Shown: positions 1-64,000 of the stretch, piece after piece | How the letters are laid out: the number at the start of each line of letters is the position of its first letter | Position numbering within the stretch: the first letter of the stretch is position 1 | Assembly: GCA_963575745.1 (NCBI GenBank) | Contig: CAUYUJ010014327.1 | Location: 252,946-316,945 of the forward strand | Source of the DNA: Prorocentrum cordatum | Taxonomy: Eukaryota > Sar > Dinophyceae > Prorocentrales > Prorocentraceae | Direction of reading: 5' to 3' | DNA length: 64,000 nucleotides | The notes under the pieces: generated by a model | Databases searched by the model: none | Seen by the model: only the letters and a program-made list of their open reading frames with translations | Told to the model about the DNA's origin: nothing | Made by a program: the position numbers and the translations under genes

Positions 1-300
1 GAAGGAGGCACCTTTCTGGGCCCGAGAAGGCCCCCCCAGAGGCCCTGCAGGGCCCCTTTTCTGCAGCCTCGCTGTCTCCTCTTTTTCGCCGCTCCTTTTC
101 GCGGCGTCCAAGAACCCTTTGGGGATCTACTGACCCGAGAGACCGTGATCCACGACCGCTTCACGATGGAAGAATTCCACCCCTCTTCCTCCGGAGCCCA
201 GGGGTCCCCCCGCCCCCCTCCCCTCCGAAAATCCCCCCCCTCCTTCCCCGGCACCCCCCCCCCTATTCCCCCCTCCGGAAAAGCGTGTGAGATTACTATA

Positions 301-520
301 CCAGTTCGAACACCCCCCCTCCGGAAAGCCGCGGGGGGTCACTACCGGTTCGAACCCCCTCCCCCCCCCTCCGTAGAAAACCAAGGGGGGTCACTACTGG
401 TTCGAACCCCTCCCCCCCCCTCCCCCTCCAGAGAACTGGGGAGGGTCGCTACTGGTTCGAACCCCCGCCCCCCCCCCCCCTTAGAAAACCGGGGCGGACC
501 ACTACCAATTCGAACCCTTC
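301..520 (+). repeat. Tandem repeat with GGTTCGAAC core, about five copies
   Basis: Five copies of a 44-54 bp unit, each with TTCGAAC (near 305, 349, 401, 455 and 509), a C-rich tract and a TAGAAAACC-like spacer. The core GGTTCGAACCC matches the internal B box of RNA polymerase III promoters. No A box or cloverleaf is visible, so no tRNA gene is called. The surrounding 140-540 is C-rich DNA whose open frames are Pro/Ser/Thr-rich and not credible genes. Confidence 0.7.
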
Positions 521-584
521 CCCCCCATCCTTCTCACGCTCACCGCCGGCAAGCGACTCCTGGGTCCACGACCGTCAACACCAC

Positions 585-1120
585 ATCCCCCACTGCTGTC
601 CCCAGCACCACTGTCCTCACCACTACTGTCCCCGCTGTTCCCACCACCGTCCCCACTGTCCCCACCAGTGCTCGCACCACTGTCGCACTGCCCCCAGTCT
701 CCCCACCACTGTTCCTACCACGGTCCCACTCTCCCCACTTCCCCCACGGCCCCAATCACTGTCCCACTGTCCCCACTTTCCCGCTGTCCCCGCCGTTGTC
801 CCACTGAGCTGTCTCACTGTTCCCACCACTATCCCCACTGTCCCCACCCTGTACCTCTGTCCCATTGTCCCACGGCCATCCTCGCCAACGCCCGCCCTCA
901 CCACTGTCCCCACCACCACTGTCCCCACCACTGTCCCACTGTCCCCACCACATTCCCACTGTCCCCACACCACTGTCCCCACCACCACCGTCCCCACCAC
1001 TGCCCCACAGTCCCCACCACTGTCCCACTGTCCCAACTGTTCCCACCATTGTCCCCGCTGTCCCCACCAATGCCCCCACCAGTATTTCACTGTCCCCACT
1101 CTCCCGACCATTGTCCCACC
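585..1120 (+). repeat. Minisatellite CCCACTGTCCCCACCA
   Basis: About 530 bp of degenerate tandem repeats built from CACTGTCCC and CCACCACTGTCC. Every frame on both strands stays open and gives Pro/His/Cys-rich or Gly/Thr/Val-rich ORFs, which are artefacts. The reverse complement of this repeat recurs at 3543-3672. Confidence 0.9.
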
Positions 1121-1234
1121 ACGTAATTGTATAGAATAAGGATGAAAAGTAATAGGAGAAAACGGAAGGAGGGAGGAAACAAACAGGGGAGGCTGTTTGT
1201 TTTCGGATTAGTCCTACTCGTATTCTATGCTTAT

Positions 1235-1330
1235 TACCCGCATGTATTGTTTAATTGCTATTCTTATTACTATCATTACTGTTGTTATTACTTGTACCAA
1301 TATTACTTTTGAATTGTAGTATTGTGCTTC
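1235..1330. repeat. AT-rich low-complexity island 1
   Basis: TATTACT/TATTATT-type sequence, in strong contrast to the GC-rich surroundings. Similar islands occur at 3056-3400 and, in opposite orientation, at 7080-7255. Confidence 0.6.
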
Positions 1331-1553
1331 TTTGTTTTGTTGGACACATTGTCGTAATTATGTTGTGCGGGTGCGGTGCTAAGACGACGCGTCGTGCGTG
1401 GCGGGGGCGATATCCTCGGATGCACTACCCGACACGACGGCACGGAAACAACAATGTTTCAACAGGGGTGGTGCTACAAATCGTATAGGACAAGGATGAT
1501 GAAGAAAATGAGAAAAACAACTCGTCAGAGTGAGGGGGCCGAACGGTCATGAT

Positions 1554-1672
1554 TATCGTTGTTGTTGTTGTTTGGTGGTTGTTGTTTGTTGCTTGTTGTT
1601 TGTTGTTTGTTGGTGTTGTTTGTTGTTTGTTGTTTGTTGTTTGTCGTTTTTGTTGTTTTTGTTGTTGTTGTT
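1554..1672 (+). repeat. TTG-rich tandem repeat (TGTTGTTTGT)n
   Basis: About 120 bp of GTT/TTGTTTG tandem sequence directly in front of the CGACCCACC minisatellite. It forms the Val/Leu/Cys-rich or Asn/Gln/Thr-rich ends of several spurious ORFs. Confidence 0.85.
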
Positions 1673-1675
1673 GTC

Positions 1676-1940
1676 CCACCCGCAACCCGCCCCGCGACCC
1701 GCCCGCGACCCAACCCGCGACCCACCCTGCGACCCACCCGCGACCCACCCGCGACCCACCCGCGACCCACCCCGCGACCCACCCCACGATCCACCCCGCG
1801 ACCCACCCCGCGACCCACCCCGCGACCCACCCCGCGACCCGCCCGCGGCCCACCCCGCGACCAACCCGCGACCCACCCGCGACCCACCCGCGACCCACCC
1901 GCGACCTACCCCGCGACCTACCCGCGACCTACCCTCGACC
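1676..1940 (+). repeat. Minisatellite CGCGACCCACC
   Basis: More than 20 tandem copies of a 10-13 bp unit (CGCGACCCACCC and variants). Frames on both strands are open and encode RPTRDPP- or VAGWVAG-like repeats, so the long ORFs here are repeat artefacts. Confidence 0.9.
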
Positions 1941-1942
1941 CA

Positions 1943-2362
1943 AACCACGTTCAAGGTACGAACCACCATTGCCGGCGCATGCGACGGATTTTTTTGCATC
2001 CCTTCCAAGTGGAGAGCCCGCGACCCACCCCGCGACCGACTCGCGACCAACTCGCGACCCAAACCACGTTCAGGGCGCGAACTACATTTTTTGGCGCCCG
2101 CGGCGGGCATCTTTTGCATTCGCTTCAGGTGGAGAGCCCGCGGCCCAACCGCGACCACGTTCAGGGTACAAACCACATTTTTCGGCGCCTGCGGCGGGCA
2201 TATTTTGCATTCGTCCCCGGTGGAGAACCCGCGGCCCACCCGCGACCCAAACCACGTTCAGTGAACAAACATTTTTGTTTGGCGCCTGCGGCGGGCTGCT
2301 TTTGCATTCCTTCCAGGTGGAAGTGGAAAGCCCGCAACCCACCCGCGACCTAAACCACGTTC
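1943..2362 (+). repeat. Tandem repeat of about 90-120 bp
   Basis: CCACGTTCA recurs at about 1945, 2064, 2154, 2252 and 2354. Each unit continues through an ACAAACCACATTTTT-like stretch, GGCGCCTGCGGCGGGC, TTTTGCATTC and a GTGGAGAGCCCGCG segment. Units diverge by point changes and small indels. The end of each unit contains the CGACCCACC motif of the neighbouring minisatellite, so the two arrays are probably related. Confidence 0.85.
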
Positions 2363-2627
2363 ACTGAACAAACCAATGCCGCACAAGCGCGGCAGCGGTT
2401 TTGCATGCCGTCTGAGCCCGCAAGAACCTCTTCAAACCCCGCGCATCCAGTCCAGCCCGTCCAGCAACTTTGCCCTGGCGAGTTGCCTTGATCAGAGAAG
2501 GCGGGGAGCATAAAGTGGAAAAAAGGATTGCGTTGCAGCGATCTTGGGAAAAGGGGGGGAGGCAGGAGGAGTAAACAGGGGACGACGAGAACGCGGAAGA
2601 AAGGAGGATGTACGGATAATGTGGAGA

Positions 2628-2960
2628 AAGAAAAGGAGGAGGAGCAGGAGGACGAGGAGGGGGAGGAGGGGGAGGAGGAGGACGAGGAGGGGGAGGAGGG
2701 GGAGGATGATGATGATGATGGGCGACAATGGGAGGACGATGATGGAGGCCGATGAGGGGGAGGACGACAATGGGAGGACGATGATGAAAGGACGAGGGGG
2801 GAGAGGGAGGACGAGGGAGAAGAGGAGGATAACGAGGTGGAGGAGGATAACGATGACGATGAGGACGAGGACGAGGAACAGGAGGAGGAGGACGAGGAGG
2901 AGGAGGAGGAGGAGGAGGAGGAGAAGGTGGAGGAGGAGCAGGAGGAGGAGGATGAGCGCG
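2628..2960 (+). repeat. Polypurine (GAGGAGGAC)n tract
   Basis: About 330 bp of GAG/GAC-rich sequence giving Glu/Asp-rich, Arg-rich and Ser-rich ORFs in different frames. No gene is supported. Confidence 0.9.
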
Positions 2961-3055
2961 CCATCGACAGGGAAGGTGGGGGCCACGAGGTCCGCCGGCT
3001 CGACGACGCCCGCGTCGCCCGCGCCCGCCCCCTCACTCTTATCCGCAATTGCGGG

Positions 3056-3400
3056 GTGCTACGTATCATTCTTATTCGTATGTTAATTCTTATTCGTATT
3101 ATATGATGAATATGTTGTTAGTATTACCATCCTTAGTATTACAGTTCTCTTTATTTCTTCCGAGTATTGTTTTTTCGGGTAATGGTTACTGTTCTTAATT
3201 ATTGTATCACGACTCTTCATATTACTCTTATCAGTACTGGTTTCGGTATTCTTATTGTTACTCTGATCATTATTTTTCTGTTGATAATCATTATGATTGA
3301 TATTATTCCTCTTGTTAGCACTATTATTCTTATTATTATGAATCGCATTTTACTCTAATGCTGATTATGATTTCAATTCCAATTGAGATACCACCCGAGC
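3056..3400. repeat. AT-rich low-complexity island 2
   Basis: About 340 bp of TTATTATTCTTAT-like sequence, by far the most AT-rich stretch of this part of the window. It gives a hydrophobic 63-codon ORF at 3167-3358 that looks like a composition artefact. The following 150 bp repeat the motif GCGGTGCTAAT. Confidence 0.6.
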
Positions 3401-3542
3401 CGGGGCGCGGAAATTATTTATTATCGTTCAATTCGCGCGGTGCTAATCATATCGCTCGGCGAAAACAGCCCCCCATAATTATCTAATTACGGTGCGGTGC
3501 TAATGATAACCTCGGGGGGGTCCTTCATGGCTTGATGAGGTT

Positions 3543-3672
3543 ACAGTGGGAAGAGTGGTGGGGACAGTGGGACAGTGGTGGGGACAGTGGGGACGGTGGG
3601 ACAGCACAGTGGGACAGCGGCGGGGACAGTGGGACAGTGGTGGGTACAGTGGGGACAGTGGTGGGGACCGTG
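3543..3672 (+). repeat. Minisatellite GGGACAGTGGTGGGGACAGT (inverse of 585-1120)
   Basis: Reverse-complement version of the 585-1120 minisatellite. The two arrays face each other across about 2.4 kb and could pair as a large hairpin. Confidence 0.85.
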
Positions 3673-3846
3673 GATGTGGACGAGGGGGTAGCGGAGTGGT
3701 ACAGATCTCGTCAAGCCCGACTATGGGCCCCACACTGGAGCACGTTCTTTTGGAACGCGGCGGCCGTCCCGACGCTGGTGCGACGCTGGGATCCGAGGGT
3801 CTCGCGACCGCACCGCATCGCGCATCCAACGACGGCGATCCCAGGG

Positions 3847-4005
3847 TCAGGTCGGGCATGTCCCCCTACAGGCAAATTTTAGAGGAAAAACATTTGAATA
3901 GTCAAACATACACAAGAATTATCGAACATAGTCGAAACATCGTCCCCTGACTATTTCTAAAAGTATGTTTGAAGGTCCCTCCTGTAGAGGGACGTGCCCG
4001 ACTTC
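3847..4005 (+). mobile_element. Family A MITE (Mutator-like), copy 1
   Basis: 159-bp element without coding capacity. The left end is TCAGGTCGGGCATGTCC and the right end, read inverted, is GAAGTCGGGCACGTCC; the TIRs continue into CTACAGG. It is flanked by a perfect 9-bp direct repeat ATCCCAGGG (3838-3846 and 4006-4014). A 9-bp TSD is typical of Mutator-like elements. Five other copies lie in the window (21996, 22871, 50560, 52159 and 63776). The transposase source is not here. Confidence 0.8.
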
Positions 4006-4624
4006 ATCCCAGGGCCCCACATGCTGTGGCGCCAGCGGGGCGGCGTGGAGCAGTTGGCGGGCGGGGCTGGAGGGGAGGGGGCGGGGGGGGGGGGGCGAGC
4101 CAAGCTTCGTCGTCTGGTCCTGGGATAGTTCTGCTCGATAGTCGTGATGTTGGAGAACAGGTTGGGCACGACGCCTTCGCGGCGGCCGGGGGGGGGAGGG
4201 AGCAGGATAGAAGACTGGGGCGGTCGAAGGATACCGAAGCACACGATAAGGGACTCCGCTGGGACGGAAGAGGAGCCAGGGGGACGCCAACACTACACCT
4301 GCACCGATCCTGGCAGGATCGGGTCAGGTGTAGTCGTTACCCTCCGAGGAGGGTGAGATGGGAGGGAGCCGAACGCAGTGGAAGAGAACTACTGCGATCT
4401 TCTCCGGAACTGCTGCTCCCTAGGCTTGGTGACGGTTGACAGAAGACCAGACGAGACGGCCGACTGATTGTATGTGAAATGATAGTCTCCAGGATGGGCT
4501 AGAATTGGGCTAGGGCAAGGCGCCCCTACTCCAATCGGCGGATTTACCCAGAAAGACACGACCAAAGAACAGACGTCACGCCAGAACACAAGCACGGCTA
4601 AGCAAATAGCACACGCAACGGGTA

Positions 4625-4906
4625 GCCCCCCCGCTAGACCCACACTACTCTGAAATCCCATCCATGGAAGGAACAGAACTATGAACAAACAATGTTGGCG
4701 CTCCGCGCGGATTTCTTGGATCTGCGCCAGGGCCCCCTCCCTGGCGCGCGGAGCGCGCCAGGGGCGGCGCCAAAAGCACCGCCAGGGGGAGCCCAGCGCG
4801 GATCCAAGAAATCCGCGCTCATCGCCTAAAATTTATGTTTACGGCGTTTATTATTCTTCGAGGGCAGCCCCCCCGCTAGACCCACATTACTCTGAAATCC
4901 CATCCA
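4625..4906. repeat. 40-bp direct repeats around a family F palindromic element
   Basis: A 40-bp sequence ending in ACTCTGAAATCCCATCCA occurs at 4625-4664 and 4867-4906, 242 bp apart. Between them is a small palindromic element: GCGCGGATTTCTTGGATC at 4705-4722 is perfectly inverted at 4801-4818, with GC-rich inner arms. The same arms recur at 21852-21973 and 58213-58315 (family F). Confidence 0.75.
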
Positions 4907-4949
4907 GCCAATCCATCGTCGCCCTCCGTCTCCATCTCCCCCCCTCGCA

Positions 4950-4972
4950 CGTACACGCACGCAGGCACGCAG

Positions 4973-5039
<67 letters not shown>

Positions 5040-5155
5040 CACAGACGCACACACACGCAGACGCACACACACACACACACAGAGACACACACACACGCGC
5101 ACACACGCGCACACACACACGCACACACGCACACACACACACACACACACCGCAT
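4950..5155 (+). repeat. (CACG)n / (CA)n microsatellite
   Basis: About 200 bp of alternating CACG and CA repeats. The Cys-Val or Thr-His ORFs that cross it are artefacts. Confidence 0.95.
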
Positions 5156-5511
5156 GCGTACACACGAGCAGTGCACGCAGACGCCCCGCTTGCCCATCCA
5201 TCTCTCGAGAGTTTCCTTGGGAAGAGGGAGGGAATCATGAGGAAGGGAAGGAGAGAGCATTTGAGTAGGGGATCTACTACAGAACCGATTTACCTCCAAA
5301 AAATCAATGCTCCGTCGAATCTATGAAACATGAATGCGATGCGCCCCAGGTCGTCGGAGGTTTCTATATGCATTTTGTGCAGATTCGGCGGACAAATGAA
5401 TTCTGGGGTAAATCAGTTCTGCAGTCGATCCCCCACTCGAGGCATGGGAAAGAGCGAAGGGGGGGATGAGGAGGGGGAGGACAGGGACCGCGATGACAGA
5501 CCAAGCATCTG

Positions 5512-5596
5512 TACAGGGCAACTTTTAATACATAAGATGTTTTAAATATGGGATTTTACACCGGCACGCGGAGCATGTATTAAAAACGGTGCTGTA
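5512..5596 (+). mobile_element. Family J MITE, copy 1 (TA...TA, Tc1/mariner-like)
   Basis: 85-bp element: TACAGGGCAACTTTTAATAC at the left matches the inverted right end TACAGCACCGTTTTTAATAC. It begins and ends with TA next to CAG/CTG, as in Tc1/mariner-type MITEs. A longer relative lies at 48478-48652. Confidence 0.6.
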
Positions 5597-5718
5597 CCGT
5601 CCCGCATACGCAACCGCTGGGACCACCGCGCGGAGGGCGCGCTCCGCGCCCTCCGCCTCGGCCTAGCACTCGAGACGCACGGACAAGAGCCGAGGGCTCA
5701 AAGCCGAAGCGCTCGGTA

Positions 5719-5889
5719 TCGGGGATGGACAGACCTCCCTTTAGTAAGACGTGGTTCAGTGAAAACGACCTCGGGCCCAAACCTGGCGGGCGCAAGCCTG
5801 GAAAATGACGGCCGCGGCGCCCTCTCGAGAACCGAAAACGGACAATTCACTAATCGACGTGTCAGGGTAGGAGGTCTATCCACCTCCGA
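5719..5889 (+). mobile_element. Family B MITE, copy 1
   Basis: 171-bp element with TIRs TCGGGGATGGACAGACCTCC (left) and TCGGAGGTGGATAGACCTCC (right, inverted). The interior contains GAAAACGGACAATTCACT and ATCGACGTGTCA, nearly identical in the copies at 21655-21809 and 48055-48225. GGTA flanks both ends, but the TSD length is not consistent among copies. No coding capacity. Confidence 0.75.
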
Positions 5890-5955
5890 GGTACTGCTGG
5901 AGGTGGGACGCTGGGCACTGGCTGAGAAGTGACTGACCAGACGCAACTCTGCCCA

Positions 5956-6236
5956 CGTGTACTCAAAGTATCTCAATAGTTTTTTGCGGTGACCAATAGT
6001 CCGTCGGGGGGGGGGGGGGGGGGCCCGGCAGGCCGGGGGGAGGCCCTGTAGTCCAGAGGGGGGTCCTTGTAGTCCGGGGAGGGCCCTTGTAGCCCCAGGG
6101 GGACACTTGTCGTCTAGAGGAAGGTCCCTGTAGTCCCGGGGGGGCCCTTGTAGTCCGGAGGAGGGGCCCCTGTAGTCCGGGGGGGCCCTGTAACCCGGGG
6201 GCCCAAAAACTATTGAGGTACTCAGAATAGGCGCGT
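5956..6236. mobile_element. Foldback element with internal GTAGTCC minisatellite
   Basis: Arms of about 25-30 bp (containing TCTCAATAGTTTTTT at 5970-5985; inverted copy AAAAACTATTGAGGTACTC at about 6206-6226) enclose some seven tandem units of CCTTGTAGTCCGGGG. TIRs enclosing tandem repeats are a known foldback-transposon architecture. Confidence 0.6.
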
Positions 6237-6299
6237 GTTTTCCCCGATTCCGCCCCGTTCCCCCCCACCCCCGGGGCTCTCCACCAGCCAGGGGTAAAG

Positions 6300-6480
6300 A
6301 AGGGGGAAAAGGTAGCGAGGGAGGGGAAGGATGAGGAAGGAAAGGGGGAAGGAGGGAAGCGGGGGAGGGGGAATGGAGGAGGCGAGGGGAGGCGAGAGGA
6401 TGGGAGGAGGAGGGAGGATGGAGGGAGGGGAGGGAAGAGGGGGGGGGAGGAGGGAATGACGGGGAGGGGGGGGGGGACAG
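6300..6480 (+). repeat. Polypurine (GGGGAGG)n tract
   Basis: G/A-rich low-complexity sequence. The Pro/Ser-rich minus-strand ORFs through it are artefacts. Confidence 0.85.
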
Positions 6481-6559
6481 GGGAGTATCGAGGAGGAGAG
6501 GGAGGAAAGCGAGGAACCAGCACGCCCTCCCGAGAGGGCGGCCTCCCCCCGCGCGCGCG

Positions 6560-6660
6560 GAGCCCGCGGGCGGCAGCGGCGGCGGCGCCGAAGGCCAGCA
6601 GCCCCAGCAGCACGGCCACGAGCAGGCCGAGGGCGCAGTCGAGCACCATGGCCCAGGCCT
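6560..6660 (-). CDS. Candidate exon encoding a transmembrane helix
   Basis: After a possible acceptor CGGCAG|AGGCC the minus strand reads (E)AWAMVLDCALGLLVAVLLG followed by LLAFGAAAAAA and RGLRARGG: a strongly hydrophobic stretch of about 20 residues ending in basic residues. Entering in the phase left by the DHHC exon at 32868-32909 (one base left over) gives this frame, so it could be the third membrane helix of that palmitoyltransferase about 26 kb downstream. It could equally be a signal anchor of another gene, or chance. The donor could not be placed. Confidence 0.3.
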
Positions 6661-6774
6661 CTGCCGATCGTGGCGGCGACGCGGAGCGCGGGGTGCAGGA
6701 CGGGTCGGCAACGGGTCGGGCTCAGGGTCACGAGTGAGGAGCAACAGTTGGCGGCGAGCGATGGGGGGGGAGTG

Positions 6775-6925
6775 AGAATGAGAAGGCCTTCTGAGAAGGC
6801 GGCGGGACTTCTCAGAAGCCCTCGCGCCTTCTGAGAGGTTCTTTCTGTCTCCGGGGAAAGCTTCAAAAACTTCTCAGAATGCCGGGGGGCTTCTGAGACT
6901 TCTGAGAAGGCCCGCCCCTTCTCAC
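6775..6925 (+). mobile_element. Family C hairpin element, copy 1
   Basis: Built from repeated palindromes CTTCTGAGAAG/CTTCTCAGAAG. It aligns in reverse orientation with 52490-52645, sharing GGCGGCGGGACTTCTCAGAA and GCCCTCGCGCCTTCTGAGA. A weaker relative is at about 47640-47735. No ORF, and TSDs not found. Confidence 0.55.
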
Positions 6926-7079
6926 TTCCCACCCTCGCTCGCCGCCGAAACATTGTACGAGTGACAGCAGGAGCAGCAGCAGAGCACACAGATCAGACTG
7001 TGGATGCGAGAAGTCGTGGTACTTCTTGTTCGAGGGGGAGAGCACGTAGGAATGCTAACAACACCTAGAAATAAAAACA

Positions 7080-7255
7080 ACACCAATGCCAAACGCTAAG
7101 GCGACGAATAATAATACTAATACTAATAATAATGAGAAGAACAATCATACGATTAACGATAAACAAGAATTTGTAATAGGAATAATAATCACAATAAGAA
7201 TCATACTGATAATAATGATACTAAGAACAATAATACGGGTAATACTACCAATGCG
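7080..7255. repeat. AT-rich low-complexity island 3
   Basis: AATAATAATACTAATA-type sequence, the reverse-complement type of islands 1 and 2. Nothing recognisable follows in 7256-7615. Confidence 0.6.
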
Positions 7256-7617
7256 ATGGGAAATCCAATTCCACAAACGGGGGCGTGCCCATCGGCACCA
7301 AGTGGAGAGCGACATTCTTCCTGAGTGCTGGCGACGACCTGGGCGAATCGGTAAAGCGGCTCGAATCGGAATGTGAGTGTGCGTCGGGCCGGGATGCTCG
7401 GATGATAATTCGGAGCAGGAGTCCGACTCGACCACCAACGATCTACATATCTGTTAACGTCGTTTCCTCGCACGTCCGTGAAGTCCGTTTGGCCCAGGGC
7501 TCTGAGGCACCATGGTCAGCTTCAGGCCTGCTGGACTCCTTGACAGCCAAGGCTTTAAAGAGAAAACACTTGCCCTGACATTGAAATCGCCATATCCCAT
7601 TACTTGTGGCCTACGCC

Positions 7618-7870
7618 GTTCAGATGATAATTCGGAGCGCGTGTTGCAAGATCGGTCAACATCGGATCGGGCAATCGGATCGAATGGGAAAGTGCGTCGG
7701 ACGCGACTGCATCACCACGGAATCGAAATCGAGTCGGATCGACCGCACCAGGAAACGCAACAACTCCATGCGAACATCTGGGTGCATCGGATCGCTGGGA
7801 AAGCAACATCGAATCGTATCGAGCCGGGTCAGTTCGATATCAAACCAAATCCATCGAATCGAAATGCACC
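7618..7870 (+). repeat. ATCGG/GAATCG-rich dispersed repeat (family H)
   Basis: Dense GGATCG, GAATCGAATCG and ATCGAGTCGGATCG motifs, without a fixed unit length. Related stretches occur at 18415-18600, 53860-53990 and 59180-59420. The last shares a CACCAGGAAACGCAACAAC-like segment with this copy, so the family is a diverged dispersed element rather than simple sequence only. Confidence 0.6.
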
Positions 7871-8088
7871 CCGTGTTGGAGCCCCTCACTGCGACGCGGG
7901 CAAGTTAAAGAAAGGGCTGGAGTCGAACAATCTCGCAGGTCCGCCTCCTTCCTCCTCCAAGCCCCCTCTCCTCGGACTGCTTCCGTCTTTTCTCTGGGAG
8001 GGGGAAGGGGGCGGAACGAGCTGGCTCAGGTCGGACGACTGGCGGGATTGTAAAGGGGGGGCTCGCGAATCAGCTCACGTAGCTGATC

Positions 8089-8283
8089 TTCCTGGCGTAC
8101 ACCCTGCGAAATGCTTAAGAAATCATGGGTTAAGAAATTCATAGTCTCAGAACTCGAGTAAAAACCCAAAATTTCCATTCAAATCTTAGGATTTACATTG
8201 AAACGTTAAGAATAATCGAGACTCTGGCCGAAAACTTAGGTTTTCTTAAGCATCGCATAAGGTGTATCCTGGCGCCAGGAAGC
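8089..8283. mobile_element. Foldback element with 45-bp arms
   Basis: The left arm (about 8090-8134, with GGCGTACACCCTGCGAAATG then CTTAAGAAA) is inverted at about 8237-8281 (TTTCTTAAGCATCGCATAAG then GTGTATCCTGGCG). The loop is AT-richer, around 100 bp. No ORF. Confidence 0.55.
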
Positions 8284-8779
8284 ACCCGTGCACTCGAGGA
8301 AAGGCGCCTGGCGGAGGCGCCGAAACCAGCTGCATGCGGGCGACTGCGCAATCGTTCCCATTCCGAAGGAACGCTGGCTTCGACGACCGCTGGTTTCGCT
8401 GCATCGCGGGCTTCGCCCGGCTGGCTTCGCCGACGCTCACGTGCCGGGAGGCCCGCGGGCCCGCCCGCTCGACCCGCCCGTGACGGTCCTGCCCGCCTGA
8501 CCGAGCTGCCCGTTACTGTCCCGCCCGCAAGGCGAACCCCGCCGTCGACGAAACCTGTCATCGGCGCCAGCCGTCGGCGAAACCAGCGGTGAGGGGCAAC
8601 GACAGGGGGGGACAGGCACAGGGGGGGATGCATCGACCCCGAATGGTCGGTACATCGCCCATGCATCCTCTTTGCATCTGGGGGATACATCGCCCTGATA
8701 TCAACGATGCATCCCCCAGATGCCTATCCCCATCCCCCTCAAACGTTGCCCCCGAAGCGGCTGGCGGAACCAGAGCTTG

Positions 8780-8783
<4 letters not shown>

Positions 8784-8816
<33 letters not shown>

Positions 8817-8955
8817 ACACACACACACGCACTCACACACACACACACACACACACGCACACACACACACACACACCCACACCGACACCCACACCCACAC
8901 CCATACCCACCCACATACCCACCCACATACACAAACACACACAAATACACACGCG
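8784..8955 (+). repeat. (CA)n microsatellite with CACCCA variants
   Basis: About 170 bp of (AC)n grading into (ACACCC)n and ACAAACAC. Confidence 0.95.
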
Positions 8956-9239
8956 CGCAGTGGTCATTGGGCCGGCACTTTTTTGTCGCAGCGGCGAGAA
9001 TCCTAGCCGCGTTCAAAGGAGGCAGACGTGGGATGCACTAGGGCACGGCGGGCAGCGGGAGGAGGAGAGAGCGGGGTGGAGTGGGGCAGGAGTATGTTCA
9101 GACCATGCAGTCCTTGTGCGTCTGCCGGATGGCCAACACACGTCCTGAGGAAATAATCGACCAAACTCGCCGCCGACTGGCCTGCCGACCATCCCAGGGC
9201 GGGCGAGAAATGGGGGGGGAGAAACAAATCGGGGGTCAC

Positions 9240-9971
9240 TTAAATGTGCTCTCTGATCTTAGATTGCTGTTCCTCCTGCGCGGCGATCGTGCTTCCACTT
9301 TCTGAGCTGGCGGTGGTTGATATGTTGTGATGGAGGCTGCTTCGACTTCTGTCGGCGCTGGTGGTCGGTGGTAATCGGAGCTGGAGGGCAGTAATGGTCG
9401 GCCTTCGTGCTGCTTTCCACGAAGTTCTGGCGAGGACGGTTCTCCCGAGCGGGCTCCACCACGTCGTGTCCGCTGTGGCTGCAAGCCGTCCCACGCCGTT
9501 GCTGTCAGGAACGCCGTCGTGGTCGGATGGCTTCGCCGAAGTCGTCCTGTGTGGTTCCTCCGTCAGCGCTCCTATCCAGGTCCCCCGTAATATAGCTCCG
9601 TTTAAGAGAGCCCTTCTGGGGTGGATCCGGGGGCCGGATCCTGCACTCGGCTGACAAGGCCGAGCGGCAAGAGTCTCTCCCCAAACTGCGCCTAGCATGG
9701 GTGACGATCGGGCTGCTAACCACCTGTTTTGCAGAGACGGCCGAAGCCCGCGCCAAGGGGGGTACCAGGAAGAAGGGAGTAGCACATCATGCCCCGAGGC
9801 ATGTGCGATGAGCATATGGATGATGAGGGGGGGAGAGGTGAAAGAAGCAGCGTGGGCATGACCTCTGGGAGAGTTCGTGATCCTGGCAGCGAGATCTCCC
9901 CCAGGTCCTCGCCCCCACCTCGGCGTCCCTGGCCTCTGCAAGGTCTGCAGGGACAGTGCGCATGTCGTCAT
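9240..9971. other. Unassigned region with a 243-codon minus-strand ORF
   Basis: The minus strand is open for 243 codons and the plus strand also has medium ORFs. Composition is neither repetitive nor obviously coding, and no motif of a known family is visible. It may be remnant transposon sequence; no gene is called. Confidence 0.25.
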
Positions 9972-9999
9972 TCCTGAATCGCGAGCAACCCGGTGGTGT

Positions 10000-10520
10000 C
10001 ATGTCGAAGAGGCGGGGGAGGGAGGAAGATAACGAGGGAGGGTGAGGAGAAGAGGGAGGGAGACGGAGGAGAGACGATGGAGAGGACCACGAGGGAGCAG
10101 GAGGATATGACGGGGACGGGGAGGGAGGAAGAGGACAACCAGGAAGAGGGAGGAGAGGGAGTCACGGGGAGGAGGAGCACGGAGAAGGAGGAGCAAGGAC
10201 CATAGAGGATTCAGGAGGGACATGGAGGACGGAGGAGGCTGACACGCCTCGCTGCCATGCGAAGGCGAGGGAGACGGGAGAGGCCAGGCACACCCGAGCG
10301 GCCTCGCGCACGCTCAGGTCGAACGGCACCAAGTTGCTCGAGAAACCCTCGCCTGAGGAAAGCGCGCGAACCATCGAATGGCCCGGGCATGGCAGACCAC
10401 CGTATGTTCGATGGTCCTCGTCTCGTGGGGTAGGGCGTGCGGGAGAGGGAGAGGAGGAGGAGGAGGAGGAGGAGGAAAACGAGGAGGAGGCGGAGGAGGA
10501 GGATAAGCTTGAGGAGGACG
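10000..10520 (+). repeat. Polypurine tracts (GGGAGGAAGA, GAGGAG)
   Basis: G/A-rich blocks at about 10010-10205 and 10440-10505 flank a short mixed-sequence stretch. ORFs through them are Glu- or Arg-rich artefacts. The purine-rich tract continues to the LINE 2 target site at 10736-10750. Confidence 0.8.
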
Positions 10521-10959
10521 CCAACCCTTCATCCATGGTCCATGGCGACCACGAACCGCTCGACAGCCTCCCAAAGCCTCGGACGAGACCTCGAAGGGGG
10601 GGGTAACGCTCGCCCTACACAACGAGCAGGGGTTAAGGCAAACGAACAGCCCTGCGTCGGCTGCTGCTGTGCAGAATAGAACCGTTCTGCCGTTCTGCCA
10701 CGAGGTGGAGGAGGGGGGAGGTGAAAGAGGAGGGGCGACCGGGAGAAGGACTTTTCAACATCGACAACTGTGACGCGCAAGACTGGATTGGCAACATGCA
10801 ATCAAGACCGGGGTAAATATTTTAAAGCAGTCTGATTCGAGACCCAAGAACCCATCAAAACAAACCCAAATCGTGCAACTGTACTTCGGGTTGATGCCCT
10901 TGAGGATCCGCGTGGTCCACATGGACTTCCTCTGAGGGCTCTTCCTTAAAGAACACTGG

Positions 10960-12440
10960 CTGGATATGTTCGACTTCTTGAATGAGCCTATCCCGCAATG
11001 CGCAGCACGGTGGGTGCAAGTGCGGAGCAAGCTACCATCACTGCGCGGCAGACTTCTAAGGAAATGTCCAATACGCTTCATTTCCCCGAAACCACAAACC
11101 CCAGCATTCACAAGACATCCAGGGAGGGGCGGGCGGAGCTGAGACCGAGAGACCTTGCGACAGAACGAGCAACGCCAACGGCCAAGCATAAACTCCCACG
11201 AATGCGGGGGTATGCCGGGGCGCTCGGCCCTCAGGCCGGGGGGCAGGCGCCTCGAATGGCACATCCGAAACATGTAGCTTGGGCCACTTACACGGACGTG
11301 CAGCAACGAGCTTGCGAACAGTAATGGCAATCAAAAGAACATGTTCCAGGGCCTCCTCCTGCTCGTCAGGGGTCCTGGGGCGCAGACGGTTACCCGCCTT
11401 CGCAGCCTCGTCGACTTGAACATTCCCCCTTCCCCAGGCCACCCCCGCGTCGGACGGGCGCTCCTCGTGAAGAGACACGCGTGCCATAACTTACTGCTCC
11501 GAGCGGATGCGGTAGGCAACGCGCTGTCCGAGCAATAGGAGCTCCCGCGCGGGTCCCCTGATAATGAAATTGCTCGCGCAAGGGTCCGTTGGCCTGCGCA
11601 GTCCGCATAGTCCGCGCGGACAATGCAATTGCTCGGACTGCGCGAAAGTTCGCACAGTCCGTGTGCAAGCACTCGGGCCCTCGAGGAGCTGTCCCGCGCA
11701 ACGGGGCGCATAAAACTCCACCGCCTTGGGCGCGCGCGGGTAGCCGCCGTGCACTGCGCCGAGAGCCCGACCCAGGGAGCGGTCGGCGCCGCCAAAAACG
11801 GCCAACCCCCAGGCCGCCCGACTGTGTTCTGACACCGCGCGGCGCGACGCACTGTAATCCAGGAAGAGCCCCCTGAAACCAGCTGTTCATCCGACGCCTC
11901 CCCCGCGCCCCCGCACTGCCGGAGCACCTTTCCCGAGGCGTCACGGCGGGGCCAAGCGTTGCCGGGATGGGGGGATATGGCGCGGGTCGACTCTACTTGG
12001 TAACCCAGGCACCGAGCACGAAATCTTGTCCACGAAGCATCGCGCCCGATCACTCGCACGGCCGCCTTCCCTGCAGGCGAGACCTCGCTTGACGGCGTCG
12101 AAGCAGGGGCGGGGGCGCTCCGAGGGCAATCCCTCGGAGGCCCGACGCCCAAAAAGCGGCGCAGCACGGCTCGGCGGAGCATGATGTTGTGAAGCGACCA
12201 GAACTGACACCAGCAAGAACGATCTCGTCGCCGAAGTCCGCCTGCGAGGTTGACCCAATCAATGGGCTCCCACCTGGCCCTGCGCAGGCGCGCGAGCATG
12301 GCCGGAAAAAAGAGCGCGTCACCGGAGGCCAGGGCATAGGGGGCCGCCTGTACCAAGTGATCTTCCAGGCCTGAACGGCGCTCAGGGAACGTGGAACTCC
12401 AGCGACACAAACACACGCAGGAACACACCTGCACAGGCAA
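10960..12440 (-). pseudogene. LINE 2 ORF2 3' part: RNase H end and C-terminal zinc motif, broken
   Basis: At about 11427-11392 the minus strand reads RGNVQVDEAAKAGNRL, matching the GN-x-x-(A)D-x-x-A-K-x-G end of LINE RNase H domains (GNMWADVFAR in LINE 1). In another frame, near 11177-11150, it reads RWRCSFCRK, and around 11020 RTCTHRAAHCG, resembling the two Cys pairs that close dinoflagellate LINE ORF2 proteins. Upstream the 369-codon frame (11331-12440) has protein-like stretches such as ARWEPIDWVNLAGG. Several frame changes are needed to join these parts, so it is not functional. Confidence 0.5.
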
Positions 12441-12699
12441 GGCACTCCACAGCTCTTTCGCATGCCTAACGAGAGGCGCAACGACCGCCAGCCACGTGGG
12501 ATCGTTTCGGTCACGACCAGGCTCGCGAGCGATCTACCCTTGCAGCTGGGCCCGATGACCGGCCCCGCCTGCTGGCGGATTCCGCGGGGCCCCCCATCCG
12601 AAACCCCATGGGCCACGGACCAGCACTGGGCCCGAGGCAGAGGCCCCGAGACCCAAATCTGTTTGGCATGGTGGGCGACCTATTTCTCCATGCATGGCG

Positions 12700-13510
12700 C
12701 GCCCTGGAGGGGGTGGACGACGCGGCCCCTGGCGCTGCCGCGCCAGGACGGGGTCGTCGATCTTCGCGCGCCTGACCCAGCGATGGGGGGACTCAACCGG
12801 GCAATTCTGCGGGCGCCCCCGACGCCTGACCCGCGATGCCGCGAGTGTGAGCCTGGGCTTCCCTCCAGCGACTCCGCCCTACGGGTTCCCGCGCGGTCGG
12901 CCAGTTCCTGCGTGGGCGCGCCCCTCTGGTCAGCATCTGTTTCCTCAGCGTCAGCCCAGGGCCGCAACCTCGACGGAGCCATCGCACTCCATGTAAGTCC
13001 CAGAGACGACGACTGAGCAGGGGTCGGTGGCGGCATGGCTGACGCGCTAGAGGGGGAAGGCGACGCAGCCCTTCGTGCTGCTGCGCCAGGACGAGGTCGT
13101 CGCCCTCCACGTGGTGGACTCGCAGCGCTAGCAATGCCTGTCGCGCACTCGTCGCGAAGCTCCCGGCTGGGCAATTCTGCGGACGCCCCCAACGCCTGAC
13201 CCTTCCGCGATGCAGGGGGGCCCGCGCCGCCGCAAGAAGGCCCAGTCTGGGGACCTGGAAGCCGACGCGGCAGCCGATGCCGTCGCCGCCCTGGCATCGC
13301 GGGCATCGCTGGAAATGACGCTCCCGCCAGGCGCAGCAGTGGCCATGGAAATGCGCACCCCGCCAGTAGGCCGCTAACGTGAGAGCTCGGGCTTCCCTCC
13401 GGCGAGCCCACCCTGCTGGGCCCCTCGCGGCAGGCCAGGCCCGTCGCGAGATTCGTTCGCAGGGCAGTCTCTGCCTACTCAGGGCCAGCCCAGGTCTGCA
13501 ACTGTCTCGG
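12700..13510. repeat. Diverged tandem duplication inside LINE 2
   Basis: Sequence of about 12705-12990 recurs, with insertions, in about 13050-13510. Shared blocks include GCGCCAGGACG, GGGCAATTCTGCGG then CGCCCCC, CGCCTGACCC, GGGCTTCCCTCC and CAGCCCAGG. The duplication explains the repeated VRRIAQ/ARRIAR segments in the overlapping minus-strand frames. Confidence 0.6.
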
Positions 13511-14832
13511 GATAAATGGCGCACTTGCCGCCGCGGCAAGGGGCGTTGGCGCCACCGAAGCGCTGCGCGCATCAGCGCCGGGTGCTGGGGTAGATGCCAA
13601 AGTAGCCTTCGCCGCGGCACAGTAACTGAAGCGCGCTGCACGACTCGCCCCGCGGCTCGGCCACGCCCCCGCCTCCTTGGGGGCGCCCAGCTGCCGGCTA
13701 CACCCGCGGCTGCGCATCCGCCTCCAAGCGTGCCTAGCCACGGCCGCCCCCTTGGCCATCTCCGCCGCTGCCACTGACGCCATCGCCGACTGCGTGAGGG
13801 CAGCGTCTCCGCCGGCGGATGGGGGGGGCCCCGAGGCCTCGGGCGGGCTGCCGGTCGCCGCCGCCAGCTGGCCCGTGGGCCACCACCGCCCGCCATTTCC
13901 CAGCAGCATCTGGCTGCGCGGCAGGACCTGGATCAACGGCGTCATCATCGCCACTGGCGCGCGTGTTCTTGGAGGACAAGCGCGCGCTCCCGCAGGGCCT
14001 TCTGCTCAGCCTGCAGCGTTTCGTCCTGCTGGCGAACTTCTCCGAAGAAGGTCCCCGCCGCGCTGTCGAAGGCCTCCGACATCTGCTTCTCGCGACCTTT
14101 CGCCGTCTCCAAAACCCGACGGGCCCAGTCCGTCGAAATCAGCGAAACCGGAAAGCCTATCGTCGTCCAAATCGATGCCGTCGAGCTTTCCGTCCACGAG
14201 CGTGGTCGGCGCGGGTTCAACTGGCCCGCTGCCGTTGGCCGCCGCTGAACTCGACGCCGCAGCGGCTGGGGCCCCGCGCCCCGCGGCGACCTCCGAAGCC
14301 GCCGACTTGCACTCCGCTTCCGCCGACCCGCGCTCCTCGACCATGGTCACCGCCGGACTCTCCCGGCATTCAATTTGCACCAGCACCGCGCTATCCGACT
14401 CGAGACGCCCAATGGCATCTCGAACTTTGGCGCGGGCCTGGCTCGCGCGGACCTGCGCGGGCGTCTCCGGCGACTTCGGCTTGCCAAGTCACCCAAGCTG
14501 CCGGCATTTTCTCGAGGCCGCCGTATCCCCAAACGTTTCGGCCAACCACGCCATCGACAACGACTCCTCCCGTGACCTGGCTGCTGACTAAGGCTTGGTC
14601 TTGGCCACAACTGCCGATTTGTACTTTGCCGCCCTGTCTCTGCCCCCACGAGATGAGCTTCGGCGAAAGCCGCGGGTGCTTGCGCGGCGTCGACGTCGAG
14701 CTTCTCCAAGGGCTTGGCACAGCTGCCAGCACAGCGGAAAGGACGAGCTCTAGCCAACACCAGCTTTTCGGCCTCCCTGCCATCGCTCGCCCAGTGCTTG
14801 CACCACTTCAAGCGTAGGACGATTATCGTCAC
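13475..14832 (-). pseudogene. LINE 2 ORF1-like sequence, frame-broken
   Basis: Starting near 14832 the minus strand has WCKHW and, about 20 residues later, FRCAGSCAK, a spaced Cys arrangement reminiscent of the N-terminal zinc finger of LINE 1 ORF1 (WYCKSC...CAKC). Further on, in other frames, come an acidic segment (LDGIDLDDDRLSGFADFDG) and a helical Gln/Glu/Arg-rich segment (EVRQQDETLQAEQKALRER). At least three frame changes are needed. Assignment rests on position, order and these motifs only. Confidence 0.45.
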
Positions 14833-15277
14833 AACCTCTTCTCCCTACAGAGCACTTTCGCCAGCGAAAAGGTCTGCAACAAAACAACGCAACCAAACCA
14901 AACTTTGTTTAAATTTGAGCCGCGGGTTGCATTGCAAAGCGCGCGCGGCCGAAGTCGCGCACCGCGGCCGCGCGGCCGGCAAGGGCGGGCGTGGCGCCGA
15001 GCGACCGCTGCCTGCAAACATCTAAAGCGGGGGCCCACAATGACCCACATATTGCCTGTCAGTGAGACCCACTGGAAACATCGGCTGGCGTCCAAGGCAT
15101 TTGTGTAGCCGCCTGGGTGTCCTCTAGGCGCGATTCTGGCCGTGAGAATATACAGCAGGTGCACGATTTGCCCCCCCGGCGCCGACATGTTTTCTGCAGG
15201 CGCCGCACCACGAGTGTTGTATGCTTTTTCGTGAGCGTTTTTGTTGCCCGTTTCTGCAGCGCGCTGTGTGAATGGAT

Positions 15278-15341
15278 TTCACGTGCCCACGGTGGCCGCG
15301 TCGCGCATGAACGAGCGACCCAGCCACCGTGGGCACGTGAA
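15278..15341. repeat. Perfect 19-bp inverted repeat
   Basis: TTCACGTGCCCACGGTGGC (15278-15296) is perfectly inverted at 15323-15341 with a 26-base loop. The arms include CACGTG. It lies in the 5' part of the LINE 2 insertion and is unusually well preserved for so decayed an element, so it may be a later insertion. Confidence 0.85.
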
Positions 15342-15846
15342 CAGAAACTGCTGTGGATTGCGCGAGCGTTGCGTGATATATGCGAGCGAACGGCTCTCGC
15401 TAGAATATGATATAACAGACATGCAATGTAACTTCACACTTATTTGTAGACGGCCTTCTTGCTCCTGTGCGGGAAAGAGGTTCTGAAGTTTCGCGCAAGG
15501 ACAACGCAAACCGTATGGACGCCGAACGCGATGGCATACGCCCGTTGTCGCCACCGTTGCCAAGGCCCTCACGACCCGCAACAGTCCATGTCGTGGCGAG
15601 ATGGCGGTCTCCGTGATGAAAGGCGAGCACTTGTCTGCCCTGAGCCACGACGAGGACAGCACGGTTTTGGGTTCGCGTCCTCCTCAACCGCCAGTGCCAG
15701 GCGGGGGAGGGCAAGTGATCACGGCACGCGACAACCGCGGAGAAAAACACAGGGACGACAATGCACCGTCGCCCGCTGAACATGGGCGAACAGCTGGGGC
15801 TGCGTGGGACAAAAACAGCGGCCTTGGCAGCCCGAGCGCAAAAAGC

Positions 15847-15868
15847 CTTGAGCCAAAACGGTTACCGA
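15847..15868 (-). other. Degraded dinoflagellate spliced-leader relic (5' end of LINE 2)
   Basis: The minus strand reads TCGGTAACCG then TTTTGGCTCAAG: 19 of 22 positions agree with the DinoSL consensus (D)CCGTAGCCATTTTGGCTCAAG (mismatches at the third, seventh and tenth bases). It ends exactly where the putative 15-bp TSD starts. Confidence 0.65.
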
Positions 15869-15883
15869 CGAGCGGGAGGAGGA

Positions 15884-16205
15884 AGAGGAAGGGCCTTCTT
15901 GCTCCACCACCTCCTCCTACCCCCCTCTCGTCCTCCGTGTTTTCCTCCTCTTCCTCCCTCTCCTTCTGCTGTTTCTTTTCCCCCTACCCCTCTCGTCCTC
16001 CGTCCTTCCCATCCGCCCTCCCCACCGCCTCCGCCTTCGCTCCCGCCTCCGCCTCCGCCTCCGCCTCCACCTCCACCTCCCCCTGTTCCTGCTCCTGCTC
16101 CTCCTCATCCTCCTTTTTCTGCTCCTGCTCCTCCTCACCTCCTCCTCCTCCTTTTCCTCTTCTTCCTCCTCCGTTTCCTTTTCCTCCTCCTCCTCCTCCG
16201 TCTTG
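15884..16205 (+). repeat. Polypyrimidine (CTCCTC/TCCGCC)n tract
   Basis: About 320 bp of CCT/CTC-rich sequence. Ser/Pro/Leu-rich plus-strand and Glu/Arg-rich minus-strand ORFs are artefacts. Confidence 0.85.
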
Positions 16206-16392
16206 CGCACGATGAAAGCAAGCGCCCACCACCGCCCGCACCACACGCCAAATACCCCCCCCTCTCAATGTTCCACATCTTCTCCCCTCCTCTCCACCCC
16301 TGGTCCTGCCCCCCCCTCGCCCGGTTGGTTGGTGGCGATACCCTTCCTCCCATACACCCAGACAGGCTCTGTCGCGATCCTGCTCACAACGT

Positions 16393-16525
16393 AGCTCCCC
16401 AGAGGGCTGGACCCCTGCCCCGGCGGGACCCGTGTTTCACCCCGAGTCGTTGCTCGAACGTCCGGGGGGGCAGGCGATGGCCCCTGGAGGCCGAACGTCG
16501 GCAGACCCCCGTCTCGATTTTTCCA
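16393..16525 (+). repeat. Dispersed repeat family G, copy 1
   Basis: About 130 bp aligning with 22560-22690, 41497-41640 and 51295-51420, all in the same orientation. Common blocks: AGGGCTGGACCC, CAGGACCCGT-like, CACCCCGAGTCGT, GGAGGCCGAA and CCGTCTCGATTTT. No TIRs seen. About 16560-16690 is a second dispersed repeat, related to about 55196-55310 and more weakly to 32340-32450. Confidence 0.55.
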
Positions 16526-17001
16526 CCACGGGAGGACGTCACGGGGAAAGCAGAAGGTACCGATGCCGCTACTCCCCAGACTTCTCCCGGGGCGCATTCT
16601 GACAAGGATCTGGAAGCGAATCCAGCAGTTGCGACGAGGGCTGCCCAGGAGGCCCCCAGAGGGGAAAACCAGGGAAGGGCGAGGGTATGGGCACCTTTTC
16701 CTCCCTGAACGTCAGGGGTGGCGATTCCCCTGCCTCCTACACGCGGCGGGCCAGGGCAGCTGCAGTCTGCCGGCGTCACCGAGGGAGAAGCCGGGTTCCA
16801 CGGCGTACCCGTCGTCGCGCCGAATCGCCTGCGGGGGCCGCCGCCGCAACGGCCGCAGGGGGTTTCGGCGGTCGGCTGCGGCGTCCGACGTTCTCCATGC
16901 CGACGTCGAAGATGCATCGCCGAGGCGGCGCGATCCTCCGACACCATCTGCTCTGACCCAATCGCGATGGTCTCTGCCGATGGGGCCAGATGCTGCGGCT
17001 T

Positions 17002-17130
17002 CAGCGTCTGCGTTCCTCGCGGCGGCCCCAGCCCTTCGCTGACGTGTGCAGGAGCCTGGCTGTTCCGATGTCGCTGGTGACTCCTGCACAAATCAACGAA
17101 GGGCGAGGGCCACGAGGAACGCAAACGCTG
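17002..17130. mobile_element. Foldback element, 50-bp arms
   Basis: The left arm CAGCGTCTGCGTTCCTCGC and onward to TGTGCAGGAG is inverted at about 17083-17130 (CTCCTGCACA through CGAGGAACGCAAACGCTG), with a loop of about 28 bases. The stretch before it (about 16865-16970) is a partial family D copy (ATGCATCGCCGAGGCGGCGC, GATCCTCCGACACCATC). Confidence 0.65.
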
Positions 17131-17167
17131 ATAGTAACACAATACCCACACAGACCAAACGTCCCCC

Positions 17168-17372
17168 ACCATGATGACGGTGGCGAGGACGTTGATATTA
17201 ATGATGGTGATACCAACGATGATGTCAATGGCCGTGATGTCGCAAGCCCCGTTAGCATCCCCGGGGGGGGCAAACTTCAACCATTGCCTCCGCCAGCTCA
17301 AGCGCCATTGACATCAGTGTGGGCATCAGAATCATCAACCTCAACGTCCTCGCCACCATCAGTGGGATATCA
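17168..17372. repeat. Imperfect inverted repeat around GAGGACGTTGA
   Basis: GGTGGCGAGGACGTTGATAT and flanks (17168-17232) recur inverted as CAACGTCCTCGCCACC with flanks (about 17312-17372), arms around 60 bp. A hydrophobic minus-strand stretch here (GACDITAIDIIVGITI) comes from this repeat and is not taken as an exon. Confidence 0.6.
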
Positions 17373-17989
17373 GAGTGCTGCCCATCCCTAAGCCTAGGGA
17401 GGCCGTCTGTGGGTGGGGGGTGGTCTCCTCTGTTAGGCTTTCGGCCAACTTTTCGGATGCATTCGTCGGGGCTCTCTGGGGGTCTGGACGGGAGACGGAG
17501 GGGGCGGTGCGGACGGTCGGCAAGGGGGAGCGCCTCACGCGGGCCCCGAGCGCGATGTTCGGCACTGGCACTGGATAGGGGGGGGGGCCTTGTGGGCGGT
17601 GGCGCCGCGCTCGAGACTTCCCGCCCAAACTGTTCCAGTCTCCCCACACCCCGCCCCCCCAGTCTTAGCAGAACCCCTGGGGGGCCCAGGAGAGCTCCTG
17701 CGACGGTGGCTCAGTAGTGCCCGCGCCCGCAAGACTTCACAGACAGAGGACGCAAAGAGGCGCCGCGAGCTCGAGAGCCCAGCAAAACAGCAGGAAGCGA
17801 TAAAAGGCATCAAGCAGAGCGGGACAGGGGGGGGAGGGGAGGGGAGCCGAGGAGGGGGATGCGAACGAGCTGGGGCCAGGGGGTGCGGGGAGGACGAGCG
17901 AGGACGAGGGAAGGCGCCCATGGATGGAGAAGTGAGGAGCGATGCTTGCGGGCTGACGGATGGCATGATGGAAGGGAGGAGGAGGGGAT

Positions 17990-18066
17990 CGAGGAGAAGG
18001 AGGAGGAGGAGGAGGAGGAGGAGGAGGAGGAGGAGGAGGAGGAGGAGGAGGAGGAGAGAGGAGGAG
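17990..18066 (+). repeat. (GAG)n microsatellite
   Basis: About 75 bp of nearly pure GAG/GGA. The poly-Glu, poly-Arg and poly-Leu ORFs that overlap are artefacts. Confidence 0.95.
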
Positions 18067-18235
18067 GAAGAGTTGGGATGGAGGGTGAACGGGGAGCTGG
18101 GCACCACGCGCGCAGCACAGCACCCGGGCAACGCAGCGCGCCGCGAAGCGCGACCGCGGCAGGCCCACTCCGGAGCGCACCGGCAGACCCCAGGGGCGGG
18201 CGGGGCCCCGGGAGGGCGGGAGAGCCCAAAGTCGA

Positions 18236-18411
18236 TACAGTCAGCCCGTGGAATGAGGATGCGCGATAAGGACGCAAGGGCCTTGGACGCCCATGTCGCA
18301 GCTTTTCGAGCGGGGCAAGGCCAACGAGAGCGGCCAAGGATGGGCCGAAGGGCAAGGATGCAAGGGTACCCTCGGGAAGGTTGCCCATCCTTACTATGCG
18401 GGTTGACTGTA
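18236..18411 (+). mobile_element. Family E MITE, copy 1 (Tc1/mariner-like ends)
   Basis: 176-bp element. Left end TACAGTCAGCCCGTGGAATG; the right end, inverted, is TACAGTCAACCCGCATAGTA, both continuing into AGGATG. Each end is TA followed by CAGTC, consistent with a TA target duplication of the Tc1/mariner type. The interior (GCAAGGGCCTTGGA, TTTTCGAGCGGGGC, GCGGCCAAGGATGGGCCGA) is shared with 52706-52883 and, inverted, 46006-46180. Confidence 0.75.
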
Positions 18412-18414
18412 AGC

Positions 18415-18600
18415 CGGATCGGCGATCGACATGAATCGGATCGGCGGAAATCGGCAGCCGAGTCGGGAGAAGTGGGATCCGCGGAAATCGGCAGGCGAAT
18501 GTGCCTCCAATAAGAACTCAGAAACCACATTGGCATCCGAAGTCGAACCGACCCGGAATCGGAAGCCATCGACGTCGAAATCGAACCGAATCGAGTCGGG
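18415..18600 (+). repeat. ATCGG-rich repeat (family H)
   Basis: GGATCGGCG, AAATCGGCAG and GAATCGAGTCGG motifs directly behind the family E copy. Same composition as 7618-7870. Confidence 0.5.
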
Positions 18601-18719
18601 CCTCCGGACTTTCCGCCGCAACGGCCGGGGCACGGCCCTCGGCGGTGCGACGGCGCGGGGCACGGCCGGGGCCTACCCTCTCGTCGGGGAACGGCGCTTG
18701 AGCAACGAGCGAGAACACG

Positions 18720-19030
<311 letters not shown>

Positions 19031-19539
19031 GCTTCTGTGTCGGCGACTAGGCAAAGCGGCCGCGCTGGCGGAAAAACACTGGTAGGGCATACGATCGCGA
19101 ATCAAACCGCAATGCGCCACACACACACACTTTCTCCTCGGCAGCGGCGCGCTCTGCGACGCAGCAGTGACGGTGCATCAACGGCCGGAGTGCGAGCGCG
19201 TGCGGATGCAACCGAAGAGGACAAGAGGACCAGGAGAATGGCAGTGCTGTCGGGGTGGCAAAGAAGGGATCGGGAACGAGGAGTGAGCCGAAACGGGCAG
19301 GCGTCGGGGGCAGACCGCACACACACACGCACACAAACCCTCACCCCACCCCCCTCGCATACGCATACCCCTCCGAAGCCGCGGTGGGATGGCACGCGAA
19401 GGTCGACGGGCTACCTGGGGGGCGAACGAACCTACCTCGCTTTTGACCACCCTCGCTTCCAAGAGATGCCAAGCGATGCCAAACTACGGCCTGTACTGGC
19501 CAGGCCGCTTGACGAGGAGGCGCGTGGTATGCCTTGGCT

Positions 19540-19765
19540 TTTGCCCGGAAGCGAAAGCGGGGCTTGGCTGTGCCTTGGATTGGCTATGCCTTGGCTTTGC
19601 CCGAAAGCGGGGCAGGTACTTCACGCTCTGACACCCGGGGGGGGCCTGTTGTCGGAGGCCGGCGGGGCCCACCTGCGGGGGCCTGTCGAGGGCCGCCTGC
19701 GCGGGCCTGCCGAGGCCGGCCGGGCCCACCCGAGGGGGCCCGTGGAGGCTGGTCGGGGCTGCCAC
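19540..19765 (+). repeat. GC-rich short tandem motifs
   Basis: GCCTTGGCTTTGCCCG with AAAGCGGGGC repeats three times (19530-19620), followed by GGCCTGCCGAGG/GGGCCCACC motifs. No gene is evident. Confidence 0.5.
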
Positions 19766-19879
19766 GGGGAGGGCTGCCCGTGCGCAAGCTGCCCTTGGTG
19801 GCCTCCAGTTTCCTTCTCGCTGTCCTTGTCAAACCCAGCGGCATTGAGTTGCCCTCCGTGGCTTCCACAAAAGTGCAAA

Positions 19880-20830
19880 GAAGTATATCGTGTATGTTAA
19901 ACAGAGCTGCTAAAAAAGACTCACTGAAACTGTTTCTGAGATTGGCGTCGCCTTATTGCGGTGCCGACCTTAAGGCTTCACCCAGTCCCCGAGGGCACAC
20001 CCCTGAGCTTGCCACCGCCTTGGGCTTGCCGATCCCAGGGGTTGGGACGAGCTCGAGGTTGGCGAACATATCCGCCAAACTCCCAGCCCGTGAGGGGCCT
20101 GGCAAAGCACCCGTGGGAGCGCGGCGGTGCCTTGGCACGCACGCGGCACGGCCCACCAAGAGAGCCCAGACTGCACAGGAAAAGCGGCACACAAGCAGAC
20201 ACCTTCACTTTTGGTCGTGGGCAGGCCACGGAAGACATCACGCGCTGCGGCCCCACCGAGGGTGCTGCCTTGGCCTCAGCCAGCGAGCACGGCACCCAGC
20301 TCGGGTGTGACTCCCTGGCGAGGCCGCCGCCGCCGAGGCGCGCCTCCCCTTCGCCGCAACTTCGGGCCCGCAGGGTGGCCACGCGGTCGGCCAGCCAAGT
20401 AAGCACCTGCACGCTTCACGCAGGCACGAACGCCCACACTCGTCTGCGTAATCACGCGAGGCACGCGCACCTCTTCCTCCGGCGGCGAGGTGGCGGCACC
20501 GCCGCGAGCAACTAGTTACGAAGCCGCGGGCGCGCGCGGTCGAGCGCCTCCTGGCGTGTAGTTAGCAACCAGGTGGGCGGACTGCACGGACCGTCGCGCA
20601 CAGAGCCAGGCGCAGAAGCGCGGCGCGCACGTGGAAGGCGCTCGCAGGCGGGGGCGCAGACGTGCAGGAAGCATAGCGGTCGATCATCCTCTTGCAGGAG
20701 CCAGCGCACAAGGGCCAAAGTACGTGCAAGCACGCACAAACAACTTCGAGCGCAGGCAGCATCGCGCCGACACTGCTCAAACCCATCACACGACCCCTGT
20801 GTCACACGTGGGTGGTAGAATTGCACATTG
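19880..20830. other. Unassigned mixed-composition region
   Basis: Open frames of 74-258 codons exist on both strands, none with a recognisable motif and no consistent frame. The minus strand has protein-like bits (LTWLADRVATLRAR near 20400, CKRMIDRYASCTSAP near 20690), but no splice context could be trusted. No gene is called. Confidence 0.3.
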
Positions 20831-21021
20831 CCCATCAGAGACGTCGCCCCGCGAGCCCATGGGCCCGCATGCGCGCCGCCGCCAGGGCGGTCCAGCGGCG
20901 ATCCAAGAAGCCCGCGCGGGCCTTCGAAGGTTTACCTGAATGCTGCTTTACACTCTTCGGTGAAAAGGACGCCAGAAACTAGGAAACAAATGCAGGACCC
21001 CTCTCCCTCAGATTTGGGCGC

Positions 21022-21245
21022 CCGAGTTATCCGGGGTAACTCGGGTCCGGGGTAAGTCGGGTTTGGATTCCCGAAAAAGGAACCCGAGTTAGCCCTGACC
21101 CGAGCTACCCCTGATGATTCGGGGCTCTGGATGCCCGAGTTATCCGGGGTAACTCGGGTCCGGGGTAACTCGGGCTTGGATTCCCGAAAAACGAACCCGA
21201 GTTATCCCTGACCCGAGTTACCCCTGATGATTCGGGGCTCTGACA
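21022..21245 (+). repeat. Tandem duplication of a 112-bp palindromic unit
   Basis: Two nearly identical copies (from about 21022 and 21133). Each contains CCGAGTTATCCGGGGTAACT, an inverted-repeat core, then TTGGATTCCCGAAAAA and CCCCTGATGATTCGGGG. CCGAGTTA/TAACTCGG occurs about eight times in both orientations. Confidence 0.8.
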
Positions 21246-21654
21246 GATCCCCTTTTTCCCTAAAGGGAAACGGCAAGGAGTGACCGGCTCAGTGTGAGGA
21301 ACACATCGACCTGGCATCGGTGGCACCTCGCCGACGGGTCGGCCAGAGGCCCCTGACAGCGACACCGGACGCTCCCGGGCGGGGTGGGCCATCGGGCCCC
21401 CCTCGGCGAGCAATCGGCGATGGTGGATCGATTCGTTCCCTCGGCCTTTCCCCCCCTACGTTACCCCTGAGACGCCGACTGGGCCCGGCGTTCGGTCATA
21501 ACTCGGGCGTCTGGCGGCCGTTTGGGACGATCCGGGCCTCCCCGGACGCCCTTCGACGAGGCGCGGCTGCTGGAGAGCTCCCCGAGGCTGGGGAGCCGCC
21601 AGGAAGCCTGACACCTCGAACCTTATGTCCGATTTCTGGAAAAATCAGAAACAT

Positions 21655-21809
21655 TCGGCGGTGGACAAACCTCCCTTAGGGAAAACGGCCTGGGACCGAA
21701 ACCGACGGACCTGGACCCGCAAAAATGACGGCCGCGACGCCCTCTCGCGAACCGAAAACGGCCAATTCCTCAATCGACGTGTCAGGGTAGGAGGTCTGTC
21801 CACATCCGA
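21655..21809 (+). mobile_element. Family B MITE, copy 2
   Basis: Left end TCGGCGGTGGACAAACCTCC; right end inverted TCGGATGTGGACAGACCTCC. The interior shares GACGGCCGCGACGCCCTCTC, GAACCGAAAACGG and ATCGACGTGTCAGGGTAGG with copies 1 and 3 but is more diverged. No clear TSD. Confidence 0.75.
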
Positions 21810-21851
21810 TCAAATATGGATGCATGCGGCATAAGCATCCAAGCGCTCGGA

Positions 21852-21973
21852 GGTCCGCGCCGATGTCTTGGATCGGCGCTGGGCCCCCCTTCCCGACGCG
21901 CGGAGGCCGCCGAAGCGGCGCCGGAGGCACCGCCAGGGGCCCCCACTGCCGATCCAAAGAAATCCGCGCGGAC
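21852..21973 (+). mobile_element. Family F MITE
   Basis: 122-bp palindromic element. The left arm GGTCCGCGCCGATGTCTTGG then ATCGGCGCTGGG is inverted at the right end (GATCCAAAGAAATCCGCGCG then GACC), TIRs of about 36 bp. Related to 4705-4818 and 58213-58315. It sits between family B copy 2 and family A copy 2. Confidence 0.7.
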
Positions 21974-21995
21974 CGCGGCAAGCTCGTGCTCATGC

Positions 21996-22131
21996 TGAGA
22001 TCGGGCATGCCCCCCTACAGGCGGATTTTGGGCGAAACATAAAACATAGTAAAAAACAGCAGAACAAATTATGAACGAAATCCTCATACTATCTTTGAAT
22101 ATTCTTCCTGTACAGGGACAGTCCTGACTTA
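21996..22131 (+). mobile_element. Family A MITE, copy 2
   Basis: 136-bp element, ends TGAGATCGGGCATGCCCCCC and (inverted right) TAAGTCAGGACTGTCCCTG. Flanks TGCTCATGC (21987-21995) and AGCTTATGT (22132-22140) match at six of nine positions, a decayed 9-bp TSD. The interior is AT-rich. Confidence 0.7.
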
Positions 22132-22379
22132 AGCTTATGTCGCTCTTTGTTGTTCGATGCTTCATGGCGCGTTGCGCGCTGTACAGCAAGGTTCGCCCTA
22201 AACACAGTGCCTTTCATTTTCGCTTTCCTGCCGTTATCCCTCTTCCTGTTTTCGTCCCACCTCTGTTTCAAAACGACCTCAAAACGAAAACAGTCCACAA
22301 CATCGACAAAACACCGTTTATCTCGAGCATGAGGCGCACAGGTACAGGCTCCTGGATGGGATCCGAGATGATGGGGTCG

Positions 22380-22515
22380 AAGGATCGCGCCGCATCGCCG
22401 ATGAATCGGCGATGCATAGGCGACGTCGGCAGCGCATCGGCGACGCCAACGCGGAGCATAACGGGCTCCACATCGAGCCGCATCGGCGATGCGTCGGCGA
22501 TGCGGCGCGATCCTC
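22380..22515 (+). mobile_element. Family D palindromic element
   Basis: Left arm AGGATCGCGCCGCATCGCCG then ATGAATCGGCGATG; right arm inverted (CATCGGCGATGCGTCGGCGA then TGCGGCGCGATCCTC). The interior has GACGCCAACGCGGAG and a GGGCTCCACATCGAGCCG hairpin. Relatives: about 16865-16970, 49640-49735, 53180-53340 and 57090-57240. Sequence 22140-22340 in front of it is lower-GC and unassigned. Confidence 0.65.
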
Positions 22516-22529
22516 AACCCAGACCCCCG

Positions 22530-22690
22530 ACGTCGTGACTTTTTCACAGCGTCGACCCCCGATGATCTGGACCCTTTCCCCAGGACCCGTCTCTCACCCG
22601 GAGTCGTGTCTTGACGGTCCGAGGAGGCCCAGTCTGGGTCTCCCAGAGGCCGAAAATAGCAGGAGACCTCCCGTCGCGATTTTCTCGCGG
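22530..22690 (+). repeat. Dispersed repeat family G, copy 2
   Basis: Shares CGTCGTGACTTTTTC (22532) with 51272, then CCCAGGACCCGTCTCTCACC, GAGTCGTGTCTTGACGGTCC and AGAGGCCGAAAATAGCAGGA with the other copies. Confidence 0.55.
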
Positions 22691-22870
22691 CGCAAGGGGG
22701 TCTGGGAACCCTGAACCCCATCTGGAAGGCCCGGGGAGCAGCGAGGCGCGGCGCGGGGGTCGCCGAGAAGCAGAACAGGAGCCAGGGCGCGCTCGTGAGT
22801 ACGCCCACGGCGGCGGCCGCGGCGCCTGGCGCGCCGGCGCCCGCTGCCCGCTGGCCCTTCGCCCCGGACT

Positions 22871-23032
22871 TCGGTCGGGCAGGTCCTCCTGCAGGCGGAC
22901 CATCGATGGAAAATAAAAAGTGCCCCCAAGAAGCTCCCAATACCCGAACATAGGCGAAACATCGTCCCCAGACTCATTATTTTTTCAAGCTACTTGTGAG
23001 CACTCCTCCTGCAGAGAGACACGCCCGACTTC
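22871..23032 (+). mobile_element. Family A MITE, copy 3
   Basis: 162-bp element, left end TTCGGTCGGGCAGGTCCTCC, right end inverted GAAGTCGGGCGTGTCTCTCT. The 9-bp flanks GCCCCGGAC (22862-22870) and ACCCCAGAC (23033-23041) match at seven of nine positions, a decayed TSD. Confidence 0.75.
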
Positions 23033-23441
23033 ACCCCAGACCTCCGGTGACTCTGGTGGAACAGGCCGCGGCACGAGCGGCGGACGCATGCGCGAGGACG
23101 GGGGGCTCTCGAGCGGCGGTCTGGGGCGGGGCGAGGAGACGGAGCGGAGGACGAGGAGAGGGGGATGCGAAGGAGAAGGGGGCGACGAGGGGAGGTTTGT
23201 GGGAGAGAAGGAGGTGAGGACAGTGAGGACAGTGCCGAGAGCGTGCAGGTGAATCACGAACACGCCTCGAAAAGGAAAAGGGACGAGAGAGAGACCCTCA
23301 TCCAACAAGGGGCACTCTCCGCGCCGTGCGCGGGGCCGGGGAGCAACGGTGCGAGGGTCACTAACGGCGCAACGCCGGGCAGTTCCCACACGCACCGCGC
23401 CCCCCGTTGGGAAGACAAACCCACGCCTGTACTTCCGCCCA

Positions 23442-23773
23442 CTATGCAGGTGCCTCGGGCTCGGGCGCCTGCTGCGGCATCGCAGGCTCCCCGAGCTCCG
23501 AGAAGACGAGCGGCTCGAGGGGCTCGCCCGTCTTGGGATGCAGGCCCCTTCGAGCCTGCTCGAGCATCGACGCGATAGCTCCGTCCCCCCCACTCCCAGC
23601 TCCCGCCGACCCCGTCCCAGCCCTCTTGCACGCTCGAGACAGGCCGACCGACAGCCGATTGGGGCGCACAGCGTGCGCCCCGCACTTTACACAGATCAAA
23701 ACTCGCTCCAAGGCCTGGACCTGGTGTCCTGGCCCGACCTCCTGGGGGTCGCAAGCACGGGAGGCCAGAGACT
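23442..23773 (-). pseudogene. Frame-shifted C-terminal zinc motif of LINE 1 ORF2
   Basis: Downstream of the ORF2 stop, a different minus-strand frame (open from 23957 to 23442) reads GHQVQALERVLICVKCGAHA near 23726-23667, then a Cys about 14 residues later and LEQARRGLHPKTGEPL. A C-terminal H...C-x2-CG...C block of this kind is a usual end of dinoflagellate LINE ORF2 proteins, and the decayed LINE 2 has a counterpart. It is out of frame with ORF2, so a one- or two-base indel between about 23774 and 23870 probably removed it from the protein. Alternatively it is reached by recoding. Confidence 0.55.
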
Positions 23774-26700
23774 TCAACGACGAAGCCGTCGCTGCAAGCC
23801 TCCAGCAGGCTCGACACGAATCGCTCCCCCAGCGAAGACCACAAAGTCGTGATCGGTCGGCCGCCGCGGACGGCGGGGCCGAAAGACAGCCTTCGGAGGC
23901 GCACGGAGTATCGGGGTGGAGAGGCGGGCCACGCGCTCGGCAGCCCAGGCCAGACAACGCATCGTGTCCTGGGCCCGAAGCAGAGAAAATTTGTGAGCCT
24001 TGACCACGGAGGTGGATCCAAGGAAATCTGCCGCAGCCACGCGGGCGAAAACATCAGCCCACATATTACCGAAAAAATGCTCCAGGGGCTCCTGGGAAGC
24101 CAGGCAGGCATCAAACCCCTCGATGACGGTCCGATGGGCCTTCGTCCAAACAAACACGGGCCTGACAGGGTCGCCTCTATACAGCTCGTGGATGCTCCGC
24201 CAGATGGACGCGTGAGGCGCTCTGGCAGAAGCATGACGACCCTCCCAGGCCATTCCCTCGACCTGCAGCTGTAAATGATCAGTCACGTACGTGGCTGGCC
24301 TCTGGGCCCTCTGCAGGGCCTTGAGACCAGCAACGCGCTCGGCCCTGGGCACCGTCTGGATAGGGCCCCCCAGGCTCCCGAACAAAGCTTTGCATGGCCA
24401 CAGGTCTCGGGTCAATGCCACGACGGCCCAGCCACAGCGCCGTTCCTCAGGGAAATCACTTTCAAGACAGGACCCGTCCCCGTACAACTTCGACGGCCAC
24501 GGCATGTCGATCGCCCCCCACTCGCGCTCAGCCTGAGCACGTGCAGGCAGCGGCCTGAAAACAGGCCTCAGGGGCAGCGCGTAGAGCACGTCGATGGCCG
24601 AGAAGTCCTGCACCTGGCCCCCGTCGCGCCACGGGGCTGCCTCCAGGATGTCCTTCCTCCTCTTGGCCACCTCCTCGGGGTACGGCTCCGTCTCCTCGTC
24701 CTCCTGCTGCTGATGCAATACCTTGCAGCCGAAGATCTCATGCTCGAGGTCGCAGCAGGCCTCCCCGCAGAACTCGCACGAACCGTCGCCGCCGTAGCCA
24801 GCCTGCATGCGGCGCTGCGGCGACCAGAACCCGTTGGACTGCAGCTTGGCCAGAGCCCCTCTGTGGCCAGGCGCCAAGGAGGCGTGTCCCAGTCGAAGCG
24901 CACGAAGCCACACATGCTGCTGCCGCCTGCCGTCACCATCGGCTGGGGGCGCCTCAGGCAGCTGGTCGAGGATACGATGGCTCTGCCAACGGTCGAGGCT
25001 GCGACGCAGGAAAAACAGCACCTCACTGGGACAATACTGCAGCAAACTGATATGCAGGCCCTCATCGTCAACCAAGATTGTAGAACTTGCCATGTTCCAG
25101 TTGACTCTCCTGAGGGACAACCACAAGGCCGACAGCGGGCCCTGCGCACTGGCCCACGTGACGTGAGTGTGGCGGGCTTCCCAGGAGTCACGCAAGCCCA
25201 TCCAGGCCCGCTGCAGTCGGGAGAGCGTCACACGCCCATCCCACACCCACGCCGCGTACTGCCCCACGATGCTGAAGGTAGCGTGGAATATGGGGTCGAA
25301 GCTCCACTGCTGCGCGGCCAGGTACAGCGTCAGGGAGCCCGACCCCTTGTAGCCACAGAAGACGCCAGCCATGGTCCTCATCTGCTGCAGCTCCGTGTCG
25401 CTGATGCCGCTGACCGTGGCTCCGTGTCCCACGGATGGCAGCACGCCCGTGGCCCAGAGCCGAGCCGCCCGCTGTCGTCCTGCTCCCTTCTGCAATGCTC
25501 GAACGCTGGCCTTCTTGCCGTGCATGGCCTTCAGGCGCACCTTCTGCACGGCCCTTGTGGCCGACGACCCAGCTAGGTCGTGGCCAAGATACCGCATGTG
25601 CCTCCTGCCAGCGATCTTCAGCAGCCTAGCGTACTTCTGAAAGTGGTAGCTGGTGCGCCTGGACGTCGTAAGGTGCCCAGACTTATCCATCTGCAGCACC
25701 AGCCCGAGGGGCCGGACAGCCCTGCAGAACGCACGAGTGGCAATGGCCATTTCTCGCACCCCGCTCGGGTCGTTGCCGACCCAGCACAGCGCGACGTCGT
25801 CCACCAAGTCCTTGGGCTGAACCTGAGGAGCGACCGACATCGTCTGGCGAATGCTGCGAGTCAACAACACCATGAGAAGCGTAGTGGCGTGGGTGCAGCC
25901 TGCCAGGATGCCCTGATACGCCCTGCGCGCCACTGAATACGAAGAATACGAGTACACCGAACGCAGCTGCTGGTACATCTGCACAAGCATGAACGCCATT
26001 CGCATAGGGTATCCATTGGCCCTGCACTCCAACAAAATGGCATCATGCCTGACCAGCTCGTAGCATTTGAGCATGTCCAGCAGCACAATGATGGCGTCGT
26101 CATCGCACAGGGTCGCCATCTCCTTGGTGAGCGCCAAATCAAAGGCCGCATCACTCGACGACTTGCCTCCAGTGTGGCCCCAGACCTCTGGGAGCGCATG
26201 GGCCTTCTCCCACGCTGCCGAGACAGGCCGCCTCGCCCGTCCCCAGATCCTGACCAGCGTGTTCATCAGCACAATCAGGCGCTCCCCACCCCCTGGCTTG
26301 GGGAGTCTCACGAGCTTCGAGAGGAATCTGCCGTCTGGCCACAGCAGGAGGTGCTCGCACCGCTCGAAGAGGCGCGCCATGGCCGTCAGCGCCCCGTGGG
26401 AGAGGTGCTCCATGGCCCTGGGCGCGATGTTGATCTGCCCGACGCCTGTCTGCCAAGAGAAACAACGGATTGCCTTGAGTACGTCGGCCGCCTCAAGCCT
26501 TGGCAGCTGCTCCCAAGTGTCAGCATCAACAGGTCGGCGAGCCAGCTCACCGCCATGCCGCACCCAGAAGCTTTCCCAGTATTCAAGCTTACGATCAGCC
26601 AGTACGTACCCATGTTGTAGCCCATTGCCTCCGTCCACGATCTCCTGGAGAGCCTTGGGCTTCATGAATCGGTGAGCTCCCTTGGCTCCAGCCACAAAAG

Positions 26701-28282
26701 CTGCCTGCGCCCACTGCCTCCAGCTCTGCATCACGGCCTTCTCATGCTTGGCCTCAGCATCGGAGGAGATACTCAGGATGCGGTCGACCTGCTGCTCGAA
26801 GTCTGCCTGCGCTAAGGCAAGTATGCCACGCGAGAAGAAGCCGACGGCCTCGGCGTCCAGGTGCGGCCAGACTCCCTTCCTCCGCCAGATTCTCTGGAAG
26901 AAATTCTCGCACTCCAGCAGGTGGCGCGCCGCCTTGGAGTGCACGGCGTCCCACGATAGGTCCTCGCCTGCACGTCGCGGGGGCTGGTGTCGCTGAGCTC
27001 TCGACCGAGGCCGACCACCATCGGAGGAGAGACCAGCCACTCCGACGACCTCCGCAGCAGGGGGTGCCCCATCGCCCAGGCCAGGCACTCCGTCGACGTG
27101 CGCCTCGCCGACGCTGCCGAGCTCGAAGACCTGCTGCGGGCGAAGCTGGAGCACGAAGCTCTGCAAGGCCACTCGAACCCTCCTGAGGTGACGAGCCCAG
27201 CGCGCAGCCTGCGCCCAGGCCTGGGTGTCCGCCGACCTCCTGCTCCAGGCACCTTTCACGACAGGGTGAAAACTCGCCAGCTCGAAGGTCGGGGGGCCTG
27301 GCACCGTGGAGTACCCCGCCACGTCCTTCACGACGTCGTAGCGGCCCCGCAGCTCGAACTCGATGCCGCTGAGCACGACGTCCCAGGCCCTGGTGATGCC
27401 CTCGCTGTCCGACGCGCTCTGGATGATCGCCAAGATCGGGTCCCAGTCGGGGGGGAACCTCGCGCACCCCGCCGCAGGCGGCCTCCGAAAGCCGCGTGGC
27501 TCGACAAGCCTCCTGACCTTCGCGTCAAAAGCCGTGGCGGAGAGCTCCATGGTCACTGGTAGATGCGGCCACGTCTCCGCGTCGACGACCACTGGTTGCC
27601 GAACGCGAGGCAGCAAACGGCAAGAAACCATGAACATGTCAATGGTGCGGCCAGGAAGGCTCTGAAGACAAGTCGGCTCTCTCGGCGCCAGCACCACGCC
27701 ATTGGCCGACTGGAGCCAGGACAACGGGCCGAGCTCGCCTACCTCCATGTTGAAGTCGCCTCCTACGATCCACGGAACGCCCATGGCCTCCAGCGACCTG
27801 ACATACTGGTACAGCTTGTACAGCATGGCCAGGTTCTCGGGCGACAGCTTGACGTCCACAATGAAATAGCACGACAGCATGACGAAGCCGCCCTTCACCC
27901 CAGCGTGGACATGGGCCGCCATCATCCTGCCTTCCTGCAGCACGTGACTGTCCAGGCCTGGGGGTTTGGTGATGACCACCCGCAGCGGGGCCAGCACCGC
28001 AACCCCGCCTCTGCTGCCAACTCCCTGCCCAGGTAGGGCGGGCTCCCATATACCATGGTACCCAGCAGCTCTTACTTTATTCTGCAACTTCGCCAATGCA
28101 TCGCCCTCGGCCTTGGCATGATGTTCCTGCACCGCGATGCATAAACTCGAGCACGTGGGCAGGAAATCGACGAGCGGGCCGCCCGAGGACACGTTCACGG
28201 TGGTGATACTTGAAACCGAAGCCATGGTGCGACAAAGGAGAACGAACCACACAAGACACGCAAAACATCGCCGTGGAGCCAT
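23774..28282 (-). CDS. LINE 1 ORF2: endonuclease / reverse transcriptase / RNase H polyprotein
   Basis: 1502 codons. The start is placed at the ATG one base after the ORF1 stop (TAG-C-ATG). N-terminal exonuclease-endonuclease-phosphatase domain (about residues 25-250): QEHH near 51, SRGGVAVL, WIVGGDFNME near 170, IDMFMVS, and TWPHLPV near 240. Reverse transcriptase (about 650-900): RLPKPGGGERL, the catalytic Asp in LLDMLKCYELV, GILAGCTHATTL, and the LVDDVAL active site at residues 828-829. C-x2-C-x8-H-x4-C zinc motif near 1168-1185. RNase H (about 1265-1412) with the acidic set in YGDGSC, RAERVAG, VTDHLQ and MWADVFAR, plus KAHRT. It would nick the target, prime on it and copy RNA to DNA. All key residues are present; only the C-terminal tail looks frame-shifted. 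The frame is open upstream to 29539, but that part overlaps ORF1 in another frame. Confidence 0.93.
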   Translation of the reverse strand: MAPRRCFACLVWFVLLCRTMASVSSITTVNVSSGGPLVDFLPTCSSLCIAVQEHHAKAEGDALAKLQNKVRAAGYHGIWEPALPGQGVGSRGGVAVLAPLRVVITKPPGLDSHVLQEGRMMAAHVHAGVKGGFVMLSCYFIVDVKLSPENLAMLYKLYQYVRSLEAMGVPWIVGGDFNMEVGELGPLSWLQSANGVVLAPREPTCLQSLPGRTIDMFMVSCRLLPRVRQPVVVDAETWPHLPVTMELSATAFDAKVRRLVEPRGFRRPPAAGCARFPPDWDPILAIIQSASDSEGITRAWDVVLSGIEFELRGRYDVVKDVAGYSTVPGPPTFELASFHPVVKGAWSRRSADTQAWAQAARWARHLRRVRVALQSFVLQLRPQQVFELGSVGEAHVDGVPGLGDGAPPAAEVVGVAGLSSDGGRPRSRAQRHQPPRRAGEDLSWDAVHSKAARHLLECENFFQRIWRRKGVWPHLDAEAVGFFSRGILALAQADFEQQVDRILSISSDAEAKHEKAVMQSWRQWAQAAFVAGAKGAHRFMKPKALQEIVDGGNGLQHGYVLADRKLEYWESFWVRHGGELARRPVDADTWEQLPRLEAADVLKAIRCFSWQTGVGQINIAPRAMEHLSHGALTAMARLFERCEHLLLWPDGRFLSKLVRLPKPGGGERLIVLMNTLVRIWGRARRPVSAAWEKAHALPEVWGHTGGKSSSDAAFDLALTKEMATLCDDDAIIVLLDMLKCYELVRHDAILLECRANGYPMRMAFMLVQMYQQLRSVYSYSSYSVARRAYQGILAGCTHATTLLMVLLTRSIRQTMSVAPQVQPKDLVDDVALCWVGNDPSGVREMAIATRAFCRAVRPLGLVLQMDKSGHLTTSRRTSYHFQKYARLLKIAGRRHMRYLGHDLAGSSATRAVQKVRLKAMHGKKASVRALQKGAGRQRAARLWATGVLPSVGHGATVSGISDTELQQMRTMAGVFCGYKGSGSLTLYLAAQQWSFDPIFHATFSIVGQYAAWVWDGRVTLSRLQRAWMGLRDSWEARHTHVTWASAQGPLSALWLSLRRVNWNMASSTILVDDEGLHISLLQYCPSEVLFFLRRSLDRWQSHRILDQLPEAPPADGDGRRQQHVWLRALRLGHASLAPGHRGALAKLQSNGFWSPQRRMQAGYGGDGSCEFCGEACCDLEHEIFGCKVLHQQQEDEETEPYPEEVAKRRKDILEAAPWRDGGQVQDFSAIDVLYALPLRPVFRPLPARAQAEREWGAIDMPWPSKLYGDGSCLESDFPEERRCGWAVVALTRDLWPCKALFGSLGGPIQTVPRAERVAGLKALQRAQRPATYVTDHLQLQVEGMAWEGRHASARAPHASIWRSIHELYRGDPVRPVFVWTKAHRTVIEGFDACLASQEPLEHFFGNMWADVFARVAAADFLGSTSVVKAHKFSLLRAQDTMRCLAWAAERVARLSTPILRAPPKAVFRPRRPRRPTDHDFVVFAGGAIRVEPAGGLQRRLRR

Positions 28283-28283
28283 G

Positions 28284-29471
28284 CTAGGCAGGGGTAAGCC
28301 TGGGCCTCTTGACCTTGGCACCCCAACGCATGAAGATCTCCTCCAGCCTGTGCTTCTCGCCCCCAGCCGCAACGACTTCCTCCATGAACTCAGGGTCGTC
28401 GGAGAAGGCAGATGGCTGTGGTGTGCGAGGCGCTGCCGCGTCGTCCTGCCGCTCGGCCTGCTCGACGTCGGGACCAGCCTCGGCCCCAGCATCAGCCTGC
28501 GCCCTCTGGGCAGCCAACTTTGCCGCCTCCTCCTCCTGCAACCTCTGCAGCTCCTGGAAGCTCGCCGTGAGGCTGCCCGACAGCTGGTGATCGGCGCCCA
28601 GGCTCTGGAGCAAGATCCCGAGGCCCTCGAGCGTGGCACCAACCCCCTTGATCGGCTCGTCGAGCGACGCCTTGTCGCCAGGCGTCGGAACCTGCCCTTG
28701 AAGCCTCTTGCGCTCCTGGTCCAGCTCCTCCATGCTAGCGTCGAGGGCCGCCAGCTTGTCCCGAGTGAGCCGTTCCTTCTCCTGCAGGTCGCGCAACTGC
28801 GCCTGCAGCCCATCGAGCTTGGTCTGCTGGTCGTCGCGCAGCTTCTGCAGCCTGGTGAACTGAGCTCCCATCTCGCGCAAGCGCTGTCCGAGCGGTCGGG
28901 ACTCCGCCACCTTAGCACGCAGCTCGGCCTGCTCGGCCAGCAGCTTGTCGCGCGTGGCCACGACCGACGGCTCGGTGATGCCCTTGAGCTTGCCGATGAG
29001 GTCGCCGACCTCGCGTAGCCTGTCCTTGGCGACGGACTCGGGGCCGTCTCCGTCCGCGGCCGGCTCCATCTGCACGTCCTCCCCGCCAGGCGGCGGCCTC
29101 TGCACAGCGGCAAGCCGCTTGCGGGCCTCGGCGAGCTCGGACTTGAGCTTGGCCACCTTGACGGAGTCGTCCCAGTAGCCGTTGCCGCTGCCGCCCTGAT
29201 TGCCCTTCTTCCGCTGGGAGGGGGCCGAGGGCTGGCGCACGCTGTGGAAGACCAGTCCCTTGCCCAGCTTGCACTTCGCACACTGCCGCGCCTCTGCATG
29301 ATTCCACCACGGTCTCCCCGAGGGCCCGCAGCAGCTCTTGCAGTACCAAGGAAGCGCCTGCTCCGAACGGTAATGCGGCGGTGGCATCTCCACGACACCA
29401 GGCAGCAGCACACACGGTGGGCCGTGGCAGCGCGATCTGGAAAGGACTGGGTGTGGGCGCCCAACTCCCAC
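28284..29471 (-). CDS. LINE 1 ORF1: zinc-finger, coiled-coil RNA-binding-type protein
   Basis: 395 codons ending in TAG one base before the ORF2 ATG. Residues 43-67 hold a four-Cys zinc motif (WYCKSC, then CAKC). Residues about 95-260 form a long Lys/Glu/Leu-rich coiled coil (KVAKLKSELAEARKRLAAVQ, EELDQERKRLQGQ). The acidic, helical tail ends FMRWGAKVKRPRLTPA. This matches the usual ORF1 role in LINEs, binding and packaging the element RNA, though no RRM or gag knuckle is seen. An alternative start is the Met at residue 29 (MPPPHYRSE). The upstream 68 bases to the spliced leader are the 5' UTR. Strand and frame are supported because the alternative frame here gives only Arg/Ser-rich sequence. 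Confidence 0.85.
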   Translation of the reverse strand: MGVGRPHPVLSRSRCHGPPCVLLPGVVEMPPPHYRSEQALPWYCKSCCGPSGRPWWNHAEARQCAKCKLGKGLVFHSVRQPSAPSQRKKGNQGGSGNGYWDDSVKVAKLKSELAEARKRLAAVQRPPPGGEDVQMEPAADGDGPESVAKDRLREVGDLIGKLKGITEPSVVATRDKLLAEQAELRAKVAESRPLGQRLREMGAQFTRLQKLRDDQQTKLDGLQAQLRDLQEKERLTRDKLAALDASMEELDQERKRLQGQVPTPGDKASLDEPIKGVGATLEGLGILLQSLGADHQLSGSLTASFQELQRLQEEEAAKLAAQRAQADAGAEAGPDVEQAERQDDAAAPRTPQPSAFSDDPEFMEEVVAAGGEKHRLEEIFMRWGAKVKRPRLTPA

Positions 29472-29539
29472 GGTGAAAGCGAGCGGTGGTCTGGCCGCGG
29501 ACTAGCGGTATCCGTGCGGTCCCCAGGGGAACCAATCAT

Positions 29540-29561
29540 CTTGAGCCAAAATGGCTACGGA
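29540..29561 (-). other. Complete dinoflagellate spliced leader (5' end of LINE 1)
   Basis: All 22 positions agree with the DinoSL consensus (minus strand: TCCGTAGCCA then TTTTGGCTCAAG). It is followed at once by ATGATTGG, the first ATG of the ORF2 frame, and preceded exactly by the TSD. Confidence 0.97.
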
Positions 29562-29577
29562 GGGAGAGAAGGAGGTG

Positions 29578-29700
29578 CAGGAGGAGGAGGAGGAGGAAGA
29601 GGAGGAAGAGGAGGAAGGACGGCCTCGACTCAGCCGTGGACGCGGCAGTGAGACGCACTCCTCCAGTGGATCCTCGTGGAGGTGGGGGGGTGGGGGGGGG
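29578..29700 (+). repeat. Polypurine (GAG)n target tract of LINE 1
   Basis: GAGGAGGAGGAAGAGG sequence in which the LINE 1 TSD lies, followed by a G-run. Confidence 0.8.
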
Positions 29701-29829
29701 ACGAAGCACAAGAACCTCGGTGGGGCGGCTTCGCCAATTTTCTGTGGTTTTGTTCCCCAATCACAACTTGCCTCTGTAGGGGTCCTAGCGGATTCATATG
29801 GTTAGTTTAGGTTTGTCGCAAGTTTTCGC

Positions 29830-30105
29830 TGCACGCCCGGGTGCCTGGGTGCCCGGGGGTGCCCAGGGCCCGGGTGCCGGGGGGGTGCCCGGGGGTGCCC
29901 TGGGGGTGCCCGGGTGCCCGGGCGTGCCCGGGGGTGCCCTATACCATTATATATATATATAGCCCTAAGACCTATAGCCCTATAGCCTTATAGCCCAATA
30001 GCCCAATAGCCCTATAGCCCTACAACTCTATAGTCCTACAACTCTATAGCCCTATAGCTCAATAGCCCTGCCCGGTAGCCCCCTAGCCCTATAGCCCTGA
30101 TTGTT
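29830..30105 (+). repeat. GGGTGCCC and AGCCCTAT short tandem repeats
   Basis: 29830-29945 is (GGGTGCCCGG)n. After a short TATATATATATA stretch, 29958-30100 is (AGCCCTAT)n with variants such as AGCCCAAT and ACAACTCT. No gene. Confidence 0.9.
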
Positions 30106-30217
30106 ATTTTTCTCCGACATCATTTATTTATCCCCCTCCCCCCCAAGAGGAGGCCGCCGAGCCGACCTCATTATGGGGTCACGAAAACGTGTGAGGTGTG
30201 TGGCCAAGTGAGGGGAT

Positions 30218-30520
30218 GACAAGAGGAGGGAGGAGGGGGAGGAGGAAGAGGAGATGGGGAGGAGGAGGAGGAGGAGGAGGAGGAGGAGGAGGAGGAGGAG
30301 GAGGAGGAGGAGGGGTAGGAGAACGAACGAACGAACGACTCTGCAGAAGTGTGCCAGCAGGTCCTGCTGCAGCGCTGGGAACTCCGAAACCGAAACGTTA
30401 TAAGGGTTCCGATCTGATTCACCTCTAAAGGGCGCAGTGACAAGAAGGGGGAGGAGGAGGAGGAGGAGGAGGAGGAGGAGGAGGAGCAGGAGGAGGAGGA
30501 GGAGAAGAAGGAGGAGGACG
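30218..30520 (+). repeat. Two (GAG)n tracts flanking about 130 bp
   Basis: GAG/GGA runs at 30218-30312 and 30451-30520, with a unique stretch containing (GAAC)n between them. The minus-strand poly-Leu and poly-Ser ORFs are artefacts. Confidence 0.9.
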
Positions 30521-30576
30521 CGGGGCACCGTCTGCTCAAACGAGGACCCAACACCACAGGATGGTTCGGAGAAAAA

Positions 30577-31095
30577 AATAGCTTTGAAGCGCCCCCCCCC
30601 CCATGGCAAACCAATACCAGCTGCGAAAAGGACGGGGGGGCAGCCTCCGAAGCCCCCCTTTGAAAGGGAAGCCTGGGCTAACCTTGGGCTCTGGAAAGGG
30701 GGAGGGTAGCTTTGAAGCCCCCCCCCCTTTGTACGGCAATCTCAGCTAAAAGGGGGTAGCTTCCGACCGAAGACCCCCCCCCTTTGAAAGGTAAGCCCGG
30801 GCTGGCCGTGGGCTCCGGAAAGGGAAGGGAGGGGAGGGTAGCTTTGACCCCCCCCCCCCTTTTGGCACGGCAATCTCAACTGCGAAAAGGAGGGGGGGGG
30901 AGCTTCCGACCCCCCCCTTTTGAAAAGGAAGCCTGGGCTGACCTTTGGCCCCGAAAAGGAGGGGGGGGTCAGCTTCCAAGCCACCCCCCTTTAGCTAGGG
31001 CCTCCCTGGCTCCGAGCTGTCAACAACAACGGGAGGAGGGAGGGGTAGCTTCGGAAGCCGCCCCGCCCTTTCCCAAGGGAGGGGGGATGGGGTGA
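30577..31095 (+). repeat. 130-bp tandem repeat, four copies
   Basis: Units start near 30577, 30706, 30838 and 30967 (spacing 129-132 bp). Each has AGCTTTGAAGCCCCCCCC-like, CGGCAATCTCA, AAAGG and a polyG/polyC switch, then TTTGAAAGGAAGCCTGGGCT and GGGCTCTGGAAAGG. The G- and C-runs vary most. Confidence 0.8.
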
Positions 31096-31199
31096 CTGGG
31101 CCCCCCCTTTTAGTGAGAAGTGTGCCACAAGCGCGCTCCCTCAACGCTTCAATCCTGAAGAACATTTGAGGGACCCAGGCCAAAGCTACGAAATCTACT

Positions 31200-31870
31200 G
31201 GGGCTTCCTGCATACCCCCTGGGCTCCCCCGCATCTCGTCGCGAGACCTTTTGATGCCCGAGAGGGCCCCAAGACGGGCCAAGCGGGCCCCATGAGCGTG
31301 ACTTTTTGATGCCCAAGAGGGCTCCAAGACGGGCCAAGAGGGCCCCACGAGGCCCCCAGGACGGTCCAAGAGGGCCCCAAGTGGCCGAAAGATCGGCCCA
31401 GGACAGGATTGCCCCCCGGCGGCCCAGGAGGCCTCCAAGACGCCCCAGGGGGCCCGAAAAGGCCTCCCCAGAGGGCCCCAACAGGGTCAACTCATTGCTT
31501 TCCCATACATGTTTCTGAAGCGTGCGTTCTTGCCTTTTCGGCTTTCCGACGCTTCCAGACGGCCCCAGAGGCCCCCAAGATCGCCCCAAAACAGTCCGAG
31601 CAGCCTCCAAGAGAGCCCCCAAAACGGACCAGGAGGGCCCCAAGGAGGCGGACCGAAAGGCTCCCAAGACGGCCCAAGAGGTACCAAATACGACCCCAAG
31701 AGGAGGCCCAGATGGCGGACACGAGCGGACATTTCGAGCACTCGGCCCCGAGGGCCTCCCAGGAGGCCCCAAGAGGCCCCCAAGAGGCCCCAAGAAGCCC
31801 CGGAGAGGACCCCAAGATGCCCCCAAGAAGCTCCCCCAACAGGCCCCCGAGAGCGCTTCGAAGAGACCAC
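31200..31870 (+). repeat. Degenerate CCCCAAGAGGC repeat array
   Basis: Many copies of CCCCAAGAGGCCCCC with variation. The same motif makes the arrays at 33969-34193, 35175-35320, 45410-45530 and 55600-56270, all in the same orientation. Gly/Leu/Trp-rich minus-strand ORFs here are artefacts. 31880-32730, which follows, has no repeat structure and no recognisable gene. Confidence 0.75.
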
Positions 31871-32867
31871 AACAAGCATCCCTGAGAACTCTGACCCAAA
31901 ATCCAAGCACGGTGGCGGGATGGGCCGAAGGCCGTTAGACAGGAAAAAACAGTCGGAGTCTGGGGGCGGACAATCCCAGACGCGGTATTAGAATATGCCC
32001 TCCGATCGGCCCCTGGAGACCGAAATGAACTGGCAACGAAAAACTGCCCGCCCTACTTGTTGTTCCGCGTTGGTGGGAAGTCTGTGGTACAGGTACGGGT
32101 ACAGCCTGCATGCCGGCTCCAGAGGAGCAGTCCCTCAAAGGGACAGGCGGCGACAAAGGATTGTGAAACGTGTCTGGGTGAAAACTGCAGCACAGGTCGC
32201 TCTTATCTGGTAGAAGACGACAGACAAGTGATGGTACGTGGATTGCAGCAGGAGACAAAAGACTAACGAGACAAGAAACAACATTCATTCGAATAGGTAT
32301 GACAATGAATCTCCCCATCTTAAATGATTCCTGCCCGGGCCTGGTGGGAGGTCTGTGGGCCTTCTGGAACCCTGGAGCGCGTCCTGATCAGGATTTCAAG
32401 GTCGACCTGGCCGTAGCGACCAGGGCCGCTCAGAAGACCCCCCAAATGCAAGAAACACACGCCTGCTTCCCCTGCGCGCTCGTGAGGACGGGGAACGAGA
32501 ATGGAGGAGCGTGTTGCAACGCGCGTCTACTAGCCAAACATCAGCAAATTTGCCACGTTTGGCTATTACTATACAAAAGGCTCGAATTAATCTCGCCATC
32601 CGGGTGTCGACCCCACAACTTCTTCGAGGAAAGACCTCCGTAGAGCCTCTGCAACCTCAGACCTCGGGATCGCAGGGTTCGAAAAGGAATTTCGGAGTCC
32701 TCTGCAACCAATCGCCGCACTTGCCGCTTGCTTACGGCGGGGGCGACGAAAATGACGGCGACGACGACGACAGCGGCGGCGGCGGCGGCGCTGCCGCTGC
32801 CGCTGCTGCTGCCGCTGCCGACGACTACGCCGACCGCCAAGACGTTGACGACTGCAAGGGGGTCGAC

Positions 32868-32909
32868 CGTAGAGGACGAGCTGCACGAAGAATTTGTGGT
32901 TGTGGATGC
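32868..32909 (-). CDS. DHHC palmitoyltransferase, exon after the DHHC motif
   Basis: 42-base exon. The minus strand reads CCCGCAG|GC ATC CAC AAC CAC then AAA TTC TTC..., giving IHNHKFFVQLVLY plus one leftover base before TACG|GTCGAC. Joined to the one base left by exon 41792-41852, the first codon becomes Gly, so the product continues NNCVG-IHNHKFFVQLVLY. The segment N-(H/Y)-(K/R)-(F/Y)-F-x-x-F/L-L-x-Y directly after the DHHC motif is the family's entry into the third membrane helix. Canonical GT donor, CAG acceptor. The intron before it is 8.9 kb. The exon sits beside a (GAC/GCC)n tract (32755-32830) that belongs to the next intron. Confidence 0.75.
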
Positions 32910-33968
32910 CTGCGGGGGCCCGCCTCTTGCGCATGCCTCTCGCTGTCCTGAGCTCGTGCGCGCCCACCACGTGTGGATGCAATGCGTGCCCCCTGGCATG
33001 AGGCAGCAACGGGCCCCGAGGGAAAAACGGGTTCCAGGCCCCGGGGCCTTCCCCCAGGACCAGGCCTTCGTCCTGAGCCGTCTTCTGAGTATCCCAGGGC
33101 TCGCCAAGGGCCCCTGGATCCCGAACGCGAGAACAACACTCTCGGACTCGCTCCCCTCAAGCCCAACGGATGGCCTGTTGGCCACTGCGCGCGCTCGTGA
33201 CACCCCCCGGCGCTGGAGGGAGGACAACAAAGAGAGGGGCCCGCCCGACGCGGGAAGATCTGGGCACGTGTTCCGAGACCACCCGTTGAGAACGAGACTG
33301 TGACTCAGGGTCACCGCAGCCCTGGGCCCACCCAGGTCACGTCGCGAGCCCGGGTTGGCCACGAAGTAGACCCCGGACCTAGTTCATATTGCATCACCGC
33401 TCCATGTCGGAACGCATGTTGGAGCTATGGCTCCATGCCTTTGTATGCACATCATCAATACCCAAGTTGGCTCAGATAAATCCCGCAAGGGACGAAAACG
33501 TCCGCCAGATGGTGAAACCATCAGTGCATCAGTGCTGTCAACGTCGGGCTTGATCGCATTAAACAAACCAGCCAATCCCACCAGCCCTTTGGGCGTGAGT
33601 GGTTTAGAGAGCCCGCTCTGTTCTCAACCCTCCTTCCCCTTCGGGGAGGGGTTTACCCCTCCCCCTACCCCCTCCCCCTGGACCTGGACAGGGAGTCCCG
33701 AGTGGTGTCAGGGGGGCCTTTTTCGATTCCTGGGAACGCCAAAAAATGACGACCCTCACGAGGATTCTGGCCCCGAGGGGGGGGGGGGGGGGGCATTTTG
33801 GCCCCTCTGCTCGTCTTCGAAGCAGAAATCATTGATGTTACGATGGTTTTGGCCCCATTTTGGCCTTCTGAGGGGGCCGCGCTCATCTTCCCTCATAGCA
33901 AAATCATTGATTTTACAAAAGGTTTTGGACTCATTTTGTCCTTCTCAGGGGGCAGCTCTCACTTGCGC

Positions 33969-34193
33969 TTCTGAGGAGGTCGCAAGAGGCCCCAAGATGG
34001 CCCCAAGAGGCCCCCAGGAGGCTCCCAAGAGGCCTCCAAGAGGCCCCCCAGAGGCCCCCAAGCGGCCCCAAGAGGCCCCCAAGAGGCCCCCAAGAGGCCC
34101 CCAAGAGGCCCCCAGGCCCCAAGAGGCCCCCAAGAGGCCCCCAAGAGGCCCCCAAGAGGCCCCCCCAAGAGGCCCCCAAGAGGCCCCACGAGG
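33969..34193 (+). repeat. 12-bp minisatellite CCCCCAAGAGGC
   Basis: About 17 near-perfect tandem copies of CCCCCAAGAGGC. ORFs on both strands are repeat artefacts. Confidence 0.95.
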
Positions 34194-34605
34194 AGCCCGA
34201 ACGACTCACACCAGGACGAGGGGCCCGAACGACTCACACCACGAAGAGCCCGAACGACTCACACCACAAGGAGGGGCCCGAACGACTCACACCAGGACGA
34301 GGCGCCCGAACGACTCACACCACGAGGAGCCCGAACGACTCACACCACGACGCGGGCCCCGAACGACTCACACCACGAGGAGCCCGAACGAGTCACACCA
34401 GGAGGAGGGGCCCGAACGACTCACACCAGGATGAGGGGCCCGAACAACTCACACCACGAGAAGCCCGAACGACTCACACCAGGACGAAGAGCCCGAACGA
34501 CTCACACCACGAAGAGCCCGAACGACTCACACCAGGAAAAAGGGCCCGAACGACTCACACCAGGACGAGAAACCCCAAACGACTCAAATCACGAGGAGCG
34601 CTTTC
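34193..34605 (+). repeat. 25/28-bp minisatellite CCCGAACGACTCACACCA
   Basis: About 15 tandem copies of CCCGAACGACTCACACCA followed by a 7-10 base variable part (GGACGAGGGG or CGAAGAG). Longer and shorter units alternate. The plus strand stays open and would give ARTTHT/PERLTP-type repeats; coding is unlikely. Confidence 0.95.
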
Positions 34606-35418
34606 TCTCCCTCCTCCTCCGCCTCGTCCTTCTCCCGCTCCCCCCACAAGGAGGATGTACAAGGAGGCGGGAGGAAGGAGGAACAGGGGAGATATGCGGG
34701 GCCAAGCGGACACACGCCTGAAAAACACGACTGTCGGCATGCTTCGCGAGAGTTGCTGCTGTGAGATGGGCTGGTGGGGATACGCGAAGCGTAAAGAATT
34801 TGCATCACTGTTCCATGCGAAATTATCTGGCAGGGCGAGTGCCAAGCGGCACGTGGACTGAGTTGGCAAACGACATGGCGTCTCAGCGCTGGGGCCCGCG
34901 CGAATGAGTTCAGTTCAGTGCTCAAGATCTTCGAGACATGTTGATGGGTGTTGGGGGATTTCTTACCAGCCCTTTAGGGCGTGAGCGGTTTAGCGCATTA
35001 ATTGTTCCACCCCCCTTCTTTCCATGGCGGGGCGGGGGTTACCCATCCCCCTCCCTCGTCCCTCCTGGAAACCACAATCATTGATGCTATTGAGGTTTTA
35101 GCCACATGTGGACCTTCGGGGGCGGGGGGGCCCTAATATGGGACAGCCCCTCCTTTGATCGATCTGCTCCAAAGTGGCCCCCGAGGCACCCCAGGGTGCC
35201 CCAAAACTGCCCCAAGAGGCGCCCACGAGGCCCCAAGAAGCCCCCAACAGGCCCACAAGATGTTCCCAAACAGCCCCCAAAAGACCCCCAAGAGGCGCCC
35301 CATGGGCACGCAAGAAGCCTCGAAAGGACTCGGCGATAATGCCCCAATCACAATTGCCATCAAGGTTGTGGCAACATGTTTGGCCTCGTGGCGGGGGGGG
35401 GCGAAGTAACGAAGCCTT

Positions 35419-37083
35419 CTATTTTGTGGATGCTGGCGACAAGCTGCGCGATGTCTCGGCGCCCCCAGCCGGAAGCCGAGAAAGTAATCTAGGGCGAGAC
35501 AGAAACCGGCCAAGCGAGGCCCGGCCGGAGTCACAAAAGAGAGCTTCATCGATCCTGCTCGACGCCGAATCCAGCGAGGAGGGGAAGGGAGGAGATGGGG
35601 CCGACGCTGGGGCCTCTCCGACAAGGGCCCCGCCCTCCGGCGCGAGCCGCGGATGGGGCGACGGGGGAACGGGAAATAGCTCCCGCGGGCGGCTCCGAGG
35701 CGCGCGCGGCGCGCCGACCACCGCCGCGCCGCCGCCAGGGGGCGGGGGCGGAGGGGGGCCGTCGAAGTCGCCATCGTTGGCGGAGTCGGGCACCTCGTCG
35801 CCCGCCTCGGCAGCGGCGCCCGCCCGAGCCGGGTCAGGAAGGGGGCCGGGGGGAGGAGGCGCGGGTCGCCGCTTCGGGGGCGAAGTGCCGTCCGGGCCGG
35901 CCGCCGCCAGCCGCCGAGTCGCAGGCCCAGGGGCCGGCGCCGCCCTGGCGCCCGCGGGCAGGGCCTCCAGAATGCGCACGCCGAGCCTGCCAGACATCAC
36001 TGGCCTCAATGGCGGGGCCGAAGATCGCGGTGATCCAGCCGCTGATGTACGTCGCCCTTGGCTGGGCAGCCCGCCAGGCCTCGGCGATGCCACGCTCCGA
36101 ACCGAGGGCGGGGCGGTCGAAAGGGAAACGGGGTCATCTGGCCCGGACATGACGGGCCGAGACCGCGACGCGCCCGCAGGACGCGGACAGCCGCCCGACG
36201 CCGGGCCCGGCGCGTCGGGGCGCTGGAGGCTACGCCGCGCAAGACCGACAGGAAGAAGATTGCTGTTGAGGCTGCCGCGCCGCGAGCTCGGCGGGGGCCG
36301 GGGCGAAGCCGCGATGTCGAGATCGTTCACCCCCTCCGCGTCGTCGTTCCGCCTGCCTGCAAACGCGCTCGAAGTTGCGGGGCGCGCGCGCGCGCACGGA
36401 GGGCGCGTTGCCCCCGGGGGGGGAAGCATCGAAGTAGGGCGGGACAGCAGAGGAGGTCGCGATCTCGGCCATAGCGGCCGCGGCCCGCGGGTCGAGGGCA
36501 GGCCCGGCGCAAACCCAGACGGGCAGAAGCTTGGGCGGATCTGGGCGGGCGACCAGCCCGAACGCGGCCGCGCGACGGGCCGCGCGCAACCGCCCAGGGG
36601 GCGTCCGAGGAGGGCGAGCGGCAAGGCAGATAGCTTGGAGAGAGGTGCCGAGGACGGGGCGAACTCAAGGCGCTCGGCCCACCAGCGCCGCTGGCCCCGC
36701 CAGGCGCACAGGGCGCGAGCAATGCGCCAGAGAGCGAGCATGACCGAGAAAGTCGCGGGACACTCCACGAAGGGGGCGCCCCACCTGCACTTCGAAGCCG
36801 CGGACGTGACGGCCGCAAGGGCGCGGATGCCGGAACTGCAGGGGGCGCGCGGCAACTGGCGAGAGCACTCTTCGATAATCCCCCGACCGTCGCGAGGGCG
36901 GGGGGCCGGGTGGGGCGCCAGGTGGCTCCCGGGGCAGGTCCGAATGCCCGAATGCTCCGCGTCATCCTCATCCCCCCCCTGCCATTCGCCGGCGTTCCCC
37001 TGAGACCAAGCCGGCTGGCCGACGGGGGTGGCCGTCGCAGCCGAGGCCCGGGGCGCGCCTCCACGCTGGCGCTCCGCAGCCAC
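35419..37083 (-). CDS. Hypothetical 554-codon ORF, strand uncertain
   Basis: Long minus-strand ORF in very GC-rich DNA. Some stretches look like protein (GDEDDAEHSGIRTC; WRIARALCAWRGQRRWWAER; AEAGDEVPDSANDGDFDG), but the C-terminal half is Pro/Ser/Arg-rich and the opposite strand is open for 609 codons (35174-37003) over the same span. A third frame near 36010-36070 has a short protein-like run on either strand. No domain is recognised. It may be a decayed transposon ORF or no gene at all. The preceding 34940-35400 holds CCCCAAGAGG-type repeat and nothing else recognisable. Confidence 0.25.
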   Translation of the reverse strand: MAAERQRGGAPRASAATATPVGQPAWSQGNAGEWQGGDEDDAEHSGIRTCPGSHLAPHPAPRPRDGRGIIEECSRQLPRAPCSSGIRALAAVTSAASKCRWGAPFVECPATFSVMLALWRIARALCAWRGQRRWWAERLEFAPSSAPLSKLSALPLALLGRPLGGCARPVARPRSGWSPAQIRPSFCPSGFAPGLPSTRGPRPLWPRSRPPLLSRPTSMLPPPGATRPPCARARPATSSAFAGRRNDDAEGVNDLDIAASPRPPPSSRRGSLNSNLLPVGLARRSLQRPDAPGPASGGCPRPAGASRSRPVMSGPDDPVSLSTAPPSVRSVASPRPGGLPSQGRRTSAAGSPRSSAPPLRPVMSGRLGVRILEALPAGARAAPAPGPATRRLAAAGPDGTSPPKRRPAPPPPGPLPDPARAGAAAEAGDEVPDSANDGDFDGPPPPPPPGGGAAVVGAPRAPRSRPRELFPVPPSPHPRLAPEGGALVGEAPASAPSPPFPSSLDSASSRIDEALFCDSGRASLGRFLSRPRLLSRLPAGGAETSRSLSPASTK

Positions 37084-37259
37084 TTTGGTTCAAGTGCGAG
37101 CCGCTTTTTTTATTTCGTTTTTTGTTTCCAAACACAAAAAAAAAAAACACAAAACAACTCATCCTGCCACAAGTACGAACCGCGGGCCCCAATGGCGCGT
37201 GCTCGCGCGCAGCCCCGGGGGCCGCCTCGAGTGCCCTGTGACAACCGGCTGTCTTTTGT

Positions 37260-40200
37260 TCGCAGATCTGCCTGAGCTGCCAGGGCACGCAGGTTTCTGA
37301 CTTCACGCGGCGCGACTCAGAGCAGGTTCTTGAACTCGAGCGCCACGGCGCGCGGCGAGTCATGGCGCCAAACGAATGGCGACGGCGCTGCTCAGAATTT
37401 CTCGCTTTCCCCAGGGGTCCAGACTTGCGCGCGCGAAGCGGTGGATAGAAATTCGGGCGGGTTGCGTCTCGCCCCCGGACCGACTGCAAATCCAGCAGAC
37501 GCAATCACTGGGAACGCGCGCATTGTGGACGCGCGTGCTGCTCCAAGCGCGGGGGCGCCTCCCCTGGCAACGCCGCCGCGATCAATGATGGGCAAGACCT
37601 GGAGATTGATGAAGCTGAGATGGCAGTATCAGATGAAGAGGTACGCAAGGCAGCTACTCTCTCGCTTGGAGTGCGCACCGATCCTCGCGTCACTCTCGGG
37701 CCCGCGGCCGCGCGCCCTCCCGCCGCCCCCGCCGAGTAGAGCCCGCGGCAACTCGGCGCAGGCGCGCGCGAGGGGCGTGCCAGACAGGCCAGAGACTTTG
37801 AGATGGCAGCCCGATCAGAGCGCATTGCCCACCAGTGCATAAATTTCAGAGAATAAATGCAACGCGCCAACGATGCATCCCCAGGAGGCGGACGCAGCAT
37901 TGGCCGAGGCTGCCGAAGACCTGGACAGGGCGAAGACCAACCGTCAGTCAGTCCGCCGACGTGGCCCATCAGTCCTTCGATGCAGACGCGCGGAAAAGTG
38001 ACGCGGCCGCGGAGATCGCCCCCGAACGCGCGCGGGCAGAACATCGCCAGGGAGATGATGCCGCTGCTCGCGCGCCACCTGGCGCCGCCGCCCCAGATGC
38101 AGGGCATGCAGCGCGCGCAGGGAAAAACACGGGATCCTGCTCGCGCGGATGTACAACCCCCGTCAGTCTGGCTTCACTCTCTGACGATGACATGCCCAAG
38201 CGGCGCGCCGAACTGTCGCGGCCTCGTGAGACTGTCTGGCGCTGCGCGATATGCAACGTGAGGGGGCGCAAGCAAGTAGAGATGATACGCCTCGCGAAGA
38301 TTATGTAGCGGGGGGGGGGACATGGCGACTGAGTTGGATGCGCTGCGGAAGCTGCATCTGCAGGCAGCTCTCGCCGCGGACGAAGCGGACAATCTAGAGA
38401 AGCCCAGTTCCAGACGTTCCCGTGACAACGGAGCGAAAGGCGCTGAGGTCGTCGCCTGCAGTGTCGAGAACACCTTCAACAGGTGGCCCACCCGGGCAAG
38501 CAGGCAGGCAGGAGCCCGCTGCGCGGCCCGACGAGGCGCAGCAGGCTGCGGCTGTTGGCAGCACTCAACCAGCCCAGCTCTCGCCACGCGGGTAGCGACA
38601 ATCGCGGGCATGGCGCTATACCCCCCCCCCCTGGAGAGGTCGGCGGGGGTGGTGGAGCCGAACGTGGCGCCGCTGCGTCCGGACTGTCTCGCCCCCCCCC
38701 CCCCGCCCCCCTCTTGGCGGGGGTTTCCACGGCGTTGCGCCAGATGCGGCCAATCCCCCCGCCGATTCGGGGACGGCTGATCCGCCTGTCAATATCTGTC
38801 TGATTGCCAGCGTCGCGCCATGGAACGCAGCTGCGAAGATTTCTGCAGCCCGCGCACGGGCCCCGTGCAAAGGGTTTTCGCGGCCGAGCATCACCTCGCA
38901 TGAGGCCAATTCAAACCCAACGGGAAGGGCGGATCAAAGATGAAACGGAAGCCTTGCGCTCAGCCTGCGTCTGCCCCCCCTGTAAGGGGGCGACCAATGA
39001 ACGGCGGAGGCCCTGGTGAGCCGTTGATTCCGCCGATTATTGCCCCTAGAGAAATCCGCCAGGGATGCCGGCACTGGGCGAGGCTGGGTTTTCCCTGAAT
39101 AGAAATTCGCCCCCCTGCCTGGCAGCGGGAATAGTTCACGCGGTTTCGGCCCTGGGGGGCGCGGGTGGGGACCCCGGAAAAAAAAGAGAGGCATCAGCTC
39201 GTGTATCGAAGCGCTTTGAGCGCAGTGACTGTCAACGGAAGGTCTTGACATCGCAGCGGGGGCCATGCAGGTGCCCAGCCTCTTCCAGCTCGCGCGCGCG
39301 CCCCCCTCCCTCAGCGGGCTTGGATATCGCGTGCACTCGAGGCAACGGCTCCATTATCGAATATGCCTTGTCTCGTTGTGGTCGTGAATATTGTGCGTCT
39401 GTCGCGGGCTGTGAGCGCACCCATTCAAGACTCGCGATTCCCTACAGGCTGATCTGCAGACCTCGGAGCTCCAGCAAACCATGTGGAGACGTTGTAAGCC
39501 TGCTCCAGCTACCTTATGACATCGGCCTGATCTTCCTTTGGAAATCTATACGGCCCGTATTCGGTGCCCCGGGCACTTGGCACCGCATGAACCAATTTGG
39601 GGCGGCATGCCATTACACGTGCCGGATCATAAGCTACCACTGTCTCATATGAACCACGTTGGGCCCGGGGCTACTGGAATGATGTATCAATCGCGTGCTG
39701 TTCCTTGCGTTGATGCTGATGCTGACATTGAGCGTGGTGGTTTCGTTGAATTCTAGATTACTACAAGTGGTCGAAGTGGTAATCTTGGCCGGGGTTTCCA
39801 AGATCCCACGTTGTCCCCAGGCGCGTCATTCTCAGCAGCTGGCGTAGCATCAGCTACCCCTTTGGCGTGGTGGACGTGTTAGGGCAGGTCTCCTTGCTCA
39901 GTATATGGTTGGGCTTGGTCCTTCCCTTGACCAGCGGGTTGCAGAATCTGCCCCTCATACCGCTGCATGTGGCGGACTCAGCTAGCGGCCTTGCCAAGCG
40001 ATGATTGGCTTCAGCTCGCCGCTCTTCGCGATGCCTGCTCTTCCAATATTGAGTTCGCCTGGTCGGCCGCTCGCGCGACTGCTAAGGCGGGGCAGAAGGC
40101 ACGGTTGCTCAAAGCCCCCCCAATGTGGCGTCATTAAGGTTCATATTTGGCTTCGGCGGGACGTCGCAGAAGGCATTGACTATCTTGTTGCTTCAGAAGG

Positions 40201-41050
40201 AGTTGAACAGCGCCCCAATGACCTCATGAAATTTCGTGATGCATGTTATGCTTGGGGGGGCTTAGCTGTGCTCAGCGCGAGGCCCTCTGTGACGCCCTCG
40301 CTGCCCTTCGCCCCACTCCCTTCAAGCTGTGGGTTATCTTCACCACCCCTCTCCCTCTGATGTCACCTGGGGGGGGGCTTTTTTGTTTTCCAAGGGAACT
40401 GCGGCTCGCGTCGGCCACTGGGTCCCCCGTCGTTTCCTGAGCCCCCTGAAAACGCGAACCTGGCCATGGCTTGTTTGTTAACAGTTGTGAGATGGCAGTG
40501 CTGTGGCCTGCCCTCTTCATCCTTGCAGCTATTGCCCCCCATCCCTAAAACCATTGAAATGGAGCGTCCGACACGCAAGTGATGCGTGGACGTCCTCTCA
40601 CGCTGATTTGTGGCATGTTGCGGTGCGTGGCAGGCGGTGCGGGGCAGGTGGCTGGCCATGAGGTTGCTGTGTGCCTGGGAGGTGCTCTACGCCCTTCTAC
40701 TAGGACCGTACCATATTATTTGATTATGTGAGCCCTGTCCTATTGATTAAGTTTTGTACGAAGAGCGGGTCCCCTCCCCACATGCTCAATCTTGGCATGC
40801 TCGTGCACACTGCCCCTCGTACAGTCGAAATTGCTGGTTTTACAGCTGGCATCATCCCTGCTGGGTCTGGCATCCTTGCTAGGTTCATGGAATCGGTGCC
40901 CTGGGTTAGGATGTACTTGTCTGGCCCACCTTTGTTCGTGTGATGATGATGTTGCCTAGTCCCAGCAGGGTGTTGATCACGAGGATATGTTTTAACTCTT
41001 TCGTTCCTGCTACTATTCAGCTTGTGCATGGCCCATTGGGGCCCGTGGTC
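37260..41050 (+). pseudogene. Unidentified coding-like stretch with broken frames
   Basis: Plus-strand segments in shifting frames read like ordinary protein: ICLSCQGTQVSDFTRRDSEQ (after TTCGCAG, near 37266), DLEIDEAEMAVSDEEVRKAA (near 37600), EADAALAEAAEDLDRAKTN (near 37880), ATELDALRKLHLQAALAADE (38325), VHIWLRRDVAEGIDYLVASE (near 40140) and FTAGIIPAGSGILARFMESV (near 40840). The part from 39.4 kb on has lower GC and almost no simple repeat. The order suggests one or two decayed multi-domain ORFs, perhaps a retroelement, but no polymerase, protease, integrase or capsid motif was recognised. It lies within the 8.9-kb DHHC intron, on the opposite strand. Confidence 0.35.
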
Positions 41051-41496
41051 GTGCCACTTCTGCCAAGAGCCGATTTGCAGAAGGGGCCTCGAGGAGGGGG
41101 CCCTCAGAAGGGGGAGCTCAGGCCTTCATGTCGAGCCCTGTGCCCCAAAATGGGGCCTCCCGAGACCGCCAACAGGCCGTCCAACAGACCCCCGAAAAGG
41201 CCCACAGGGGCCCCACGGCTGCCCCAGAGGGCCCCCCCAACGCTTCCCGAATGGCAGCCAGGCCCCGCCCGTGGACGTCGTTTCTCCTCCGGGGGTCGGC
41301 GGCACGGCGCAACCCAATGGAATAGACCAAGACGCCGGCGGGTCGGGGCATCCTCCGTCAGTCGTCCTCCTCGGCTACGCCTCGCAGACGCATTGCTTGT
41401 GCTGTCCCGGCGTCCGGGGCGCTGGGATCGGCTCCACATGGGCCACGAGCCTGCGTCTCCCCACGCATCCTCCGTGGCGTCTTTTGTCACGGCGTG

Positions 41497-41640
41497 GCTT
41501 CCCAAAGGGCTGGAACCCTGCCCTGGGACAGGCGTTTCATCCTGAATCGGTTTTGTTGACAGTCCCTGGGCCCAATCAGTGCCTCCTTTGGCCAGACGTT
41601 TCTGAAAAACCGCCGTCGCGATTCGTTGCACGACCCGTTG
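41497..41640 (+). repeat. Dispersed repeat family G, copy 3
   Basis: Begins AAAGGGCTGGAACCCTGCCC and continues with CATCCTGAATCGG and AACCGCCGTCGCGATTCG, aligning with the copies at 16393, 22560 and 51295. Confidence 0.5.
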
Positions 41641-41791
41641 ATCGCGCTGGCCCCCGCTGCGTCCACCCCGAGACCACTGCCAAGAAGAAACGGGAAACCA
41701 CATCGCCACCGACTCGACCTCGTCGTCGAATGTTCAGGACGTGCCCCTCCGTCGTCCTCCGCCTCCTCCCTCGGCCCCCCGCCCCGCGCGC

Positions 41792-41852
41792 CCACGCAAT
41801 TGTTGATCCACGGACAGTGGTGGTCCATCCGCATGACGCAGGCGTTGCACAC
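41792..41852 (-). CDS. DHHC palmitoyltransferase, catalytic exon
   Basis: 61-base exon. After GTTCGCAG|GTG the minus strand encodes [20 protein letters not shown], with one base left before GTGG|GCGCGG (GC donor). It carries the catalytic DHHC signature, whose Cys is the S-acyl carrier that transfers palmitate to substrate cysteines at the cytosolic face of membranes. Joined to the upstream exon (46256-46312) it completes C-x2-C-x9-HC-x2-C-x2-C-x4-DHHC-x5-C without any misfit. All zinc ligands are present. A GC donor and AG|G acceptor are known dinoflagellate splice types. Confidence 0.9.
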
Positions 41853-42317
41853 CTGCGAACGGGATGGCGCCCCTGCTGCAGGGACGGGGGGGGGAGGAGG
41901 GCGAGGGGAGGAGGGAGAGAGGGAGTGGGGGCCAGCTAGGTGCGCTTGCGACGTATCTGACACCCTACCCATTCCACCCATCCCTTCCCATTGCGATGGT
42001 TGTGCTCTACCCGCGGACTTTTGTCATAGCGGAACTGGGACTCCCACCAAGACCCCCCTGTGTGCTGCGCAGTCGGACAGGGGGAGCTCAGCAGCAGGAA
42101 AAGGAGAAGGAGGAAGGAAGGGCGACAACGATGAGGAGGGACTCGGATCCAGGAAACAGACCGCGCTAGGGCGAGACGAGACTGCCATTTTGAACGACGG
42201 GAGCAAAGCGCCGATTCGAATATGAGGCCCACGCTGCAGCGGTAGCAGCATTTTGAACCGCCGAAAACAATCGGATTGCAACACAAGCATATTGACCATC
42301 AGATGTGTCCAATCCTG

Positions 42318-42416
42318 TGTGTGCGGCCGTTGCGTGCGTGTGTGCGTTTGTGCGTGCGTGCGTATGTGCGCGTGTCTGTGTGTTTGCGTCTCTGCATGTG
42401 CGTTGTTGGGTGGGTG

Positions 42417-42459
<43 letters not shown>

Positions 42460-42462
42460 CGG
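42318..42462 (+). repeat. (GT)n / (GCGT)n microsatellite
   Basis: About 145 bp, ending in a pure (GT)n run of some 36 bp. Confidence 0.95.
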
Positions 42463-42744
42463 AGAGGGCGGGGCATCTCCCAGGCAGAATCAGGAGAGAG
42501 GAGAGTTGTTTTTATGATGTGTGAGTTTACAGTCAGAACCAGGGCGGCGTGGAGGATGAGGGAGGGGAGGGGGGGAAATGAGGAGGGCTGGAGATGGAAG
42601 GAAGAGAGTTGGCAGGCGAGGGGGGGAGGGATCACGGATCCGCATGAGAGGGGAGGGATAAGGAGGAGGGAGGAGCGAGGAGGGAGATGGAGGCGGGAGC
42701 AGAATGAATCGCACGCGGCGTCGTGATATTTGTTCGCCCGCATC

Positions 42745-43150
42745 CTCCTCCTCCTCCTCCTCCTCCTCCTCCTCCTACTCCTCCTCCTCGTCCTCGTCCA
42801 CATCCTCCTCTTCTTTCTCCTCCTCTTCCTCCTCGTTCTCCTCCTCTGTCTCCTCCTCCTCCTCCTCGTCCTCTTCCGCCTGCTCCTCCTCCTCCTCTGC
42901 CTCTTCCTCCTCTTCCTCCTCCTCCACCTCCTTGTCCTTCTCCTCGTAATCCTCCTCCTCCTCCTTCTACTCCTTTTCTTGCTCTTCCTTTTCCTCCTCC
43001 TCCTCCTCGTTCTCATGCTCCTCCTCATCCTCATCCTCGCCGTCGTCCTCCTCCTCCTCTTTATCATTATCCTCTGTCACCTCGTCCACATTATACTCCT
43101 CCTCGCTCTCTTCCTCCTCTTTCTATTCCTTCTCCCCCTCCTCAATTCCT
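42745..43150 (+). repeat. (TCC)n polypyrimidine tract, about 400 bp
   Basis: CTC/TCC with TTC and GTC variants. Poly-Ser, poly-Leu and poly-Pro plus-strand ORFs and Arg-rich minus-strand ORFs are artefacts. The preceding 42540-42700 is GA-rich. Confidence 0.95.
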
Positions 43151-43261
43151 TCTCCTTCTAGATAACTTCTCCCTGTCGTACCCCGCGGTCTGTTTTTAGG
43201 GCGAGCTGGGCGTTTCGACTGAACTCCCTCACCATGCATGACCCTGAAGCTTAAACAATGA

Positions 43262-44418
43262 CAACAATTTCACAGATGGAGGGCAGGTGGTTTTCAAAAT
43301 GTGGTTCTGAGCGCGGCGAACATTCGTAGTAAACATTTGCAAGGGTTTCACGGATTGAGGGCGGGTGGTTTTCAAGCTGCGATTCTCGCCTCAGCGTCGC
43401 GCACATTCGTTTCTAACAAAGTGTAAGAGCTTCACGGATTGAGGGCGGGTGGTTTTCAAGCTGTGGTTCTCGCCTTAGCGCCGCGCACAATCTTTTCAAA
43501 GTTGCAAGAGCTTCACGGGTTGAGGGCGGGTGGATTTCAAAATGTAGCTCTCGCTTCAGCGCCGCGCACATTCGACAAAGCATGTAGGAGCTTCACTGAT
43601 TAAGGGCGGGTCGTTTTCAAAATGTGGATCTTGCCTCAGCGTCGCGAACATTCGTTTAAACATGTGCAAGAGCTTTACGGAGTGAGGGCGGTTCCTTTCC
43701 AAAATGCGGCTCTCGCCTTAGCGCCGCACACATTCGTTTTAAACATGTGCAACAGTTTCACTGATTGAGGGCGGTTCCTTTTCAAAATGTGGTTCTCGCC
43801 TTAGCGCCGCAAACATTAGTGTTTAAACCATGTGCAAGAGTTTCGCGGATTGAGGGCGGGTGGTTTTCAACATGTGGTTCTCGCCCGAGAACAGCGCACA
43901 TTCGCTTTAACACATGGCAAGGAGTTTCAAGGATTGAGGGCGGGTGGTTGTCAAAATGGGGCTCTCGCCGTAGCGCAGCGCACATTATATTTAACATCTT
44001 GCAATAACGTCACAGATTGAGGGCGGGAGGTTTTCAAAATGTGGTTCTCGCCTTAGCGCCGCGCACATTCTGTTCAAACATTTGGAAGAGCTTCACGGAT
44101 TGAGGGCGGGTGGATTTCTCGCTTTAACGCCTAGCACATTCGTAACAAATGTAAGAGTTTCATTGAGAGGGGGCGGGCCGTTTTCAGAATGTGGCTCTCG
44201 CCATAGCGCCGCGCACATTCGCTTTAAACATGTGCAAGAATTTCACGGGTTGAGGGCGGTTCCTTTTCAAAATGCGGCTCTCGCCTTAGCGCCGCGCACA
44301 TTCGTTTTAAACATGTGCAACAGTTTCACTGATTGAGGGCGGCTCCTTTTCAAAATGTGGTTATCGCCTTATCGCCGCATACATTCGTTTTTAAGCATGT
44401 GCAAGAGTTTCTCGGATT
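43262..44418 (+). repeat. Satellite array, about 14 copies of an 83-bp monomer
   Basis: Monomer: GTTTCACGGATTGAGGGCGG, GTGGTTTTCAAAATGTGG, TTCTCGCCTTAGCGCCGCGC, ACATTCGTTTTAAACATGTG, CAAGA. Monomers are about 75-90% alike; one has an internal deletion (about 44094-44156). Monomers 6-7 (GGGCGGTTCC and GTGCAACAG variants, from about 43672) match monomers 13-14 (from about 44240) more closely than their neighbours, so a block of some seven monomers (about 570 bp) has itself been duplicated. The array lies in the 4.4-kb DHHC intron. Confidence 0.92.
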
Positions 44419-44741
44419 CCAATGATCAGCGTACCAGAAATGGTGTTTGGAAGGATTCAGAATTATGCGGGAGCAACAGCTATGTTGACTCGCGGTGTTG
44501 AAGTCCCACAAATGACGCTCTGGCACGATTCCGGATCGTCGAGACGCAGCAGTCAGGTTGATACGTGGCGCTGAAGTCTTCCCGAGAACAATTTTTTGGC
44601 ATGCTTCAGGATCTTCAAACGGCTGTCTTCCAACGAGGCAGTTCCTTCAATGGAAATGAACCGTTGTAGGGGCCTGTGAAGAGGGAGCTTGGAGGGAGGG
44701 TAAATTCCAACATCGTTGATGACTCTTGGGTTTGCACTGGT

Positions 44742-45050
44742 CCTCCTCCTCCTCCTCCTCCTCCTCCTCCTCCCCTCCCCCCTCCCTCCCCCTCCCCTCC
44801 CCCTCTCCCTCTCCCCCTCCCCCTCCCCTCCCCCTCCCCTCCCCCTCCCCCCCTCCGCCTCCCTCTCCCCCATCCCCCTCCCCCTCCTCCTCCCCCCCCC
44901 CCTCCTCCTCCTCCTCCTCCTCCCTCCTCCCTCCTCCTCCTCCTCCTCCTCCTCCTCCTCCTCCTCCTCCTCCTCCTCCGCCTCCGCCTCCGCCTCCGCC
45001 TCCGCCCCCGCCTCCGCTTCCGCCGCCTCCTCTTCTTCATCCTCCTTCTT
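44742..45050 (+). repeat. (CCT)n polypyrimidine tract
   Basis: CTC/CCT with CCCCT blocks, ending in (GCCTCC)n. The overlapping Pro- and Glu-rich ORFs are artefacts. 45410-45530 repeats the CCCCAAGAGG motif. Confidence 0.95.
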
Positions 45051-46005
45051 CCACGGCCCGCCCAATGTCCCGAGATTGTGGCAGGGTCATCAGCTCGTGG
45101 CTGTCCTAGTCGTCGTGGTCGTCATTATCGTGGTCGTCGTCCTTCTGGGTCGGCGGCACTGGCCGTAAAGCCTTCACAATTCGCTGGCCCAACGGGCCAG
45201 AGGCGTGCTAAGATCTCCGGTAACTGGTTAACACTATTTCTAGTTCGCGCGCGCGGAGCGGCCCCTGGGGGCCCCCAGACGAAAAGTACCTTGGCCAGGT
45301 CCCGGTCAGGTCCTGGTCAGGTCCCCAGGGCGCTCCAAGGGAGGGCCATTTTTCGACACCCCTCACGAGGATCGTGGCCTCCGAGGGGGGGGGCCGCCAT
45401 CGACTACCCCCCCTCCCGCCCCAAGAGGCCCCCAAGAGCCCCCAAAGAGGCCCTGGGGGCCCCCAAGACGCCGCCAAGGAGCCCCAAGAGACTCCCATGA
45501 GGTCCCCAAGAGGCCCTAAAAAAGGGCTCCGGGGCCGGCGGAATGAGCGAAGCGATTAAATACTTAAGAAGCAGACAGCACAATCCCATCTCAGTATTAC
45601 GCATGTTGATCTTCCCACATGACCAGAAGGACCCACTTACATCCACGAGTCCGTGGGGTTTTCGACCCAGACATCATTTTTTGGCCCAGCTCGGAGATGT
45701 GCGACTGGCGGACGTCCATCCTCGAGGGGGGTGCGTTCGAATAGCCCCCCGAGGGCGTATCCCAGATGCCCCCCTCGCTTCTTAGCGGCCAGATTATTAT
45801 GGGGGGAGCTCGGGGATCGCGACGGAATATTAGCGCACATTCAAGCCGATAGGGAGGAGGAGTGGGGAAGGGCCAAGAGATGGCAACACTACAGGCACGG
45901 GTGCGGGCTGTCGGACCCCGGAGGGGGGAGGGCCTTCGGTGCGGGGGGCCCCGCGCGACTCTCACCCCGAGAAATCGCATCTGGGGGTCGCATAAGTACG
46001 GGGGC

Positions 46006-46180
46006 TACCGTCAACCCGCATGGTAAGGATGGGCAGCCTTCCCAATGGTACCCCTGCATCCTTGTCTCCACGGTCCATCTTTGACCGCTTTCGTTGGCCG
46101 CGCCCCGCTTGAAAAGCTTAGAGATGATCGTCCAAGGCCCTTTGCACCCTTCTCGCGCATCCTTCTGATACGGGCCGCGC
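46006..46180 (-). mobile_element. Family E MITE, copy 3 (inverted)
   Basis: Starts TACCGTCAACCCGCATGGTA then AGGATGGGC. The interior is the reverse complement of copies 1 and 2 (CAATGGTACCCCTGCATCCT, GCGCCCCGCTTGAAAAGCTT). The other end (CGCATCCTTCTGATACGGG) has lost its last bases. It ends some 75 bp from the DHHC exon, inside the intron. Confidence 0.65.
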
Positions 46181-46255
46181 GTGCGGGCAAGCAGATCGCC
46201 TGCCAGGCACGGCGGCAGCGCACAAGTGGCCGGCGGGGGGTGCGCGGAGGCCGTC

Positions 46256-46312
46256 CTTGCAGTGGTGGGCACGGTCTGGCCGCGGGACCCCGCACTTCTC
46301 GCAGCTGGTGAC
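46256..46312 (-). CDS. DHHC palmitoyltransferase, exon with first half of the Cys-rich domain
   Basis: 57-base exon in phase 0. After GCTCAG|GTC the minus strand encodes VTSCEKCGVPRPDRAHHCK, ending AAG|GACGGC. The intron thus starts with GA, a non-canonical donor known from dinoflagellates. C-E-K-C, the R-P-x-R-x-H-H-C run and the following residues fit the DHHC Cys-rich domain. Joining to the next exon gives HHCK-VCNACV, the usual family sequence. The intron to the next exon is 4.4 kb. Confidence 0.88.
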
Positions 46313-46329
46313 CTGAGCGGCCCCGGGCA

Positions 46330-46560
46330 TCGGGGAGGGGCCCCAGCCCTTCTGTCGGGGAGACGTGAGGCTCAGGTTCGGGGGACTCGGGTTGCCCCGT
46401 CGGGGCCATCATGGAAATGACGAAACCCAGTCTGACGTTTGACGCGAACACCCGCTGCAAACATCCCACGAAAACCGAGCCATCAAAATCCAGGGCGCGC
46501 TCGCCAAAAGGCGTCGGCAAACCCGAGTTCCGGCTTACGCGAGTCCTACGTTTTCCCGAC
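46330..46560 (+). repeat. Dispersed repeat family M, copy 1
   Basis: CCAGTCTGACGTTTGACGCG, AACACCCGCTGCAAACATCC and following sequence align with 54170-54300 (CCAGTCTGAAATTTGACGCG, AACTCCCGCTGTAAACACCC). Read on the minus strand, both give related short peptides (FDGSVFVGCLQRVFASN and FDDSAFVGCLQREFASN), so the family may derive from a coding element. Confidence 0.6.
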
Positions 46561-46902
46561 TCTGGCGGAGAGGTGCTGACGCCCCGGCGGCCTCCCCAAA
46601 ATGTCGGCCTCTCCACGGCAACCGTTTGTTGGGGCCCAAACGTGGTGCGGTGACCGGCCGTGCGCCATGGCCCCGAGATTTCCCCGCCCGCCTGCCCGCC
46701 CGCCTACGCGTTCGCCGTCGTCTGCTTGCGACTCGCTCCCTCTCTCTCCCTCCCCGTGGCCGCGCAGCGCAGCACAGGACTGCCAAAGCCAGCGGCGGAA
46801 CGAAATCCCCGAAGACCTCACCGCTCACCGCACGGTCCGTCACCGCACGGCTTTGAGGCCCTGGAGACCCCAGCCCCCCGACCATCCTCGAAGAGCGACC
46901 TA

Positions 46903-46981
46903 GGTCCCCAAACCGTGCGGTCAACCCGAATCCCAACGGACTCACCACGCGGCGGTGTGATCACCGCACCGTTTGGGGATC
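46903..46981. repeat. Short foldback around CCAAACCGTGCGGT
   Basis: GGTCCCCAAACCGTGCGGTC is nearly inverted as TGATCACCGCACCGTTTGGG then GATC, with about 35 bases between. CCGCACGG motifs recur just before, at 46825-46850. Confidence 0.6.
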
Positions 46982-47868
46982 TCCACATTTCCGAGCCCCT
47001 GGGCCATCAAACAACCATCCGGGGTCAAAACGAGGCCCATGGAGAAAGGGTCGACGCTGCTGGGGTCCACAGACTGAAAAAGTCAACACTCCAGAGGCCT
47101 GGGGAGGGGAGGTCGAGAGGAGCAGGAAGGGAGAGGAGCAGGAGGGGAAGGGAGAGGAAGGAGGTGGAAGAGGAGAGAAGAGGGAGAGCGGGTTGAGCAG
47201 GGACCGAAGGTCCTGGTCTGTGTGCACCACCACGAGACATCCTGCTGTGGCAGAACATGTGTCCCCTAAGCACTGCTCGCACCCAAGGGGGGTCTTACTC
47301 GGGTCGGCGCTTCCCGCCTTCGCCCAGTGGACGCCCACGGGCGCCACGTGACCGCGAGAAAAGCATCAATCATGTGCGTGCATCCTCGAACGTCCATCCT
47401 CCTTCCCTACTCTGGATGGGAAAATAATCGCCCCCCCTGGATCAACGGGGGAGGGTTCGAGGAAGAGGACGAGATGGATGAAGGGGAGGACGAGAGAGGA
47501 GGAGGGAGAGGGGGATGGGCAACCTCCGTTGGAGGGCCTATCATTCCCCACGGCAGATTCGCGATCCAGAATCGTACTCGACATCGCGAAAATACGAGAT
47601 TCCCTGAATCCTGGTGGCGAACACAAGCGGGGCGGCCTTCCGGGAGGGCGGGGGGCTTCTCAGAGTGCGGAAGCCTTCTCGGAGAGTACCAAAGGCCCCG
47701 GTGGGGGCTCCTGAGAAGGCTCTTTTTTCAAAACCCAGGATCGCTCACAAGAAACCCCCTGCCTTGCTGCGCGCCGCCGACCCTGCCTCGCGTCATGCGA
47801 CTTCCTCGACGCAAGGGAGATGTTGAGCAGGGACCGACCGTCCCGGCATTTCTATAGCCATACTGCGA

Positions 47869-48380
47869 AATGTTCTTAGAACCCAAAAATGCTCTAAGAA
47901 CAAAACCAATGCTCTTAGAACCTGAACCCGATGTGATGAAACAAGGCAGTCCCAGCCAGGACATGTTCTTAGAACATTTCCGGGGAACCACAAACAGTTC
48001 TTAGAACATACTTTGGTGGGGCTGTAGGCGAGCCGGGACGCTTCGCCACTGCTTTCGGGGATGGACAGACCTCCCTTTAGTAAAACGTGGTTTAGTGAAA
48101 ACGACCTGAGGCCCAAACCTGGCGGGCGCAAGCCTGGAAAATAGCGGCCGCGGCGCCCTCTCGAGAACCGAAAACGGACAATTCACTAATCGACGTGTCA
48201 CTATTGGGGTTCTGTCCACCCCCGAATGCTCTCAGAACCTGAACCCGATGTGATGAAACAAGACAGTCCCAGCCAGGACATGTTCTTAGAACATCTCCGG
48301 GGAACCGCAAAAGGTTCTCAGAACATACTCTGGTGGGTGTATATAGGCGAGCCGGGACGCTTCGCCACTGCTCGGAGACG
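47869..48380 (+). repeat. Direct duplication rich in GTTCTTAGAAC palindromes, split by a family B MITE
   Basis: About 47911-48054 and 48226-48372 are roughly 90% identical (GAACCTGAACCCGATGTGAT, CCAGCCAGGACATGTTCTTA, GGCGAGCCGGGACGCTTCGC). The palindrome TTCTTAGAA or a variant (TTCTCAGAA) occurs seven times, often as TGTTCTTAGAACAT. The second copy has TATATA. Family B copy 3 sits precisely between them with TGCT on both sides. Confidence 0.8.
48055..48225 (+). mobile_element. Family B MITE, copy 3
   Basis: 171 bp, about 90% identical to copy 1. Left end TCGGGGATGGACAGACCTCC; right end inverted TCGGGGGTGGACAGAACCCC. Flanked by TGCT, but because it sits at the junction of two duplicated blocks the TGCT could come from the duplication. 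Confidence 0.8.
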
Positions 48381-48477
48381 TGGTCCTCGGGCCATCCCTC
48401 GGGCCTCCGCCGGCCGTGCGGGACGATCCGGGCGCTCGCTCTCGTCTGGGCACGGCGGCCGAAGGCCCACGGAGGCC

Positions 48478-48652
48478 ACAGGGCAGTTCTTTAATACATA
48501 GGGTGTTAAGAAACATAGGGATCTTCATACATGATTAAGTCATGGATAACTTTATGCATGAACTCATTGGGGTTTTTAATACTAGATCTCTGCATTTGTG
48601 TATTACACGATCCGCACGGCACGCGGAGCATGTGTTGAAAACGGCACTGTAG
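48478..48652 (+). mobile_element. Family J MITE, copy 2
   Basis: Left CACAGGGCAGTTCTTTAATA matches the inverted right end CTACAGTGCCGTTTTCAACA, and GGCACGCGGAGCATGTGTTG is shared with copy 1. The left TA has mutated to CA. About 90 bp longer inside than copy 1. Confidence 0.55.
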
Positions 48653-49044
48653 GAAGAAAAACCTCGGGGCACCCACGCGCACGTCGGAGAACCTTCGCCC
48701 CCCCCCCCCCCCTCCAAAGGAGGCGCAGCGACCAGGGGGGACCCGCTCCGGGGAGGCAGCATCGACCCGGAGTCGGCGACACCCACCGCAGACGGATCGG
48801 CGACGGGCCCCCCGCGAGGGCGAGACCGCGCGCTCCCGGGCGGAGTGGGGCACACGGGCTCCTGCACTGGCGAGGAGTGGGCGCCTTGTTGGTCGAGGCG
48901 TCTCCGCTGGACCAGATGGAGCCAGGACGAGGATCAACTCGGGCGAACAGAACCGAAAACATATCGAGGATCTTTGAGAGCTGGCGGCTCGGGAAGATGC
49001 ATCGCGGGCGCCGCAGCCTGCTCGGAGCCTTCCGGAGCGCTCCT

Positions 49045-49192
49045 CCTCCTCCCCCTCCTCCTCCTCCTCCTCCTCCTCCTCCTCCTCCTCCTCCCTCCTC
49101 CTCCTCCTCCTCCTCCTCCTCCTCCTCCTCCCCCTCCCCCTCCTCCTCCTCCTCCTCCTCCTCCTCCTCCTCCTCCTCCTCCTCCTCCTCAC
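49045..49192 (+). repeat. (CTC)n microsatellite
   Basis: About 150 bp, almost pure. Preceded at 48700-48720 by a C-run. Confidence 0.95.
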
Positions 49193-49299
49193 CCTCGCCC
49201 CGCCCGACCTGAGCCCGTCCCCCGCCCGCAGGGCCCCGTGGATTTCGGGCCCCGGGCTCGGCTCTGCCGGGCGGCACTTCGGGAAGCTTCTGTGAAGGG

Positions 49300-49436
49300 G
49301 CCCCACACAAATGAAAAGATTCCCCATATTTGTCCCATATTTTCTGCTGCACCCACTTCCCATATTTTCTCATATTTTCTGGGGAATCGAGGATTCATTG
49401 TGTCTGTGTGTTTCTTTTCCTCCTGATTCTGGAGCC
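49300..49436 (+). repeat. Dispersed repeat family N, copy 1
   Basis: CCCATATTTTCTCATATTTT, GGGGAATCGA and GTGTCTGTGTG then TTTTCCTCCTGAT align with 51680-51815. Confidence 0.55.
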
Positions 49437-49639
49437 CCCGAAACGCCCTCGGCGAGGCGCAGCGCATGGGGACCACCCTGGGCCCCGAGAAGCCACAGAG
49501 ACACTCCGAAAAGCGATCGAAAGCTTCCCAGCTGGGCCCGTTCCCCCACAGCGCTGCCCCCGAGCCAACCCCCCTCCTATCGTTCCCCCAACTCTGGGAT
49601 CGAGTGCGCTCCTCCTCCTGTAGAGGCCTCCCACATAGG

Positions 49640-49735
49640 GCCCCAGCAGATGGGGTCGGAGGACCGCGCCTCATCGCGATGCGCTGGCGATGCATCGGTA
49701 ACGTCTCTTGGAGAACATCGAGCTCCGCACCGGGG
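49640..49735 (+). repeat. Family D element, partial
   Basis: AGATGGGGTCGGAGGACCGC then GATGCATCGGTAACG and GGAGAACATCGAGCTCC match the left half of family D (compare 57065-57190). The right arm is missing. Confidence 0.5.
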
Positions 49736-49814
49736 GACCACAGCGTGCCCGCATCAAAGGCGACTCCGGCAAAAGGTCACTCTTGCGCGTAGCCGATGGA
49801 GGCCCTGGCTGGCC

Positions 49815-49937
49815 ATCGCTCGGACGTCCATTCTCTGTTTTTTGTTCGGTTTCGTGCGTGGTGTTTTCGCCAAGTGGTCGAGGATGCTCCTCGAAGGTCC
49901 TCGCCGAAAAAGAAAATGCACACGTCCGAGCGATGCC
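49815..49937. mobile_element. Foldback element with 35-bp arms
   Basis: CATCGCTCGGACGTCCATTC and onward to TTTTTTGTTCGG is inverted as CCGAAAAAGAAAATGCACAC then GTCCGAGCGATG (about 49905-49937). Confidence 0.65.
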
Positions 49938-50428
49938 AAGCTGGGGGGGGAGGCGCCCGAGGGCGGCGAGATTGCGCGCGCGCGCGCCCGGCAGCGGCGG
50001 CGGAGGCGGCCGACCACGCCCGTCTGCCACGAGTGTTGGGCCTGCGCGGGGCCGCGCGGGCGCGCGGCGGTGGGGCGGGGCGGGCACCGGCATGCCTAGG
50101 CCGAGAACAGAGGGCGCCGCCGTTTGAGCGACGAAATTAAAAAACGGGTTTTTGCACGAGATGGCGTGGCGGCCTTGCCCGGCGGCTCACACAGGAGGCC
50201 GCCGGCGGGGGCACGCAGCATTGGAGGCACGACCGCTCACGCGCGACCTTACGCGGGCAGCTTGCGCGCCAACGTCGGCGTAAAGAAAGCAAGTGTTTTT
50301 TTTTCAACGCGCATCACAGCGACAAAAGCCCGCCACCCTGGGCATGGTGCAGGCTGAGGGGTGGAAGAGTGTGAGGGGCTGTCTGGCAGGGCTCCTGTTC
50401 TCTGATAGAAGACACCTCCCCCCACTTA

Positions 50429-50454
50429 TATATATATATATATATATATATATA
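50429..50454. repeat. (TA)n microsatellite
   Basis: Thirteen TA units in a GC-rich surrounding. Confidence 0.95.
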
Positions 50455-50559
50455 GCGGCTCTCCATGCACCGCTGTCCCTCCAGCTAGTCACTCTCTCAC
50501 GCCGCCGGGGGTGTTGAGGTGACCAGAAATGTTGGGCTGGCCTGGCTTCGGGACTTGAT

Positions 50560-50709
50560 TTCGGTCGGGCATGTCCTCCTACAGGCGGATTTTGGAAGAA
50601 ACCGGAAAACATAATCAAAACATTAGCCCATGACAACAACGAATAATCGCCCCATCCTTTTTTATACCATTATGGGATGTTCCTCCTGTAGAAGGATATC
50701 CCCCACTTA
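50560..50709 (+). mobile_element. Family A MITE, copy 4
   Basis: 150 bp. Left end TTCGGTCGGGCATGTCCTCC; right end inverted TAAGTGGGGGATATCCTTCT. The 9-bp flanks GGACTTGAT and AGAATCGCT agree at only five positions, so the TSD is doubtful. Confidence 0.7.
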
Positions 50710-51113
50710 AGAATCGCTGCAAGCAGCTGGATAGACGGGTCTGGCGCACGATGGCATCGCGACCTCACGCCGTGGCTTACGCGGACCGCCAGCGAGGCAC
50801 GCCGCACCGGAAACGATGGCGCTCGCGCGCGCCCCTGCGCGGGCAGCGCACGCGAGGACGTCGGCATTTATTTCGTCGGCGGCGAAGCAGAGGCAATCCG
50901 CACCAGCATGTGGCTAATCGGGGCAACCGGTAGGCAAATTGTCCAGCGTGAAAAAGAGAAAGGCTAGGACGAGAGCGGCCGTGCGAAGGGTGGAGGGGGA
51001 GGGCGCTCAGACGTAGAAAACTTCTGCGGTGAGCGGGCAGGGGCGACCAGCCAGGGCAGCGGGGACCGCGGCAGCAGCCAGGGCCAGAGCCAGGGCGCAC
51101 CCGCGGGCGCTAC

Positions 51114-51182
51114 CAGGGCGCAGTGACGGTGACGATCAAGTAGAACCAGCTCTGGAGCCCAAGGACTGCCATGAGCAGAATG
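51114..51182 (-). CDS. Candidate exon with a transmembrane helix (possible DHHC TM1)
   Basis: 69 bases between a possible acceptor GGTTCAG|C and donor CCCTG|GTAGCG. Minus-strand product: ILLMAVLGLQSWFYLIVTVT then AP, a membrane helix of the kind that precedes the DHHC domain. Phase: it starts with the third base of a codon and ends with two bases. It fits the phase left by the exon at 57306-57464, but the phase-0 exon at 46256 needs at least one more exon (TM2 and the DPG region) between, which was not found. Confidence 0.4.
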
Positions 51183-51264
51183 CTGAACCCACCCGGTGCG
51201 CAGACAGAGTGCCCACTGCTCCAGCACGGCGGCCGCACCAGGGGCTGGGAGGACGTCGGCAGTC

Positions 51265-51420
51265 CCAGAGATCCGACGTCGTGACTTTTTCCATACGGGG
51301 TCCCTGAAGTCTCGACCATTTCCCAGGACCGGATTCTCATCCCGCGTCCTCTTCTGACGGTCCCGAGGCCCGGCGAGGGCCCCCGGAGGCCGAGAATCGC
51401 GAGAAACCTCCGTCTCGATG
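51265..51420 (+). repeat. Dispersed repeat family G, copy 4
   Basis: CGTCGTGACTTTTTCC, TTTCCCAGGACCGGATTCTC, CTTCTGACGGTCCCGAGGCC and GAGGCCGAGAATCGCGAGAA align with copy 2 at 22530-22690. Confidence 0.55.
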
Positions 51421-51679
51421 TCTTCTTCGGTGCGTTGGACCGCTGGGGTCGACCCCGCGGCTCTGCGCTGCTCGGCCGCCGACGACGGGGAGCGACGGGG
51501 CCGCCGAGGCAGCGACCGGCGGAGGGCCCCTCGCGATGCCTCGGCCTCCGGTCCTCGGAGAGAGGGCTCCTCGTCGCCACGGCCGGACGGCGCTCGAGCA
51601 GCCGAGCAGCCGGAGCCCCAGGAGAGGGCTCGAGGCGAAGGGGAGAGGGGGCCCCAGGGGCACACCCAGAAGTGCACAC

Positions 51680-51815
51680 AGATCCAAGGATCCCCCATGG
51701 TTTCTCACATGTCCTGGATGCTCGTCTCTTCCCCCTCACCTCCCACACTTTCCAATATATTTTCCGGGGGATCGACGATGAGCTGTGTCTGTGTGCGCTT
51801 TTTCCCCTCCTGATG
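51680..51815 (+). repeat. Dispersed repeat family N, copy 2
   Basis: CACACTTTCCAATATATTTT, CCGGGGGATCGACGATGAGC and TGTGTCTGTGTGCGCTTTTT then CCCCTCCTGATGA match copy 1 at 49300-49436. Confidence 0.55.
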
Positions 51816-52158
51816 AAGGTCGGTTTCCGTGCTCGTGTTGCTCCCCTCCTGCTGCCTTCGCGTCGCATCTGCTGCGAAACGCAACCAGAGCGAAACCAGC
51901 CCACGACAGTGCCAACAACACACCGTTGCGCCCGAATCCTGCCCTGGGAGGTGCCCGAGGACCGACTCTGAGCGGAGCTGGGCGGGGAGGAGGGGACCGA
52001 ACAAAAAAGGGACAGCAAGCGGGGGGGGGCGAGCGAATCAGCCCACGCGCCTCCCAGCGCCGCAAGGCCCAACCGGCTGCGCGTGACAGACTTCGTACCG
52101 CCCTCTTGCCCGAGAACCCCCCTTCGTCCGACCCGAGCCTGACGGCCGGCTGCAGCGG

Positions 52159-52332
52159 TCAGGTCGGGCATGCCCCTACAGGCAGATTTTGAACGACACA
52201 TTGAAAATATTAGAAGAATACTCCAAACATGTGTTTAAACAAAAAAACATACAACACATTAAAGCATCGTCCTCAACATTGTTTGTTGACGATTTTTGGA
52301 TATTCCTCCTGTAGAAGGACGTGCCCGACTTA
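52159..52332 (+). mobile_element. Family A MITE, copy 5
   Basis: 174 bp, left end TCAGGTCGGGCATGCCCCTA, right end inverted TAAGTCGGGCACGTCCTTCT: good TIRs and an AT-rich interior. No convincing 9-bp TSD (flanks CTGCAGCGG and CCTGTCGGT). Confidence 0.75.
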
Positions 52333-52489
52333 CCTGTCGGTGCTATTGTTTCGACCCCCCTTCCCTTTCCCTATCCTCCTCGTACGTCCGACCCAAGTGA
52401 GTCTGGGGGGTCGGCTTCAGGGGCGAAGGTCCCGGATCTCCTGCTGGTCTGGCAGGCCCAGGATGGGTGCGGGGAAGGAGGAGGCCGTC

Positions 52490-52645
52490 TCAGAAGGATC
52501 GGAAGTCCCCCGGGCCTTCTGAGAAGTCTTCTAAGCCTTCCCCGAAGGCAAAACAAACTTCTCAGAAGGCGCGAGGGCTTCTGAGAAGTCCCGCCGCCTT
52601 TTGAGAAGGCATTCTCTTTCTCATCTCCCCCCCTCGCTTGCCGCC
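52490..52645 (-). mobile_element. Family C hairpin element, copy 2 (inverted)
   Basis: Reverse complement of 6775-6925: GCGCGAGGGCTTCTGAGAAG, TCCCGCCGCCTTTTGAGAAG, then TCGCTTGCCGCCGAACG, which corresponds to CTCGCTCGCCGCCGAAAC beyond copy 1. Confidence 0.6.
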
Positions 52646-52705
52646 GAACGACACCGACAACGCTTCCTGTTCAAAATGGGCAGGATTAGCCGTGGGCATT
52701 TTCCG

Positions 52706-52883
52706 TACCGTCGACCCGTATCATAAGGATGCGTGGTATGGATGCAAGGGCCTTGGAAGGCCATGTCGACACCTTTTGAGCGGGGAGCGGCCAGCGACAG
52801 CGGCCAAGGATGGGCCGAGGAGGCAAGCATGCAAGGGTACCCCTCGGGAAGAATGCCCATCCTGATTGTGCAGGTTGCCTGTA
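52706..52883 (+). mobile_element. Family E MITE, copy 2
   Basis: 178 bp. Left TACCGTCGACCCGTATCATA then AGGATG; right inverted TACAGGCAACCTGCACAATC then AGGATGGGC. Interior as copy 1 (ATGCAAGGGCCTTGGAAGGC, ACACCTTTTGAGCGGGGAGC). Confidence 0.75.
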
Positions 52884-53179
52884 CCCGTTTCGATCCTCCA
52901 AGCCGGCATCCAGCAACGAGGGAAGAACGCGGGGCTTCCCAGAAAGAAGTGCCGCCGTGGGCCCTCGTGTGCAGGAGCGCAGGGACACAGCGGCCCCACC
53001 ACCACCAGCGCCGAGGAGGCAGGGGGTGGGGGGATCCTCTGGTGAGAGGGGACACGAAGGAAACATGGAGCCCTTCCAAGACCCAAAAACTCACTTGGGT
53101 CTCGCGGAGGCCTAGAGGTTCCACTTCTTCTGTCCTCGCACGCCTGTGCTGAGGAATGATCTGGAAGCAGCGTTGCATT

Positions 53180-53340
53180 GGAGGGGGGGGGGGGGGCACT
53201 GAAGGGCTCCCCTGTCTCGCCCAGCGGCGATGCCTCGGCACCGTCGGCATGGAGAACATAGGGCCCCGCGTCGAGCCGCATCGGCGACGCATCGGCGATG
53301 CGCCGCCATCCCCCGACCCCACCCGCTCGGGCCCGCCCCT
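53180..53340 (+). repeat. Family D element, diverged
   Basis: GCGATGCCTCGGCACCGTCG, GCATGGAGAACATAGG, CGAGCCGCATCGGCGACGCA and TCGGCGATGCGCCGCCATCC. The left arm is replaced by a G-run. 53500-53700 has two further short hairpins around GCGTGCGTC and CGTCGCCCC. Confidence 0.5.
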
Positions 53341-53859
53341 CGTGGAGGGGCACGCACGCGTGCGGCGGGGGCGCTCCTGCGGCAGGCCGTGCGCTCCCGA
53401 GGCGGGCGGCGATCGGCGGATCGCGCGCGGCGCGGTCGAAGTTCTGGGCGGGGCCGCTGCAGGCGGTGGGCTCGGCGCGTGGGGGCGGCGAACGCGCCTT
53501 CGGGGCCCTACCTGTGGGACGCACGAGGACAGACTGGTTCCATGTGTCCTCGTCGGAGGCGTGCGTCCGACCCGAACATGGAATGTAACCATATTGTAGT
53601 ATGTAATTTTGTCTCCCGCGCGGTATGACGAGAAAGCGCGCGCCACGACGCATTAGAACTAAATATTCCTCGGTGCGTGCGTCGCCCCTGGGGGGGCGAC
53701 GCACACATAGCATTAGTGGGTTGGGGTGCCGCCGATACTGCAAGACCTGCACGAGGGGGCGCAATTCCTATTCGGCGCTCGGCTTCGTCAATAACACCAC
53801 GGGTTCCCAATGTCTCCGGCAACATCAACCAACATCGAAACGGGAAAACCGGATCGGGT

Positions 53860-53990
53860 CGCGTCGGCACGGAGCCGGAATCGAAAAGCATCGGATCGCC
53901 CGAACAAACTCGGAATCGAATCGAATCGGGGCGGCCAAAATCGATATCGAATCGGATAGATCGGATCGAAATAGACCCTGTCCGTGGAGT
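53860..53990 (+). repeat. ATCGG-rich repeat (family H)
   Basis: GGAATCGAATCGAATCGGGG and AATCGGATAGATCGGATCGA, as in 7618-7870 and 59180-59420. Confidence 0.55.
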
Positions 53991-54029
53991 AATAAGTTAG
54001 CGTGAGGCACCTGCTGACATTCTGGTGTC

Positions 54030-54300
54030 TTCTTCGTTACTGTAGAACCCCCTGCCCCCATGGCCGTCTCCACGTTCCAAACAAGAGGACGTAATCCTCC
54101 TTCGGGCTCTGGGGACTGGGGTTGGCCTGACAGGGCCGTCAGGAATGTGCAATTTGACATTTGAATCTAACCAGGAGACCCAGTCTGAAATTTGACGCGA
54201 ACTCCCGCTGTAAACACCCAACGAACGCTGAATCGTCAAAGTCGAAGGCGGGCCTGTCAAGAAACTTCGGCGAAACCGAGATCCAGCGAGACTTGCGGTT
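54030..54300 (+). repeat. Dispersed repeat family M, copy 2
   Basis: Aligns with 46330-46560, including the GGGGTTGGCCTGACAGGGCC-type segment and the ACGCGAACTCCCGCTG block. 54470-54960, which follows, is a set of short inverted motifs (TCCTCCAATGTCGG against CCGACATTGGAGG) and partial family F sequence without a gene. Confidence 0.55.
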
Positions 54301-55599
54301 CCCCGAACCAACCGTGTCCTGCTATTAGATTGACTAGCCGCTCTTCCAGCATACATTGCGCGTGCTCATGCCACGCATCGCTTCGCGTCGCGTGGCCGCA
54401 GCCGTCTCCGAGGGGCGAAAAGCGCACAATATATGAACAAGCAAGCAAGCCCCGAAGCCTTGAGCTCAGGGGTCCTCATAAATAAAAACATCGGCGCACG
54501 CCGATGATTTGAAGAAGAGCACCTACTATCCTCGTCAAAATTAACCTCAAAAATGGCGACCACGCCCCTGCGATGTCGGCACGCCCTTCAATGTCGATAG
54601 ACGCTCCTCCAATGTCGGGGCCAGGGCAAAAAAGGCCTGGCCGGGAACGACTCGGAAGTTCGATGATGACCGACATTGGAGGGGCGGCGCATACAAATAC
54701 ATCGCAGTCACCGTAGGACATGCTTGAGGCTAACTTTGCCGCGGCTGTAGCGTAAACAAACACTTTCGGAAGTCCGCGAGACATCCTTGGACCGGCGCTG
54801 CGGCGCTGGACGCCGATGCGCCGCCCCCGTCGCGCTCTGCGCGCCAGGGAAAGGGGGGGGGCCGTCGCCAGCACAGGAAATCCAACCGGACCTTCGACAG
54901 AGTAGGTTTAATGATGTCTTCTTCGAAGTACTAAAAAAAGCCCTGAAGCCTTGCGCGCAGGGATCCACGTGAAAAACAGGGGTCCACCAATACCACCATG
55001 AAAGGGTAATTACGGGTCCTGACGAGAACGAGGCTCAATCCCCGGGGCTTTTCCCCAAGACGACCGGACTTTCGCCTTCAACCTTTTCCAGGAAGTCCTG
55101 GGGCCCAAGGGGAGGGGGCTCTGGAACCCAGAAACGGGTGAAAACCTAGAGGGTCCGTTTTCAGAGGCAACCGAGCGTAACAGACATCGCTACTCCCTGG
55201 ACCTCTCCTGGGGTGCGCTCTGACGTGAATCCCCATGCGTGTCCAGCCGTGGGGACGAGGGCCTCCCAGGAGACCCCAAACGGCGAAAACGAGGCAAGAA
55301 CGCCGTGTCGTCACATGTTGTTATCCTCTGAGGACCCGTTTTCCGCATGTCCCGCTTGCTCCACAGGAGATAAGTGCGGAAGCGCACCTCTGGCGAGCCT
55401 CACATGCGTGGTATCCGGCACCGTGCCTGCACGGAGTGGGCGTGCTAGAATACCTAGTTTGGTGCCTCGGAGGTGTTTGATGCGTTCTACGCCCCCCCCC
55501 TCCTGGCACGCGTGGTTGAAACATCGCCTCCTCAGAACTGCTTTCTGGCGCTCTTTTCAGCCTCCAAACGGCCAAGATGCTCTCCATGACGGCTTCCGG

Positions 55600-56270
55600 G
55601 GCAATCAAGATGACACCAAGACGGAAACAAATGGCCCGAAACGGCTCAAGCGGCTCCCAAGACGGCATCAAGGCAACTCCAGAGGCCCTCATAACGGACC
55701 AAGAGGGCTCCAAGAGGCCCTCCAGACCAAGGAGGCCCAAACCGTAGATTTGCCTTAGGTGTCTGACGGAGGTTGAGGTTCTCGCCTACTTAGGTATCCG
55801 ACCGCCGAAGACGGCCTAAGGGGCGTCCAAGACAGCTCCGAGGCAGCCCATGAGGCCCCCAAGAGGGACCCGAGGCACTCCGTGAGGACCTCCAGATCGC
55901 CCAAGAGGCGATGCCAAAATCATTCATAGCCCTTGCACGTTTGAAGGAGTTTGAGGTTCTCACCTATTTGGGCTTCCGACCGCCTAAGACGGCTCAACAG
56001 GGCCCCGAGTCGGTCCACGAGGACTCCAAGATCGCCCGAGAAGCCCTCAAGAGGGCCCCAAGACGGCCATAAAGTGCTCCAAGAGGGCACCACGACGGCC
56101 CAGAGAGGCCTCCAAGACCGTCACCGAATGCGTCAGATGGGCCAATCGCCTCCCTAAAACGACCCCAAGAGACCCCCAAGAGGCCCCAGGAGGCTCCAAA
56201 GAGGCCCCCAAGAGACCCCCCGGGAGGCTCCCAGGCCCCCAGGGGGCCCCAACAGGGCCCCAAGAAGCTT
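55600..56270 (+). repeat. Degenerate CCCCAAGAGGC repeat array
   Basis: CCAAGAGGGCCC/CCCAAGAGACCCCC motifs with two related TTGAGGTTCTC(A/G)CCTA blocks near 55770 and 55950. Same family as 31200-31870. Confidence 0.7.
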
Positions 56271-56278
56271 TCTCCTCC

Positions 56279-56592
56279 TCTCGTCATCATTTTCTCCCTC
56301 TCCTTCTCCTCCTTTCTCTCCTCGTCCTCCTCATCATCCTCCTCCTCCTTCTCCTCCTCCTCCTCATCCTCGTCCTCGTCCTGCGCCGCCGCTTCCGCCT
56401 CCTCCCCTTCTCTTCCTCCCCCTCCTCCTCCTCCTCCTCCTCCTCCTCCTCCTCCTCCTCCTCCTCCTCCTCCTCCTCCCCCTCCTCCTCCTCCTCCTCC
56501 TCCTCCTCCTCCTCCTCCTCCTCCTCCTCATCCCCCTCCTCCTCCTCCTCCGCCTCCTCGTCGTCCTCCTCCTCCTCCTTCTCCTCCTCCTG
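56279..56592 (+). repeat. (CTC)n polypyrimidine tract
   Basis: About 310 bp, nearly pure from 56410. Confidence 0.95.
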
Positions 56593-57064
56593 AAGACGGA
56601 GACGATGTCGGGATCACGGCCCTCAGCAGTTCAGACTACTCGCTGAACAGCTGCGGGGCGTGAACTCGACATCTTTCTTATTGCGCGGACGACGACGAGG
56701 TCGAGTTCACGACCCGTCATTCTCATACAATTGGTCGAGATTGCGCTGCTTCTACACTCAGTCTCCTTCCTGCATCGCGGATGCACAGGCACGGTGGCGG
56801 GGGTTGCCGCAGGCAGCTGGATTAAGAGGCAACTCCTGGGAGGCCGTCGTCAGAACGATTACAAGCTGATAAACCCGATTAAAGAAGCAAAGAATACGAT
56901 TATGTCAGACTAAACCTCGGAGTAAGCAGGATTGAACGGAATGAAACCGGATTCAAGGGGATTCAACGAGATCAGGCCAGTGTCCGACCAGGTTTACACC
57001 AGCGCCCATTATGAACGAAACCTCCAATGAGTTGCATTCTAAGAGATATTGTGGAAGAGGCCCC

Positions 57065-57240
57065 CCAGATGGGGTCGGAGTAGGCGGGGTCCGAGGATGG
57101 GGCAGCATCGCCGATGCCTCGGCGATACACTGTCGACGTCGGCGATGCATCGGCGACACCAGCGCGGAGAACATCGGGCTCCACATCCAGCCGCATCGCC
57201 GATACATCGGTGATGCAGCGCGATCCTCCGACCCCGTCTA
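57065..57240 (+). mobile_element. Family D palindromic element
   Basis: Left AGATGGGGTCGGAGTAGGCG then GCATCGCCGATGCCTCGGCG; right inverted (GATACATCGGTGATGCAGCG, GATCCTCCGACCCCGTCTAC). The interior AGCGCGGAGAACATCGGGCT matches 22440-22475. Confidence 0.65.
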
Positions 57241-57305
57241 CTCGGACCCCACACCTGGGAGGCCCAGAGCCTGCAGTGTGGAGGCGCACCGTGGGCGAGC
57301 CTCAC

Positions 57306-57464
57306 CTGCGGCCACTGCCGGGAGCCGCGGACGCGGACGCGCCCGAGGACGCCGCCCTGCGCCTGCGCCCGCCTGGCCTGTGCCTGAGGATGTCCTCTGG
57401 CTGCCAGTCGGGCGGGTCCTCCAGGACGAACTCCTCGAGGAGCCGAACGAAGATAAGGAAACTC
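57306..57464 (-). CDS. Candidate exon, unknown protein segment
   Basis: 159 bases between CCTCCAG|GAGTTTCC and the canonical donor GCCGCAG|GTGAGG. The minus strand reads SFLIFVRLLEEFVLEDPPDW then QPEDILRHRPGGRRRR and an Ala/Ser/Gly-rich end: amphipathic and acidic, then basic, with no membrane helix and no known domain. It enters with one base and leaves with two. Joined to 51114-51182 it would give a cytosolic N-terminal part in front of a membrane helix, compatible with a DHHC enzyme. That link is inference from phase only. Confidence 0.38.
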
Positions 57465-58017
57465 CTGGAGGCCTCGCGCGGCAACTCGAGACCGAATTTA
57501 CGGTGGACCCACGTCGGATTTCCGTCGGCCTCCGTCGGATTCACGTCAAATTCATATCGGACTTTCGTGGGAACATCGCTGCGCGACTTCAGACTCACGT
57601 GGGCCTCACGTCGGCCTTACGTCGGGCTTCCCTCTGTCGGCGCAGCAAACGGCATAACTCACGAGCGGCGAACGTATCCATATCCATGCCCTCGCGGTCT
57701 GGATTCCAGGGCGCTCTCCCGCGGATCAGCGGTCGCACGGGTCCGCGCGGGGCATCTGCGAGAAAAACTCTCCCAAGGGCCCGCCTGCAAAGCCATGGAC
57801 GCGGACATGTTTCACGGCCGCGGAACAGAAAACGGCATAACCATCCAGAGAGAACTCCTGGGAGAGCTTCGTCAGAACGATCGCGGGCTCTGAAGCTCGA
57901 TTACGGGGCCATTAGGCCAGACTATGTCAGCCCGGAATAGAATCAGGCCAGATCTGGCCACTGAGCCGGATTCAGACGAACTTCTAGAGGAACAGAAAAC
58001 GGCATGACTGCTAGGCG

Positions 58018-58095
58018 GGGACGTATCCATGACCACCGCCTGGGGAACTGTTCTGTTCTTCGGGGGCTTCGGCAGGCGGTGGATATGGACTTGTT
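58018..58095. repeat. Short inverted repeat around CCACCGCCTG
   Basis: TATCCATGACCACCGCCTG is inverted as CAGGCGGTGGATATGGA. A related GTATCCATATCCATGCCC lies at 57676. 57640-58000 is otherwise unassigned. Confidence 0.5.
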
Positions 58096-58212
58096 TGGCC
58101 CCCGCGGGGCCCGAATGCATCCATATCCACAGCCCGCCGAGGCCTCCGAAGCTCGATCTCCCGGGCTTTGGCCATGGATGAATCCCCGCCTCAGAGCAGC
58201 CAGAAACTTTCC

Positions 58213-58315
58213 GAGGCCCGCGCGGATTTCTTGGATCAGCGCTGGCCACGGGCGTCTGTCGCACGAGCTGAAGGGGGGTCCGCGCGGACTTCCTGGATCG
58301 GCGCTGGACCCTGGC
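58213..58315 (+). repeat. Family F arms in tandem
   Basis: CCGCGCGGATTTCTTGGATC then AGCGCTGG at about 58218 and TCCGCGCGGACTTCCTGGAT then CGGCGCTGG at about 58280. Both are left arms of family F, without the right arms. Confidence 0.55.
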
Positions 58316-59179
58316 GTTATTCCTGTCGGACCTGGGTCACCAAACTTCGCGCACCACGCCCCGCGATGCGCGACGCGCGGCTATCCTCGCGCCCTCGCGC
58401 GGCCGCCCTGGAGAAGGGCGCCTCTCCAACCCGAGCTGAGGACGCGCGAGGCGCGAGTACCTTCGCGCCCCCTGGGAGTGACCTAGGGTTCTGTTGTTCC
58501 AAGTGTACTTCGGACCCAGATCCCCAAAAGAAAATTCGAGCACCCAGAACGCTGGCGAGACGCTGGCGCAGTGTCGAACATCGCCTCCCAGAACCCGAAG
58601 CGTGCAGACTTGCCCGGGGATGCCGCCCTTCGGGGCCCCCCAGTTTCGACGCTCTTTCCGGGTGCTCGAAATTCCTTCTGGTGGTCAAGGCTAAAGCGGG
58701 GTGGAACATCATCAACCTGGGGGGACGGGGCGCCCCTCGAGGACTCGGATACGGGAGCGTGGGCGAGCGGAACGCGCCGAGGGGTCGGCGCCGGGAAGGC
58801 GCCGCTGGGCACACGGTGCCGACCCAGGCAATCCGCTCGCGGAGTTCCGAACGTTCAAACTCATGCAGTGCTGTTCTTCTTCCAACCTGAGAGACTGCGG
58901 TGGGAGGGGAGGTTGGTCAGGGGGGGAACATCGACCTGGAATCGGCCATTCGTCGCCGATGGATCGGCGACCGAACTCAGAGAGCAAACCCTCGCGTTCC
59001 TGGGCGGGGCTGGGGCTATCACACCCTATTCGGCGATCAATCGGCGATTGGGGGTCGATGCGTTCCCCCCTGAGCCCATCCCCTGCTATCGCTGCCCCGG
59101 AGAACTCCGGTTTGTAGGTGACGATGTGGCCGCTGCCCCACGTCACCTGTCGGGCGACGCGCAGACGCAAAGCCAGTCA

Positions 59180-59420
59180 GCCTCAGATCGGGACGTCGGG
59201 GCGCATCGGGATGTCGGATCGCATTGGGATGCGCGCTGGATCGGGCCGCATCGGCACGGAGTCGCGCTCTAATCGGATCTGCTGCGCCAGGAAACACAAC
59301 AACGCCGTGCAGTCGTTCGTCGGGCCGCATCGGATCTTCGGAGTTGTGGAATCGAATCGGATCGAGCTGGCCGGAATCGACTCGACATCGAATCGGATCG
59401 GTCGAACCGCAAGGAGCCCT
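59180..59420 (+). repeat. ATCGG-rich repeat (family H)
   Basis: GATCGGGACGTCGGGGCGCA, GCCAGGAAACACAACAACGC and GGAATCGACTCGACATCGAA, sharing the middle block with 7740-7770. Confidence 0.55.
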
Positions 59421-60747
59421 GCCTGTTGGCCGCGCGCAGAAAGGGGGTGTGGCGAGGGGGGCGCCAGATTCAATGAGCGTGGGGAGCGTTGGGCCCTCCT
59501 CCGTGCTCAGTGCTTCTCCTTCCCTCCTCCTCCTCCTCCTCCTCTTCCTCCTCCTCCTCCTCGGCATCATCATCATCCTCCTCCTCATGATAACCATCCT
59601 CATGGTTCTCCTCCTCCTCATCATGCTCACCGTCGCCGCGGCCTCCTCCTCCTCCTTTTGATCCTCCTCCTCTCCTCCGCCTTTTCTCCACCTCCTCATC
59701 TCCAGGCGTGGGAGACTGGTCATCCTCGTCCTCGTCGTCGTCCTCCTGCTCCTCCTCCTCCTCTCCTCCTCCTCCACCTCCTCCTCGTCCTTCTCCTCGT
59801 CCCCTCCAGGCGGGGGGATGGGAACTGAACACAAACAATGAATTAGGAAAACGACACCAAAAACGCCAAAGACCGATGGGTCAGAAAGCCTAGAAACAAA
59901 AACATGGAACACCGAAAGAAAACAACAACTAATGAACTGCGTAGTCACCCCGACGCTCTCACAGGGAAAGTGCTATCAGTTGCTTCTTGTTGTTTTCTCT
60001 GGCATTGTGTGGGCTGTTCAGTCCTGGGTCTGTGGTTTCTGTGTTATGCGCCCCTAGTGGCTTTGTATTGCTTCCCACCCACTCTAGCTGGAGGAATGGG
60101 AAGAACTGGAAGATGATAACGAGGACGATCGGGAAGGATGAGGAGGGAGCAAGGGATCGACGATGACGAAGAAGAATGAGGAGACGGAGCAGGGAGGCGC
60201 GAGAGAACGGAGGAGCGCCGCTGAGAGGGAACGAGAGCGGCTTTTTTCCCAGCCCCCTGGAAGACCCTTGTGGGGGCCCTGCCTCTGCTCTTGGGCGTGG
60301 CTGTGCTGCTGGAGCCCGTGCGCCTCCCGCTCTACCGCCTATGCCCTCTATCATGTTCCATCTCCTCCTCATGCTCCTTCCCCTCGTCATGCTCCTCCTC
60401 CTCCTCCTCCTCCTCCTCCTTCTCATGCTCCTCTTCCTCGTCATGCTCATCGTCGCTCCGACCTCCTCCTCCTCCTCCTCCTCCTCCTCCTCCCTCTCCC
60501 CTTCACGTCCCCCTCTCTCCACTTCCTCTTCTCCAGGCGTGGGAGGCTAATCCTCCTCGCCCTCCTCCTCCTCGTCCTCCTCCTCCTCCTCCTCCTACTC
60601 CTCCTCCAACTCTTCGTCCTTCTCTTCCCCTCCAGGGGGGGATGGGAACTCTTTTTTTTGTTCCCCCCCCCCCGGACGGTCTCCAATCGCCGCGCGCGGC
60701 ACCCCGCGCGTGCGCAGCGCGCGGGCCGCCGCGCCCGGGCCCTCCGC

Positions 60748-61746
60748 TCACACCTCCAGCACGAGGAAGTCGCTCTGCCCGCCGCGCACCACGCGGGCCG
60801 CCGGGGCGCCGTCCCGGAGCCCGAACGGCGGCGGCAGGCCGCGCTGGTGCCGCAGCACCACTCGGCGCCGGGCGCACGCCACGGCGGCCTCGAAGACGTC
60901 CTGGGCGATGGGGCGCAGGTTGGCCACCCGGTGCAGGAATGCGTCCTCGGCGGAGGCGCTGCCGAGGTCCATGCAGGGGTTCAGGTACACCACGTCTGGC
61001 CGCTCTGCGGGCGGGGCAAGGGCGCGGGCGCTCAGCAGCTCGAGCGCGTCCGCATGCACAGCCCGCACGCGCGAGGCCGGCTCCGACCACTCCTCGCCCT
61101 GCGCCGCCAGCCGCCGCAGCCCGAAGTCCAGCAGGCACGCCAGCGGCGCCGAGATCTCGCACGCGGTGAGCCTGCACCGCGCGCCGCAGGCGTGCGCGAT
61201 GCGCAGCGACGTGCCCCCGAGGCCCGCGGTGGCGTCGATGACGTCCCCAGGCGGCGGCTCGCCGGCCGGCGCGACGGCCTGGATCAGCGGCTGGCGCATC
61301 ACGTCGGGGATGATCCTCCACATGCGTGGGTTGACGAACACGCGGCCCCCGCGGCCATCACAGATCTCGTGACGGACCTCCACGCGCTCCTTCCACTTCG
61401 CGCCCCCCACGAGGTACGCCAGGCCGGACCTCGACTCCGCGAGCACGTCCAGCAGGGGCCTCCTCCCGCGGACCACGAGCCGCGCGCCCAGGCGCGCACT
61501 CACCTCGGCCGCCTGCGCCTCGACGTCCGGCGACGGCGCTCTCGCAGTCGTCACGACGAGGTCGCTCCCTGGCGCCGCGGCCCTGCCCGCGTCGAACGCG
61601 GGCAGCCCGCCGCCCGCTGCGCACACGACGGCGCGCCGCCCGCCGCACCGACGGCGCGCCGCCCCACGCCCGCGGGCGCGGGAGCCCACCGCGGAGGCGA
61701 GCGCGCAGGCCGCGCCCGCGCGCGCGCCCGCGGCGGCGGCGCCCAC
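60748..61746 (-). CDS. RsmJ/DUF548-like SAM-dependent methyltransferase (retrogene)
   Basis: 332 codons. Residues 1-60 are Ala/Arg/Gly-rich, perhaps a targeting peptide. Residues about 62-150 (SDLVVTTARAPSPDVEAQAA, RMWRIIPDVMRQPLIQAV) resemble the N-terminal part of bacterial DUF548 methyltransferases. The SAM fold follows: motif I DVIDATAGLGGTSLRIAHAC (168-187), acidic loop TACEIS (194-199), HADALELL (231-238), VVYLNPCMD (252-260) and RRVVLRHQRG (294-303). RsmJ-type enzymes methylate a guanine of small-subunit rRNA, but the substrate here is unknown, and the usual DP of the DPMFP-like motif is NP. Intronless. The ATG nearest the leader (61892) opens another frame that stops at 61551, so either translation starts at 61746 after a leaky start or a frameshift separates them. 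A bacterial or plastid origin is likely. Confidence 0.8.
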   Translation of the reverse strand: MGAAAAGARAGAACALASAVGSRARGRGAARRRCGGRRAVVCAAGGGLPAFDAGRAAAPGSDLVVTTARAPSPDVEAQAAEVSARLGARLVVRGRRPLLDVLAESRSGLAYLVGGAKWKERVEVRHEICDGRGGRVFVNPRMWRIIPDVMRQPLIQAVAPAGEPPPGDVIDATAGLGGTSLRIAHACGARCRLTACEISAPLACLLDFGLRRLAAQGEEWSEPASRVRAVHADALELLSARALAPPAERPDVVYLNPCMDLGSASAEDAFLHRVANLRPIAQDVFEAAVACARRRVVLRHQRGLPPPFGLRDGAPAARVVRGGQSDFLVLEV

Positions 61747-61920
61747 GGCGCGGCCTCCGAGGCCCGCGCGCCGCGCGCGCGCGCGGCGACCCTCGGCGCG
61801 GGCGGCCTGGCGCGAGCCTCGCCCGCCGCCGCCGCACGCGCCGCCGTCGACCAGGAGTGGCGCGGCGCGGGCCGCGCGGGCGCCGCGGCCATGGGAAGGT
61901 GCGGGGCGGAGGGCCGCGCC

Positions 61921-61942
61921 CTTGAGCCAAAATGGCTACGGA
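61921..61942 (-). other. Complete dinoflagellate spliced leader (5' end of retrogene)
   Basis: Same 22 bases as at 29540-29561, with no mismatch. The following transcript sequence is GGCGCGGCCCTCCG. Confidence 0.97.
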
Positions 61943-62889
61943 CGGGGGGACGGGAACTGAGAAACAATGAGAAACTAAGCAATCACTAGGCGAACCAGGA
62001 AACAACGAAACCAACGACCGACGGCTCAGACAACTAACGCACACACAAATAAACACAACAACAAACACACACTGAGTACCCTCCGCCGCCTCCACAGAGA
62101 AAAGGCTGTAAAACTTGGGTCTGTTGGTTGTGGTGTTGCTTCCGTGTGCTTCATTATGTGTTTCAGTCCTCGGTAGGTGAGTGCTGTGTGCTTGCTGTGT
62201 GATTATATGCGTTTGTTAGTTTACAAGCTCTTCCGCCCGCGCAGTTACTCTGCCTAGCCGCCGACGCAGACAAGTGTTTGCTGGTTTCCAAGCTCAAAAA
62301 GCTGAAGCATACAAAGAACAACAGTCAAGCACAACACAAGCAAACAAAATTACACGACTTAGTCATCCCCGCAGCCCCCCACATGGGAAAATATATAATG
62401 TTGTTTTGGTGTGCTTAGTGGTCCCTTGTTGTTTCTTTGCTTAAAATCCTGGATATGTGGTTTCTTTGGTTCAGTTGTTGTCCCTTGCTCTTTTGGTTTA
62501 AACCCCTAGCTGGAATCATAGGAAGAACTGGAACATGATAAAGACAGCGATCGGGACGGATGAGGAGCGAGCAAGGGATTGAGGATGACGAAGAGAAGGC
62601 TGAGGAGACGTAGGAGGAGGAGGAGGGAGGAGCGAGGGCACGAAGGAGCGAAACTGAGTTGGAACTAGAACGGTGCCCTTTGAAACCCTTGGAAAGCTCA
62701 AACCTCCCCGCCCGCATCCAATTTTGGAGCTGCGAGGGGTGGGGGTGGGGCGGCGCTGTCAAAGGAGGCTCAAAGGGCTTTGCAGACGGGCCCCAGGTTG
62801 CTAGGAAGTCGGGCCTGTCGCGGGCGGCTGGTCTAGAGAGGGGTCTGAACGCCACGCCGGATGGCCCTGTATACTTTGTCCCGCGCTTG

Positions 62890-63350
62890 AGCCGTCCACT
62901 CCCTCTTAGTGAAAAGATCTGGCCGTCAACTCCCTCCCAATGGAAACATTTGGCGGTAAACTCTCTCTGTCTCTTGACGGCCTCCTTCCGCGTTGACCAA
63001 CTGCCTAGATGGCATTCCCTCGAGTTCACAAACCCCCTTGACGGTCTCCTTCCGAATTGACGAACCCCTAGACGTTCCCCCTTCACGGTCTCCCTTCGGG
63101 GTTGACGAGCCACATTGACGGCCTCCATCTGAGTTGACAAACCCCGTTGACGACCCCCCTTGACGTATCCTGTCTTGACGAACGACATCTCGGGGCCGAG
63201 CTGATGGTCGACGAGTGTTTCAGTCTTGACGGCACACTGTGGGGGCCAAATTGACGACTCATCTCGTGCTGACGAACGAAGTGTTGGCGAACGAAATGTC
63301 GGGGCCGAAGTGGCGACCCATTTGTGTTGACGAACGAAGTATCCCAGCCC
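62890..63350 (+). repeat. Degenerate TTGACGG(T/C)CTCC repeat
   Basis: About 10 units of 30-45 bp containing GACGGCCTCCTTCCG, GTTGACGAACCCC or GACGAACGA...TCGGGGCCGA. Units are diverged. 62100-62480, before it, is AT-richer unique sequence from the duplicated unit, without a gene. Confidence 0.7.
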
Positions 63351-63399
63351 AATGGACGATCACAATATGCGCTGGCTCAACCACCAGGCCGGATTCCAC

Positions 63400-63648
63400 T
63401 GAGGAGGCTTCTTGGAGGGCAGGAGGGCTTCCAGGAAGCCCCCCGCTGCCCTTCTCGAGACCCTCCTCGGCGCGCTGCCGGACCTCGACGATCTCCTTCT
63501 TGAAGCGGATCGTGGGCGTCTTGCCGTCGGCGGTCTTGACCACCCGCGCGCTCAGGAGGTCCCTGTCTGCCACCGGGAATCGCGCCAGGGGGGCCAGGTG
63601 CGCCGGAATGGAGGCCAAGGCGCCCTCAGACGCGGACGTGGACATCGC
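63400..63648 (-). CDS. Candidate exon, unknown protein
   Basis: After CCTGCCCAG|GCG the minus strand reads MSTSASEGALASIPAHLAPL, ARFPVADRDLLSARVVKTAD, GKTPTIRFKKEIVEVRQRAE and EGLEKGSGG: a charged, well-balanced sequence unlike the repeat-derived ORFs, with an AG|G acceptor like the DHHC exons. No family is recognised. The frame runs open to 63259, but its last part (from about 63400) looks non-coding. The donor is uncertain (AAGG|GCAGCG possible). It would belong to a minus-strand gene whose upstream exons lie beyond the window. Confidence 0.45.
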
Positions 63649-63775
63649 CTGGGCAGGTCAGACCGTGCTGATGCAACTTCCAAGCAACCACATGCGAACG
63701 CTGTCCCGGCAGGCCGGATTTCTGAACCGAAGTGAATGCTGGGGTCGTAAGTTCGAAGGATGCCTTCAGCCAAGG

Positions 63776-63835
63776 TTAGGTCGGGCATGTCCCTCCACAG
63801 GCGGATTTTGGACAACAAATGAAACATTCATCTTG
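63776..63835 (+). mobile_element. Family A MITE, copy 6 (left part only)
   Basis: TTAGGTCGGGCATGTCCCTC then CACAGGCGGATTTTGGAC matches the left end of the other copies. No right TIR follows. Beyond it, 63840-63915 repeats CGACGCTA/CGATGCTAAATCG. Confidence 0.6.
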
Positions 63836-64000
63836 CCGGCTCTTGCAAATCGGCGCTAATCGACACTAGTCGATGCTAAATCGACGCCAACCGACGCTAG
63901 CCGACGCCAAATATGCATTATCTCATCGATCACCAGACGATAATCGACGCGAGTGTACTCTGAAGACAGAGTCACGAGGGTACACCAGGGCCCAATGATT

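Follow-up and report, generated by a model that had tools for sequence, protein, structure and literature searches.

Dinoflagellate cells splice a short leader onto their mRNAs. Within the window analysed here, the whole 64-kb stretch of Prorocentrum cordatum DNA, this spliced leader (SL) is matched four times, twice exactly and twice with three mismatches, and 100 shuffles of the sequence gave no match at all. All four SLs head retro-insertions. The two exact copies form the 5' ends of a LINE (LINE 1; 29540..29561, 22 nt, minus strand) and of a cellular retrogene (61921..61942, minus strand), and the two with three mismatches stand at the 5' end of a second, decayed LINE (LINE 2; 15847..15868, minus strand) and at the head of a further decayed LINE (37073..37094, plus strand). 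The initial annotation had described three insertions, each beginning with the SL directly at a target-site duplication (TSD). All three do begin with an SL, but the TSD of LINE 2 is at chance level, and the statement that three of three carry TSDs falls because that duplication is unsupported. The core observation, insertions headed by the SL, holds with this one exception among the TSDs and extends genome-wide. The initial annotation had overlooked the fourth SL, and likewise the targeting of microsatellites, the bias between strands and the hairpin conserved downstream of the SL.

LINE 1 runs from its SL to a 3' end that carries CACTGTCCT twice and lacks poly(A) (23217..29561, minus strand). 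Its 5' leader behind the SL (29465..29539, minus strand) opens at once with an ATG, followed by the hairpin motif GGATACCGC-TAGTCC-GCGG, which is also present in other SL-headed LINEs. The likely ORF1 (28284..29387, minus strand), with the first ATG of its frame at 29387, shows by eye a zinc-finger-like CxxC...CxxC and has a coiled-coil-type region with weak Pfam hits under the cut-off. The ORF2 region (23774..28201, minus strand) comprises an endonuclease, matching Exo_endo_phos at 20.6 bits and thus below the cut-off of 24.5, and then a reverse transcriptase (RT), whose core (25508..26647, minus strand) was the seed of our RT profile and was assigned through homologs, two of them carrying PF00078. 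The open frame of ORF2 extends upstream as far as the ATG at 29539, directly behind the SL; this ATG was rejected as the start of ORF1 because its frame, that of ORF2, differs from the likely ORF1 and crosses that region. BLAST found no other dispersed copy of LINE 1 in the window.

The TSD of LINE 1 lies on both sides of the element as first described, with a 5' copy that is pyrimidine-rich on the element strand (29562..29577, minus strand) and a 3' copy (23201..23216, minus strand) matching at 16/16 positions (29577-29562 / 23216-23201). By plain flank score it is unremarkable: a score of 16 is reached by 30.5% of 259 random CT/GA-rich flanks, where scores run high because simple repeats match each other. 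The TSD itself is not a simple repeat (7/13 period-3 matches), and it is solely through this property that the 16/16 match stands out. Among 2887 purine-rich 16-mers of low period-3 character, six have an exact copy 2-9 kb away. These six presumably include both copies of the LINE 1 TSD.

The retrogene has an open frame (60748..61890, minus strand) for a SAM-dependent methyltransferase-like protein (PF04445, 45 bits, cut-off 26). Between 61942 and 60636 it displays the 5' SL, the A-rich 3' tail (60651..60664, minus strand, before the 3' TSD copy) and the TSD of a DinoSL-tagged processed retrogene. Its TSD copies (61944..61958 and 60636..60650, both minus strand) agree at 14/15 positions with one base, a G at 61943, between TSD and SL, exactly as originally counted. 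A paralog of the target that lacks the insertion (about 59539..60240, minus strand) reads CAGTTCCCATCCCCCCG then CCTGGAGGGG without interruption; the G at 61943 is therefore target DNA, and the first base of the SL is the junction. Of 250 ordinary flanks, 11.6% score at least as high as this TSD copy (12), and the case for the retrogene rests on the A-rich tail and the uninterrupted target paralog.

LINE 2 (10737..15868, minus strand; the 3' boundary is provisional and comes from the earlier reading) escaped the RT profile search of the window, which detected no RT in it, but was found by homology to the SL-headed LINE L051 at 11886-11016 (E 3e-15) and 12661-12444 (E 2e-5). Judged by this homology, it is a LINE remnant. 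Its proposed TSD was rejected, since 41% of 259 random CT/GA-rich flanks match it in score. The other decayed LINE, headed by the fourth SL, retains an RT fragment 3.5 kb downstream (40569..40922, plus strand; E 2e-6 by the RT profile, E 4e-6 by homology), and a TSD was looked for at this SL and none was found.

Reverse-transcriptase LINEs were present at 12 of 20 SL loci of about 10 kb each, recognised by the RT profile in seven, by domain hits in four and, in L050, by 91% identity to L038. RVT_1 was found in L038, L040, L042 and L044, and an Exo_endo_phos endonuclease above the cut-off in L038, L042 and L044, which together with the LINE-related RT marks APE-type LINEs. RT evidence was absent from the roughly 10 kb of each of L035, L037, L041, L045, L047, L048, L049 and L053; L048 has an endonuclease match below the cut-off. 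Copies of one family lose their similarity at the SL: L038 and L050 share their 91% identity from the SL to the 3' end and have unrelated flanks, and two further pairs of relatives score 0.88 downstream versus 0.15 upstream of the SL (L061/L066) and 0.87 versus 0.01 (L014/L084). LINE 1-type starts located without using the SL numbered 79; the initial annotation had proposed scoring such copies for an SL at the 5' boundary, and all four that could be checked carry it, a sample of four out of 79. Conserved sequence upstream of the SL occurred in one set only, three copies within about 8 kb of one contig (L079-L081), which we read as a tandem duplication. The paralog junction, the family pairs diverging upstream and the four starts support the original claim that LINE copies and a cellular retrogene alike begin exactly at the SL; comparison across the junctions shows the leader to be base 1 of these insertions. 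Reverse transcription therefore reached the last base of an SL-bearing RNA.

Across the 4.13-Gb assembly there are 14,218 exact SLs, and the reversed pattern occurs 0 times. At 42 of 70 examined sites, all selected for an exact SL, the SL lies directly behind a tract (TCC 28, GGA 13, pyrimidine 1) against a background of 2.5% in 3-kb loci and 3.4% in the window, and the remaining 28 sites have neither tract class. Genome-wide, 13 pyrimidines (Y13) precede 4007 of the 14,218 SLs (28.2%; background 1.4-1.7%) and 13 purines (R13) precede 1345 (9.5%; background 1.0-1.1%), a 3:1 bias between the strands. These counts show that a large share of the insertions lie in (TCC)n, (GGA)n or an otherwise pyrimidine-rich tract. 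An ATG follows the SL at once at 13/70 sites, where about one is expected. No excess of TSDs was detected within 1.45 kb at 30 genomic SL sites; inside repeat arrays TSDs are unreadable. It is very improbable that SL RNA genes or assembly artefacts, rather than insertions, account for many of the 14,218 SLs. The exact SL does occur in SL RNA genes, L003 being one, where GTACG comes next, but this signature follows the SL at none of the 70 sites (in LINE 1 the SL is followed by ATG), for which reason SL RNA genes were rejected as the source of these sites. The elements headed by the SLs also differ from one another, as do their surroundings.

The 3' ends of LINE 1, L038/L050, L040 and L042 have no poly(A), and such ends of SL-headed LINEs join an array. 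All ten tested LINE loci with a 5' array have an array of the same type downstream, in six of them 32-117 nt from the last coding evidence, and element bodies hold two arrays in 55,367 nt; in L036 an array of the opposite type precedes the same-type one downstream. These positions show that elements often run, at the 3' end, into the kind of array in which they begin. Family and target are also associated: elements of the hairpin type (type A) have 16 pyrimidine, 0 purine and 2 other targets. Two family clusters, the L009 and L006 groups, have mixed targets, and with a stricter cut in the clustering, shuffling gives an association as strong as the observed one in 54 of 5000 cases. One possible account of these patterns is target choice by base pairing, whereby a read-through LINE RNA ending in (UCC)n or (GGA)n would anneal to another array and prime reverse transcription there, and families would therefore keep their array type and strand. 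Poly(A)-less 3' ends joined to arrays, the downstream arrays in all ten tested loci and the family-target association speak for it; however, endonuclease specificity predicts the same pattern, arrays around the target suffice to give same-type arrays on both sides with no tail needed, and some families have mixed targets. We consider this account on the unlikely side.

Behind the SL, a predicted hairpin shows changes on both sides at five of its five pairs, with a covariation score of 0.505 versus 0.141 in shuffled sequences. The sequences were picked by eye and represent 17 of 18 type A members, the omitted one being L088, whose first 75 nt differ from those of L022 at one base outside the hairpin segment. 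Of 14 distinct rows, 11 leave the outermost pair unpaired, and further pair types were not above shuffles (73/500). The alignment shows a covarying hairpin following the SL in many LINE families. Rfam families, known ribozymes included, gave no match at gathering score in the window or in 12 loci, and the idea of a LINE with a 5' HDV-like ribozyme was discarded on these grounds.

Alternatively, the SL might be internal sequence of the LINE, passed on with the rest of the element, whose transcription would then begin at base 1 of the SL. Every copy that was checked has the SL in its DNA, and 16 of 18 type A copies bear no relic of an earlier leader, as such inheritance would have it. Yet unrelated LINE families and cellular retrogenes start with the same SL, and at 7 of the 70 sites the SL is stacked on an exact 15-nt relic, as expected under renewed trans-splicing; we regard this explanation as improbable. 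Stacked SLs had been anticipated after repeated rounds of insertion, and they do occur, though in a minority of sites.

Our reading, to which we assign a probability of roughly 80%, is that EN-RT LINEs begin with the host's trans-spliced leader in their full-length copies, with cellular retrogenes derived from SL-bearing mRNA alongside, by a mechanism of the following kind. Trans-splicing would cut the LINE RNA from longer transcripts and place the SL on its 5' end, the element endonuclease would nick microsatellite DNA, and reverse transcription would pass through the SL to its end. In TCC orientation, the new copy would read (TCC)n-TCCGTAG...CTCAAG, a pyrimidine tract followed by AG and hence a trans-splice acceptor; (TCC)n and the AG of the SL would form this acceptor ready-made, so that the next transcript may acquire a new leader. 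If the CAAG at the SL end served as acceptor, this would account for the single SL in most copies, and splicing at the TAG inside the SL would leave the known 15-nt relic. These LINEs thus appear to use the host leader in copying themselves. A further step is decidedly tentative: a closed cycle in which a LINE that has given up its own promoter and 5' end inserts into (TCC)n, SL and tract serve as the acceptor for release and re-capping, and the hairpin steers splicing or RNP assembly.

Ordinary mRNA recycling could produce much of this without any LINE role for the SL, if any SL-bearing mRNA, LINE mRNA included, is occasionally reinserted and the microsatellite preference comes from the endonuclease alone. 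The cellular retrogene has the same SL junction, retrogene-like SL loci have similar targets (L041, for example, with a TCC array on both sides), and SL relics in genes are described as a mark of recycling in the available portions of PMC6050394 and PMC12014239. On the other side, 12/20 SL loci hold RT-bearing LINEs, and diverse LINE families start at the SL with a common covarying hairpin, which resembles a settled architecture. We rate recycling as a genuine possibility, somewhat short of even odds; it still fits much of the data.

Genomic SLs of dinoflagellates serve as tags for counting retrogenes. If a large share of SLs head LINEs, as at the 12/20 loci here, retrogene counts of this kind should be screened for LINEs. 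Our reading also offers a testable, concrete link between trans-splicing and retrotransposition, provides a LINE for which a complete 5' end can be recognised with single-base precision, and may help account for SLs and TCC/GGA microsatellites lying together in a very large genome. It hints, too, at which machinery recycles mRNAs. LINE proteins may plausibly have mobilised the cellular passenger, although the retrogene ends in an A-rich tail, whereas LINE 1, L038/L050, L040 and L042 have no poly(A).

Several known systems resemble parts of this picture. DinoSL-tagged retrogenes (PMC6050394, describing Slamovits and Keeling 2008; PMC12014239) likewise are inserted mRNA copies whose 5' end bears a genomic SL or its 15-nt relic. 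Here many SLs head LINEs themselves, the junction is exact, the target is a microsatellite and a hairpin follows, none of which is described in the portions available. For flatworm LTR and LINE loci that bear partial leaders, the authors of PMC12582326 suggest integration of retrotransposons whose transcripts had received the SL, so the idea has a precedent; those partial leaders were among 597 discarded loci, in contrast to the full exact SL as first base, the family copies and the target preference reported here. About 30% of Hydra TE Iso-Seq reads carry an SL, described in the available part of PMC12220107 on RNA and not as a genomic SL at insertion ends. Trypanosomatid L1Tc/ingi elements are also LINEs with a shared 5' end in a trans-splicing protist, but their 5' Pr77 contains an HDV-like ribozyme and promotes transcription of unspliced RNAs (available parts of PMC8190864, PMC4035085), unlike the SL 5' end without an Rfam match found here. 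Target-specific non-LTR elements insert into repeats, including microsatellites, and comprise restriction-like endonuclease types in the portion of PMC4640811 available, whereas the endonuclease here is of the Exo_endo_phos family. The open-access literature, available in part and with subscription papers mostly outside its scope, contained no report of dinoflagellate LINE 5' ends at the SL, of microsatellite targets or of the hairpin; microsatellite targeting with strand and family bias and the covarying hairpin after the SL are new. The RT region of the L038 ORF matches the R2 protein (E 6e-14) and human LINE-1 ORF2p (E 1.5e-13; both PDB sequences), and the elements differ from both in their SL 5' end, their microsatellite target and the lack of poly(A) at the examined 3' ends.

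Four matches to the 22-nt trans-spliced leader (SL) of dinoflagellates occur in the window, none is found in 100 shuffles of its sequence, and all four head retro-insertions, namely three LINEs and one retrogene. LINE 1 (29561-23217, minus strand) starts with an exact SL adjoining a 16/16 target-site duplication (TSD) and has no poly(A) at its 3' end. Its reverse transcriptase (RT) core was detected by a profile search seeded with LINE 1 and homologs of it (two with PF00078); its open reading frame matches Exo_endo_phos below the Pfam cut-off, a likely ORF1 lies in an overlapping frame, and the closest species-named relatives of the protein are P0004 (86%) and P0005 (81%), both from Prorocentrum cordatum. 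The retrogene (61942-60651, minus strand), whose SAM_MT-like product matches PF04445 at 45 bits, carries an A-rich tail at its end and is flanked by a 14/15 TSD. Homology to the assembly locus L051 identifies LINE 2 as a decayed LINE, and the fourth SL (37073, plus strand) is followed 3.5 kb downstream by an RT fragment. The window also holds an 83-bp unit in about 13 tandem copies (43269-44418).

The claim of the initial annotation that the SL is the exact 5' boundary holds for the retrogene and for LINE families. The retrogene target has a paralog nearby (60362-60650 versus 59539-59826, 76% over 299 aligned positions; upstream stretches 62506-62673 and 60084-60240 likewise, 77% over 168; both by BLAST), which reads CAGTTCCCATCCCCCCG-CCTGGAGGGG without interruption at the place of the SL-to-tail insertion, so the SL begins at the junction and the preceding G is target DNA. 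This target tract is partly low-complexity, and the identity of the joined flanks (329/539 and 229/328) indicates that the paralogy is old. Same-family LINE pairs are similar behind the SL and not upstream, the array itself excepted (0.88 behind and 0.15 before for L061/L066, 0.88 and 0.22 for L054/L063, 0.87 and 0.01 for L014/L084, 0.83 and 0.03 for L021/L074). Conserved sequence before the SL, which would make the leader internal, was thus absent from these four pairs but is common to L079-L081. These three insertions, nearly identical and each headed by an SL, share the same flanks, sit on a single contig about 8 kb apart at most, and appear to have been duplicated in tandem once inserted. 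When searched without the SL, the LINE 1-type internal motif and start occurred 103 and 79 times, respectively; among the 79 starts, the SL directly precedes all four of known status (C1:660, C206:18353 and C473:107679 on assembly contigs, and the window copy), as predicted for LINE 1 copies.

The TSDs fared unevenly against the concern that GA-rich tracts yield such matches at random. The plain flank score of 16 at LINE 1 is matched by 30.5% of 259 random CT/GA-rich flanks, but among 16-mers of low period-3 character an exact copy 2-9 kb away is rare (6/2887). The duplication of LINE 2 is not supported, its score of 13 being attained by 41% of random CT/GA-rich flanks. Within 1.45 kb of 30 genomic SL sites there was no TSD excess, as expected if targets are mostly arrays or the elements are longer, but this lends the duplications no support.

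The 4.13-Gb assembly contains 14,218 exact 21-nt SLs (7201 + 7017) and no match to the reversed SL pattern. Close inspection of the first 70 of 100 listed places, in contig order, classified the 24 nt upstream as TCC-type at 28, GGA-type at 13, other pyrimidine at 1 and neither at 28, a count in which three of 28 are a single tandemly repeated insertion; these three array or pyrimidine classes combined make up 2.5% of 77,078 background positions in 30 three-kb loci and 3.4% in the window. Under a stricter genome-wide rule, the 13 nt before the SL are all pyrimidine in 4007 cases (2046 + 1961; 28.2%, background 1.4-1.7%) and all purine in 1345 (648 + 697; 9.5%, background 1.0-1.1%), a ratio of 2.98. 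Twenty SL loci, two of them overlapping, were read over about 10 kb, and 12 are LINEs: 11 by RT (by profile in L034, L036, L039, L043, L046, L051 and L052, and also L038, L040, L042 and L044) and L050 by its 91% identity to L038. The latter two share 92-95% identity in four segments taken between the SL and the 3' end; their flanks, at 46-55% in five segments, show alignment noise, with TCC arrays common to both. A same-type array lies downstream in all 10 tested LINE loci with a 5' array, 32-117 nt from the last coding evidence in six (in L036 an opposite-type array precedes it), and element bodies contain two arrays in 55,367 nt. In L040, two SL-headed insertions (422 and 6277) stand head to tail, and the second has as its target the TCC array that ends the first.

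Directly behind the SL, an ATG is present at 13/70 sites. By eye, 18 sequences (17/70 sites and LINE 1) show a hairpin within 75 nt downstream of the SL. In an alignment of 17 segments, 14 of them distinct, both sides of all five pairs vary, pairing occurs in 82.9% of cells (61.9% when shuffled) and covariation is 0.505 (0.141 shuffled, at most 0.114 in slid versions); the outermost pair mostly does not form, and one measure comparing aligned segments with shuffles was not significant. Targets of this hairpin type are pyrimidine in 16 of 18, purine in none and neither in two; those of a second 5' type are purine in three of four and neither in one, and all four of a third are neither. Automatic clusters gave 57/79 same-target pairs at one cut (33.9 shuffled; 0/5000 shuffles) and 23/39 at a stricter one (14.8 shuffled; 54/5000), with mixed targets in two clusters; these counts support an association between family and target.

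We propose that SL-bearing LINE RNA may be copied through its last base and then inserted, often into TCC/GGA arrays. Insertion in the TCC orientation places an AG after a pyrimidine tract, an arrangement shaped like a splice acceptor, through which host trans-splicing would free the next transcript and give it a new cap. Selection for such re-expression would fit the 3:1 bias toward the TCC orientation, and so would a strand-specific endonuclease. Stacked SLs, expected after repeated rounds of copying, are partly seen: the 15-nt relic CCATTTTGGCTCAAG, a form attributed to recycling in excerpts of published work (PMC12014239), stands unaltered behind the SL at 7/70 sites, but single SLs predominate among LINE copies (16/18 of those with the hairpin). 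Should every round renew the SL, these mostly single SLs would mean that the AG at its end is used at a higher frequency than the internal TAG.

Published work, as excerpts indicate, already covers genic SL relics and retroposition led by LINEs in dinoflagellates (PMC6050394; PMC10235124). The portions consulted of the P. cordatum (PMC10666404), Polarella (PMC7245778) and Symbiodinium (PMC8045281) genome papers describe no such joining of LINEs to SLs. Partial texts report that some LINE and LTR loci of flatworms bear partial leaders, interpreted there as the integration of trans-spliced retrotransposons (PMC12582326), and that TE transcripts in Hydra have SLs (PMC12220107).

SLs also occur in contigs filed under other organisms. 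L001, an AT-rich, giant-virus-like IMG/VR contig, has two exact dinoflagellate SLs, located in the minus-strand stretches 2766-1936 and 2913-2893, one heading a 254-aa open frame whose composition is unlike the contig and which looks like host cDNA. In L002, a contig from a bacterial bin, an SL (32-52, plus) follows (TCA)n right where the contig begins, and the sequence is probably chimeric or a contaminant. L003 is an rDNA contig assigned to a Dehalococcoidia bin that seems contaminated; its SL (4354-4334, minus), with GTACG behind it, resembles an SL RNA gene within a protist rDNA spacer. The LINE 3' ends before the TCC array in L038 (5960-6012, CAAGGTTACGTTCG) and L040 (6170-6225, CTCAAGGTACGTTCA) resemble the SL splice donor region of L003.
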